A stretch of 64,000 bases of DNA from Sycobia sp. Sy_11 (lineage: Eukaryota > Arthropoda > Insecta > Hymenoptera > Epichrysomallidae): positions 456,001 to 520,000 of the forward strand of contig JACCIC010000224.1 in assembly GCA_018907035.1 (NCBI GenBank). Reading direction: 5' to 3'. The notes below the pieces were generated by a model. That model saw only the letters and a program-made list of their open reading frames with translations. It was not told the DNA's origin and made no database searches. Each line of letters starts with the position of its first letter. The stretch's first letter is position 1. The position numbers and the translations under genes are program-made. Positions 1-64,000 of this stretch are shown here, piece after piece.

Positions 1-1341
1 TAATTGCTACTCACTTGCTTGATAAAATATTTTTATTAATAAATATACAAACTACTTATATGCTGTAACAGGTGTGCCTAATTTTTATTGTTGTGCTAAC
101 TTTTATTATCTCGTTTGCGAATTAGGCAATAACGATGGAAGCCATTTCGATCGCCTTGATAATTTTCGTGTATTTGACGTACGTACAAGCAGAATTTTTT
201 TTACCGAATTCCTTTTCGATTAATTTTATTTCACGAGAAGTTAATCAACGTATTGTTGTGTTCTTCACATAAGTTAAAGTACAGAGATTAGTTTGAGGGA
301 CCAATGAGAAGATGATTGATAAAGCATTCTCAAAAGAATTGCAAGAGGTTTGCTGATTACAAATTACCTGTTTGGTATGCCGTGATATTGCTAGTGGAAG
401 TATTATATTTCACAGCCAATGGGTTTCGCTCTGATATAAACAGTGAAATATTCAAACAATAGAGGGGCGCCTATTTGCAAAGAGTTTATACACAAAGTAG
501 GCTGTTAATACACTCTGACCCAATGCAGACTTTTCCGATGATTAGATACATAGTTACTCTTTTTTACATCATATTATATAGAGAATGCCTCTGTTAAGCA
601 GCCTCCCAAGTTTTAGGTTAAGCTATTGGGACAGATACGGGAGAATAAGGGAAAAATAGTCTAGAATGGGGAAGACTAAGGCTTATATTTAATATTTTCG
701 GCGAGGAAAGGGCGTGGACTTTACTGAGACAGAGATAGAGAGTGAGAAAGAAAGAGAGATAGCGAGTAAGAGGATATTGGAGATAGAAGACAGATTACTA
801 ATTTTATTGAGGGTGATTATTCAAAATCAGTGTGCATTCACCATTTATCATTCGCTTATTAGTTTTTCGTTATCGTTTTATTTATTTAAAAAAAATGCTT
901 ATTTATTTTTAAAAGAACTTATTACAATTTATTTCATTACTTATATTATCTTCGTAACGTTTTTCCTAACAATTTTCATGATGAGGAATCCTGCCATCTA
1001 CATGGGGATACTAAATTTTCAATATACTATAAAATTTCTTTTCATTAATATTTGCTCATTTATCAGTATTTTTTATTATTACGAACAAATTGATTTAGTA
1101 GTATAAGATATAGTTATTTGGATAAGTTATTAAAACTTAATGTTTTGTAATTTAAGAATACGAATAAGAGGTTCAATTACCGAAAATATTTATGCAGCTA
1201 CGAGAAACATGAGTGCGAGCGAACAAAAACAAATATTGTAACTTTATAATGTAAGCCAGCATCAAAGTCAACGGAAAAATAATTTATAGGTATGAATTGA
1301 ACTTTAAATATCCTTTGTAACACGTGGGCCTATTTTGACAG
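1..1341. other. Intergenic, no recognised gene
   Basis: AT-rich sequence without a recognisable coding segment, RNA gene or transposon. The open frame at 714-1106 starts from a non-ATG codon, is rich in F/I/Y/L as expected of AT-rich DNA, and matches nothing I recognise. Confidence 0.6.
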
Positions 1342-1644
1342 GACAACGGTCTCTGGCTCAATATGTTTCCGATACTTTGGTCGCTAAGCACGTTACCAAA
1401 ACTCTTCACTTCAAGCGCACGTCTTTTCTTATACGTGATTATTCCGATTTCTCATCCCGAATTATCGGCTTCAGCTTAGCAAACCTTGGCCGCTTGGTCA
1501 CTCAACACGTCACCAATAATTTCGGTCACAAAGCGTTACCGCTCTGCTCCTTCAACTACAGCTGGCTCAATACGCCAGCCTTTGCTGGAGGAGAGCATCT
1601 TTCGTGTAATATAGCTTGCGCTGATTCATTCCGCCGCGGCTGCG
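1342..1644 (+). CDS. Candidate coding exon, unrecognised
   Basis: An open stretch of about 101 codons with GC content clearly above its surroundings. It is preceded by a plausible acceptor (a T-rich tract ending in gacag, AG at 1340-1341) and followed by a consensus-like donor GTAAGC at 1645. The frame has no ATG near its start, so it would be an internal exon. The translation holds several Cys and His residues (for example near HLSCNIACADSFRRGCG) but no domain I know. No partner exons were found. The right edge coincides with the left edge of duplicated block A, so any downstream exons may have been displaced. It may also be a chance open frame or a decayed repeat. Confidence 0.22.
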
Positions 1645-3710
1645 GTAAGCCAGTAAAAACATAAATATAAAGGATAAGCTTTACGGATGATATGAATATT
1701 TTTTAAGTTATTTCAACACACTTGAGTATATTCCGATTGACTGAGTTTTAAAATTGAAAATTTAAAAACTATTGTTATTTTTATAACAGTGTTTTTATAT
1801 TCGTTTTTCAGTAGATACAAATTATTTTATTTTCATATTATTACTAATAAAAAGAGGAAAAAATGATGAACAAATAAACTACATTCTTTCTTTCTACAGA
1901 CTTGACTAAAGTTAAGAGAAAGAAATAAAACGTGTACAAAATTTTAAAATATTTTTTAGTAAATGAATCATTGTCTACGTTTATATTACTCGAGATCTGT
2001 ATTCGAAATCTTAAGAAGATTTTAATAGAGAAAAAATTATCTAATGTGCCTGATTAAAAGTTGTATTTATCATGTGAATATCATTCATAAGTATCCAATA
2101 CTATGTCTTTCTGATTGTTGTAAAAATGCTTCATTTTTTTTTTATAATATTTTTTTAATATAGACTAGTTTAGGATTTATACTTTCAGTTAAAAGACGCC
2201 CTACTGGATGTATCGATACGTATTCATACGTATCGATAATTTCCATATTTCATATTGCAGGTTGCACCGGTTATCTCTGTTCGTGTTTAAAACTATTCGC
2301 ATATACGGATCTGCAGCAGCATATATAAAACTATTCTCATATAGCCGTGTATGATGGCGCATTATTGTACGGAAAAATCAAGAGTGGTTTTGCTATAGTT
2401 CTGGCTTTTTGTTACGAACAGCCGAGAACACTGAGAAAATATTCATTATTAGCATTTTGACCCGTCGAAAGGAATTTAGGATATACCACGCACTTATTAT
2501 TTTCACTAATCGCCACGGCTTATCTGGACTAACCTACTATTTTATTTCAATGGTAGGCATTCGCTATTACTTTTACCGGAGAAAATTATAGTACGAGTAT
2601 TCTACCAACTACTCTCTACGCCTCTTCATTTCTCATCATAATCTTCTTTACAATAAAAGCCCTAAGCATCCAATATATGGCTTTAACAACATTATATTAA
2701 TATAAATTTTAAGATGTAACAAATTATTACCTACTAAACAAATCTATAGTCTATCAATTATGTACGTAACATCCTACGTATCTATCGTTCTTAAAATGAA
2801 TCTTTGCGGCATTCGTATATTTTGAATGGCACTCAAACAACGGCTACGTTTACCTACTTGATTCAATTGATTCAAAAGTGAATTTTATATAATTTTCCCA
2901 TTTGGACATTACAGCAAAATAGACAGGATGTACCTAAAAAATGTCTAAAAAATACTGGAAAATCATTTTAAATACATATATTCTATTTAAATAGAATGCA
3001 AACCAGGCTCGTATATAAAATATATTCGACTCACATCTCTAAGCAGCGTAATAATCGTTAATAATTGATGAAAATTTTCCTTGCTAAAATCAATATTTGA
3101 CTCTTTGAAACATTTTTTTATAGAACTGCCATAAGGAAGGTCTCGATACAAAACTTCGATTGAAATATAATATATGTATATATACAACTTTGAATGTTTT
3201 TGATGAAAATATCAAATCATATATTTAGTATTGAATGAAATTTTTTAAAATTATTATATATTTGTAAGAAAGGGGCAAATAATTTATTTTCGAAGTTTAT
3301 CAAAAATGTCCACTAATTTAAATTTTAGCATATAGATTATAAGATTATTCTATTAAAAAGGTTGTTATTATGCTGATTTTAATTAAACCTTTAGAGATTA
3401 TTATGACGAAATCTTTGCTCGACATGTTTGTCAATAAAAATCCCTTAGCCATAAAATTTTAAGAGTATCGAATATATCTAATCCAACAGATGAAATTTCT
3501 CTGTATTTTAATATTCAATATAACATTATTTTTATTGTAGAATGATTAGCGTTTCTTATAGGAGGCAGGGTTGAAATAACAATGCAACGCTGGCAGTTGT
3601 GGTTCGAAATAGATCTATAATTTTATTAGGGCAAATAAATATGCAGAGCAGAAAGTAATATACAGAAGGCGCATCGACCGAGATGTAATTAAGCTAAGAC
3701 GCAGCTAATT

Positions 3711-4622
3711 CTAGTAGGAGTAGTTGATGCCGATGGGGCTGCTGTAAGTCATGTGCGAGACAGCGACGGCCGGCGAGTAGGCGACTCCGAGGAGGCTGCT
3801 GCCGTGTGCGACAGCGGGGGCGGCGTGGGCGAGGGGTGTCGAGTAGGCGACGGGGGCGACGGGCGCAGCGGCGTAGGCGGCGTGGGCGACGGGGGCGGCG
3901 GCGTAGGCTACTGGGGCAGCGTGGGCGACGGGGGCGGCGGCGTAGGCCACCGGGGCAGCGTGGGCGTAGACTCCGGGGTTGGTCACGCTGGTGAAGTGCT
4001 TGTTGCTGCTGGAGAAGGGAGTGGCGATGCTCTTGGACTGGGTGGAGATGGTGTGCAGGTTGCCGGCGCTACGGTAGACGTTGTCGGAGGTCGCCGTCAA
4101 GGCTGGCGCCTCGTAAGTCGCGACTGCGCTCGGGTAAATAGCGCCCGCATTGGCGACGGCTAAGACACAGGCTATGGCTGCGAGCTGAAAATACGGTTTA
4201 AGAAATTATTTATTTTGCACTTTTGACGATTTAGCTATTTTTTCTCGAATAATCATTATAATATTATTTAATGGAACTTCGTCAGACGCAGAATATTATT
4301 TTCGTTTGCTCCCCACCAAAGTGATGGAGGTTAATATTACGAGGTAAATAATGAACTTGCATAGTAGGATGAAACGATATTTTACCCACTAGAACCGCAA
4401 ATTCGTGTAGAAAACGTGATTCTGAGTTTGGAGTGAAGAAAATGCTTTTTTTACTATGTAATATAAAATAAACCGAAATTAATAATTTAAAAGAAAACCA
4501 CATTAAAATTCCGTTATGCTGTATTGATGTATTAGATACTGAATAGCGGTTACCGAATTTAAATCGAATAAGCAATTGAAATTATGCGAATTTTGTATGT
4601 TGTTACAAACCTTGGCGAACAT
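3711..4622 (-). CDS. CPF/CPFL-type cuticular protein, copy A (2 exons)
   Basis: Secreted structural protein of the exoskeleton, 161 aa. Exon 1 is 4611-4622 and encodes only MFAK; the donor is GTTTGT. The intron is 4185-4610, with acceptor TTTTCAG. Exon 2 is 3711-4184. Residues 1-17 form a signal peptide (hydrophobic core LAAIACVLAVANA). Residues about 32-76 match the conserved CPF/CPFL motif, with the landmarks YRSAGNL, STQSKSIATPFSS and VTNPGV. The remainder is a low-complexity A/P/V/H/Y tail with repeated AAPVA and AHAAPVAYAA units, ending INYSY. No chitin-binding Rebers-Riddiford motif is present. A TATA box lies at 4701-4708 and an AATAAA signal at 3622-3627. Family assignment rests on motif recall; the gene structure is read directly. 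The mature protein is identical to copies B and C. Confidence 0.88.
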
Positions 4623-4700
4623 GGTTGCTTGAATTGTTTATTCGACTGTTCGGATCAACGAAGTTCGTCTGAACTATGCTCTCATTGTAAATTTCGGCAC

Positions 4701-4708
4701 CTTTTATA
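4701..4708 (-). promoter_or_regulatory. TATA box of cuticular gene copy A
   Basis: TATAAAAG on the minus strand, 79 bases upstream of the ATG. A CA dinucleotide lies 31 bases downstream (A at 4677), the usual start distance, and TTCAGA lies 38 bases downstream. Copy B has both at the same spacings although the rest of its promoter differs. Confidence 0.7.
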
Positions 4709-6255
4709 CTACTGACTCCGCCCAATATTTTGTAAAGTGGGGATACTTAAACCTTGAATTTGAGCTCCTTACAAAGGAAAAGTACTTTCGCCAGGATCTT
4801 ACCTCTACGACCATCGACGGAAATCCAAGGTGACTCAAATTTGTCGATTAAATGCATATGATCATGAGATGTTTGCAGAACAGAAAATGTAGCTTTAGTA
4901 TAATTTAATGTAAAAAATGAATTTTGGTATAATTTAATATTAAAAATTAATTTCCATAATAAAAATTTCGAATTAGAATTTGTGGACAAATAAGGAAACA
5001 TGAATCTGTAAAAACTCTTGTTCTATTTAACATATTATACAATATTTGCATAAGTATATAAGTACTTTTTGAAAATTTGCGACCCGGATTGTTTTAAAAA
5101 CAATTATAGATGATGTAATTATTCAGAAACAGGAAGATGAAAAATAAAGAAAAATTATGGAAAAAATTATAATATCTAATAAATTAGCAGACAAAGTTGA
5201 AGAGAACAAGAAAGAAATAGTTATAAAATAAATGCGAATTTCAATACGAAATGTTATACTCATGGCTATGGCATACCATTTTCTTTATAAAATAGTAATA
5301 AGCTGTCACAGAAAAAAATGAATTTGTATTTTTTAATTACATCAAATATTTGGCAGTTAAATGAAAATAGTGGAATCTATGAACGTGAGTAGTTTTCTAC
5401 ACGCATATTTTTTTTTATGTGTACCAAACAGTTTAGAATACTACTTCAGGCATGTAATACTTAATTTATAATTCTACTTAGGAGATATTACTAAGATTTG
5501 ACATCGGGAATGAATTTAATATAATAGTGAAATTTATTATTATGTAGTATGTGAAAAGAATGTAAATATCTTTCTCGTGTAAGTTATATTATCTCATCAC
5601 CTAGAAAGCAAAGGACTCCGTGGCTTAATTTAACATAGCTTCAGAAATATCAGATTAAAAAGAGAAATTCAACTTAACTTATACTTTGCCGAGATCTATA
5701 AATGATAAAAAATTATAATATCCTTTACTTTTTTTAAAATTAAATTAAGCCATGAAATCATTTATAAAGCTTGATTTTTCATTTAAGTATTTCAATCACT
5801 TGGCATTCGTATGTTTAGAGAAATTATAAGAGATAATTTAGTTCATTTGTATTATTGCATTTGGTACAGATATTATAATTAGAGATCTTAAAATTATTTA
5901 ATGTCTTTAGTATGATTTATTGCTGACTTAGAATAGAATGCCTACACTAAACTATTTATTATTGCAATTTTAAGTATATAATCAGTAATCATGCCGATAA
6001 AACTGAACATTATTTACTTTGATGCTTGTTTACTAAAAATCTTTAAAATATTATCTGAAATGAGTGAAATTTACTGCTTATTCTTTCGAAATAATTTATA
6101 TATAATTCACGTACATACTACACGTAGTTTTAATATCATTTAAAATTTATAGATCAAAAGGTGTATACGAATTTAGAATAATATACTATTTAACAAGTCT
6201 TGGAATGAGGTGAATGATTTATAGATTTTTAATATTTGGATCACTAGGAATTTAC

Positions 6256-6261
<6 letters not shown>

Positions 6262-6309
<48 letters not shown>
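6262..6309. repeat. (TA)n microsatellite
   Basis: Pure TA dinucleotide tract of about 48 bases. Confidence 0.95.
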
Positions 6310-6312
<3 letters not shown>

Positions 6313-6975
6313 TAATTCTTTTTATATACTTTATAATTCCTTAATATTTTTTAATTATAACCAAAAACTTTATATCAAGTTAAAAGGACATGTTTATTGG
6401 ATAACGTGGCGTATAATTTTTATTGGATTAATAAAAATTATAAGTTTTTGCACAAATTTTCTTCAATAAAATGTTTTAATATTATATGCCGCCTCGTAGT
6501 GTAATGTTTAAGATATTGTAATACGTTTTACCCTATATTATTTTTTCAAAAGAAGATAAAAGAATATTATTTTTAAGATTTAAATAAAATATTTATATCG
6601 AGCGTGTTATTTAAAAATTTATTTTTAAATATGCTAAATTTGTGTAATGTATAGTTAAAGACTACTAGATGATCAGAAATCTTATTTATACATTATATTA
6701 TAAAATGTCAAACGAACAGTAATTCCAAAATGAATTATTGTATTTTGGAAAATTATATGTACTATAAAAAATATGATAATTTTTAGAAAACTGTTGTATT
6801 TGTTAATGAAATAATTTAAAATAATCACTTCATCAATTTTATAGGCAATAATCGTGATCTAATAAATTTTAAACGAAATTGACAAAATAATGTTTGATAT
6901 ATATATAATCTTTTAGAGATTAATTTTTATTTAATATATACTGCTCGAAAAGATACAAATATAAATAAATAAATA

Positions 6976-6980
<5 letters not shown>

Positions 6981-7023
<43 letters not shown>
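6981..7023. repeat. (AT)n microsatellite
   Basis: About 43 bases of AT. It is followed at 7024-7053 by a 30-base segment that recurs with three mismatches at 39329-39358, a short distance after another (TA)n tract. Confidence 0.95.
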
Positions 7024-7027
<4 letters not shown>

Positions 7028-8316
7028 CACACTGCTTTGATTCAATAGTGTTCCTTGTCATATGTTTTGGAAGATTTGAAAGGATTGAAAGATTTATAAT
7101 ATATACAGCTTCCTGCAAAGCCTGAGGCTACCATCAATTTGATCTGAAGTGCTGGCTAAATTCTATATAATGTATGTAACAGGTTGCGCAAAAATCGCTT
7201 ACTCGTATTCTCCTGTTCTTATTTTATTGGGCGCGGTCATATTTAATCATTTTCTTTTTTCTGTTCTCTCTTCCATCACATATGAGAATTTTTAAAAGTT
7301 GGCTCAGCGCATGCGAGCGGAAAATCGAACGCTATTATGGAAATATCATTTGACTGCTCTTTCGTACGTAATCGGATATGATTTAAAAGGGTGCCTGCAT
7401 GGTCAAGGTCATTAATACATCCACGTTAAAGAAAACATCAAGATAATAACAAGATTTTTCATCAATTTCGACAATTTCTTTCACATATATTACATATAAC
7501 TTTATTACATATACGTATAAGTAATACATTTGTTTAAAAAGATATAATTTTAAAAATTAAAAATTGTAATGATGTCAACTGATTTGAATTAAATTAATAA
7601 ATATTTTTAATAGTATATATAAAAGTAAAATATAAAATAAATAGTGCCAGTATATATAGTATACATAAATATAGTCAGTAAAAAGTTTTAGAGTCTTTAT
7701 ATAATATATTATACTAAAATAATGACAGTTAGATTGTCCTAATGTTTTTGATTCACCCCCGAAAAATCTGAAATACAACTTCTTACTAAAAACAAATTAG
7801 ATTAAAAATTAAAAATCATAAAAATAATAAACTATATTTTATGTTAACAAAGGACAACCTGACTACCCCCACCACCTTAAATTTAAATGTAACTTAAATG
7901 ACCGACGTTTCGAACCTCTACCATTCAACTTCAAGGACTAAACCAAATTTATATTATTATATAAACAAAACTACCCCGGTGGCTATTACACGGCAGATAT
8001 TATAAAGAATTATAGATTTATAATAAGGATTTATGAAAATAATCTTATTATTGATCAAGAAAATTAAATTATTACTTTTTATTAATTAAAATATCGATCT
8101 TTCTAAAAATGATCATGTTTTTATAATGTAAAGATTTATTTTATGTTTAGGATGAAGTTATATAAGGCTATAAAGTAATTCATATTTTAAAATGCTTCCA
8201 ATAAAATAAACATTTTATAAGAATTACCGAATGGACTTCTTTTATAACTATATATTTATACTTTAATAACTTTTAATATCATAAAATATTAGTCGGATAT
8301 CATAAAATATTATCGT

Positions 8317-8360
8317 AGCAGCAGCAGCAGCAGCAGCAGAAGCAGCAGCAGCAGCATCAG
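8317..8360. repeat. (CAG)n trinucleotide tract
   Basis: An imperfect CAG run interrupted by one GAA-type and one CAT unit. No coding frame around it is supported. Confidence 0.9.
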
Positions 8361-9188
8361 TAATAATAGTAACAATTTATATTTATTTATTGTTCTTCAT
8401 TGCTGATGTTTACTTATTATTATCAAATCGATCTCAGGAACAGTATGGAGTTCCTTTTAATTTAATTTTAATTTTATTTTGATAATACAAAAATCGCTGT
8501 AAATATGCCTTTACAGGTTGTAATCGATACAATAAATTTTTTAATATGTTTAATTTGACAAGAAAGGAATACTTTTTTATCAATAAACGAAATTGCCTTG
8601 TATATAAATTTATAAATATTAGAGTAATTTCATTAAAAATTATGTTTTCCTTATAAAATTAAAAGAACATGTATCACTTTTTGTAATGAGGCAAACAATT
8701 ACGACTGAAGACATAATTCTAGTAAGTCTTGTCAATGTATAATAATAGTGGCTCTTCGAAAGTATTCTTTAATTAAGAAACGTGAATTTCTAAAGAAATT
8801 AAATATACATTTATTTTTGGAAATGATATAGAATTTAGCGATATATCACTTACGACTCAAATGTATTTTTTTTCATTAATATAATTTTTTGTACATTTAT
8901 TGTAAATGTACCATTAGGTATAATCATCTATTAGTATTTAACCAAGCATGCGATTTTCATTTTATATTATGATTTGAAAAGAAAAAAATCATAATGAAAA
9001 TTATTTGTCTCCATACTTGTAATATTGAAAAATGGTGCCCTGTTTTGAATAATAAAAGATTTAAACTGTTGAAAATTTGCATAATTAATCATGCGATTCA
9101 TAGACAGTCATTTATAGGTACATTTTTAATTTCCATTTTACTTACAAAAATTAAATAACTATATAACTATTAAATTATATTCAGTAAT

Positions 9189-9190
<2 letters not shown>

Positions 9191-9247
<57 letters not shown>
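9191..9247. repeat. (TA)n microsatellite
   Basis: Pure TA dinucleotide tract of about 57 bases. Confidence 0.95.
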
Positions 9248-9251
<4 letters not shown>

Positions 9252-9948
9252 ATTATATCTTGTGTCAAATAGTACAGTATTGCCTGAATTAAAATTATAT
9301 TTCTTTTATTTCATATTTAAATGAATAATGTTTTTTTATTTAAATTAGGGATATTTTTTGTATAACGCTGCTCATATAAACACATCTTTAATTGTTTTTA
9401 CTACTCCCTGTAATGAAGATTAAATGTTGTTAAAAATTTTTTTTTGTACTCATCAACAACTTGTTCGCAGAAGCGTTTTTTATATATTATGAATTGTATT
9501 TTACATATTTATGATATTAGGATTTCTTCGAATATGTATTTCCTTTTTTTAGTCTTACATATACAAATAAGTTTATTAACGAACTCCAATGAATAGGAAT
9601 TCTCCAATAACATCTTTATTACAATTTTCAAAGCATTTTATGAATTTTTTTTGTTAGATAATAATATAACTGCTTGAACTAGATTCAAAATAATATTTTA
9701 CAATAATAATAATAAACATTATGAAGATCGCCATAACCATAAGCTTAACTTCATTTATTGAATAAATTCTGAGAATTCTGAAGAATGATAAAATTTGATA
9801 TTTTCAATTAAAGACGTTTCTTTTTAATTATAAATATTTTATTTTCAATTTGCAAATAATTAAAATTAAATGATAATTTTCGAATAATTGTAAGCATATA
9901 ATCATCTAAAGAGCGTAAATTCTAAGTAATATAAAATATTATACGAGT

Positions 9949-10149
9949 TTATTGAAGATAACCTTCGAGATACAACTGGAACCTTTTATAGAATTCCAGT
10001 TCCTCCCTTTTATCATCGTCCCCTTCACAAGGACTGTAAATTTGACGGTACGCGAAAACACCGACATTGTTAGCGATAAGTGTCTGCCCTCGGGCTATCG
10101 TATTTAATATGTTCCAGAACTCATGCAGTGCCTTTTTTGTCATTTCCAC
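9949..10149 (-). CDS. Candidate terminal coding exon, unrecognised
   Basis: The minus strand has an acceptor-like T-rich tract ending CAAG, then 66 open codons ending in TAA. The translation is not AT-biased filler: it contains FWNILNTIARGQTLIANN, GVFAYRQIYSPCEGDDDKRE and ELEFYKRFQLYLEGYL. This looks like a real or recently decayed C-terminal exon, but I cannot name the family. The open frame continues upstream to 10179 without an ATG. No partner exon was identified on the minus strand, where the next upstream sequence is GC-rich and then a SINE. It may be a fragment of a host gene moved here by a transposon. Confidence 0.35.
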   Translation of the reverse strand: MEMTKKALHEFWNILNTIARGQTLIANNVGVFAYRQIYSPCEGDDDKREELEFYKRFQLYLEGYLQ

Positions 10150-10455
10150 CTTGAAAAAAGGGGTCAAAGTTTTGCGCAACCTGCGCAGGGCTCGCTCCGG
10201 GCACGCCTCACCTTGGCGGGCGGCGAGAGGCGAGCCTTCAAATATTATAAGGCCACATTTCGGTGTAATTGCGTTAAAGAAAGAGAATGTCTTATCGGAA
10301 TTCTGTAGTTTCTTTTGTGATTCGCACGCGACCCTAAATCAGGAAGAAGGAAACACATAGTTGCAGGCTTTGCATATATTAATTAAACAAAAGTCTGGAA
10401 GTTCGGATTTTCTGGAGATTTATAATAATTAACATCAATTATCAATCAAAAAATC

Positions 10456-10662
10456 TACTGTTTTTTTATGTTATTTAACGTCGCTCTATTTATGCTTCCA
10501 AATATCAATTCTAATCAGCGACGGAGGTCTACGATGTGATTGTAAACAAAGCACATGTAAACTATTATAGCGGTGCTGTGTCGATCGGCAGAGACCGGAA
10601 TTTGAACTCGGACCACCAAGTTACTAGTTCTTCGTTCTAGCGATCGAGACATCGTAGGCCTC
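10456..10662 (-). mobile_element. tRNA-type SINE, copy 1
   Basis: The reverse complement matches the element at 22753-22957 along its full length with scattered substitutions. The head carries an A-box-like segment (tctcgatcgctagaac) and a B-box-like segment (gagttcaaattccgg), the order and spacing of RNA polymerase III promoters in tRNA-derived SINEs. The tail ends in gcgacgttaaataac followed by an A-rich stretch. No target-site duplication is clear for this copy. Confidence 0.8.
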
Positions 10663-10779
10663 AAATTTTATTTGGTTTATTATTTTGTCCTACAAGTGGC
10701 AACTTATGTATGCAAATGACACCTAAAATTTATAATAATTATTTTCTTTAAAAACACTAGCACCACGTGGAGCACAAGA

Positions 10780-11743
10780 CAAATTACACCAAGTGTAATT
10801 TCAACATGACGACCTGTTGGTCATCATTTATACTGAATCATTTATACTAAAATTAACCATTGTGAAGTTCGTCAATGGCTGAGAAGTTTTTAATGCAGTA
10901 AAATGTAATCGTTAGGGAATATTAATAGTAATCGAAGCTAAAAAGACCATATTTTTAAAGAAAATATTTAGATTGTTTAAAGTACAAAACATCGTTGCTA
11001 GGGACGATATCTCAGAAGTTTTTAGCGCTAAAATATTGAAATAAAATGCATTTTACTAAGTTTAAAAAAAGAAAGTTTTTGAGCCCTTGCACATTTTCAT
11101 AAGACCAATAGAAGTTCAGAAATCTTTTGTTTAAACTTTTGTTTACTACTTACCATTTGATTAACATTTTAACTTCAAATTTGGCAAGGCGCAAATAAAA
11201 AGGTTCAACTATCTTTAGATTTATTAATACATTCTAAATGGTTAGTAATTATGTTAAAATCAAACATTTATAAAAAGCTTTTACGCGTGTGATCAGCGAC
11301 GGCCGGTGGTGGTATATCTATCCTCGCGCCGACATCGCGTTGTCGCCTACTGATCATGCGCACATTCGCTCACTATGTCACAGACAGCTCCAGATACGTT
11401 CATGTCAATCTTACTTGTAAAATAGGAGTTTTTTACAATAAAACTATTTCGACAAATTACAACTATTTCGATGTTTTTTTTTTAATTTAAGTTTATTTTT
11501 TTTAATGTTCATAGTATTCTTGTTTTTAATACAGTAATTCTATTATATCGAATGTATCCAAACATAAATGAATTCTTTTAAACTTTATATGGGTTTATTT
11601 TAGAATTAAAAATTACTATTACTTCATCTTTTGTTTCATATTATAATATTTACGTAATTCAATATTAGTTCTGCTTTTTTGTCATACCCAATTTTGCCCA
11701 AAATAAAATAATGCGCCATGTTGAAATTACACTTTGTAATTTG
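10780..11743. mobile_element. Possible non-autonomous element with 27-nt inverted ends
   Basis: Sequence 10780-10808 (caaattacaccaagtgtaat, then ttcaacatg) recurs in reverse complement at 11718-11743, with a two-base gap. The interior of about 0.9 kb has no coding capacity. The order fits a MITE or deleted DNA transposon. No clear target-site duplication was found, so the exact ends are uncertain. Confidence 0.45.
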
Positions 11744-12616
11744 AAGCATATTATGACTAGATAAGACATCTATTTACGCCATTATTATGAAATTTCTATT
11801 GTTTAAATAAATTTTATAGCTCTTTGTCTATCAAATATTTTTCTATTTTCATTGTTTATTTAACAATAGAGAAATGGACTTTTTCATATTTTTAATGTAC
11901 GTACTTATTTCAGAATTATGTCCTGCACAACTTTTATACGAAACATTTTTCGATTAGAGCAATATTTTTTAAATTAGTGAAGAAAAAGCAAAAAAAGCAT
12001 GTTTTTTGGCTATTTTGCAATAAATAAATAGGTTCACGATCAGTTACGATCCCGACAATTGAAGGTCTTATTCTACACATCGTCAGTTATCGTTTAATGC
12101 AAAAAAATAGCCCTTGGAAAAAATGTTGAACTTATGCTTTTTGCGGTATTTATAATAGATGTCATAGTGCTTTTTTACTGAAATTGAATTGGAATGATAA
12201 AATCAATACAAAAGTATAAAAATGATAGCATTCTGGGATTATAAGAATATTTTAAAAATTTTTTTAAAAGAAATGTACATCTCATAAAACTGCATCTTTT
12301 TTGTTTTATTCATTTTTTTGGTACAACCGATATTTGTGAAGAAAAATTTAACAATTTTATCTAGGGTTGCTTCGAAAATCATCAAATTGTGGCTATGCTT
12401 CAGAAAGAACCCATATCTGATTTCGCTTAAAATTGGCGTATTACCGTTTGTTCGTATGATGATCATTATTACTATCGTTATGATTCTTGATACATTTTGG
12501 ATATTTATAGCAAAATACATAACAATTACGTAAATGCATAAACATTATGTTCTGTGAAATATTTTTAAGAATTTGACATAGTTTTACATCTACTAAAGTG
12601 TGTCTTGACTCATATA
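11744..12616. other. Spacer, nothing recognised
   Basis: AT-rich sequence. Overlapping short open frames on both strands around 12239-12626 are not supported by splice signals or by any familiar protein. Confidence 0.5.
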
Positions 12617-13480
12617 ATATGATCAAATTGACTTGGACTGGTGCATTTAAACTCCGCGCATAAACTGAATCGGTAACATTTTTTTTCTATATAGGTATAG
12701 CCATTTTTGATGTGCGTGTGAAATTTGAGCGCCATATCTCCATTAGTGTGTGTTTGCCAGCTGTTTGTTGACGACTCAAAAAGTTTATCTGTCGATTTTG
12801 ACTATCGACAAAAAGTTGATCAACGAGTTAGCTTGAAATTTTCGTTTCCAATGGAATTACGGCTATGGAATTGTTGAAAATGTTGCAGATGTGTTTTGGA
12901 GAATCTACTTTATCGCGAACGCAAGTATTTGAATGGCACAAAGCATTCAGTGAAGGTCGCGAAGTCGTCGAAAACTTGCCTCATGTACAAGTAGCCCATC
13001 CACCGAAAATCAAGGTGATGCTCACCATGAATTCCTTCCAGGAAGTCAAACGGTCAATAAGAAGTAATACGTACTTAATCGTTCTGCGGCGTCTACGTGA
13101 AGCAATTTGTCGTAAACGACCGGATTTGTGAGCAGATAAATCGTGGTTTTTTCACAACGATAATGTGCCAGCACATTCCAGAATGATTGTGTCGGATTTT
13201 TTGGCCAAACACGAAATGAAAGTCATCGCTCAGTCACTGTATTCGACAGATTTGGTTCCATGTGACTTTTTCTTCTTTCCGAAACTCAAAAATCCGCTTC
13301 GGGGAACGCACCATCAGTCCATAGACAATATCGCCAGACAAACTTTTTGTGTCGTAACCAAACAGCTAACAAACACACACTAATGGAGATATGGCGCTCA
13401 AATTTCACACGGACATCAAGAAACGTTGTAATAATATAGAAATTTAAATGCACTAGTCCAGGTCAAATTGGATCGTATGG
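12617..13480 (+). pseudogene. Mariner transposon, long inverted ends, decayed
   Basis: The two ends are inverted copies. The outer part is near 12620-12650 and 13443-13478 (ttgacttggactggtgcatt versus a close match). The inner part at about 12710-12764 pairs with 13375-13425 (aaatttgagcgccatatctc shared). TA flanks both ends (12615-12616, 13481-13482). The interior encodes mariner transposase pieces: an N-terminal helix-turn-helix segment ending in a FEWHKAFSEGRE-like motif (12865 on), then a catalytic part with HNDNVPAH and VPCDFFFF, the second and third Asp separated by 34 residues (DD34D). An in-frame stop at 13129-13131 and a large internal deletion show it is dead. At about 0.86 kb it is shorter than the usual 1.3 kb. 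Confidence 0.85.
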
Positions 13481-13602
13481 TATTTCTGTTTTAGATGTTT
13501 TTGCTGTAGATCTTTTATTTTTTCAAAAAAATACATACGAAGTGAGAAACGTTCTTAGAGTGAAACTTCATGAGCTATATAGCAGTGTCTATACGTTAGG
13601 AA

Positions 13603-13659
<57 letters not shown>

Positions 13660-13879
13660 GCATAATAAATATTGCTTCGATAGAGAAAATTGTACCTTGG
13701 AGTTGGACCGGTAGAAAAAGATGTCCAAGTGTCTCCAGAGGACGTTTACAGAGAGTATAATGTTCGCACTATAGGAAATGTTACGGGACGACCACTATAG
13801 AGAGTCTTGTGTTGGGGAGGTAGAATACAATTTCCAGATATCCAGAGACTACTGGGAGTGTACGTGTTCGAATGATAGA

Positions 13880-14310
13880 ATACGAATCTCTTCATAGAAG
13901 TCGTAGTGACATACCTTGACATTGTTTCCCACCAACTATACACGACGCTCCCCGTAGAAGTCGTTCCAAAAATTTAGAAATCGCATTCTCTCATCCGAAC
14001 ACGAAACTCCCCGTAGAAGTTGTCCCGACATACCTAAACATCGTTAAAATACTCTTCGTATAAGTCATCCCGAGAAAGCTAGCATCGCTTCCTGACCACT
14101 AAACACAATACTCCCCGTAGAAGTCGCTCGCAAAGACCTAAATATCGTATTTTACCGTCCCAAGACGAATCTTCTCATAGAAGTTGATTTACTCATACCT
14201 GGACGTCGTTTCTATCAACTAAATACAATATTCTCCGTATAAATCGCGCAGAGACACCTGTACATCGCAATTTATCATCGGAACAAACAATCGCCTACAG
14301 AAATAGTCTT
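13880..14310. repeat. Tandem array of about 60-bp units inside the compound repeat
   Basis: The motif (c)cccgtagaagtcgt recurs near 13893, 13953, 14012, 14056, 14115, 14176, 14236 and 14296. The spacing is about 60 bases, except for one short unit of about 43. Units share gacatacctagacatcgttt-like and accaactaaacacaatactc-like segments. Divergence between units is high, so the array is old. Confidence 0.8.
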
Positions 14311-14388
14311 GAGGGAACGGAATATCGTAATTAACCGCCCGTACACGCCAATATAATATTTCTCAGCGGAAACCGTATTTAAAATGTG

Positions 14389-14394
<6 letters not shown>

Positions 14395-14440
<46 letters not shown>

Positions 14441-14574
14441 TATATTTCCGTTTTTTCAATTAAATACCGTGAACATTTTCGTAGTGATACCAACTGAAAT
14501 TTAAGCAAAATGTTGGTATGCAAATAGCATATTTTCTAAGTAGACGATGGATATTGCCTTCTTTGCAGAAATGA

Positions 14575-14647
<73 letters not shown>

Positions 14648-14648
14648 G
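14395..14648. repeat. Two (AT)n tracts
   Basis: AT tracts at about 14395-14438 and 14575-14648. They are separated by sequence that is conserved in the second copy of the compound repeat (gaaataccgtgaatattttcgtagtgat-like). Confidence 0.9.
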
Positions 14649-14834
14649 TTCGAGGTTATTAGTAAAGAACCCTATTTTGCCATCATTTCTTTTGTTCAAA
14701 CTAAAAAAACATAGTCTCTTGTCACAATTCCGAAGTTAATATAGTGTATAAAAACAAAAATGTAATTTTTTGTCACAAACTATATTCAATATGATTTGGC
14801 ATACAGAACCATTTTATAAGAGAAGAAGAAAGAA

Positions 14835-14838
<4 letters not shown>

Positions 14839-14894
<56 letters not shown>
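14839..14894. repeat. (GA)n microsatellite
   Basis: A GA tract of about 56 bases inside the compound repeat, at the position equivalent to 25848-25910. Confidence 0.95.
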
Positions 14895-14897
<3 letters not shown>

Positions 14898-15091
14898 CAG
14901 ACAGATTTTCTCACGTAAGAGAAAATAAAATTTACAAAAATCAAAAGGTATCCATAAGGTGTGAGAGTAGTGTCAGATTAACCTGAACAACAAAAAAGGT
15001 GATACCGACTAACCTCACAGTTTCTTTAGGATACGAATCCCAAAGTTCGATATGAACATTCGTTTGAGCTGACCTGGTATTAATAGTTTAA

Positions 15092-16553
15092 GGCGGTATT
15101 CTACTTTACAAGTTTGAAAAAAAATGTTTTTTTGTACATGTTTCGAAAGATTCAGCTAGTCTAACTATACTTTTTTGCCTTTCGAACGCACTTACCTGAG
15201 CGCGCTATTCCGACTCGCCCAGCGCGCGCGCCGGATAAGCCATCTACCTGGCCTTGTTCGCTGCAGCTGCTGTTCCCCCATTGTAAATTATTATACCTAT
15301 ATATATTCTCATCAAAATATATACCTTTGCTTCTCAATATTACCTTCCCTTTATAATTTTGCTTCTGTATTTCGAACAAAGTTGTGAAGAAACCAAAAGT
15401 CGTGATTAAAAAAGTGAAGACTGCTGATCTAAGTATCAAATTAATGAAGGAGTTGTCTAAAAACTACAGTCTTGCAATTGTAAGAAATTCAAATTCAGTA
15501 AAAGGCATGCGAAACGAGATCTGGGCCGGCTATTACCACAACATCTCAACAGATTCCAAACCACAGCATACGTACTGTTCACACAGCAGGTGCAAGTATA
15601 AGAAGGCCGAAGCAAACAACGCTTTAAAAAATTCTAAACATCGTCCTGCTCTTGCTAGTGACATATAAGAGGTGCTGAAACCAATCTACGAAGATCTAAG
15701 AAAAACGGAATTGCTGGAGAGATGTTTGGGCAGAAACACTCAAAATAACAATTAGTGTTTCAACTCAACAGTTTGGGCTATGGCACCGAAGCAGGTCTAT
15801 AATGGAAAAAAAGTCGTTAAAATTGCATGCCTCACTGCTGCCTGCATTTTTAATGAAGGATTCGGCCCACTTTTAAAAATAATGGAAATTATGGACCTGA
15901 AAATCGACCAAATCGCCATGCAGTTCGCCAATATGCGCGACCAACAGCGCATCGTTTGAGAGAACCGCCGCTCGACTGAGGCTTCTAAGGAGAACAGAAC
16001 TCAAAAAAGCAGGCTAAATTAGATGAAAATAGTCGCTTGGAACAAGTTGAAGGCATCTTGTATGGCCCAGGCATCGCTGATTGAACGTAAGATAATTTTC
16101 TCTACGATTTTTCACTTACAAAAACTTTAAACGCGTTTTTCTCAAAACAGCGTTTTCAAGTACCGTTTTCGTGAAAACTAAAAAACTATTGAACCGATCC
16201 TTATGAAATTTTGAACACATATTTTATATGTTTATATCAACCGCCCTAACTACAATCATCTTAAAATTTTAATTCTAACTATATTTTTATTGCAAAGAAA
16301 GACGGAAAAAAAGCAATTTTGTTTCTTTCGTATTTTAGCCGCAATTTTGTTGATTTTACACGTACATAAAATATTCTGGTTAAATCGGTTTCTGAAGTTA
16401 TACTGAACATAAAACTATTTGATTTTTTTGTTTCAGACCACCCGTCGGCAAGATTTTACGACCACGACAACGTTACTTAATTTTTGAGGTGTTGGCTTTG
16501 ACCATACTTTACAGGTATAAAAAATGCATAAAATAAATGTATAGAATACTGTC
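15092..16553 (+). mobile_element. TTAA-flanked DNA transposon, Kolobok-like, decayed
   Basis: The element is 1,462 bp and is flanked by TTAA at 15088-15091 and 16554-16557. The termini are inverted: GGCGGTATTCTA at the left and, in reverse complement, GACAGTATTCTA at the right. A transposase remnant runs from about 15384 to 16083. It includes SVKGMRNEIWAGYYH, KPIYEDLRKTELLERCLGRN, STVWAMAPK, FNEGFGPLLKIM and a terminal YGPGIAD. These are motifs I associate with the Mutator-like domain proteins abundant in arthropod genomes; the TTAA target favours Kolobok and the protein is not piggyBac-like. In-frame stops (15661-15663, 15757-15759) and a frame change after about 15900 show it is inactive, and the N-terminal part is missing. 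The paralogous repeat near 27014 keeps the unoccupied TTAA. Confidence 0.8.
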
Positions 16554-16791
16554 TTAAGTGGACTTCTATAAGTTGATGATCGTGATTCAAGACGTCACCT
16601 AGTGTTCGTTGGTGGAACTGATTGTTAAAACTATTAACTTAATTTATTGATGAAAGTAAAATGATTTTCAATGAAAAACATAGTCTATGTCCTTCCCAAG
16701 ATAATACAGAATCTATATGTCAAATTTCAGAACAATTGGTTTAGTAGTTTTTTTCGGTTACCGTGTACAAACAAAAACACGCTTTTTCTTA

Positions 16792-16842
16792 GTATGATAT
16801 GATATGACATGATATATGATATGATATGATATGATATGATAT
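16792..16842. repeat. (ATGAT)n tail
   Basis: A pentanucleotide tail at the 3' end of the compound repeat, the same unit as at 27264-27300. Confidence 0.95.
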
Positions 16843-17312
16843 AAGTTTATTATATACGCAAAATTATCTATTTTAATAATATTTACAACTTTTATTTTGA
16901 ATATGTTTTTTAAATTTTTTATACTTTCTCTGATCAATTTGAATAACTTTTATTATTGTGTTTATTTTATGGAATTTGCGATTTAAATAACATTTTCACC
17001 AAAAGCCATTATGATATTTGTAAACAGCGCCCCAAAAGACACAAATGTACAAAATTTCAGCAAAATCGGGTACTCTTTTCGCCAGATAACGTTGATAACA
17101 CTTAGCAAATTATATATTCATTTACCGTATATATTGAGCGATTAAAAAAAAATAAAAAAAATAAAGATTTGTTAATGCTACAGAAAAAAATGTCACACAC
17201 TACATGAATTCATAATTCATAGTGAAATATTTAAGGAAAGGTTTCTTAAAATAAATATTATCCATTATCTTTTTTTATAAAACAAATAATTTTTGATAAT
17301 TAAAGAATTATT
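16843..17312. other. Spacer, nothing recognised
   Basis: AT-rich sequence between the compound repeat and the LINE; no coding or repeat signature seen. Confidence 0.5.
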
Positions 17313-17778
17313 CAGTCTGTTGTTAGCTCTCATAAAGGAAAGACATGTATCACTACAGAGTAAACAAATAGAATCGCTAGTAATAAATAAAACCAAATTA
17401 TAAGCCAGCCTTGACCTAACTTCACGCATACGTACTTATCGAAACACATATATGTTTTCAATAAGCAATGCTACAAAATAGCACAATCATGATAATTCAA
17501 TACAAAGTCCAACCCAAGAAAATGCATCCCAAAGTGCCATGCCACTGCTACAGAAATGATAAAATTTCCGAAAGATAATTTTCAAATTTTCAAATAATCA
17601 AACTGCAGTGATTGACTCTATGAATAGATCTACGTAAGGCAACTATATTAATCAAATAGTCAAACTAGTTAATAAGGAAGATATAAAGGCAATCTTCAGA
17701 ATTTCAAATAATAGAATATGTATCTATTTTGCTAGAAAAAAAAAATAGACTATTTCGTAGAAAAAAAAACTATCAGTC

Positions 17779-18250
17779 TTGGAAATAAGGTCTTATAATT
17801 CCCGTGCTAAAAGAATTATACTATCAAACATTAGACCTTCGATAACTCACAAAATACTCGAAAATGCTATAAAAGAATTAAATATAAAAACTGAATCAAC
17901 AGTATCATATATCAAAGCGGGAGTATCAATCCCTGGTTGTGCATGCATCGTAAGTTTTAGGAGGCAAATATATATATATATCCACAGACTCTATAAAAAA
18001 TCTATATGAATCTTTCCCTGTTGTTTACAAAGGAAATAAATTCAGAATTTTTGAAACCGCATATTCTAGAAACTGCTTTATTTGCAAAGAAACCGGACAC
18101 CTAGCAAAGCAATGTCCGCTAAATATAAACAATACAAATACGCAAGAAGAATATAAAGCTTTCGACCCAATAAATCAATCACAGGTGCTTAAAGAATGAA
18201 AACAAAGTGAGTATAAGGATATAAACACTATCATAAGCCTAACTACTGCA
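17779..18250 (+). pseudogene. LINE ORF1 (gag-like) remnant with CCHC zinc knuckle
   Basis: An open segment from 17779 encodes an RNA-binding-like region (IILSNIRPSITHKILENAIK). It changes frame across a short (TA) run near 17970 and then carries CFICKETGHLAKQC (C-X2-C-X4-H-X4-C, from 18074), followed by a polar tail. This is the nucleic-acid-binding ORF1 protein of Jockey-type LINEs. The frame change and a stop near 18197 mark it as broken. Confidence 0.7.
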
Positions 18251-18865
18251 AACAATGATTAAATTAAGAACGTAAGGAAAATAATATATAATACAAACTA
18301 AGTGTCAATACACCAGAATATTTAAATATGAACAATTAAGACAGAAATATACAGAAAGTGATATAATAACAGACGTTAAAAGAACTTATCTTGATAACAA
18401 TCTACCATTTAGTTCACAAACTTCAGAAAAAAACCTCCAAAAACGATCATCGCCAAAAGAAAAGAAGAAGAGCCAAAAACAAGTGAGTAAATGTATAACT
18501 AACACAGAACAAAAAATGGAGATTAACACAAATACGTCAACATCATAATCCGATGAACGTGAAATGGTGTATGTAGACGAGATGGATAAAAAATTAATCA
18601 ACATCAAAAATTATCTTAAAGACGCTAACAGGCTCTTGGACTACAACTAATTCAAAAGTTTACTCGAAAATGTAAAAAGGTAATAAAAAACCAATCGATA
18701 TTATATTACAATATACAGATAATCAAGAGGCGGTTACTAAATTCATAAACCAAAATGTATACCCGAACGTCAGAAATGAACGTATTAAATGTAGATGCAC
18801 CCAACTACCGAAACAAATCAACCACCTACAAGAAAAAGTTTTAATGCTAGAAACGTCTGTTTCTA

Positions 18866-20121
18866 AGTTTCCGGTCTGACCAAGAAATGGCGTCACTAGG
18901 CCTACCTTGAGGGGGCCATCAATAGTACTATTCTTCGATAGTTTGTAGCTATAGTTTCAGTTCGATCGCCATGTGAGTTTAGGTTTGAGAACACGCTGAA
19001 CAAGACGCCTCTGTGTTTTTCGTAAAAATGGAAAAGCTGGAAAATCGTGCTGTCATCAAATACTTTTATTTGAATGGGTTAACGCCGAAGGAAATTAAAG
19101 AAGAGATGGAGTCAACACTGGGGACATCCTTCCCATTATATTCAACCCTTAAGCAGTGGGTTTCCGAGTTTAAAAAGGATCGTGTGAGCACCTTTGATGA
19201 GCCTCGCTCAGGACGCCCCATTGAGGTCACAAGTCCAGATATGATCGAAAAAATCCATCAAATAGTGCTGAAAGACCGCAGATTAAAAGTGCGTGAGATA
19301 GCTGAGACCTGTAAGATGTCATATGAACGTGTACAAAATATTTTGCACCAACACTTGTATATGAAAAACGCCCTGTGCAATATGGGTGCCACTTTTGCTA
19401 ACAGTCGACCAAAAATTGATTCGAAAGAACATTTCTACCGCCAATTTGGCGTTATATAAGCGTAATCTAAGCGCATTTTTGCGTCGATTCGTAACCGTTG
19501 ACGAAACTTGGGTCCATCACTACAGTCCTGAAACCAAACAACAGTCTAAACAGTGCATTGGACCAGGGAAACCAACTACAAAAAAGGCAAAAACAATTTT
19601 TTCGGAGAACAAGGTTATGGCTACTGTTTTTTGGAACGCAAGAGGTATTATATACATTGATTACCTTGAAAAAGATAACTATCACTAGTCAATACTACGC
19701 AGACTTCTTACAACGTTTGAGCCACGAAGTGAAAATTAAATGACATCATCTGGTGAAGAAAAAAATCTTGTTTCATCACGATAACGCACCAGCGCACACC
19801 TCAACCGTTGCGATAGCGAAAATCAACGATCTGAAGTGGGAATTGATGCCGCACCCTTCCTACTCTCCAGATCTAGCCCCGAGTGACTATTATCTGTTTC
19901 CTAACCTCAAAAAATGACTTGGCGGTAAGAGATTTGCGGACAATGAAGAAGTAATCGAAGCTGTAAATAGGTATTTTGAGGAGCTTGACGACTCAGTCTA
20001 TAGAGATGGCGTTACTAGACTAGAACACCGCTGTGAGAAATGTATCAGCCTTGGAGGAGATTATGTTGACAAATAAAAAAAATTCTTCAAAACGTTGTTT
20101 TTCTTGGTTAGGCCGGAAACT
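18866..20121 (+). pseudogene. Mariner transposon inserted in the LINE, decayed transposase
   Basis: The element is 1,256 bp, flanked by TA (18864-18865, 20122-20123). It has inverted ends agtttccggtctgaccaaga and, at the right in reverse complement, agtttccggcctaaccaaga (two mismatches). The transposase starts with MEKLENRAVIKYFYLNG at 19028. It continues through a helix-turn-helix and a SGRP motif to about 19450, then shifts frame to VTVDETWVHHYSPE (first catalytic Asp). Later parts carry HHDNAPAH and APSDYYLFPN with 34 residues between the Asp residues (DD34D). A frameshift near 19400 and stops at 19741 and 19916 make it non-functional. Ends are intact, so it could still be a substrate for a related transposase. 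Confidence 0.9.
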
Positions 20122-20139
20122 TATCAATCCATTCTCGTA

Positions 20140-22150
20140 GCTACGAATATTTACAGCAACTTATATTAAACGAAAAAGAAGATATAATCTGTTTATAAGG
20201 AACGAATTTCAAATAAGATGAATTACCTACATTAAAAAACTTTACATATTACAATAAAAATTCCGCAAATTGCAAATCTGCTCATGGTGGTGTAGGCATT
20301 TTAATAAATAACCACATACACAGTGAAGAACTATACATTGAAACATAAACTGAATGCATAGCAACAACTGTAACAATTAACAATAAACGATTAAATATAT
20401 GTAAAATCTATTTAAGCAACAAAGATACATTAAATATATGCAGTCTAAATAAATTAATAATGCAGATTCCGTAACCCTGTATTATCATGGGCGTCTTTAC
20501 TAGCCATGATACTTTATGGGGTTCCGACAAAGTTGATAAAAGAGAACAATTCATAGAAGATCTTATAATAAATAATGATTTAATATTATTAATTGACGAA
20601 TTCCTAACACACTTTAATACAACAACTAGCAAACACCGCGCAATCAATTTAACATTATGCAGCAGTAATATCGTAATGAATATGATTTGGCAAGTTCTAG
20701 ATAATTTATTTAAAAGTGATCATTACCCAATTACTTTGAATGTAAGTATTGAATCAAATGAGAATAATATATAAACACACAAATACAATGGTGGAAATAC
20801 CACAAAGCAGATTGGTGCAGACATAGAGAGAGAATAACAGAAAAAATGAAGATCTTAATTGAATACATGAACGAAAAGTTTCTAAACAAAAACATCAACA
20901 TCAATAATTTAATCCATGAATTTAACAATAACATACTAGATACTGCAGAAATTAGCATATCTAAAAGCAAAAATTATAAAAATATTAAAAGAAAACCGTC
21001 GTGGAATGATGAATGCGAAAATGCTTTTAAAAACATGAAGAAGGCCTTTTACAAATATAAAAAAGTAAAAACTCTAATTAATCAAATAGACTTTAAAAGA
21101 CATAAGGCTGCAGCAAAATGAACTATAAAAAAATGCAAAACTGAATCTTGGCTTAAATTCTTTGCAATAACAAATCAAAACTTACATATTAAAGAATTTT
21201 GGAACAGAATCAAACTAATAGAAGGAGAAAATAAAACTATAACTATTCCAGCCCTAAACAAAAATAATGAAATTATCAGTGACCCAATGAATCTTGCAAA
21301 TGTACTAGCTGAAAATTTTTCAAACAACGCTAGTGATAAAAACTATGAATCAAATTTTTTGAAATATAAGTATAGGTTAAAAAAACAGTTACAAAATCGA
21401 TTACATACAAAATGCAGAACAAAAATCAAATCTGAACAGAATACTTACTACTACAGAATTTCGAGAAATACTAAAATCTACCAAAAATACAAGCCCCCGA
21501 CCTGATGGAATTTCAAACATCTTTCTAAAAGAACTGCCCAAAATGGCACTCAAAATACTACTTAAATTATGCAACATAATGTTAAGTCAACGCTGCTTCC
21601 CCAGCATTTGGAAACAAGCAACCGTCATACCAATGACAAAACGTGGAAAAAAATAAAATCAATAAAGAATCATACAAGCCGATTGCTTTAACATATTGTA
21701 CGTGTAAACTATTAGAAAAAATTATCAATAAAAGACTGAGAGAATATTTAGATATACATAATATTATCCATACATCACAAAGTGGTTTTCGACCAAATTT
21801 TTGCATAACTGACTGCCGAACAAAACTAGAGACCAATGTATGTGATGGTTGGAACAATAAACAACACTTAGTCGCAATATCTTTAGACCTCGAGAAAGTT
21901 TCTGACTTAATTTGGTAAGATAGAATATTTGACATATTAATTAAACATAAAATTACAGGAAATATCTACTATTTCCTCGAAATCTTTCTACATAACAGAG
22001 TAATAAAAGAAAGAGTTGGCAATAAATACTCACCCCCCCCCGCCCCAGTAAATTTAGATAATGAAGTCCTCCAAGGATTAGTAATCAGTGTAACAATTTT
22101 GTACTAGCAATCAATGACATTTAAAATTATATTTCCTTTTCGATCCAGTG
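20140..22150 (+). pseudogene. LINE ORF2 remnant: endonuclease and reverse transcriptase
   Basis: ORF2 resumes after the nested mariner. Endonuclease landmarks are a GGVGILINN stretch near 20290 and SHDTLWGSDKVDKR from 20499, then SDHYPITLNV near 20720. A linker follows with WNDECENAFKNMKKAFYKYK (about 21003). Reverse transcriptase segments run from about 21510 (SPRPDGISN-like) through YKPIALTY and SGFRP to LDLEKVSD (about 21890), then EVLQGLVISVT near 22062. The usual YADD region falls in a damaged stretch near 22140-22200. Numerous stops (for example 20774, 21119, 21916) show decay. Confidence 0.8.
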
Positions 22151-22195
22151 CACCACCTTCGCAGACCATATTACATTATTTATGAAGGGGAAAAA

Positions 22196-22752
22196 TATAA
22201 AAACCACAAAAAAAGTTCTACACAAAACAATCAACAAACTAACAGATTATTAAAAAAAACCCGAATTAAAATATTCAAAACTAAAACCAAAGCTATAATT
22301 TTTAAGAAAAATAATAAAAAAATTGATGACCTGAAACTATACATAGGAAAAGAAAAAATCCAAATTGATGACGAAATTAAAATTCTAGGTTTAATATACG
22401 ACAGTAAATTAAATTGGAAATCACACATACAAACGCTTAAAAAACCAGTGCCTGTCACGATTAAGCTTTTTAAAAATCCTCTCAGCAAAAAAAATCTTAA
22501 AATACTAACCAACACCTATAAAAGTCTCATTCAACCAAAAATCGACTATGTACGTATAGTGTACAGATCAGCCTTTAACAATACTCTACAAAAATTCGAA
22601 CTAATAATTAATACGAGTATGAAAATTGTCTTGGGCGCATACAGAACGAGCCCAGTAATTAGCATTTTAAATGAAATAGATTTGTTTCCACTATATCTAA
22701 GACGAAAGATACTTACCTTAAAATATACAAGACGATTATTATGTTCACCTAT
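22196..22752 (+). pseudogene. LINE ORF2 remnant: reverse transcriptase thumb region
   Basis: A long open stretch continues the polymerase after the damaged catalytic box. KTKTKAIIFKKNNKKIDDLK and IKILGLIYDSKLNWKSHIQTL are the typical palm-to-thumb landmarks of Jockey-group reverse transcriptases. These are followed by LRRKILTLKYTRRLLCSPIQ. The open frame runs on to 22792, but its last 13 codons come from the inserted SINE. Confidence 0.8.
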
Positions 22753-22957
22753 TCAGGCTTACGATGACTCAATCGCTAGAGCGAAGGACTAGTAACTTGG
22801 TGATCCGAGTTCAAATCCCGGTCTCGGCCGATTGACGCAGGCACCGCTGTAATAATTTATATGTGCTTTGTTTATAAATACATCATAGACCTCCGTCGCT
22901 GATTTGAGCACCGGTATTTGGAAGAATAAATAGAGCGACGTTAAATAACAAACAAAA
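22753..22957 (+). mobile_element. tRNA-type SINE, copy 2, with target-site duplication
   Basis: About 205 bp, bounded by a perfect 12-base duplication atgttcacctat (22741-22752 and 22958-22969). The A-box-like part is gactcaatcgctagagc (22766 on) and the B-box-like part gagttcaaatcccgg (about 22808-22822), at normal polymerase III spacing. The body and tail match copy 1 (10456-10662, reverse orientation). It interrupts the polymerase frame of the decayed LINE, so it is the younger insertion. Confidence 0.9.
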
Positions 22958-22969
22958 ATGTTCACCTAT

Positions 22970-23416
22970 GAATCAAGCCCACTATATCATAAATCAAAAG
23001 GTAGATAAAAACTGAGGCGAAGATCAAGACAAATATCTATCGTTTAAAGTAAAAGTAAACATATATTTGAAAGAGCTAAACATACAATTCTCAAAAGAGA
23101 TACTTGAACATATTAATGATGTCAATAAACTGAAAGATGAATACTATACACTAATTAAAACGCAAGCAAAACGAATGTGGTTACAACTGTGGAAAAAAAA
23201 CAAATACTACACAACTTTCAAAAATTAAATCAGAAATATTTGGAAAAGATCCAGCCATCAATTTTCCAAGAAGAGTTGGTATTAATAAGCAGATTGCGTA
23301 TAGGACATACCAAATTCACATACCAACATCTAATTAACAAAGATGAGAAAAGTAAATGTAAAAAGTGCAAGAAATTAGTCGATGTGGAACACATTTTACT
23401 AGAGTGCTCAACATAA
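22970..23416 (+). pseudogene. LINE ORF2 C-terminal remnant
   Basis: The polymerase ORF resumes after the SINE, broken by stops. It ends with LRIGHTKFTYQHLINKDEKS and a KCKKCKKL...VEHILLEC finger that is typical of the C-terminus of Jockey/I-group ORF2 proteins. The stop is at 23414-23416. Confidence 0.8.
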
Positions 23417-23801
23417 AAAACAAGAGAAACAAATACAAACTCGGTACAGATTTCAAACATATGCTAAACAACACAAAACAATGCAAGAAACTTATAAAAT
23501 ATATAGATGCTATAGAAATCAGACATTATTTATAGAGCAAAAACGGAATATAGTAAGGTATACCACACGTGAAATACTAATCTAACCGTACGAAATCAAA
23601 TGAATATAACATTATTGTAAATTATTATTATAAGTATGTATTATAAGTATGACACATATACATCTTATATTTTTAACTATACATAATGTATAATATACAA
23701 TAAACAATATACGATATAATGTATAAGGTATAATATACAAGGGGATGAGACATAAGATAAATAAAAAAAAAAGAATTGTTATAAGATTCAACCTTGTCTT
23801 T

Positions 23802-23806
<5 letters not shown>

Positions 23807-23843
<37 letters not shown>
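23807..23843. repeat. (AT)n microsatellite
   Basis: About 37 bases of AT, shortly after the LINE poly-A end. Confidence 0.95.
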
Positions 23844-23847
<4 letters not shown>

Positions 23848-24632
23848 ATATATCTGTATTTGGAAATGATTTTGAATTCTCCCGAGAAACTAAGTGAGAT
23901 TTTTGCATATGTTTTTTAAGCGGCTAGTTCTGTTCAAGTCATCTCAGAACTGCGATTTAGGGAGCCACGAATGAACTTTTCTCATGAATAGATCAGAAAA
24001 TTTTTACTAAAACTTTTTATTTGTTACACCATATCGATACATATAAATACTCTTTTCTATATTTGTAGAGAAATGGATTTGCTATTATATAATTTCAATG
24101 TGCTGCTAATTAGTCAACACCGAATCTGGATGTTACCTTTCACTTTGTTTTTATTGAGAAATGCTGCTTGCAAAAAAAATATATATTTTTATAAAGTTTA
24201 CAAATTTTATTAAAAATATTTTTCGACATGTATAGTAGCTTCCGAAACAAATTTGCAAAACCAGCATTTTTATGGATTTCTCTTGATTCTATGAAAATTC
24301 AAAATATGCACAAAGCCACTATGATATTCGCAATCAGGCACTCAAAATACATAAATTTTTATTAAAAGTAGGTAAGCGGAATAATTATAAGTACAGTGAT
24401 AGGGATAAACTATCATTTACTTATCAGAAACATTCGGATGTTTGGACTTCTTGTCGTTTTGAAAAGATTGGACCATATCTCTCAAAGTATATTCACATAA
24501 CGTTAAGCTTCTATACAAGGGCGATAAACGATACTGTAATAATATTATCGCTTATCTCATTATCTTCATGTGTATGATTCATTATTGCTTAAGAATTCAA
24601 GGCTGTGCAACCTCTACTGCAACGATTACTAC

Positions 24633-24636
<4 letters not shown>
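23844..24636. other. Spacer, nothing recognised
   Basis: AT-rich sequence with no coding or repeat signature that I recognise. Confidence 0.5.

Positions 24637-24724
<88 letters not shown>
24637..24724. repeat. (GT)n microsatellite
   Basis: About 88 bases of GT, the longest GT tract in the window. Cys/Val open frames across it are artefacts. Confidence 0.95.
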
Positions 24725-24730
<6 letters not shown>

Positions 24731-25129
24731 CTCATATACTAGCATCTCTCGTCTGGGCTTCGTCCGAGATAATAATTTCACCGATTTTAATAATATCTAA
24801 GTAAAAACTACTCTATATATACAAATCTATATTTCTATCAATAATTAACCGTAATTTACCTATCGTCGCTTCTGTATAAAAAGCTGTTTCAATATAGCGT
24901 CCACTTTCAAAAGATGCTATTTTGCCGATCATATTATATGATACAATATATATATATTCATGCTAATTACGGTTTCGATGGAGAAAAGTATACTTTCGAG
25001 TTCGAGCGGTAGAAAAAGATGTTCACGTGCTTTGAACGACGTTTACAAAGAGTTTTGTATTGGAGAGGTAGAATACAATGTCCAGGTGTTCCGGAACGAC
25101 TCTTACTGGGAGTGTGCGTGCTCCAATGA

Positions 25130-25560
25130 TAGAATACGAATCTCTTCATTGAAGTCGTACTGACATACCTAGACATTGTTTCCCACCAACTATACACAAA
25201 ATTCCCCGTAGAAGTCGTTTCAAAAAATCTGGAGATCATCTTCTACCGTTCCAACACGAAACTCCGCGTAGAAGTTGTCGCGATATACCTAAACATCGTT
25301 TACTACCAACTAAACACGATAGTCCCAGTAGACGTCGTCCTGAGAAATCTAGCATCGCTTCCTAAGAACTAAACACAATACTCACCGTAGAAGTCGTTCG
25401 GAAACACCTAGATATCCTATTATATTTTACCGCTCCAACACGAATCTTTCCATAGAAGCTGATTTCTTCATACCTGGACGTCGTTTTCAATCAACTAAAC
25501 ACAATATTAACGTAGAAATCGCTCAGAGGCACGTGGACATCCTCTTGAGACAACGGGGTA
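25130..25560. repeat. Tandem array of about 60-bp units, copy 2
   Basis: The gtagaagtcgt-type motif recurs at about 60-base spacing (near 25150, 25208, 25268, 25328, 25388, 25452, 25513). Units correspond one-to-one in order with those of copy 1, so the array was inherited as a block and did not arise independently. Confidence 0.78.
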
Positions 25561-25842
25561 TCATAATCAACCGCCAGTACACGCCAATACAATATATATA
25601 TATATTTCGTATATTTTCACTTTTTCAATGAAATACCGTGAATATTTTCGTAGTGATGCCAACTGAAATTCAAGCAAAACGTTGGTATGCGTATATTGTA
25701 CTGATAATAAATTAATGATAATGACCTTTTTATGCAGAAGTGATGATATATTATATATATAAAATCAAAAATATCATTTTGGAATACAGATACATTTTAT
25801 AAGAGAAAGAGAATGAAAGGCAGAGAGGCAGAGACCGAGATC

Positions 25843-25847
<5 letters not shown>

Positions 25848-25910
<63 letters not shown>
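25848..25910. repeat. (GA)n microsatellite
   Basis: A GA tract inside the compound repeat, equivalent to 14839-14894. Confidence 0.95.
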
Positions 25911-25914
<4 letters not shown>

Positions 25915-26065
25915 CCCACTTAATAGAAAATAAAATTTACAAAAGTCAAAAGATATCCATAAGGTGTTAGAGTAGCGTGAGATTAACCTGAAGAACAAAA
26001 AAGGTAATATCGACTAACGTTACACCTTCTTTAAGATACGACTGGTAAAGTTGGATGTGATGATT

Positions 26066-26985
26066 CTTTTTTTTGGTGACGCGGGGAGACTACGGACTAA
26101 AACCCCTCCCCGCGGGGATCCCTACTCGGAGGTATCATTGCCTTTATCTGTTAGGATAAAAATTATTAATGGAACGGTGTCGGGATGGGGGAGCAGGAAT
26201 GAGATGTGGATAGGGGGGAGGAATTGGTCAGTTTAAGGGCTCTGTTTTCATGGGGACAGGGGCTTACGTACGAAAAGGAAGCATAAGGGGGGCTGTGGTG
26301 GCTGATGGGGTTACGGATTGTCGATCAGGTGGCAAGGCCTATTGTAACGATCCGTCGATTTAGGAAGGATACTGCTCAGGGATTGGATTCCTGAGTTCGG
26401 GTGCTGTTTAATTGATTCTCTCAGATTTTTGTCGAATTGATTCGCGTAATCGTTGTGAGCAAGACAGTTAGTTTTCTTAAGTACTTGAGTGTTCCTTAAG
26501 TACCAAGGGATGTTGAGGAAAGAGCGTAGCAGCCTCATGTAGTTGCCTTGGAGTCGCTGAAGTCTGTCTGGGGGAGGGGGGATGGACCAGATGGGGATGG
26601 TATATGTGGCAATGCTCCTGATGATGGCAGAGAAGGATATGGCCTTTGTTCTGGGTGACATGGTTTTGCTATGGAAGAAAGGTTTAAGCATTAAGAAGTC
26701 TTCTAACATTTGCTCCTGGTGAGGCGGAGGTGTTTGTTCCAGGATAGGTTCCTGCCGACTGTCCTTTTAGAGGGCAAAAGGAGGAAGTATGGCTTTTGCT
26801 GCAGAAAGCGCAGGCCCATGCAGTGTGACAGTAGTTAGCCGTGTTGTTATATTTGAGGCAACGCCAGCACTGCGGCGTGACTTTCGACTTCCTCTTTGCC
26901 TCCACTTTTATCTTGAGGCCACCGATGGTGCTTATTTCGAAGATTGACTTAGCGGCGGGCGAGGAGAGGTCGAGGTGAACGGATT
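26066..26985 (-). pseudogene. Internally deleted Jockey LINE
   Basis: Minus orientation, with the poly-A end at 26066-26074 (t-run on plus). The 5' part (26684-26985) encodes the gag zinc-knuckle region typical of Jockey ORF1: GGLKIKVEAKRKSK, then CWRCLKYNNTANYC and CAFCSKSHTSSFC. The 3' part (26311-26709) encodes the C-terminal part of ORF2, with RSIATYTIPIWSIPPPP and LQRLQGNYMRLLRSFLNIPW. The endonuclease and most of the polymerase between them are missing. GC content is much higher than the surroundings. It interrupts copy 2 of the compound repeat, which dates it as the later insertion. Confidence 0.85.
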
Positions 26986-27298
26986 ATCATTCGTCTGAGC
27001 TGGCCTGGTATTAATACTTTAAGCGGAGTACTTTGAGTTGATGTTCGTGATTCAAGAGGCTACCTAGTGGCCGCTGGTTAAACTCACTGTTAAAGCCTTT
27101 AACTTAATTTATTGATGAAAGTAAAACGATTTTAAATAAAAAACATAGCCTATGTCCACCCCAAGATAATATAGAATTTATCTGTCAAATTTCAGAACAA
27201 TCGGTTCAGTAGTTTTTTCGGTTATCATGTACAAACAAAAACACGCTTTGTCTTTATAAATTAGTATGATATGATATGATATGATATGATATGATCTG

Positions 27299-27301
<3 letters not shown>

Positions 27302-27342
<41 letters not shown>
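27302..27342. repeat. (AT)n microsatellite, left of mariner
   Basis: An AT tract running directly into the mariner terminus. It continues on the other side of the element at 28531-28588. Confidence 0.95.
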
Positions 27343-27346
<4 letters not shown>

Positions 27347-28527
27347 GTTGTCTAATATCTCCCTTCCGCCTTTTAATATTGATGTATTATTCCAATACTA
27401 TACATCATTTGAAAGGTCATGACATAATGTACAAAACGACGCTATGGATGATTAGTTTAGATATTGCGTTCAAAAGTTATAGACGTATTAACATGGAGTT
27501 TACTAATGCCGAAATTCGCGCTATTTTAAAGTTTTCTTTCGTCAAAGGCCAATCAGATAGAGAAACGTTCCGTGAGCTTAACAGTGTTTTGGGGATTGGC
27601 ACGCCATCACTTTGAACCACAGAGGAATGGTTTCGACGATTCAGAGCCGGGGAAAACGACACCATGGATAAGCCAGCCGACCAAATCATGGAATTTATCG
27701 AGTTAGACCGGCATGTGGTATCTCGTAACATCGTCCAGGAGATGAGAATTAGTCACCAAACCATTTTAAACTATCTGGATACAAAAAAAGCTTGATGTTT
27801 GGGTGCCGCATGATTTGACGCAAAAAAAACCTTCTGGACCGAATCAACGCCTGCGATGTGCTGCTGAAACGGAACGAACTCGACCCTTTTTTGAAGCGGA
27901 TGGTGACTGACGACGAAAAATGAATCACATACGACAATATCAAGCGAAAACGGTTGTGGTCCAAGGCCGGTGGACCGTCCCAAACAGTGGCCAAGCCGGG
28001 ATGAACGGCCATGAAGGTTTTGCTGTGTGTTTGGTGGGATTGGAAGGGAATCATCCACTATGAGCTGCTTCTCTATGGCGAGATGCTTAATTCTACCATC
28101 TACTGTGAATAACTGAACCGCTTGAAGTCGGCTATCGACCAGAAGCATCCACAATTGGCCAACAGGAAGGGTGTAGTGTTCCACCAGGACAACGCCAGAA
28201 TACACTTCGTTGATAACTCTTCAGAAGCTACGGGAGTTCAAATGGGAGGTTTTATCGTATCCATCATATAGTCCGGACATAACGCCAAGTGATTACCACC
28301 TGTTCCTTTCCATGTCGAACGCCCTTGGTGGTGTAAAGTTGGACTCAAAAGACGTTTCTGAAAAGTGGCTGTCCGAGTTCTTCGCAAATATGGAGAGGGG
28401 TTTCTAGATGGATACAGATTATCGAATCAAACGGCGCATATTTGAAGTAGATCTGACCACTGTAGCACTTTTTATAAAGCATTGAATGAAAAGACAAAAA
28501 GCGGAAGGGAGATATTTGACAACCTAA
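27343..28527 (+). pseudogene. Mariner transposon, mellifera-like, inserted in an (AT)n tract
   Basis: The element is 1,185 bp with inverted ends ttaggttgtctaatatctcc and, at the right in reverse complement, ttaggttgtcaaatatctcc, matching over about 30 bases. The transposase begins MEFTNAEIRAILKFSFVKG (27493). It has an SGRP-equivalent region and, after frame changes, VLLCVWWDWKGIIHYELL (28017 on), HQDNAR, and SYSPDITPSDYHLF with 34 residues between the Asp residues. WWxxKGxIHxELL and DYHLF are typical of the mellifera subfamily (recalled, not searched). Stops near 27613 and 27793, a one-base shift near 28207 and further breaks show it is inactive. Confidence 0.88.

Positions 28528-28530
<3 letters not shown>

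Positions 28531-28588
<58 letters not shown>
28531..28588. repeat. (AT)n microsatellite, right of mariner
   Basis: The right half of the AT tract that hosts the mariner. Confidence 0.95.
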
Positions 28589-28590
<2 letters not shown>

Positions 28591-29031
28591 CCCGAGCTCC
28601 ACTTCTCAAAAAGTATAATAAGCTACGTCCCTAAAAGGTCGATAGTGTAGAACATTCTATTTACTTTTGCAAACCACCGCAATTGATTTTTCTACTAGTA
28701 GCTGCGATCAATTTGGACTTCCTTCAAAGGTATGCAGCACTCGTGCGTAAATTCCTAAGGAGAAAAAATATACATTTTCAAAACCGTTAAATTCTTAAAA
28801 CTTTCTTTTAATCCGATGGCTATATAATAAGGGTTTCCTTTTGAACACTTGATCACATTATCCATTATATCTAATTTCAGTATGGGGGGCCCACATAGAG
28901 AAAAATCTTGAAGAAATATTGTAGTAACATTGCGACAATGTTTTGAGGATATACAGTAATATTACAGCAAGATCACTGATTCATCAAAATGTCCTAGGCA
29001 TTTTGAGCACAGCAATATTTCTACGATATTT
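28589..29031. other. Spacer, nothing recognised
   Basis: No coding or terminal-repeat signature. The short words gtagtaacattgcgacaat and cagtaatattacagcaagat suggest an old repeat but are not enough to call one. Confidence 0.45.
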
Positions 29032-29033
29032 TA

Positions 29034-29956
29034 TGAGGGCGGTTCAATAAGCTAACTGTGTTAGAAATGGAGAACACCATTTTATCAACAATATTTTTTT
29101 TATTTTTCAACATAGTTCCCTTTTAGAAAGATACACTTCTCTCAACGTTCTGACCATTTTTTTAACCCCTCCGAAAAAAGGATTTTTCGAACTCTCCTAA
29201 TAAGCCTCTGTCTCGACGATGACTTCCTCGTTTGAGAAAAATTTTTTTCCCGCGAGCCATTTCTTCATGTTAGGGAACAAGAAGAAGTCGCAGGGAGCCA
29301 GATTGAGTGAATACGGGGGGTGCGGCAGTGATTGATAACACAATTTATGCAGTTTGGTGGCGACAACTCCAGAAGAATATGCTGGTGCGTTATCGTGATT
29401 AAACGATACCTTTTTTTCACCAAATGTGACCGTGTCTCCTTCAATATTTGTCAAAGCTGTCCAATAACTCACTGTTGTATTGTCCAGTGATCGTTCTTCC
29501 TTTTTCTAAAAAGTCCATCAAGATGATGCTCTTCGCATCCCAAATCGTCGTCATGGCCATCCGGCCGATGGGACCGCCTTCGCCTTCTTTGGAGCAGATT
29601 CACCACGAGAAATCCATCGTTTTGATTATTGCATAGTTTCTAGTGTGTAATGATGAATCCAGGTTTCATTAATGGTGACAACTCGATGCAAAAAGTCCTT
29701 CGGACCTCGCTTAAATTATTCCAAACAGTGTTTCGAAGTTAACAGCCGCTTCCGCTTGTTGTCTACCATGAGCAATCACGGTACCCATCGGACCGACAAT
29801 TTTTTAATACCCAACTTATCATATAAAATATTACTATCAATCAGTCTGACATTTATTTTGGCGTCGTTTGATAGATGGCAGTACACGATAATAACACCAG
29901 CTTCCCTTAAGAACGTCCTCTGTCTTCAAACAGGGGTACTTATTGAACCGCTCTCG
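29034..29956 (-). pseudogene. Mariner transposon, minus orientation, internally deleted
   Basis: TA flanks at 29032-29033 and 29957-29958. Inverted ends are tgagggcggttcaataagct and, at the right in reverse complement, cgagagcggttcaataagta. The catalytic part on the minus strand (29197-29472) carries FNHDNAPAY and LAPCDFFLFPNMKKWLAGKK with 34 residues between the Asp residues (DD34D). An earlier part near 29560-29760 gives further mariner-like fragments out of frame. At 923 bp it is about 0.4 kb shorter than a full mariner, and it is broken. Confidence 0.85.
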
Positions 29957-29958
29957 TA

Positions 29959-30554
29959 TACTATGTAGATATATTAATTTGAATGTTTTATATTCTTTTA
30001 TACTATTCCTTAAACATAGTTATATTTTATTAGTACTAGTAAATAATATATTTTAATGGTATTTCAGATAGATTGCATACAAACTTGATAATACGAAGAC
30101 TTTTTCCTCTAAAGACTGATTCCCCTCGTTAGAAATCCAATCTAAAATTCAATGGTTATATTACATGATGCTCTCATATGCAAATAATTATACATAATTT
30201 ATGATTTCTTTTACCGTAAAATTGTGGTTATATATAAATAATATATATCGCCCATTGATAACAAAAGTTTATCAAAAGAAAAATATATATTTTATACGGG
30301 CTATATATTAAATCTATATTCGACTACTGTGTATGTAGTGCATAAATGTGTTTTATTTTATTATATTATAACCGTTCAAATCTCAATCAATCAATTTTGA
30401 CATTCATATATAAAATGATAAAAGAGACTCTATTTGTCATTTTAAATACGGAAAATCAGTACAAGTAGTTTTATCGAATATATAAATTTCATAAATTTAA
30501 TTTATAGTAATTTTATTACGAATTTGATGATGTGTGTTTTTTTGACTGTGTTTT
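29959..30554. other. Spacer, nothing recognised
   Basis: AT-rich sequence without recognised features. Confidence 0.5.
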
Positions 30555-30820
30555 TTAGCTAATGTAGCTGCATGTACTTTCAATGAAGGTTCTTTTGCTC
30601 TATTAGCCATTATGAAAAAGATGCAAATCAGTACAGGGTCAAGTTTCCACGAATGGGCGCGACAAGTTGACGAGTTGCGAATCAATAGAGCAGAGGAACA
30701 AGCGTCACACGACAGTAATGAGAAGGAAGAGTTTTACGTACACAAATAGAAAAAGATGATTTAGACCATGTGGATGAATGCATTTTGCTACGTCGACCTG
30801 ATATTGACGATTCTATATGA
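30555..30820 (+). pseudogene. Fragment of a Kolobok-like transposase, C-terminal
   Basis: An open stretch reads NVAACTFNEGSFALLAIMKK and then SSFHEWARQVDELRINRAEE. It is clearly related to the AACIFNEGFGPLLKIM region of the TTAA transposon at 15092-16553. After a frame change near 30749 it ends in a polar tail, CILLRRPDIDDSI, with TGA at 30818-30820. The following 0.4 kb (to about 31250) looks like the non-coding 3' part of the same element type. Ends and target duplication were not identified. Confidence 0.65.
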
Positions 30821-31758
30821 ACCTGAAAGAATTATAAAGTTTTATTGTAAATTTTTTAGTTTACAAAACTTTTAAGCCGCTTCCTGAAAACTGCCATTTT
30901 TGAAGACCGTGTACATCCTCACAGAAAATCTATGGAACTGATTGGTTTGAAATTTTGTACAGTACATCTTTACATAATTCATCAGGTAACGACATCGAGT
31001 TTTTTGGTTATTTTTTTTAATTCTTAATTTTAAAGTAACAAATAACCCGATTTTTTATAGCAAAAATCGGATTTTTGGCTTCTTAGAGCTACCAAAAAAT
31101 AAAAATAAAATTAAAAAAAACTCAACAACGTTACCAGAGAAAATATCTACTTTGAAGAATGCACTTTGGTTTTTGCGATTTCGATGATTCTGTGGTGCGT
31201 AATCGTGTACACCGCAAAACAACTTTTTTTTCGAGGAGGCTCCGGAGATTCATTCACTTAATTTTCAATATTTTTCAATGACAATTTAAGAAAATATTGT
31301 TCAAATGATACATTATTATATGAAAATTGACTGGTTAATCCGACTGTATCTGTGTCGCCAGAAAGAATTCTTAAAAACATGCCTGTTTTATACCAAATTA
31401 ACTTACCCCCCCCCCCTTTCCTATGGGCTCTACATAAACAAATATGATATTTAGGGAGTTTCGTGTTGTTTTAAATTTGAATGTTCTTTATTTAGTCACA
31501 ATAACTATAATTTCCTTAAATTTTCTATTCTTTTCTTGTAGGCGAAATTGTCAATTCAAATATATTATTTAGAGCAAAAATTCTATAAAATGAAATAGAT
31601 CTGTTTCGATATATTCTACAACTTTTGTTTGAAACGTTTATTAAATTTTTAATATTTTTCTATTAAACACTGAAAACCATAATTTTTATGAGTTTTCGCG
31701 GTCCATGTAGCGTATGTAGCTTATAAGCTTATATATATTAAGCTTATAATTAGCATTT

Positions 31759-31761
<3 letters not shown>

Positions 31762-31812
<51 letters not shown>
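31762..31812. repeat. (AT)n microsatellite
   Basis: Pure AT tract of about 51 bases. Confidence 0.95.
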
Positions 31813-31815
<3 letters not shown>

Positions 31816-32445
31816 TCTATCTCATAAATGTATTTTATGAGCACCCGATGAATTACTTACACATCACTGACGTAAGCTACTAAAAAATGATTATGCTGGG
31901 ATAATCATTTTTTACAAGTTACAAATCATAATATACAAAATCGCGTCCGATTATACGTAAAATTACCAATTTGCTTATATTATACGTTTACTTTTTTCAA
32001 AACTTTATATCATTGTTTTAAAAAAAATTAGAATTTGTTTAAAATTAAAATATTATTAAGCTTCCAACACAGCTTCGAATCATTTAATTGAGTAAAATTG
32101 GTTTCTTTACAATTTAAACAATTTCCATTGATATAGAATAACCACATCATTTTTATAGAATTTTATATATGTTCGACAAAGACACTGCAAACATAGCAGG
32201 ATCCACCGAAAATGCTATTTTACTTTTCTATATCTTTATGGCAAGGAATAGTATACAAATATTAAGTGAATAGGTTTTTAATACCAAGAAAAACGTATGT
32301 TAATGTTCGAGCGAAATAACTGCTACTTTCATAATACGATATATCTCCAATATGTGGGATTTAAAATGTTTTATATATTTATTCATCTTCTATATTCAAG
32401 TGCATTTAAGAAAAAAGGAAAGCAAAATTGAAAGTTATATTCGTA

Positions 32446-32449
<4 letters not shown>

Positions 32450-32496
<47 letters not shown>
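32450..32496. repeat. (AT)n microsatellite
   Basis: Pure AT tract of about 47 bases, about 430 bases upstream of the TATA box of cuticular gene B. Confidence 0.95.
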
Positions 32497-32500
<4 letters not shown>

Positions 32501-32930
32501 GTGCGTGCGTGTATATCATTATAATTGTTATACTTCTGCGTTTAAAGTTTTTTTAATTTTTTCATATTTTTAGATTTTTGAAAAATCCATCACCAAGCTT
32601 TTCACAAAATCTTTCTATTATTGAATAAGTTTATTTTTTTCACATGCATCATTCCACAAATAATATACAATATATACAATGCGTAAAAATATAGATTATT
32701 TAAAATTGCACACAACAAAACAATATGTATATATATTCAGTAAGAAAGTTTTGCCCCAAAGGCATCGCCAATTCGTGCAGATCCTTCAGGGCAATTTAAT
32801 CTGGACCAAGGCTGTCACTCGTAGCTTGGCGAAAGTAATCGTGTACCTTATGCATACACTGCGAAGTGAGAGCTCCCCACCTTCGTCAAAATACGATTTT
32901 GGGCGTCGGCCAGTCTCGCGTCTCCTTAGG

Positions 32931-32938
32931 TATAAAAA
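32931..32938 (+). promoter_or_regulatory. TATA box of cuticular gene copy B
   Basis: TATAAAAA, with a CA start site 31 bases downstream (A at 32962) and TTCAGA 38 bases downstream, exactly the spacings of copies A and C. The surrounding promoter and 5' UTR are otherwise different, so the spacing is conserved between diverged promoters. Confidence 0.72.
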
Positions 32939-33033
32939 GATATCGCGCATGCCAAAACGGCAGAATTCAGAGACATTACATCTCCTCCGACATTTCTTTG
33001 ACAAACATCGCCGCAGCGCAAAATCTAGCCATC

Positions 33034-34396
33034 ATGTTCATCAAAGTAAGCATCACGTTTTAAATGACTGTTGATACATAATCGTACATTTTTTATAACA
33101 TAGAAATTTTGATGAATAATTAATAATCATTTGATGGCTAATTTAGTTGATGTCTCATATTTGTCTTTCATAATAGAGAGATTTTTTTAAACTTCGGATT
33201 TCAATGATTACTATTGTCATTAGTATTTAAAAAATTTAATTCTTATTTTCTTTGTATAGTAATCAAAACTCATTCTGTTTCCTATGGTTCATAGTTCCGA
33301 ATCATTAACTATTGTTTTGATTTGAATTAATATCCTATATACTGTATCCACCCTTGAATAAATAAGAATCCTTTTTGATTATTACATATTTCATTGAGAT
33401 GCCGAGTATGAACAACTTTAATCATTATTTACTTTCTATTTTGAATTTTATTATTAGTTTTTCTTAAATTATTAAGAGATAGAGTAAATTTGATTTTGTT
33501 ATTTAATATATTTCCAACTAGAGAGGTAAAATATATTTGAAAATCAGATTTTATTAATAAGACGATCAATTTGGGTCTTAAACTGAAAAAAGAATGTCCT
33601 TTTTATTTTATGAATTGATCCAAAAGAATAATTGCATTTTATTTCAAGAAATAATAATGTAGTTATTTATAAAAACAGTATTCCCAATAAAAAATTCAGT
33701 CACAGGTAGGAATTCCTATTTGTATAATTTAATAAAAATTTATATACTTTTTTCTGGTTCCAATTAATTTGTTAGTCGCTAAAATACTCGCCTTTGTTTT
33801 TCTACTTAAGTTATATCAAAACATAAATGATTTTATTAAAATTTTTGCTCATATATTGTATTTATTATTTAATTTTCGAATTAATCTAAAAATATCTACT
33901 TAAAAGAAATTTTTTTCTGCAGTTCGCAGTCGTTGCTTGTGTCTTAGCCGTCGCCAATGCGGGCGCTATTTACCCGAGCGCAGTCGCGACTTACGAGGCG
34001 CCAGCCTTGACGGCGACCTCCGACAACGTCTACCGTAGCGCCGGCAACCTGCACACCATCTCCACCCAGTCCAAGAGCATCGCCACTCCCTTCTCCAGCA
34101 GCAACAAGCACTTCACCAGCGTGACCAACCCCGGAGTCTACGCCCACGCTGCCCCGGTGGCCTACGCCGCCGCCCCCGTCGCCCACGCTGCCCCAGTAGC
34201 CTACGCCGCCGCCCCCGTCGCCCACGCCGCCTACGCCGCTGCGCCCGTCGCCCCCGTCGCCTACTCGACACCCCTCGCCCACGCCGCCCCCGCTGTCGCA
34301 CACGGCAGCAGCCTCCTCGGAGTCGCCTACTCGCCGGCCGTCGCTGTCTCGCACATGACTTACAGCAGCCCCATCGGCATCAACTACTCCTACTAG
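33034..34396 (+). CDS. CPF/CPFL-type cuticular protein, copy B (2 exons, chimeric origin)
   Basis: 161 aa. Exon 1 is 33034-33045 (MFIK, donor GTAAGC). The intron of 877 bases is unlike that of A/C, and its acceptor is ttctgcag. Exon 2 is 33923-34396. The signal peptide differs slightly from A/C (FAVVACVLAVANA). Five of the first 15 bases of exon 2 differ from copies A and C, and from base 16 on the exon is identical. The mature protein, CPF-like motif (about residues 32-76) and A/P/V-rich tail are therefore the same. AATAAA lies at 34480-34485. Two TATA-driven paralogs thus encode one product. The abrupt change from diverged to identical sequence indicates gene conversion or an inverted duplication that replaced the 3' part of an older paralog. 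Confidence 0.88.
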
Positions 34397-35569
34397 AATT
34401 AGCTGCGTCTTAGCTTAATTACATCTCGGTCGATGCGCCTTCTGTATATTACTTTCTGCTCTGCATATTTATTTGCCCTAATAAAATTATAGATCTATTT
34501 CGAACCACAACTGCCAGCGTTGCATTGTTATTTCAACCCTGCCTCCTATAAGAAACGCTAATCATTCTACAATAAAAATAATGTTATATTGAATATTAAA
34601 ATACAGAGAAATTTCATCTGTTGGATTAGATATATTCGATACTCTTAAAATTTTATGGCTAAGGGATTTTTATTGACAAACATGTCGAGCAAAGATTTCG
34701 TCATAATAATCTCTAAAGGTTTAATTAAAATCAGCATAATAACAACCTTTTTAATAGAATAATCTTATAATCTATATGCTAAAATTTAAATTAGTGGACA
34801 TTTTTGATAAACTTCGAAAATAAATTATTTGCCCCTTTCTTACAAATATATAATAATTTTAAAAAATTTCATTCAATACTAAATATATGATTTGATATTT
34901 TCATCAAAAACATTCAAAGTTGTATATATACATATATTATATTTCAATCGAAGTTTTGTATCGAGACCTTCCTTATGGCAGTTCTATAAAAAAATGTTTC
35001 AAAGAGTCAAATATTGATTTTAGCAAGGAAAATTTTCATCAATTATTAACGATTATTACGCTGCTTAGAGATGTGAGTCGAATATATTTTATATACGAGC
35101 CTGGTTTGCATTCTATTTAAATAGAATATATGTATTTAAAATGATTTTCCAGTATTTTTTAGACATTTTTTAGGTACATCCTGTCTATTTTGCTGTAATG
35201 TCCAAATGGGAAAATTATATAAAATTCACTTTTGAATCAATTGAATCAAGTAGGTAAACGTAGCCGTTGTTTGAGTGCCATTCAAAATATACGAATGCCG
35301 CAAAGATTCATTTTAAGAACGATAGATACGTAGGATGTTACGTACATAATTGATAGACTATAGATTTGTTTAGTAGGTAATAATTTGTTACATCTTAAAA
35401 TTTATATTAATATAATGTTGTTAAAGCCATATATTGGATGCTTAGGGCTTTTATTGTAAAGAAGATTATGATGAGAAATGAAGAGGCGTAGAGAGTAGTT
35501 GGTAGAATACTCGTACTATAATTTTCTCCGGTAAAAGTAATAGCGAATGCCTACGAATGAAATAAAATG
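33938..35569 (+). repeat. Left arm of palindrome (inverted copy of 36463-38094)
   Basis: Each position x pairs with 72032 minus x. Both open frames (34007-34396, 34920-35120) recur in inverted orientation at exactly mirrored coordinates. Identity is complete where checked up to 35551; the last 18 bases show two or three mismatches. The arm ends within about three bases of the start of block C. Confidence 0.93.
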
Positions 35570-36462
35570 GATAAGCCAGTAAAACATAAATATAAAGGAT
35601 AAGCTTTACGGATGATATGAATATTTTTTAAGTTATTTCAACACACTTGAGTATATTCCGATTGACTGAGTTTTAAAATTGAAAATTTAAAAACTATTGT
35701 TATTTTTATAACAATGTTTTTATATTCGTTTTTCAGTAGATACAAATTATTTTATTTTCATATTATTACTAATAAAAAGAGGAAAAAATGATGAACAAAT
35801 AAACTACATTCTTTCTTTCTACAGACTTGACTAAAGTTAAGAGAAAGAAATAAAACGTGTACAAAATTTTAAAATATTTTTTAGTAAATGAATCATTGTC
35901 TACGTTTATATTACTCGAGATCTGTATTCGAAATCTTAAGAAGATTTTAATAGAGAAAAAATTATCTAATGTGCCTGATTAAAAGTTGTATTTATCATGT
36001 GAATATCATTCATAAGTATCCAATACTATGTCTTTCTGATTGTTGTAAAAATGCTTCATTTTTTTTTTATAATATTTTTTTAATATAGACTAGTTTAGGA
36101 TTTATACTTTCAGTTAAAAGACGCCCTACTGGATGTATCGATACGTATTCATACGTATCGATAATTTCCATATTTCATATTGCAGGTTGCACCGGTTATC
36201 TCTGTTCGTGTTTAAAACTATTCGCATATACGGATCTGCAGCAGCATATATAAAACTATTCTCATATAGCCGTGTATGATGGCGCATTATTGTACGGAAA
36301 AATCAAGAGTGGTTTTGCTATAGTTCTGGCTTTTTGTTACGAACAGCCGAGAACACTGAGAAAATATTCATTATTAGCATTTTGACCCGTCGAAAGGAAT
36401 TTAGGATATACCACGCACTTATTATTTTCACTAATCGCCACGGCTTATCTGGACTAACCTAC

Positions 36463-38094
36463 TATTTTATTTCAATGGTAGGCATTCGCTATTACTTTTA
36501 CCGGAGAAAATTATAGTACGAGTATTCTACCAACTACTCTCTACGCCTCTTCATTTCTCATCATAATCTTCTTTACAATAAAAGCCCTAAGCATCCAATA
36601 TATGGCTTTAACAACATTATATTAATATAAATTTTAAGATGTAACAAATTATTACCTACTAAACAAATCTATAGTCTATCAATTATGTACGTAACATCCT
36701 ACGTATCTATCGTTCTTAAAATGAATCTTTGCGGCATTCGTATATTTTGAATGGCACTCAAACAACGGCTACGTTTACCTACTTGATTCAATTGATTCAA
36801 AAGTGAATTTTATATAATTTTCCCATTTGGACATTACAGCAAAATAGACAGGATGTACCTAAAAAATGTCTAAAAAATACTGGAAAATCATTTTAAATAC
36901 ATATATTCTATTTAAATAGAATGCAAACCAGGCTCGTATATAAAATATATTCGACTCACATCTCTAAGCAGCGTAATAATCGTTAATAATTGATGAAAAT
37001 TTTCCTTGCTAAAATCAATATTTGACTCTTTGAAACATTTTTTTATAGAACTGCCATAAGGAAGGTCTCGATACAAAACTTCGATTGAAATATAATATAT
37101 GTATATATACAACTTTGAATGTTTTTGATGAAAATATCAAATCATATATTTAGTATTGAATGAAATTTTTTAAAATTATTATATATTTGTAAGAAAGGGG
37201 CAAATAATTTATTTTCGAAGTTTATCAAAAATGTCCACTAATTTAAATTTTAGCATATAGATTATAAGATTATTCTATTAAAAAGGTTGTTATTATGCTG
37301 ATTTTAATTAAACCTTTAGAGATTATTATGACGAAATCTTTGCTCGACATGTTTGTCAATAAAAATCCCTTAGCCATAAAATTTTAAGAGTATCGAATAT
37401 ATCTAATCCAACAGATGAAATTTCTCTGTATTTTAATATTCAATATAACATTATTTTTATTGTAGAATGATTAGCGTTTCTTATAGGAGGCAGGGTTGAA
37501 ATAACAATGCAACGCTGGCAGTTGTGGTTCGAAATAGATCTATAATTTTATTAGGGCAAATAAATATGCAGAGCAGAAAGTAATATACAGAAGGCGCATC
37601 GACCGAGATGTAATTAAGCTAAGACGCAGCTAATTCTAGTAGGAGTAGTTGATGCCGATGGGGCTGCTGTAAGTCATGTGCGAGACAGCGACGGCCGGCG
37701 AGTAGGCGACTCCGAGGAGGCTGCTGCCGTGTGCGACAGCGGGGGCGGCGTGGGCGAGGGGTGTCGAGTAGGCGACGGGGGCGACGGGCGCAGCGGCGTA
37801 GGCGGCGTGGGCGACGGGGGCGGCGGCGTAGGCTACTGGGGCAGCGTGGGCGACGGGGGCGGCGGCGTAGGCCACCGGGGCAGCGTGGGCGTAGACTCCG
37901 GGGTTGGTCACGCTGGTGAAGTGCTTGTTGCTGCTGGAGAAGGGAGTGGCGATGCTCTTGGACTGGGTGGAGATGGTGTGCAGGTTGCCGGCGCTACGGT
38001 AGACGTTGTCGGAGGTCGCCGTCAAGGCTGGCGCCTCGTAAGTCGCGACTGCGCTCGGGTAAATAGCGCCCGCATTGGCGACGGCTAAGACACA
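36463..38094 (-). repeat. Right arm of palindrome
   Basis: Inverted counterpart of 33938-35569. The loop between the arms, 35570-36462, is about 0.9 kb and is single-copy relative to the palindrome, but it is part of direct block C. Confidence 0.93.
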
Positions 38095-38547
38095 GGCTAT
38101 GGCTGCGAGCTGAAAATACGGTTTAAGAAATTATTTATTTTGCACTTTTGACGATTTAGCTATTTTTTCTCGAATAATCATTATAATATTATTTAATGGA
38201 ACTTCGTCAGACGCAGAATATTATTTTCGTTTGCTCCCCACCAAAGTGATGGAGGTTAATATTACGAGGTAAATAATGAACTTGCATAGTAGGATGAAAC
38301 GATATTTTACCCACTAGAACCGCAAATTCGTGTAGAAAACGTGATTCTGAGTTTGGAGTGAAGAAAATGCTTTTTTTACTATGTAATATAAAATAAACCG
38401 AAATTAATAATTTAAAAGAAAACCACATTAAAATTCCGTTATGCTGTATTGATGTATTAGATACTGAATAGCGGTTACCGAATTTAAATCGAATAAGCAA
38501 TTGAAATTATGCGAATTTTGTATGTTGTTACAAACCTTGGCGAACAT
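37636..38547 (-). CDS. CPF/CPFL-type cuticular protein, copy C (2 exons)
   Basis: Exon 1 is 38536-38547 (MFAK), the intron 38110-38535 and exon 2 37636-38109. The sequence is identical to copy A in exons, intron and promoter where compared. The protein has 161 aa with signal peptide, CPF-like motif (YRSAGNL, STQSKSIATPFSS, VTNPGV) and A/P/V/H/Y-rich tail. It lies tail-to-tail with copy B across the palindrome, about 3.2 kb between stop codons. The AATAAA signal is at 37547-37552. It has no disabling change, so it should be expressible in the same way as copy A. Confidence 0.88.
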
Positions 38548-38625
38548 GGTTGCTTGAATTGTTTATTCGACTGTTCGGATCAACGAAGTTCGTCTGAACT
38601 ATGCTCTCATTGTAAATTTCGGCAC

Positions 38626-38633
38626 CTTTTATA
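38626..38633 (-). promoter_or_regulatory. TATA box of cuticular gene copy C
   Basis: TATAAAAG at the position equivalent to 4701-4708 in block A; the promoter sequence is the same. Confidence 0.7.
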
Positions 38634-39236
38634 CTACTGACTCCGCCCAATATTTTGTAAAGTGGGGATACTTAAACCTTGAATTTGAGCTCCTTACAAA
38701 GGAAAAGTACTTTCGCCAGGATCTTACCTCTACGACCATCGACGGAAATCCAAGGTGACTCAAATTTGTCGATTAAATGCATATGATCATGAGATGTTTG
38801 CAGAACAGAAAATGTAGCTTTAGTATAATTTAATGTAAAAAATGAATTTTGGTATAATTTAATATTAAAAATTAATTTCCATAATAAAAATTTCGAATTA
38901 GAATTTGTGGACAAATAAGGAAACATGAATCTGTAAAAACTCTTGTTCTATTTAACATATTATACAATATTTGCATAAGTATATAAGTACTTTTTGAAAA
39001 TTTGCGACCCGGATTGTTTTAAAAACAATTATAGATGATGTAATTATTCAGAAACAGGAAGATGAAAAATAAAGAAAAATTATGGAAAAAATTATAATAT
39101 CTAATAAATTAGCAGACAAAGTTGAAGAGAACAAGAAAGAAATAGTTATAAAATAAATGCGAATTTCAATACGAAATGTTATACTCATGGCTATGGCATA
39201 CCATTTTCTTTATAAAATTATAATAAGCTGTCAGAT

Positions 39237-39238
<2 letters not shown>

Positions 39239-39300
<62 letters not shown>
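39239..39300. repeat. Poly-A plus (TA)n tract at edge of block C
   Basis: About 18 A residues followed by TA repeats, beginning where homology with block A stops. It could be the breakpoint of the duplication, a retrotransposon tail, or a difficult assembly point. Confidence 0.9.
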
Positions 39301-39301
<1 letters not shown>

Positions 39302-41106
39302 CTTGCTCCTCAAAAATTAATAAATGAAGTTACACACTGCCTTGATTGAATAATGTTCTTACAATGTAAGGAGTACTTAATTATGAATGAAAATTTTTTT
39401 CTTTAAATATCTAATGTTTTCAATTCATACTATAAATTTATATGGAAATATACAAAAAACATAATTTCTATGATCTCCTATTACTTCATTATAAAATTTT
39501 AGTTCTCTACTATTTCTTTGCTCTTGAAATTAATGATTTAATGGAATTTTTAGCTTCTCTCTTATGAATATTGCGATTGCTCTTTTCTATCGATTGAGTC
39601 CTATATTCTAATAAGTTGGATTCAATATCTCCGTTATATATGTTTATTATATAAATATAAATTTGCAAAGTTTTAAACATGTTGCCAAATATGGGCATAT
39701 TACATTTTGAAAATTCGGTTTATACTTTTCAGTTCCTATATTTTTTAAATATTCTGATTTCTATACCGATTGAGGAATTTATTCGAAACTTTTCAGAAAT
39801 ATTGAATGATCGTTCGTAAAAGGAAAGCATTCCTAAATTTCGAAGAATCTTATGTACATATTATTAGAATACTGTTCAAAACAGAGTATTTTTTACTTTC
39901 TTTATGAAAAATTTGATAAAAATCCCTTATACGTCCAAGTAGGTATATTCACAAGATATTGAAAATTTTTCAATACTTTATTCTATATATTTTACTGCAT
40001 TTTTCGCTAATTTCATATAAGTTTATTTATAGAGCAGGAAAAAATCTTTCATAATAAAAACGTTTACATATACCTGATAAGAAAATTCTATCAAAAATTT
40101 TAGTTTCTATTAGTTGTGATTTTATTTACTTCAGCATTATAGATATCATTTATACGTTATATGTTTTAAATAAAAAGATCTTATTTTTTATAAATATATT
40201 TATTTACTTTAATACTTGCTTAATGGAATAAATTAATAAATATTAAATTAAATTATAAAATTTAAATAGTCTTAAATATTCTATAATTTATAATATACAT
40301 CATACTTTAAATTGTTTTAATGATTACGTCTGTCGAAACTTAACTTGAAACAACATAGTTTAGTAAAAATATCAGTAAACTCACATCGATTTACAATTAT
40401 AATCTATTCTGATTTTGAAATCAAAAAATAAAACTCGGAAATATGAGTAAATTATAAATTTTTACAAAATCATTATTAAGTAGGAATTAAAGATATTCCT
40501 TCATCCTCTAAATCGAATTCATAGAATTCTACAGATTATCATATTTAATCGCTCTGAGCAGAAACTGTAATACACATTATATAGGCCAGTTAGAATTATA
40601 CTAGAGTATATATCGGTTATAACCATCGCCGGCAATAAAATACCACGTACACACATCTGGTAAGTTACCGACTGTTACTACATCGCCGGAATTCCTATAC
40701 TGATCGGTCAATGCTGATGACCCGCCAGTGGACGAAGAGTGAGGATTTACCTCGAAGAAAGTGATGGCAGCTTTCAACTTTCAGTGAAAGGATTAATCTG
40801 CTACAATGATTCATTCTACGCCTTCACGTGTTACCGCGCAAGCGTGAATTATTCTTTGCCAATTCGTTTTTTATCAGCAATGCAAGTCGTTCCATTGCCT
40901 GTACACAAAATTAAGTAATTAATGTTTGATAATAAAATATTATGGCTTAAGGATTCGGTCAATTAGACTTTAGTAACAAAAGATTAAAATGTTTTGTAAA
41001 AACAATGCATTTTTATGTAGAAGAAAATTTTTTTGAAATTGAATAGAATTATTTAGTAATGTAATAAGATCAGAAATTTAATAATGTCATTACAGTAAAA
41101 AAAGAA
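39301..41106. other. Spacer between block C and the aminotransferase gene
   Basis: AT-rich, no coding signal. It includes 39329-39358, which matches 7024-7053. The 3' end of the aminotransferase transcript probably lies in its last few hundred bases; an ATTAAA on the minus strand at 41077-41082 is a possible polyadenylation signal. Confidence 0.5.
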
Positions 41107-41342
41107 TTAAATCTGATCTAAATAGGTGTTTACCAAATTCATATCTTTGTGAGAAGCTTTGGCAAAGCTAACTCTAATAGCATTACAAGAATCGGATGGA
41201 TCCGCCATAAAAGCTGCTCCAGGAGCAACAAGGATTCCATGGGTTACTCCTCGCTGCATAACCATTTTCCAAGTGTCCTGGACACCAGGAACTTTTATCC
41301 ACAAGAAGAATCCGGCGCTAGGTACTGAAAATTCTGCCAGAT
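41107..41342 (-). CDS. Aminotransferase exon 7 (terminal)
   Basis: Acceptor TTATTTATAG. Encodes FSVPSAGFFLWIKVPGVQDT, GILVAPGAAF and the IRVSFAKAS region with the substrate-binding Arg, ending YLDQI and TAA at 41107-41109. Confidence 0.93.
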
Positions 41343-42640
41343 CTATAAATAAAGACAGTGTTATTACATTTGAAATGTAGCAATCAGGTTGCTGTTTTAT
41401 TTTTAAGTGTGAAACTTAAAAAAATCATGCACCTCGACTTATAGGAAGAAATAGTTTATTTCCTTAATTTAACCCTTATTTAATACATTTTGCGAAACTA
41501 ACACAATACGAAATCTATATATAATATGAAAAAATACTAAAAAACATACCTTGTAAATGTTCTTGAGCTATTTTTATTATTAAATCACGACGCTTTCTGT
41601 AAAAAGTCCTTATTCTACTAAAATGTTGCATCATTTTGTCGTAACCCCAGTTTTTAAATAGCTTGTAGAGTATTACCTGAAAAAAATAAAATTTATAAAT
41701 ACATTAATTTTGCTTTGTTTTGTTTTAATAAAGGATTTAATATATACGAGTACACGGATAATAACTAAAATAGAAGTATCAGTTTATTATTTAAACGTTA
41801 ATTATTTTCAAAATTATGTTCAATCCTCTGATAATTCTTTTAAGAAAATTTTTTCGAAATAGATACACCTGACCAATTGGAAAACAACAAAAAAATATTT
41901 TGTATACAATTACAATTATAACCTTTTGTATTTTAATAAAAAACTTTTTATTTTTAATGGGAAAACAATGAGAACTTTATCGATATACCATTCACATTAT
42001 TGTTTCACTAACAGTTTATAACAAAAAACTTATATTATCTGGCTAAACTGTTCCTTCGCTTATGCCTGCATAAATAGTTAAATAGGCGTTTAAATTTATT
42101 TTTTGATTTTCCTAATTTATCATTAATATCATTAAATAAAAAACCCCTTAATTGATCATAAATTTAGGTTTAGCAAGTATAACCAAACGTTTGTATTAGG
42201 AAGTTGAGACTAGAATTCTGGTACGTTTTCTAGCTTTAAATGTTATAAGACAATAAATTATACTTTAGATTTATAAGTTACTGTCTAGACATACATACAA
42301 GAAACTGTCTTAAGTTATATTCAGACTTTAACAGTGATTATGATGAAATTCCCTACAGACAACTGATTTTCTTATCATATACAGTACTACCCTTGTTTTT
42401 CAATATTTGTATTGGAATGCTGGGATAAGATAATTTTTCTCCGAGATATTGCAAATGGAAGTTCATCATATATAATATCAACTTAAACATATAAAACTAC
42501 AGTATTGATCGTATATTTCACCGATGCATAACGAATTCACGGTATGAACTTTTCTTTAATTTTGGGTTCGTTACATTAAATCCGTGCGATTTATAATTTT
42601 TCTGCTTGATAAAGATGTGTATTTAATATTCGCAGAACTT

Positions 42641-42687
<47 letters not shown>

Positions 42688-45600
42688 GTTATAAAAATAA
42701 AATTATCTAATAATCTATTATTATTAAAATCAATTATTAGAAAAGAAACATACTCGGAATAATAAAATTTTCACAGACAACAATTTTAATGAAAGGTTCA
42801 AATATTAAAACTGAAGCTGAAGAACATATATTACATGATTAGACGAAAGATTTTCTGCTCGAAAATTTTATTAATATCTGTATAGCTTCTTTTTCTATTT
42901 TGTGAAATATGATAGTTCTTAAAAAACATTTTGACATCGGAGTATCTTACAATTTCTTAATAATTTACCATATGTATTATATATACAAATTATAAATAAT
43001 GTTCAATTAAAATATAGCAACTTTTTTACTTGTCTATATATAATTTAATTAAAATTTTCGTCTTACACGAACTTATACTGGCAAATTGTTCCAGTACTCG
43101 ATACTTCTTTTCATAATAGCCATTATCTATTATAGATACGATGAAAAATTTCGAGATATTGCATTCGACATTAGATACACGATAAAATTGACAGTTATCG
43201 TTAATTGAAGTGGCGCGTGCGACTCGTGCTCTGCAACGCCACTCATATTATAACTATTCGAATAAATTTTTTACTATACTATCATCAGTAATAATTAACG
43301 ATCATTCCTGCGCGACTTCGCCCATGCAAACCGATAACATGCCAACCGACACGCGTCGTCAATTCTATATACATGAGAATAATCACTGACGGAGTTTTTA
43401 CACTTATTTCTCAGATTTGCTATCGTTCAAGACTTGAATGACGTCGTAGTATAATGAAAGATACATCCTCATTACAAATATAACAGTGATATACTGGTTA
43501 AACATAGTATATTCTCTATTCTTATGAAAGTGCTGTATAAGTGTGTGAAATTGTTATTTTTTTCTTTACGTTATTTTCCGATAATAATTGTATGTTATGA
43601 TTTAAAAGTTTTGATGTTATTTGTTTATATTCAAAAGCCAACTGATTTTAGACGTAAAAATAATTTTTCAAGTTTTAGTAAATTTTTAATACTATATGGC
43701 AGTGTGAACGCATCAATGAAAGTTTCTTCATTTTTATTTATATTTTTAAATTTAATAATTTTACTAATTATGATTTTGACAAGAAAGTAACAGAAGGGTA
43801 AAACATGTTAAAGGGAGAAATGTATGTTTTTACGTCTCAATGTAGAACCTTTAGGTATAACAAAATATATAACTCAACGTATAAGCTTTATGTAGAATCA
43901 AATAAATCTAGCCTAACAATTTAATGCAAGAGAGAATCCATATATGTATTACGTACTTGTGACAGAGTCGGTGCGTGCAGGTGGCTGCTTTGCATGTGCA
44001 ACTCGATGCTGGCGACGAGGGGCGCAACCGCGGTGATGAAGCCAATTCTCAGGCCGCTGCTGAGAACCTTAGAAAAGGAGTCCAGCCTTATGACGCGGCC
44101 TTCCGTATCTAGCGATAAGAAAGAGTGGGGCTGTTCCTGAAAGAATAAATAAGTTAAATGTTTCATTGTGATTAACAATCGTAGCTTGATCGACGAGCGG
44201 TATATATTAAAGAAAATTGTATGACTGTATTTTCTATATGCTCTTTCTGTATCTTCTGTGTGTCTGTAAGTGCGTGAGCGCGTGCGTATGTGTGTATGTG
44301 TGTATACATATAGTATAAATAACTCTGTGACACTTACGTCGGTGAAATACATAAAATGATAGGGATCGTCGTCGAGAATGAGAAAATTGTATTCGCAGGC
44401 TATCCTGTAGATCTCCTTTCGTCGCTCCAAAGGCATAACCGTCCCGGTCGGATTCGCGCCGGTTGCGTTGATGTACATAATTTTGGGCATTTTTTGCCCG
44501 GAGAGCTCGCGCTCCTCTAGTTTCTGCCGCAGGCAAATTGGAATCATGCCGTCATCGTCTTGGTCAATCGGTATGAGCTCGGCCTCGTGTGGAGATATCT
44601 TAAAGGGAAAATTTCACGAAGTTTTAATAATACGATAAGGTTCGTGGTTCTTTCGGAATACTAGCAATTTATATGAAATATATAGCGATGTTTCCAGCTT
44701 ATCTCTATACATTTCTATGCCATTATAAAATCAGAATTAAATTAGACATAAATTTTTTAATTTAATCGCAACGTAGATATTTATGATTAGATTGGAAAGG
44801 TAGCCTATGTTATTGTGAAATCTTTTTGAAAATCGTATAAAAAGTTTAAAATTATACGTTTTTATGTATTATACGTTTATTTATATGACTATAGGCTTTG
44901 TTATATTTAAACTTCTGGTATAGGTATAATAAAATAGTCGAAATAAAAATATATCATAGAGATTTCAAGATTGTTTAAAAAGATATAATAATATAATTGG
45001 AAACAATACATAGTAAAAAAAATTAAAGATCACTTACAACTACACTAACACCGGGATAAAATGGATTTTGGACTATGACTGGATCACCAGGTCCTATGAT
45101 AGCTTCAAGTGTCTTGCTCAGTCCATCCTGACCACCTGCAACGACGACAACTTCCCGGGTTTCCCAATTTGGTGGTGCGTGAGCTTTTCTTTGGAAATCT
45201 CTTAGAACCTGAATTAAGTAATATTGTTAAGAAATTCTGATATAATAATTTCAGATATATTTGGAAAATTACATAATTTCTTATTATTTTCGATTACACT
45301 TAGACCGTTTTTTATCTACTGAGTAGTTAGTATTTGAGGTTTTGTAATATAGTATTTAATCTAAGAACGGTTTCAATTTCTAGAAATGAATGAGAGATAA
45401 TAAATATAGAAAACGACTATATCTTATATGACTTAAAATCCAAAATATAAGATTTCGAATTTTATATATTAATTACCGAAATTATTTTATCCACTTGAAA
45501 TCTATAATACTAACGGCGATACATTCTATTTAAAATAATAATTTATTATGCTGTAGATAGTATTTAACGATTTTAATGGAACAAGTTTTGGAAATAAACG

Positions 45601-47720
45601 TTGTTACCAATGTAAATAATGGCTGACAAAAAGAATCAATATTCTTAATTTATATGTATTATAAAAATTTTTGAAAGTTGTATTTTAGTTATTATAAATT
45701 TATTTATAAATTATAAATTATTTATTATAAATTATTTTATTTGTTTTAAATTAGTTCGTTTATATGGCATACTTTTCTTAATAAAGTGGTGTATACATAC
45801 TATTGACAAAATCGTTTCACGTAATTTAAAGAACATTATTTATATCAGTTTTGTTATAATGATTAAAAAAATAAATGATTAAAAAATAAAATAATCTTTT
45901 AGTATAAATACATTGGAAATTACTAAATTAGTTAATATGTAATACACTGAAAAAAGTCTGTTATCAAGTGAATATTTTCTTGTTTTGTATCAAGTAAATT
46001 ATTTTCTTAAATTGAGAAAGTATCTTCTTAAATGAAGGAAATATTTACTTGATGCAAGAAGAGTCCACTGAAATCAAACGACATCTTCTTAAAACTAGTG
46101 AATATTTTTTTAATTTATGAAAATGATTTACTTGCTACAAAACAAGTCAATATTTACTTGATGTCAATATTTAATGTTTAATGATACGATGATAAGTCAA
46201 TATTTAATGATACGAATAAATGTGTTTTTTTTTGGAACAAGAAATTTTTATTTGAAATACAAAGGATGTATAATGAGTATTACTGTATTATTAAGCTTTT
46301 CATCTAACCCATTAATTTTTGTGTTCGATATGAAATTTGAAGGAATTCTTGAAACATAGCATGGAACATATATTCTATGTCGTAAAAGAAGACAAACCTG
46401 CAGAAGAGGTGGATACCCCTGGCTTGGAATGTATTGCAGTGCCGCGGCCAGTTCATCGCCTTCAAGGAGAAAATCGGAGCCGTCATTAAGCTTCACTGAC
46501 ATTTCGACGAACGGGAAAGTTTCTTCATTTGGCATACCCTCGGCTAGCGAGATAACGCTGTGCGGTGTCGAGTATGCAATTTTTGCTATAAAAAAACAGT
46601 TAAATTAGTCAATAATTATTTCAGATGGTAGTTGATCGATGTTCTATAGAATAGAAAATTATTCCAGTTGTTTTATAGATGAGAAAATTATTCAAATCAT
46701 GCTAATTAACAAATCATTAAAAGGTTGAAATCATATTAAAACAAAACTGAATATGTCTTGTTTTTTATACACAAATGAACTTAGCAATAATAGAAATATT
46801 ATTTAGCTTTACTTCTTAAATTTATATTTTATATATCATATAATTTACATGTAGAAATATTGTGTAACAAAAAATTATGCATAATTTATTATAAATTTGA
46901 CAATTTATTCGGGTTTTTTTTTAATTATAAATATGATAAAATGTACACTACTACAATAACTAGAATAAAAAGTTGAAGAATTTTAATGTATTTGAGTATC
47001 TTTAAATATATGAATTTTTATCTTATTTCAACTACATTTTCGAATTGTTAAATTAGTATAAAATAAAAACACTACTGTATCCGAAAACAAAATCATTAAT
47101 TTTTCCGTATATATTATTATTATGTTCACAAATAACTTATTTATATATAAATATATTTCATATGTTAATTGAAATAAAACGATATTAAAGACTATAATTA
47201 TTTTGGTTATTTTATTACGTTTCAATCCAAACTTATGTAGCTCCTCTACATATACATTTTTAACTTATACATTTCTTTTGTGCCTGATTTTCGTATCAAC
47301 AGTAACACACAATATGGTGTTGACGTTCTTGCTAATAACATTGACGCGAGAATAAGGTGTAAAATAACTGTATAATTTCAAATTTCATTAGAAGAGGATC
47401 CCCTTAAGTTCGAATTGAAACGTAATAAAATAATAAAAATAATTATAGCCCGTGAAGTCAATTTATTTCAATTGATATTTAAAATATAAATGCCAATAAA
47501 AAAGAATAGAAATTCAGAATTAAAAAAAACCGTGATTCTTATAATTTAAAAATTACACGACGTTGATAAAAAAGAAATTTTATAAGAATATTAAACGTTG
47601 ATGTAATTTATTTAATTACTTACTTAATTCTCTTGTTGCGGCTGACCTTCGCCGCTTAGAAACATCTGTTTTAAATTGAGAATAATCTGCTTTAAAATTA
47701 TTATTGTTACACTTATGCAT
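41107..47720 (-). CDS. Kynurenine/alpha-aminoadipate aminotransferase (AADAT/KAT II family), complete, 7 exons
   Basis: Pyridoxal-phosphate fold-type I aminotransferase, 419 aa (human AADAT is about 425). The family transaminates kynurenine and alpha-aminoadipate with 2-oxoglutarate, in tryptophan and lysine breakdown. Exons, 5' to 3': 47624-47720, 46398-46585, 45038-45208, 44338-44598, 43957-44136, 41550-41676, 41107-41342. All introns are GT-AG and phases agree. Landmarks: HSVISLAEGMPNEETFPF near the N-terminus, NATGANPTG (Asn about 201), LDDDPYHF (Asp about 229, Tyr about 232), the cofactor lysine in RLDSFSK (about 262), SSGLRIGF, and the substrate-carboxylate Arg in IRVSF (about 398). These sit one residue before their recalled human numbers. 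The ATG at 47720 is the only one in exon 1. No obvious mitochondrial presequence is present, though the N-terminus is basic. The protein appears intact. Confidence 0.93.
41550..41676 (-). CDS. Aminotransferase exon 6
   Basis: Acceptor TTTTTTTCAG, donor GTATGT. Encodes VILYKLFKNWGYDKMMQHFS and FYRKRRDLIIKIAQEHLQ. It follows a 2.28-kb intron, the longest in the gene. Confidence 0.92.
42640..42686. repeat. (AT)n microsatellite in aminotransferase intron 5
   Basis: AT tract of about 47 bases within the intron between exons 5 and 6. Confidence 0.95.
43957..44136 (-). CDS. Aminotransferase exon 5
   Basis: Acceptor TTCTTTCAG, donor GTACGT. Encodes SLDTEGRVIRLDSFSKVLSS, including the Schiff-base lysine, and the segment up to HAPTLSQ. 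Confidence 0.93.
44338..44598 (-). CDS. Aminotransferase exon 4
   Basis: Acceptor CCCTTTAAG, donor GTAAGT. Encodes NATGANPTGTVMPLERRKEI and FLILDDDPYHFMYFTD, the cofactor-contacting Asn, Asp and Tyr region. Confidence 0.93.
45038..45208 (-). CDS. Aminotransferase exon 3
   Basis: Acceptor TTAATTCAG, donor GTAAGT. Encodes the start of the large domain: VVVVAGGQDGLSKTLEAIIG (cofactor phosphate region) and PVIVQNPFYPGV. Confidence 0.92.
45963..46162. mobile_element. MITE-like inverted repeat in aminotransferase intron 2
   Basis: Arms 45963-45999 and 46126-46162 are inverted copies of about 37 bases with a few mismatches (tgttttgtatcaagtaaat against a close match). Preceded by cactgaaaaaagtc, a common terminus of small insect inverted-repeat elements. 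The central part holds two related cttcttaaa words. No coding capacity. Confidence 0.6.
46398..46585 (-). CDS. Aminotransferase exon 2
   Basis: Acceptor TTTTTTTATAG, donor GTTTGT. Encodes KIAYSTPHSVISLAEGMPNE and the LQYIPSQGYPPLLQ region of the N-terminal arm and small domain. Confidence 0.9.
47624..47720 (-). CDS. Aminotransferase exon 1
   Basis: ATG at 47720; 32 codons plus one base, donor GTAAGTAA. Encodes the basic N-terminus ending RRRSAATREL, whose final codon is completed by exon 2. Confidence 0.88.
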
Positions 47721-47985
47721 GATGCTCTTTACTGTTTACTTTAGTTAAAAGAACAAGAAATTGAAAAAAAATTTCTTAACACAAAACAGGTTTTACAATG
47801 ACGCAACTTATCTAACGAAGTTTAAAAATTGATTTCATGTATGAAAAATAAATATTTTCATAGAGATATGAAAACACAACTCGCAATGCTGAAAGCTGTT
47901 GAAAATATATCAATCAATGTTGCAAAACTTATAAATTTAAAAATAAAAATTTAATATGTTCTACGTTAGCGCGCCGCGCGTTTAC

Positions 47986-48018
47986 TGACCGGGCCCTGGC
48001 CACGCGCGAGCTTTTATA
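47986..48018 (-). promoter_or_regulatory. Core promoter of the aminotransferase gene (TATA plus Inr)
   Basis: TATAAAAG with its first T at 48018, and an initiator GGTCAGT with its A at 47986, exactly 32 bases apart. The interval is GC-rich within an AT-rich region. The implied 5' UTR is about 266 bases if unspliced. Confidence 0.75.
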
Positions 48019-50936
48019 TTTGCTGATATGATACGATTGCGTCAGATGTCATTAACATATCCGAAACAAAATACGTTGAATGCTTTAAGATTGCTCTTCG
48101 AAAATTTGTTAGAGAAGATTGTATAATGTCCGAAAGATTGTAAAATAAAAAATTATGAATTAATTTTACTTTTGTTTTCTATTTTGAACAATTAAATTAC
48201 GCCCTCTGTTTTTCAATTACAATTAGAATATTATTAATTAAAATTCCAATTTTTTCTGATATTAAGAATATATATTTTATAAAATAACACTAATTTTGAA
48301 TATTATATAATTTTTACTATCTTCACGATAATGTTAATCATATTATAGTTTTTATTTTCATGAAAACTAACAATATAAACTGTATGATTAGAAAAGATCA
48401 TGAATATTTTATGTGTTAACTGTAAAAAATTATAAATGTGCTTGTCTTGTTATATTTATCTAACGATTGGTGACTGAAATGGATTACGAATTTATCTCTT
48501 ACTTAATTAATTTATTACTTGAAATCCTGTATCTTCCATTTACTAATATTGGGCTATAAAATATCAACCTACAACTTTATTATTTTCATAAAAGATGTGC
48601 ACGTGCATATCATTATTCTTTTAATCTTATCTTCTTTTTTATTCACGATTTGAACATGTCTATTTAGAGCGTGTTATATCCAATGCTAAAATACAAACCC
48701 TAATATAATATTTATGTTTTATATGACTGTTGACAACTGACGCAAGAGTGATTTTCGTACTGATCATCTGACTTATTTTATAATTATGTAAAAACGTGGC
48801 AAACTATACCGGATACTGAAAAAGAGTCAACTTCAAATCACGTGTTATGCAATTATTTTTTTAAGCCCACATGTATATAGTAAATTAAACGTATATATCA
48901 GAAGCGGTTCACACTTCATTTAAAAAAGAAGCAACTTTATTTATTCATTTTTTTATTATTATTCTGGAATCAGTTTAATAAATGATTAGTAAGAAAAAAA
49001 AATGAATAACTGCAGAAAATTTATAAAATATCATTTACTACATTATTTGTTTTAATTATAAGGGCAACAGGAAACAACATACAGTGCATATCCTCGTCGT
49101 TTCGTATTAATTACCAATGTGGTTCTTGAAATTTGGTGAAACATATGAAGTAGATTGTTAACAAACTTTACGACGCATGAGTGTGTAATGTTATAAATTT
49201 TGCAAGTTCGAAATGGGAGAATTAGCATCTAAATTAGTTATAAAATATTTTAATTATGCCGGTCAAAATTATTACTGTTGAATTTAACTATTAATTATTC
49301 TTTTCTAATTGTTATAATCTAAGGTATTAAAAATTTCTTGGTAAAATTCTTAAAGATATATAAAATAATCTTAAATTTTACTAATAAAGTGATTATTCCA
49401 GCATTGAATCACAGATTTTAACGAAATTTATTCACCTTGATTTTTGATGTCTAAATAGATAATTCTTGAGTAGCTATAATCCTACCGCTCAAAATTTCCA
49501 TAATTATGCTATTATAAATTTTATATTATATACACATACTTTCCTAGTGGCTTATAACTTCATTAATCTATTTTTATGCATTTGCATGGCTTTTACTTAC
49601 TTCCAGCCAATAAAGATATATTTAAAAAACCAAACCATCTGTAAAGACGAATAGTATGAAACAAAAATGTTAAATATACTCTATAATTAACGTTAATCTT
49701 TATCAATTTTTATAGAATAAACAATTGAATGCTGATATATTACTAATACCTATAGTGATTCATTACAGTCTAACATTAATTACAGAATTAAATAAGCTAC
49801 ATTTATATTCTATGTTCATGCTATTTATGGATTATTTATTTTTATTACATTTGTTGAATGCATTTGTATTGATTTGACCTAATGCATGTAAAAAAACATT
49901 TAATTACATAAAAATTCATTAATGCAGTTTTGCGCCTTTGGAAAAGTATGCACTTATAATGTAAAAATCAGAAGAACAGAACTAAAAGAGTTTCGAAAGT
50001 TAGATCTAGCTACGATAGAAATCACTTTTTCATAGGTATTAATAATTCAGATGAATTAATTTTATGAAAATCCTTAATTATTAGTAGAATATTAGATAAT
50101 AATATTATGCGACTTTTTCTTTACATCTCATAATGAAATTAATATATTTTAATTTGTTCTAGATTATTAAAGCAATTTAAGAATTATATATTTTAATTTA
50201 AATGGAATTCCGTATTACTTAAAATATTTGAATTTCGAAAAAGGTGTAAATATTTTTGAGAATGTATAAAAATGCCTATAGCTATGTATATTTTATTGCT
50301 CACCGCTGACATAAATTTTTACGAAGGCATATAATAAATTGAACAAAAATGCGTTTATTGCTATGCAGGAAATACCAATGAGTTCATACTTCGCAGTTGT
50401 CAAATAATTTCTATATTGATAAATAACGCTACTTCAAAAATGATAATGTAATATTAAAAAAAAATTTTTTGATTTGACACAGATCAATCAAAATTTTGCA
50501 TCAGAAATATTTTGTAAAAAGTCCTTATAAGTTAAATACTGATAAATATGCGGAAATCAGATATGAACTTAAGTATACATATTAGTGGCAGATATAATTC
50601 AAATTACGATTCTATCAGATTTTCCTTATTAAAATGCTATGAATCCTAAGTGCGATGTATTACGGCGATATGATGTAAATAAACACTTGGTGATGCGCTT
50701 TGCTTTGCTTCTACATCAGTTTCCTTATCCTCGTGTACCGTATACCGCGTATATATACAAGCTATCGGAGCCGATCAAGATCGGTATACTTATATGAAAG
50801 CGAAAGGTCACGGTTATTTTCGGGTCGTTCTTCCATTGATGATGTAAATTCATACTACAATTTCATTCGTATCGCATTGAATGACTGACGAAAGTCGGAT
50901 GTTGAGCTACGTGAGAACCGAAGCTTCCAAAAGCTC

Positions 50937-50938
<2 letters not shown>

Positions 50939-50988
<50 letters not shown>
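50939..50988. repeat. (AT)n microsatellite
   Basis: AT tract of about 50 bases, followed by agttgcacaccg, which loosely resembles the sequence following the tract at 6981-7023. Confidence 0.95.
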
Positions 50989-50991
<3 letters not shown>

Positions 50992-52572
50992 GCACACCGA
51001 CTCGCCACGGCGTAATAAAGACGCCATGTAGTCTCTCTAGATTAAAAATCAGCCAACTCGTGGCATTTATATAGTTTCCTAATCGACTGATGCAACTTTT
51101 CTCAGGGATTGTAGATGGCTTTCATTTAATACCAACTACTTCTTTCCAGGAACTAGAAAGAGTATAGGTATCTTCATTATGTACTTTAAATTGACTAAAA
51201 CTTGTATGTAATCATCGTAAATTCCTGCCATTGACGCGTAGAATAATTTATCAAGACGATATCGTTATTGCGCAGGAATGGATACACTATTAAGATATAT
51301 TCAATATATCTACAATGTGAATAATTATAAATTATAATATTATTGTAAACAAAATAGAGTATAAATATATATGTTTTTCGATACTGTATTCACAGCTTTT
51401 TACTTTAATTTTTAAGTTCTAAAGTAGAAATTAGTAAATCCGATAAAACTAATAAAAATGGTACATTTCACATATATAAACTCATATCCGTTTTTCCTTT
51501 ATAAAAAATATCTCTTTCATATTCATGATGCGATTTTTTTGTCTTTCAGACTTTTTTACCCTTACCCTTTCCCCCTCCCGCGTGCAATAACAAAATTTCT
51601 TATCATGAAATTTTGATTAGTAACTACTAAGGAAAGGCTATATGATATGGATAACGAATTTGGTACAGATTCAGCGAGCAAATTGTACTCTAATAGTGGT
51701 AGAAATATTTACGAGAAACACTTTTTTCCCATCGGACTCGATGAAAAATTATTATTTCAAAAAGTAAAAAGTTTTCATGAATCTAAGTTTGGAAATGTAC
51801 AGATTCTGAGTTATTGGCAATTGAAGTTCGACCTTTTTTCCTTGAGCTTTGTTGCCTAAGCTGCGTCAATTTTGATGAATTTTAGTTAGCAATAGCTAAG
51901 AAACTACGCAACGATAAATGTAGATTCATGAAAGCTTTTTTACTTTAAATGTTATTTTTCATCTTTGAATCCACCATGAACAGTAGAATTTTTCATTAAA
52001 GACATTCATTATGTAATACTGTGTTATACACAGTAAATCCAATTACATTACTAAATATTAATAAAGATTACTATATTTTAGACATGGCAGAGTTTTAGGG
52101 CATAAAACTTCATGGGACTCATTTTGGGAGTAATTAGAATCACCTCAGTCTTTATGGATCAAACCCTTCACCCATATCTGATGTTCTCTTCTTGATAGAT
52201 GTATTTATTTTAATAATAATAATAACACATTAACCCCGCAAATTAAAGCTTAAAAATTTTACGGGTTTTATATGATTCGAATCGAGTATCAATATTTAGA
52301 ATTATATTCTTCACTGCTAAATCTGAATTTAAAGTTAACTTATGAGATAAGCCAACAATTTAAAAAAAAAATAGAAAAAATTCGGTTGGAATGAATTTAT
52401 AACGAAAGCCCAAAACAGAATCTCAATTGAAACAATGAAAAAGTTATTAATTGGAGATGCTAAAATTAGAAGAACCTCTGCAACAACTTAACAATAAATA
52501 TAATTAAATCAACATATTTAAGTAACTGTCAATAGGCGAGCAGGAAATAGATAGATACATAGAAAAAGAGTA

Positions 52573-52676
<104 letters not shown>

Positions 52677-54585
52677 AAGCTATTACAAAACAAGCAAAAT
52701 GTATTCGCTCCGTGCAAGTCTACTGGCACATCCTCTGGTGGCTGAAAAAATCAAAAACACTGATAAAAGCTCCTATACTCTGATACAATGTGTTTGCATA
52801 TTTCATCACAAGTATATTAAAAGCTCGTTATTTTAATGTTTTCTTTCTGCATTTTTTGAATGCAGATTTCCATATATACTATAAAATTCTTTCATGCAAA
52901 CATTAATTATTAAAAAAAAAACAGCATAAACTTTGTGGGAACGGGCCTGGTAAGTTCATACCTGCTTATTTTAATGATGAATTATAAGAATAAATAAAAA
53001 ACAATGTTCACCCCTAAAAATATTGAGGATTCAAGATAATTAATTTTTTTTTTGAGTCCATGCATAGACAAAATTATGTGAAAATAAACTTAGCTATTTG
53101 TAAATGATCTTATTCATTTATTTGAGAGTGATAGTTATACTTTGTGCCACACCAAATGAAGATCGAATAGTTGCTTTGGATGACTGGTCTATACCTATAC
53201 ATTTATGATTATGACAAAACAGGATAAATGTAGAATTCGATAAGGGTAAATAGGTCTTAATAAGAGTTGATGTTTCATCGAGTAAAGAAAAATAATTCTT
53301 AGTCAAACATAATTTTAATCAATGCATAATTTTAATCATTCATAATTTGATTTACTGTTAGTCTTGACCAGGGTCTTTATGAAGTGTTGACATATCGAAT
53401 TTTTTTTTAATAAATTAGCCTATAAAGATAATTCGAATTTTGATTTATCAAAGATATATATATAACAAACATAAATCTTATTTTCACTTAATAATTGTGT
53501 AAACACTGGTCTAGATCCGCCAATGATGGTTTTCAAAAATATTCGAGATTAGATTCGAGACAAGGATTTGAAATGGTTGTTTGTTTTTATTTGATGTTTG
53601 AAAATATATAAATCGCCAATTAATGGTTGTTGTTCGAACAGATTGCTTAGAGTACTGAATATAGTACTACTTTATTAGATAATGCACGCGATGCTAATCG
53701 ACTGTGGAACTTAATTTAATACGCTGTTCAAATTAAAATATTATACTTATTATTTTATTGATTAAATTAATAATATATATTTAATAGAAATTTAGCTTAT
53801 GTTACTCCGTGCGTCATAAATAATTTGTGAAAACAAACAAATAAACAAATAAAATCTCTTTTCATAGTACAAGGATAAGATAAAATGAGGTAAGATAAAA
53901 AAAACACTAATGCTCTGATTGTTTTGAAATGTTATTTATCAAAGACAATCGATGTTCTATGCAACACATATCATAATAGAAGAATGCATATGTTTATGCA
54001 ATATTTATTCATATAAAAAACCAATGAGACTATGGTTGTATATTGACTCGGTACTAAAAAACGTCCTTAATATCAGATTATTAAAATATATTTTGGCTAT
54101 TATTAGAGGATCAACTTATTCCGAATTCTATATCACAATCAAAACTTATAATTTATTTATGTTACATGAGTAATAAAAAATAAACAACGTCTTTTGTACG
54201 TTTTTGTCCAAATATTCCATCAGATCAATCGATAGAGGATCATAAATTCTCCTGTATGAGATTGTTTAATTTAAGTTTAATCTTTAAGGTATAATTTTTT
54301 TGGGGTTATACATCGCAGGTTCAGTTTAGACGAATATTTGAAAACAATTCCTAAATGTATATAATATATGTAATTTTATGTTTAAAATAAATTAATATAA
54401 TTCATGCGTAGAATAATTGGTAATTTACATATTTTTCAATGTGAGAAGGAATTAGTTCTATACTTTTACCAGTTAGCGGAGTAAAGAGAAGTAGGACTAA
54501 CCATAAAATTGAAAGATGCTGAAGAGTGAGAAAGCAATAAAACATTAATCAATGTCGTCAATTACTCGTTCAAATATATATACAT

Positions 54586-54714
54586 ATGGCGGAAAAGCAG
54601 CAGTACGACTCTTCGGAGACGGATAAACGCGACTTAACGAACGGAGAAGTTATTAAAAGTGAAACGACGTTAGCGAACCTAAAATTACCTTCCCATTTTA
54701 GCTATAGCGCGTAG
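54586..54714 (+). CDS. Small ORF, 42 codons, unrecognised
   Basis: ATG-started frame encoding a polar, charged peptide beginning MAEKQQYDSSETDKRDLTNG and ending SHFSYSA. Its codon composition is unlike the AT-biased neighbours. No TATA box or splice partner was identified. It could be a first exon, a micropeptide or chance. Confidence 0.2.
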   Translation: MAEKQQYDSSETDKRDLTNGEVIKSETTLANLKLPSHFSYSA

Positions 54715-57700
54715 ATTTCACACAGTTGCCTGCTTCTATAACTACAGCTATCATCATCCTCTTAAGTGTTTTCATTTGTTTGTTTGCCTCTCGCTTTCAC
54801 TTCCTGCCCTTTACTTTTAATTTTTTTATGGGCGTACGCTTTTTTATTCCCTTAATACTCATTTATTTTATCAGTACTTGTTAATTATTATTTTAGAATC
54901 GAATACGAAACTAAATTAGTTCATTATTAAATGTCATGTATTAATTTACTAATTTAAAGACATTTCTGGTAATCTGAATTCATTATCATAAATTTGAGCA
55001 GGCTGTTTAATTATACTAATACTTTTTTAATGTACTTTTAGAGATAATAAAAATTCATGAAAATAGAAATAAATATATTTTTTAATTTTTTTACATCCAA
55101 ATATATTTTTTTATTAATTTGATTGTAATTTTGGTATGTAATTTTCAACTTCGAAATGATTCATAATTATGTACTTATACTTTATTTTTTGAAACAGTTG
55201 TCTAATTTTATAAATTAGATCACTTTCAAACAAAAAATTATTTTCTTTTTGACTGGCCTTTCTTTTTCTTAAGCAATAAATTATTTTTATCATTTTTTTT
55301 TTACTTTTTGTTTTAAGCTTGCACACCTTCGTCTCTATTTCTGTACAGAAATTCCATGATAAAAAGGAAGGAAAGGAATAGGCTCGCGAGCGAAGAAGCA
55401 GCAGCAGCGGCATCAGTCCTGATAGGAAATAGAACTTTGGCAAATTGAAAAAAACTCAGACCATCTCCTCTTCGAAGATTGTCTTCCTTTATAGATATCA
55501 GCGTAGACGCCCTGCCATGGTCTTATGTTCTCACCTTAGAAGAGAATGAGGTAGACGGAATAATTTCTAGTAGAAACCCACTTAGGAACTATGAATTGCC
55601 TACTTGATTATTCTGAAATTTCATTATTAACGTTGAATATCAAGAAGAATCTGGTTTCTCAGTAATGATTCAAGAAATCAGGAAATGAAGATATTAATCA
55701 CTGGCTATATGGAAATTATAGTTTCTTAAACTCTTGAGAACTTAATCGGACGTTTTTCTTTATAATTAGAAGATTATAACATAAGTACACACAAAAAAAT
55801 GTTTAAATCTGAAATTATTTTTAAAGATTTATTAGAAGTTGCAAACGTTTTAATTTTGATCTATTTTTTTTTATTTTGTCTGAATAAAACGATTATTATA
55901 TTATTATATACAATAATTATTATTTATCATTATTATATACAATAATGCTTTAAGAATTTAAAATGAAATGATTTTAACATTTAACATTTTCAATAAGATT
56001 ATAAAATTGTTAATTTATCTAAAATAGTACTTATAATTTTAAATTATTTATTTATTTATTGCATAAGCATACTAAAGAATCATTTTATGAAAGATACACA
56101 CATAAAAAAGGTGAATTCCAACAGCCACCATTTGTAAAGCGTGTTCAAAAAAATTCATTTGACGGGAATCGGACTCCATTCAGTATTAATGTTGATTTGG
56201 TTCGGTATCTCATGTCCATCGTTTAAAGGTAGCAAATAGTTTAATTGCAGCCTGATCTAATGACTGTTGTCTAATATCTTCATTTATAAAGTATTAATAA
56301 AATAAATAATATTTATAATTTTACATGGAAATCAGAGTCAAATTTTCAGTGCTCTAGTTAATGATAGCTTGCTCTGAATTGAGTTTCCTACTTATGGATT
56401 TGATTGTAAGATTTTGGTGAAATTTGGTGAAATATATGAAAATAATTTTTGCGAATTTTCAAAAGGTTCTATGGCTGTGAACAATACTATAAAATAATAT
56501 ATTTTCAATAAATTACTATTGCATCTTATAAAAATAGAAGGATTATGAATATTTCATGAAAATGTTGAGTTCATTTTTAATTGATAGCTTGTGTAATAAA
56601 AATACATAGTAAGTAGACATAGAGTGGTCCATACGTTGTAAAGAGTAGGTGACAAAAAGGAAAAGCAACGACGCTTATCTGTTCTAATCCCTTTTGAAAA
56701 CAAATAAAAATAATATCAATAATAAATATGGTTAACGGAAGTGGTTAACGTAACAACTACTATTTAATTAAATAAACATTAATAAATAACGTAGTCATTA
56801 CTACATAGACATTCATGATTTATATTACGATTTATGATTTGATATTATGTTTGTCCAACGAAATATTAGTCACTACTTTTATTTATTACATTAATTATAC
56901 ATTTTATTGTGTATATTACTCCTGGTTTCCAACATTTTTCATCCTTATCTTTACAATTGTTAAACAGGTTTCTTATATTATTAATATTTTTAAAGTAAAC
57001 TTTATTATTTTTTTTTTTTTTTAATGCACTTCTATTTCTTTCTGGCAAATCTTTTACACATGGTAATACTATGATTTTATTATTATTGTTTTTATCATAT
57101 TGATACTATTAAAAATTACTGTTGTATTCGAAATTTCATATTATTTGGTAAACTAAATACAAGAACGCGAACGATTTGCCTAAGAATGAATACAAAAACA
57201 CCATGTTTTATCTAGCTTGCTTTACTATAGTCGAAGCGTTTCCGTGGGGAACAATTTCGTCTCATGATATAAAAAAAAAGAATACTATTAAAATTGTTTA
57301 ATCGGTTCAGTTTTGTAAATATAAATAAAATAAATATAAATAAAAGAAATAATTATATATATTATAAATAATTAGGTGGATTTATATCATACAAGCTAAA
57401 AATCGTATAAGATATGTGCGGTTTAAGTCACCTCATTATTTGAAGGGAAGAATAACTACTCCTCGTAAAATAATAAATTACTTAGATCCCATGTATCGCA
57501 ATATTTATTTGTTTATTTGTTTGGTGTATACCGATCCATAATAAACCTTTTACAAAAGAATACTAAATAAACATTATAAGTATATAAAATATTTGCATGT
57601 AGATATATTATTCATAATAGCATGAATTATATGAATTTACGTATAACATCAGAAGATAATGTACACAAGAATTTTAAATTATGTAATAAATAGTAAACTA

Positions 57701-58139
57701 ACTTAAAATTGAAAAAACAAATAATGTTATGAGGTAGAAAGATATGTAAATATCAATTAATTTATAGTTTCGAATGTACTGTATAGATACCGGCAGTAAT
57801 TTTTGGAGATTTTTTTTTAAATAACGATATTGATTTACAGGACATGATTGACTCAGTAAGTAGATTTTATTCCCTAAGTAAACTACGGGTCGCAGAATAA
57901 AACAGATAATTTTGGCAGCATTATTCTTAGAAAAGATCTATGATGTTTCTCAGATTACTTCTAAATTTTCCGAGATAAAAAGAGATTTGATGAGTATTCA
58001 TAATTTATGAAATTGTTAAACATCGTATAAACTAAAAGCATATAATAATAATAATAATGAATAACTTCTATAGGTAAAAATTTCAGTGTTGAATGAATTT
58101 GAAAATAATCATGATTAACATATTTCAATGGCGAGTTTT
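54715..58139. other. Intergenic, AT-rich, no gene recognised
   Basis: No coding or repeat signature beyond AT-rich filler. A minus-strand frame at 55114-55443 contains a Leu run from a short CAG-like tract and is not supported as a gene. Confidence 0.5.
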
Positions 58140-58960
58140 ATACGCAAGATTACGTAACATTTTATCTGGACGGAGTCAAGACAAGAATGCTGTATTTAAT
58201 TATATGCAGTTCAGATTATGGAACCATAGGCCAGTCTAGGTATACTAGCGTGTTAACTAGTTTAAGGATTCACGAGGTTTGAGTATATACAGATGAAGAT
58301 CTCTTGATAAATCCAACAATTTTAAAAGCCTTGGGACAGACAATATTAACATGTTCGGTTTAAGTAAATGAATTGATAAAGGCAATACCTTGGTTTAAGA
58401 TTGAAAATCTTTGAGTTAGATCGTTATTATTTATTTAATAGTTAAAGAGTTAAATTGTTCGATTTCTATATAAAGATAAAATTGCACATTTACTCAAATT
58501 TAGAGGAAATTCATTTATAGAAATTCAACATAAGATAGAATAAATATTTTTTTGGAGTTTTATACAGTCAAGAGGAGAAGAGATTTGAGTACATATTTTA
58601 ACATCATAAACATATAAGTGACAGGGGACTGAAAGGTATACAGATAAATCATTACAGAAAAGACAAAATAAATAGCGTCAATTTGTGTTTAAAATTAAGG
58701 TTCGTGGTAACGTAATTATTAATTGTAAGTTTGATTGTAGGGGCTGCATCATATAATTTTGCAAAAGCATTTAAAATACAGATGGGGCGATAATTACAGT
58801 CTTCAGATAAACTACCTTGGTTGTGAATAGAAGTAATAAAGATATGTTTTCATGCTGCTGAAAGCGTGCATAAATTCAAAGATAGATTACATAGAATTAA
58901 GATATGTATAGCTCAAGAATTTTTACTTAATTAGGTGCAGTGATGTTCCATACAGACCGC
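58140..58960 (-). pseudogene. Non-LTR retrotransposon reverse transcriptase remnant
   Basis: Minus-strand translation in shifting frames gives polymerase landmarks. EDCNYRPICILNAFAKLYD (near 58743-58800) is the N-terminal finger/palm motif of LINE reverse transcriptases. After a deletion, a KAFKIVGFIKRSS-like stretch and a LVYLDWPMVP-like stretch (near 58210-58340) correspond to the thumb region. Many stops and frame changes are present and the catalytic YADD segment is missing. An old relic, distinct in sequence from the LINE at 17.3-23.8 kb. Confidence 0.6.
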
Positions 58961-59928
58961 ATGATAAGCTATTTTCAGAAAAGTCAATAGCTTTTTTGTA
59001 TATACTATTATAAATCTGAATTTGGGCATAATTACAAAAATTAGAATGTTCGGCTTATAAAACAATTTACCTTTGTACTTATTATTGTTTCTCTTAGGCT
59101 TGTAGATTCAATATTTTTTACAATATTAACAATATTTATACTTTAATTTAAATACTTATTATATTATATCGTTTCAAAAATAAGTGCCTGATCCTTAAGA
59201 TCTAGTTGCACACATTGTAATACTAATTAATTTATTAAATTCTTTACATCATATTTTTTGATTATTATTATATTATTTTTATTATTATTATAAACCTAAA
59301 TCCACCAGCATTAGAAAAAGATTTGGAAAACAATAAAAGAAAAATTTTCAACAAATCTGAGTTTGCATGTTTATGAAGTAAAAGCTAATTGTGGTGAATT
59401 GAATGAATAACTGTATTTCATCCGAAATCATCAAAATATATCTAAATAATTATTAGTGATTTAAGCGCATTAGCATGTGCGAATTAAAAAAAAAATTATT
59501 TCATCAGTTGCGTTGCTTAATGCTTTCAGTTGTCGATAGGTTGCGCAAACCAGATGCGATTACTTATAAAAAAAATTATCGCATATTATGCGTATTTCTT
59601 TTTACCATTTATTATTTTTTTTTAGTTTTTGCATAAAAGAAGTATTTTCCTATTCGTACTAGCGAATGTTGATGATAAAATCTCGATGCTATTAGAATAT
59701 ACCCTTAAAATGTGTATGGCTCGCGCGCGCGATAACAGTCGCAAAACGTACATAGCTAAAGACGTAAATTAATTATTTGCGCAGTTAAATAATCAATTTT
59801 GCATGCTTAAACTGTATGAAATTCAGCGAATTGTTGGCATAGATTTACTTTTCCAAGGATTATGAGAAAAACATTAACCTTTAAACTGAATACGGATAAT
59901 TGCTGTCCAATATGAACAATGAAATGTC

Positions 59929-59932
<4 letters not shown>

Positions 59933-59989
<57 letters not shown>
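59933..59989. repeat. (AT)n microsatellite
   Basis: AT tract of about 57 bases. Confidence 0.95.
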
Positions 59990-59992
<3 letters not shown>

Positions 59993-60105
59993 ACCGCTGG
60001 CGGGAAGTATTCGCACAGAAAATGAACTCTGAAGTACATCGAACCAAATTTAATTTTTAAATATCCTCAGATTTCATAGTCATTAAAGTTGGTATATGTA
60101 CATAC

Positions 60106-60161
60106 CTACATACATACATACATACATACATATACATAAATACATGTACATAAATATATTA

Positions 60162-60211
<50 letters not shown>
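60106..60211. repeat. (CATA)n and (AT)n tracts
   Basis: A CATA tetranucleotide run grading into a TA-rich segment and then a pure (AT)n tract. Confidence 0.9.
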
Positions 60212-60215
<4 letters not shown>

Positions 60216-60419
60216 GGTATAAACAACACTACCTATATCCTCACGATTCTTACCATCGGGGTCACTTTAATCCCCCCCCCCCCAACAGTCCTATACCGCG
60301 CCTCGACTCTACAAGAAGGGAAAGAAAGAAAAAAGTAGAAGAAGAAGAAAGAGAAGACGAAAAGGAAGAATAGAAATAACGACAAAAAATAGTATTTTGA
60401 CACCCTGTGAACTAAGCGC

Positions 60420-60775
60420 GCAGCATGAGGCCCACCCAATTAGGAGTCGCGTCGCGTCGGTGCGCCACTATCCAAGCTGGAATAAAAGCTAGCTCTCGCA
60501 GTGGGAGCGTTGCACCAAAAGATCAGGCACGCACGGATTGTCCTAGCGCGTGAACCGGCCTGCGCTGCTTGTCGCGAGCGTGAGCGCATGAGCGCCCGAT
60601 GGAGGAGGGACACGCGAAGAAAGAGAGTCTCGGAGAGTGCTCGTAGTAAATCCCCGTTCACGCCTTTCCACTTTTTTTCTTCTTGTTATATATATGTAAG
60701 CACGAACCTCAAGTACGCATGCACTGTCTGCTCTCCTCGGCGGTTTATCATTGGTTCGGTCGTCCGGTAAGGCAT
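60420..60775 (+). promoter_or_regulatory. CpG-rich patch, possible promoter and non-coding first exon
   Basis: About 350 bases with high GC and many CpG dinucleotides inside very AT-rich DNA. It includes aataaaagctagctctcgcagtg-like TATA/initiator possibilities near 60481-60503 and a donor-like cgtccg|gtaagg at about 60768. Open frames on both strands overlap and none is convincing, so a 5' UTR exon of a plus-strand gene that continues beyond the window is one reading. A GC-rich repeat is another. Confidence 0.3.
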
Positions 60776-61949
60776 CCAAAGCAGCTAATCTCACAGCGAG
60801 ATTTTACTACACGCTATTCACTGTCTTATATTATTGTGGTTACGATCGCCCCACTACGACGTATCGGTATATATGGCTCTTATTCTTTTCCCTTTGTTCC
60901 TATCCTTCTTTCTTTTTTCTTGAGATTCTGTGGTTAAAATCGCAGCCTAGGTTTCTGTAACAGTATATATATATATATTGATAGGACTAAAGAATTTAAT
61001 ACAAATGGATGTCATGCCGTTCGGATTGAATGCTTGAAGCAGTTTCAACTCGACACCTCTATTCATTTATACGTTTGTATACAGCAAAATAAAATGAAAG
61101 AGTAAGCGTGTACATTAGATTGTTCAATCTTCAAGTTTTTAAAATAGTATTATAATTTTAAAAAATATATGGAATATAGTATATAAAAAATAATAGTTAT
61201 ACATGAAGATTATATTAAGGAAATTAAAAATATATATTTTTACTTAGTTTGATATTTGGACTAGTTTTACACTTCCAAATGATTAGGCTATTAAAAATGC
61301 TGTCAAAAAAATAAAATTTAATATTTTTTGAAATTATTCAATTATATTCCAAATACAATTTCATATATTCTGGTATTTACGATTAGACTCTTTCCATTAC
61401 GTTTTCAAGTTATAATTCATTCAAGTATGCTTACGAGTCTTTATAATGAACTTTATAATTATTGTTCATATAGTTTGAAATATTTTTTTTAATATTAATA
61501 TTTATGAAATTTATATGTGTTGGGAGTGCTATTGCTCCTTTATTATCCACCAAATTAATATTAGATAATAGGTTAATAAATAAATACTTCGGTATAAATG
61601 AAATGATAAGCTATAATTAATATAAATAATTTCAGATATTTTTGGATAAATTTTGAATAGAATAATCATTTTTGAAAGATGTATCTTTGATGAATTTCTT
61701 TTCAAATGTATAATATCTTTTTAGAGCCATACTGAATAAATTTCTTAATTTAATTTTATTTTCGTTAAAAGGTATCTTAACTATATATCTACCGTTTCAA
61801 TCACGCGTTGTATTTTTAAAATAATGTTCCTCGCTAGCTCTTTCATTAGCTGACATGTTTCCGTAAGGTAGGTTTTTTATTTCCCAGAAATTATTTTAAA
61901 TTATTATTCCTCTAATTATCCCTCTAATTATTTTTTAAAGAACTGCTTG
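60776..61949. other. Spacer, nothing recognised
   Basis: AT-rich, with a short (AT)n tract at 60963-60979. No gene recognised. Confidence 0.5.
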
Positions 61950-63538
61950 AAAAATAACACTCACTATCTTCTGTGTTTTTATATGCATTTGAAATTTGTC
62001 CAGAAATTAAACTTCAAAGAGAGCATCTATATTTGATGGATGATGAAATTCTGGATCTGCTAAATGAATATTTTTTAGAATTTTAATATTTTCCGAACGT
62101 ACTTGCTGCGTCGATAGCATGTTCGTTATTCACGGTAATATTAAATATCGAAGAAATGATTCAAAGTTTGAATGTCTGAATTGTATTTTAGCTATAATAG
62201 CATGTTTAAGATGTGTTTGTAATTGATTTCTTGTTGTAATTGAAATTATATTTAATCCTAATTTGCCAGCAACTTGTCTTATCAAATTTTATTGAGATCC
62301 GTGAGAATATTGCATTCAATTTCCTTTTCATTTTTATCAGTTGTATTAACTTTTACTGTAGATAATAATATTTTCGAATCATTGCTTACATGCACAGTAT
62401 TGCTTAATGTTGGCTCTAATTTTGTAGAAGTTCCAGATTCATTTATTTGTGAATTTTCATGATACAAAAAACTGTAATGCCTTTTTTGCATATTTTACAT
62501 GGACTATCGCAATAAACACTACAAAAGTGGCCACCGTCTAAACAGTTTATACATCAATTTGCGCAGATAGAACGTAACCTCCAAGTATTCGTTTCTAGGT
62601 ATGTTTGATGTGAGTTTATATTTTTAATTGTTTTATTGACAATTAGATCTGATTTTAAATACGATTTATCGTTAAATTATTCTATGCTTGATTTTTAATG
62701 AGTGGCTTCTAGAATTTGACATTGCGTCAGTAAAATCTTTATAAACTTATCTACGATTGGAATCTCTTTATGAATCTCGGGATGATATTTTTCCCATTTC
62801 TGAAGTTTAGCTCTATCTAATTTTTTGTCATTAAATAAATGAATAGTGAATCACAACTGTAAACTAATTGATTTAATGTTTTCAATGCTCTTACGTGTAA
62901 ATTTATATTATCCAAAAGCTGTCTCAAACCTTGCGCAGATTCCGTAGTTATGCACGGATATTCTAGTAGAATCTCTAAACGATTGTGAACAATTATCCAC
63001 TTATTATCATAATATTGTTTGAAAAGAGCCCATGCTTCTTCGTAACTAATCGACGAGATATCTAGAACTTTTATTACTTCAGCTGCGTCTCCCTACAATG
63101 ACGATCGTAAATATTGCAATTTTTGTATATCCGATAAATCCAAGCACTCGTGAATAACCATTTTAAAAATATCATAAAAATTTAACAATTTGTCATAATG
63201 ACCTTCAAAACTAGGCAAATCAATTTTTGGTGAATTGGTTCGTACGTTGCTGATTTTATTATTGGATGGGTTAACAATTTTTTGATTTTGTTATTTCCAT
63301 TTGTTTCATCTCAATGCAACTGCATCATAAAAGTTATTCTGAAACGCGACTGGGTTTACAACATCATCACTATTTGAAGTTTTTTCAATTTTAGATTGAA
63401 CATTGTGAAATTCTGTCTATAAGTCTTGAATAATATCAACCCTTATTTCTAACCTTTCAATACACTCAGTCTCAAAATCAAATTGTTCTACAAAAGCCTT
63501 AATGTTTGATTAATGCAGAGTCTGCCATTTTACAGAAG
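61950..63538 (-). pseudogene. BEL/Pao LTR retrotransposon remnant: gag, zinc knuckle, protease region
   Basis: Minus-strand order as in BEL/Pao gag-pol. The gag region (about 62700-63538) begins with ATG at 63538 and includes IDLPSFEGHYDKLLNFYDIF and GLRQLLDNINLHVRALKTL. A zinc-knuckle region near 62480-62570 has CINCLDGGHFC and CKICKKG. Protease-like sequence runs from about 62390 to 61950, including a LADPEFHHPSNIDAL stretch. Frame changes and stops are frequent from the start codon on. No reverse transcriptase, integrase or LTRs were recognised in the window. An old, incomplete copy that cannot produce a functional protein as it stands. Confidence 0.75.
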
Positions 63539-64000
63539 ATTGAAGCAAGGGATAAAGGACATTAAAAAAGGTGAATCTATGTAAAAACTTATTTCTTAGG
63601 TTGATGATCTGACGCTTGTCCTAATAATATATTGTAGAAATTATCAAGTGATTCTTCCCTCTGGCACACAGAAACATTGATTGTCACACATGTCTTGTTT
63701 CTGGAGCTGTCATCGAGTTTAGGCGTAGTCATTCATAGTGCGCTTAAATTTTGATATTGATATGTTTATCTATGCACTAATCACTGTTAATTGTACCTAT
63801 TTGTTTTTAGACGATGCAGATATAATTCAAAGACAAATTAATAAAAGAAATAGTGTGGTATGTATTTGTTTTGTTACTTTCACGGTGGTCGAGATGCATC
63901 TGCTCGTTTGTTTTCTCTCAATCCTGGTGGATCATCCGAAATTTTGGTAATTGGTAGAAAAAAAGAGGGAAGTACGATAGTTTCAGTAGATCTCATAAAC
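63539..64000. other. Window end, nothing recognised
   Basis: Upstream flank of the BEL/Pao gag remnant. It may hold the 5' leader or LTR of that element, but no terminal motif pair could be identified within the window. Confidence 0.4.

Follow-up and report, generated by a model that had tools for sequence, protein, structure and literature searches.

What process leaves several nearly identical copies of a cuticular protein gene, introns and intergenic surroundings included, within a few tens of kilobases of an insect genome, and in both orientations? The question is raised by a stretch of 64,000 nucleotides from the hymenopteran Sycobia sp. Sy_11 (the window, meaning here the whole stretch of DNA that was analysed), which occupies positions 456,001 to 520,000 of an 839-kb contig of a 621-Mb assembly in 472 contigs. 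The original prediction, made from the letters alone, described two near-identical blocks and offered recent duplication, gene conversion or misassembly as their source. Comparison of the window with itself confirms that the repeat is real in the assembly, and that it comprises three near-identical copies, one of them inverted, in the order A direct, C inverted, B direct:

Block A, 1646..5318, no strand assigned: holds one complete CPF gene, and extends about 0.6 kb beyond the TATA-like motif on the upstream side and about 2 kb past the stop.
Copy C, 33920..35568, minus strand: inverted copy of 2539-4187, also matching 36464-38112 in block B.
Block B, 35572..39244, no strand assigned: second direct copy of block A.

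Blocks A and B are 99.84% identical over 3674 alignment columns, with 4 mismatches, two gaps of one base each and a reported E of 0, so the pair first described is borne out, in an account left incomplete by the missed inverted copy at 33920-35568. Copy C is 99.58% identical over 1649 columns, with 7 mismatches against A and likewise against B, and together with block B it makes up an inverted repeat whose 1.65-kb arms are separated by about 0.9 kb. Several details of the earlier description shift slightly. The block was placed at 1646-5307, of which the left start holds and the right end lies 11 bases further on, at 5318; its supposedly fixed offset of 33,925 applies only after position 1655, the first 9 bases being offset by 33,926, and the shift is a one-base change in an A-run at 1655. 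That change had been seen, together with about two substitutions; the stretch 1646-5307 in fact carries three substitutions (1789 and the adjacent 5294 and 5295) and one gap. The argument that introns and intergenic DNA are as conserved as exons stands, with an interior of 3504 columns (145-3648 of the A/B alignment) showing 0 differences, and selection is thereby ruled out as the source of the identity. The same count puts a 95% upper bound of about 0.09% on interior divergence between A and B, and the event that separated them must be young.

Could the copies simply be alleles, strung together in one contig as uncollapsed haplotypes? A divergence of about 0.1% is compatible with allelic variation. 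However, an inverted partial copy is not allelic, and the flanks differ on both sides, as had been argued against a simple haplotype overlap: their mutual matches are only AT-rich or microsatellite-like. The right flanks of A and B were also aligned in search of an older relationship; the score was 45, compared with a mean of 29.9 and a maximum of 51 in 100 shuffles, one of which did at least as well. We do not take this borderline match for homology; it lies in AT-rich DNA, about 0.7-1.1 kb away from the edges. In the assembly at large, none of the 35 matches to the left flank of block A is a second near-identical copy, and the 5' part of gene C, which forms the left flank of copy C, has one full-length location and one weak 73-bp match. 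With differing flanks, and with neither of the two flanks tested recurring in near-identical form, we treat an allelic or haplotig overlap as ruled out; its chance of being right is negligible.

The genes within the copies are as follows, with TATA-like motifs, splice sites and signal peptides judged by eye:

Gene A exon 2, 3711..4184, minus strand: phase-0 acceptor TTTCAG followed by CTC; stop at 3711-3713; Pfam Cuticle_3 (PF11018).
Gene A exon 1, 4611..4622, minus strand: encodes MFAK; a minus-strand TATA-like motif begins at 4708.
Gene B exon 2, 37636..38109, minus strand.
Gene B exon 1, 38536..38547, minus strand: identical to exon 1 of gene A.
Gene C exon 1, 33034..33045, plus strand: its own exon, encoding MFIK; TATA-like motif at 32931.
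Gene C exon 2, 33923..34396, plus strand: first codons paralog-specific, the remainder as in A and B.

The coding sequences of genes A and B are identical and encode 161 amino acids, with 426 bp separating the two exons. The predicted presence of a cuticular protein gene in each block is upheld by PF11018 scores above the curated cut-off of 27.1 bits (A 32.4, and by the same coding sequence B; C 33.0). A by-eye comparison with the published CPF motif VSxYSKAVDTPFSSVRKxDxRIVNxA, as given in the part of PMC7497268 consulted, finds agreement at 10 of 22 specified positions, including TPFSS. All three have open reading frames with splice consensus, and are intact predicted genes of the CPF/Cuticle_3 family. 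Gene C likewise encodes 161 amino acids, with an in-frame exon 2 and an intron of 877 bp (vs 426 bp in A). It departs from gene A by 8 nucleotide changes, all inside the first 27 nt of coding sequence, which amount to four amino acid changes (residues 3, 5, 7 and 8). Its A-type sequence begins inside exon 2 and extends 1.2 kb beyond the stop, and upstream of this its 5' region (promoter region, exon 1 and intron; 32601-33919) has no detectable similarity to that of gene A (24 of 100 shuffles reached the observed score). To the eye, MFAKLAAIACVLAVANAG and MFIKFAVVACVLAVANAG at the N-termini resemble signal peptides; were they cleaved, and the genes expressed, all three would yield one mature-protein sequence. 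As to composition, CPF exon 2 in its three locations (3711-4184, 33923-34396 and 37636-38109) contains internal repeats of 30 and 39 bp and is rich in G+C (68.6%, measured in A, vs 30.5% in the window).

Three junctions delimit the rearranged DNA, and it is near the edges of the copies that almost all the differences between them fall:

Junction 1, 33920..33938, no strand assigned: point within exon 2 at which the sequence proper to gene C changes to the A type; 5 mismatches in 15 columns.
Junction 2, 35569..35571, no strand assigned: inverted copy C ends here and, after the three-base spacer GGA, block B begins.
Junction 3, 39219..39245, no strand assigned: right edge of block B, with three substitutions and a one-base insertion relative to A, and an A-run continuing into a (TA)n tract.

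The differences between A and B occupy columns 10, 144, 3649, 3650, 3664 and 3666 of the 3674, each within 144 bp of the left edge or 26 bp of the right; the inner 1617 bp of copy C are identical to A and B, and all 7 of its mismatches lie within 18 bp of its ends. Altogether there are 13 difference columns, 12 of them no more than 26 bp from an edge. Probabilities of 1e-8 and 1e-12 can be attached to this clustering, but they are post hoc, with edges set by the aligner, and are to be read as descriptive. The mismatches at junction 1 may be ordinary differences between paralogs.

A pattern of this sort invites suspicion of the assembly itself: there may have been a misjoin, a false duplication or an inverted chimera among the molecules sequenced, or the copies may be real and consensus polishing may have wiped out the differences inside them. 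None of the 13 difference columns is more than 144 bp from an edge, approximately the length of a short read, so polishing could have removed interior variants; moreover, inverted chimeras carrying short shared sequence are a familiar artefact of amplification. Several observations stand against such an origin. Firstly, the flanks of the copies differ, and those to the left of A and of C are without a near-identical counterpart genome-wide. Secondly, in a megablast comparison of 240 kb of the contig, no further pair of repeats reached both 300 bp in length and 95% identity. Thirdly, junction 1 falls in-frame in exon 2 of gene C, which has an exon 1 and splice sites of its own, an outcome hardly to be expected of a random misjoin; and finally, with 472 contigs making up 621 Mb, the average contig of this assembly is long. 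We consider an artefact improbable, although if it were the answer the locus would be a clear case of inverted repeats misleading assemblies.

Of the 27 matches returned by a search of the whole assembly with the DNA of block A, three are the copies themselves and 24 are weak. At the protein level, a search of the same 621 Mb scored seven candidates and gave three matches, A, B and C, so that the original exon 2 of gene C has apparently gone; within the window, a tblastn search for a remnant of a C-type exon 2 found nothing beyond the three copies except matches at chance level (E 0.64 or worse), and none at 39245-42500. The weak DNA matches belong largely (21 of 24) to an old dispersed repeat, 68-84% identical, at block positions 695-844 (window 2340-2489; about 36265-36414 in B). 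Elsewhere in the window, a degenerate dispersed repeat occupies 1314-1626, with 65-71% identity to three other places aligned. Degenerate mariner-like transposase fragments occur at 18989-19688, where 18989-19459 carries HTH_23 over its cut-off and HTH_48 (Mos1) under its cut-off, the remaining frames being recognised by eye. DUF1759 (PF03564), a domain known from Pao/BEL-type retroelements, scores 55.7 bits at 62817-63092. The right-hand neighbour of the CPF genes is a set of aminotransferase-like frames on the minus strand (41107-46604), of which 43921-44613 exceeds the cut-off for PF00155 and the others were identified by eye; no RNA genes were detected in the window at gathering scores.

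Might a transposon have captured or moved the 3.67-kb block? The degenerate repeat just described does end about 20 bp before the left edge of block A, and the right edge of block B is a microsatellite. Yet neither terminal repeats nor a target-site duplication were seen by eye at the edges, and the block is present only three times in the assembly, once as a partial inverted copy. We hold movement by a transposon to be very improbable. As a separate observation, other repeat pairs longer than 250 bp listed in 164 kb around the window reach at most about 92% identity, and, given this and the lack of other high-identity pairs in the 240 kb of the contig compared, recent transposition seems rare in this region.

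There remain duplication and conversion, which the original prediction rightly placed among the main options; neither in its plain form, however, accounts for an inverted copy that is fused to another gene's promoter region and exon 1 and ends 3 bases from block B. The reading we favour, at a probability of roughly 0.5, is that one repair event with a template switch, using gene A as donor, yielded both the chimeric gene C and the additional gene B. The ancestral state would have been an old CPF gene pair in opposite orientation, A on the minus strand at about 4 kb and C on the plus strand at about 33 kb. Gene C keeps its own start and so probably predates the event, having been overwritten from exon 2 onwards. 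A recent break at the start of its exon 2 would have been repaired with gene A, 28 kb away, as template: the broken C end would invade A through exon-2 homology (junction 1), and 1.65 kb of A, comprising exon 2, the 3' end and downstream DNA, would be copied to give the inverted copy. At 1646 synthesis would jump to the opposite strand (junction 2), the whole of block A would be copied in direct orientation to give block B, and the end would be joined at the A-run beside the (TA)n tract (junction 3). Such an event would leave an extra complete gene B and a chimeric C with its own promoter region, its own signal-peptide start and an A-type mature protein. That identity starts inside exon 2 is what one would predict had the old paralogs kept their similarity in coding sequence.

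Given A as the source, a single breakpoint would serve for both the left edge of block B and the end of copy C, since the two fall at the same point within 3 bases. A is favoured as the donor because, were B instead the source of A, it would be mere chance that the left edge of A coincides with that point. Further points in favour of a single event are the abutting inverted copy, the exon 1 and intron that C has of its own, the apparent loss of C's original exon 2 from the assembly, the interior identity, the placement of differences at the edges, the motif TAAGCC, found near junction 2 on both template sides, and the A-run at junction 3. Others tell against it. Firstly, in a canonical event with two junctions, copying would run on beyond block A and duplicate the next 28 kb, whereas block B stops at 39244, so that a third junction is needed. 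Secondly, the microhomology at junction 2 is weak, and the junction requires a small local deletion or was nearly blunt. Thirdly, the A/B difference at column 144 is not near an edge.

The main alternative, possible but rather less probable, divides the history into two steps, in which a larger direct duplication first placed a copy of A beside C, and C was then overwritten from its inverted neighbour B by ectopic gene conversion or fold-back repair. Loss of DNA between C and B would have made the junction between them and trimmed the left of block B, and would also explain the shared point. Exon 2 of B and exon 2 of C do lie in inverted orientation about 3.2 kb apart, and interlocus gene conversion among the cuticular protein genes of Drosophila, part-gene tracts included, is established in the consulted sections of Cornman 2009 (PMC2793513), which describe one array where the gene middle is homogenised and the ends are still diverged. 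The likeness to the Drosophila case is a recent exchange between neighbouring cuticular protein genes; the system described there concerns CPR gene arrays, whereas here there are a non-coding tract of about 1.2 kb, a new complete gene copy and an inverted arrangement. A limited literature search returned no paper on insect interlocus gene conversion in palindromes. For the tract to be bounded by older homology is plausible at the exon-2 side of C; at its far side, the junction 2 end, about a dozen matching bases lie beyond two mismatches, and then comes the edge of block B. Conversion need not stop at that edge, however, and a deletion must be added; the tract includes about 1.2 kb of downstream non-coding DNA in which no older homology was seen; and two events would be required, both too young for interior differences to have accumulated.

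The wider CPF family bears on the same alternative. A protein search gave 131 proteins at E up to 0.001; of the 120 listed, the four top-ranking ones belong to two chalcidoid wasps, Ceratosolen solmsi and Nasonia vitripennis, with 62-65% identity for the first three, and the DNA is accordingly taken to come from a chalcidoid-like wasp. A TPFSS core and a C-terminal YSPAVAVSHMTYSSP block are common to these and to the Sycobia proteins. Each of the two species has two differing CPF proteins among the matches listed, each pair on equally long contigs, whereas the three genes here share one mature sequence; the consulted part of PMC7497268 annotates a single CPF in the transcriptome of the wasp Microplitis mediator. 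In a tree of ten proteins (nine of the 120 listed, with A from the window), the Nasonia and Ceratosolen pairs group by species with moderate support, 88/86 and 81/99, neither at the program's strong mark. Clustering of this kind is what repeated homogenisation, or separate duplications, would lead one to expect, and it fits the two-step history to that extent.

Repair in one event with a template switch has a close counterpart in human genetics. The rearrangement is of a known kind, and the locus is a clear insect instance of it, and a very young one. According to the portions of PMC4352052 consulted, the human DUP-TRP/INV-DUP rearrangements at the PLP1 and MECP2 loci are proposed to start with break-induced replication within inverted repeats, and their second junction shows microhomology, templated insertions and raised point mutation. 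As in those portions, three copies are found here with the inverted one between two direct ones. In the human cases the first junction is inside inverted homologous sequence, and the same may hold here, where A and C are oppositely oriented and a short stretch of coding sequence at the gene starts suggests the older homology; the second, nearly blunt or of short microhomology there, may have its equivalent in the three-base spacer with TAAGCC nearby; and extra point changes occur near the junctions in both. The differences from the system as presented there are that the Sycobia case is kilobase-sized, comes from an insect reference assembly, has a short paralogous exon as its homology, and would have turned an older paralog into a chimera. 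The human form has two junctions, whereas here block B ends at 39244 and the right flank of A is not repeated after it. The existence of a third junction is the reason why we describe the locus as working like DUP-TRP/INV-DUP and do not class it as a member.

What would such an event mean for these insects? Should the single-event reading be true, the readable junctions would show a short inverted paralogous exon seeding duplication, inversion and conversion in an insect germline, and a single route would raise gene dosage and homogenise paralogs at once. A broader proposition, which we advance tentatively and with less than even confidence, is that one template-switching event, guided by inverted-paralog homology, made an extra gene and a chimera with the same mature protein, and that in chalcidoid wasps such exchanges may recur, keeping the CPF pairs of each species alike. 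For Sycobia itself, one mature cuticle protein, assigned to its family by sequence, would now be served by a pair of distinct promoter regions, a step in regulatory divergence that lends itself to testing.
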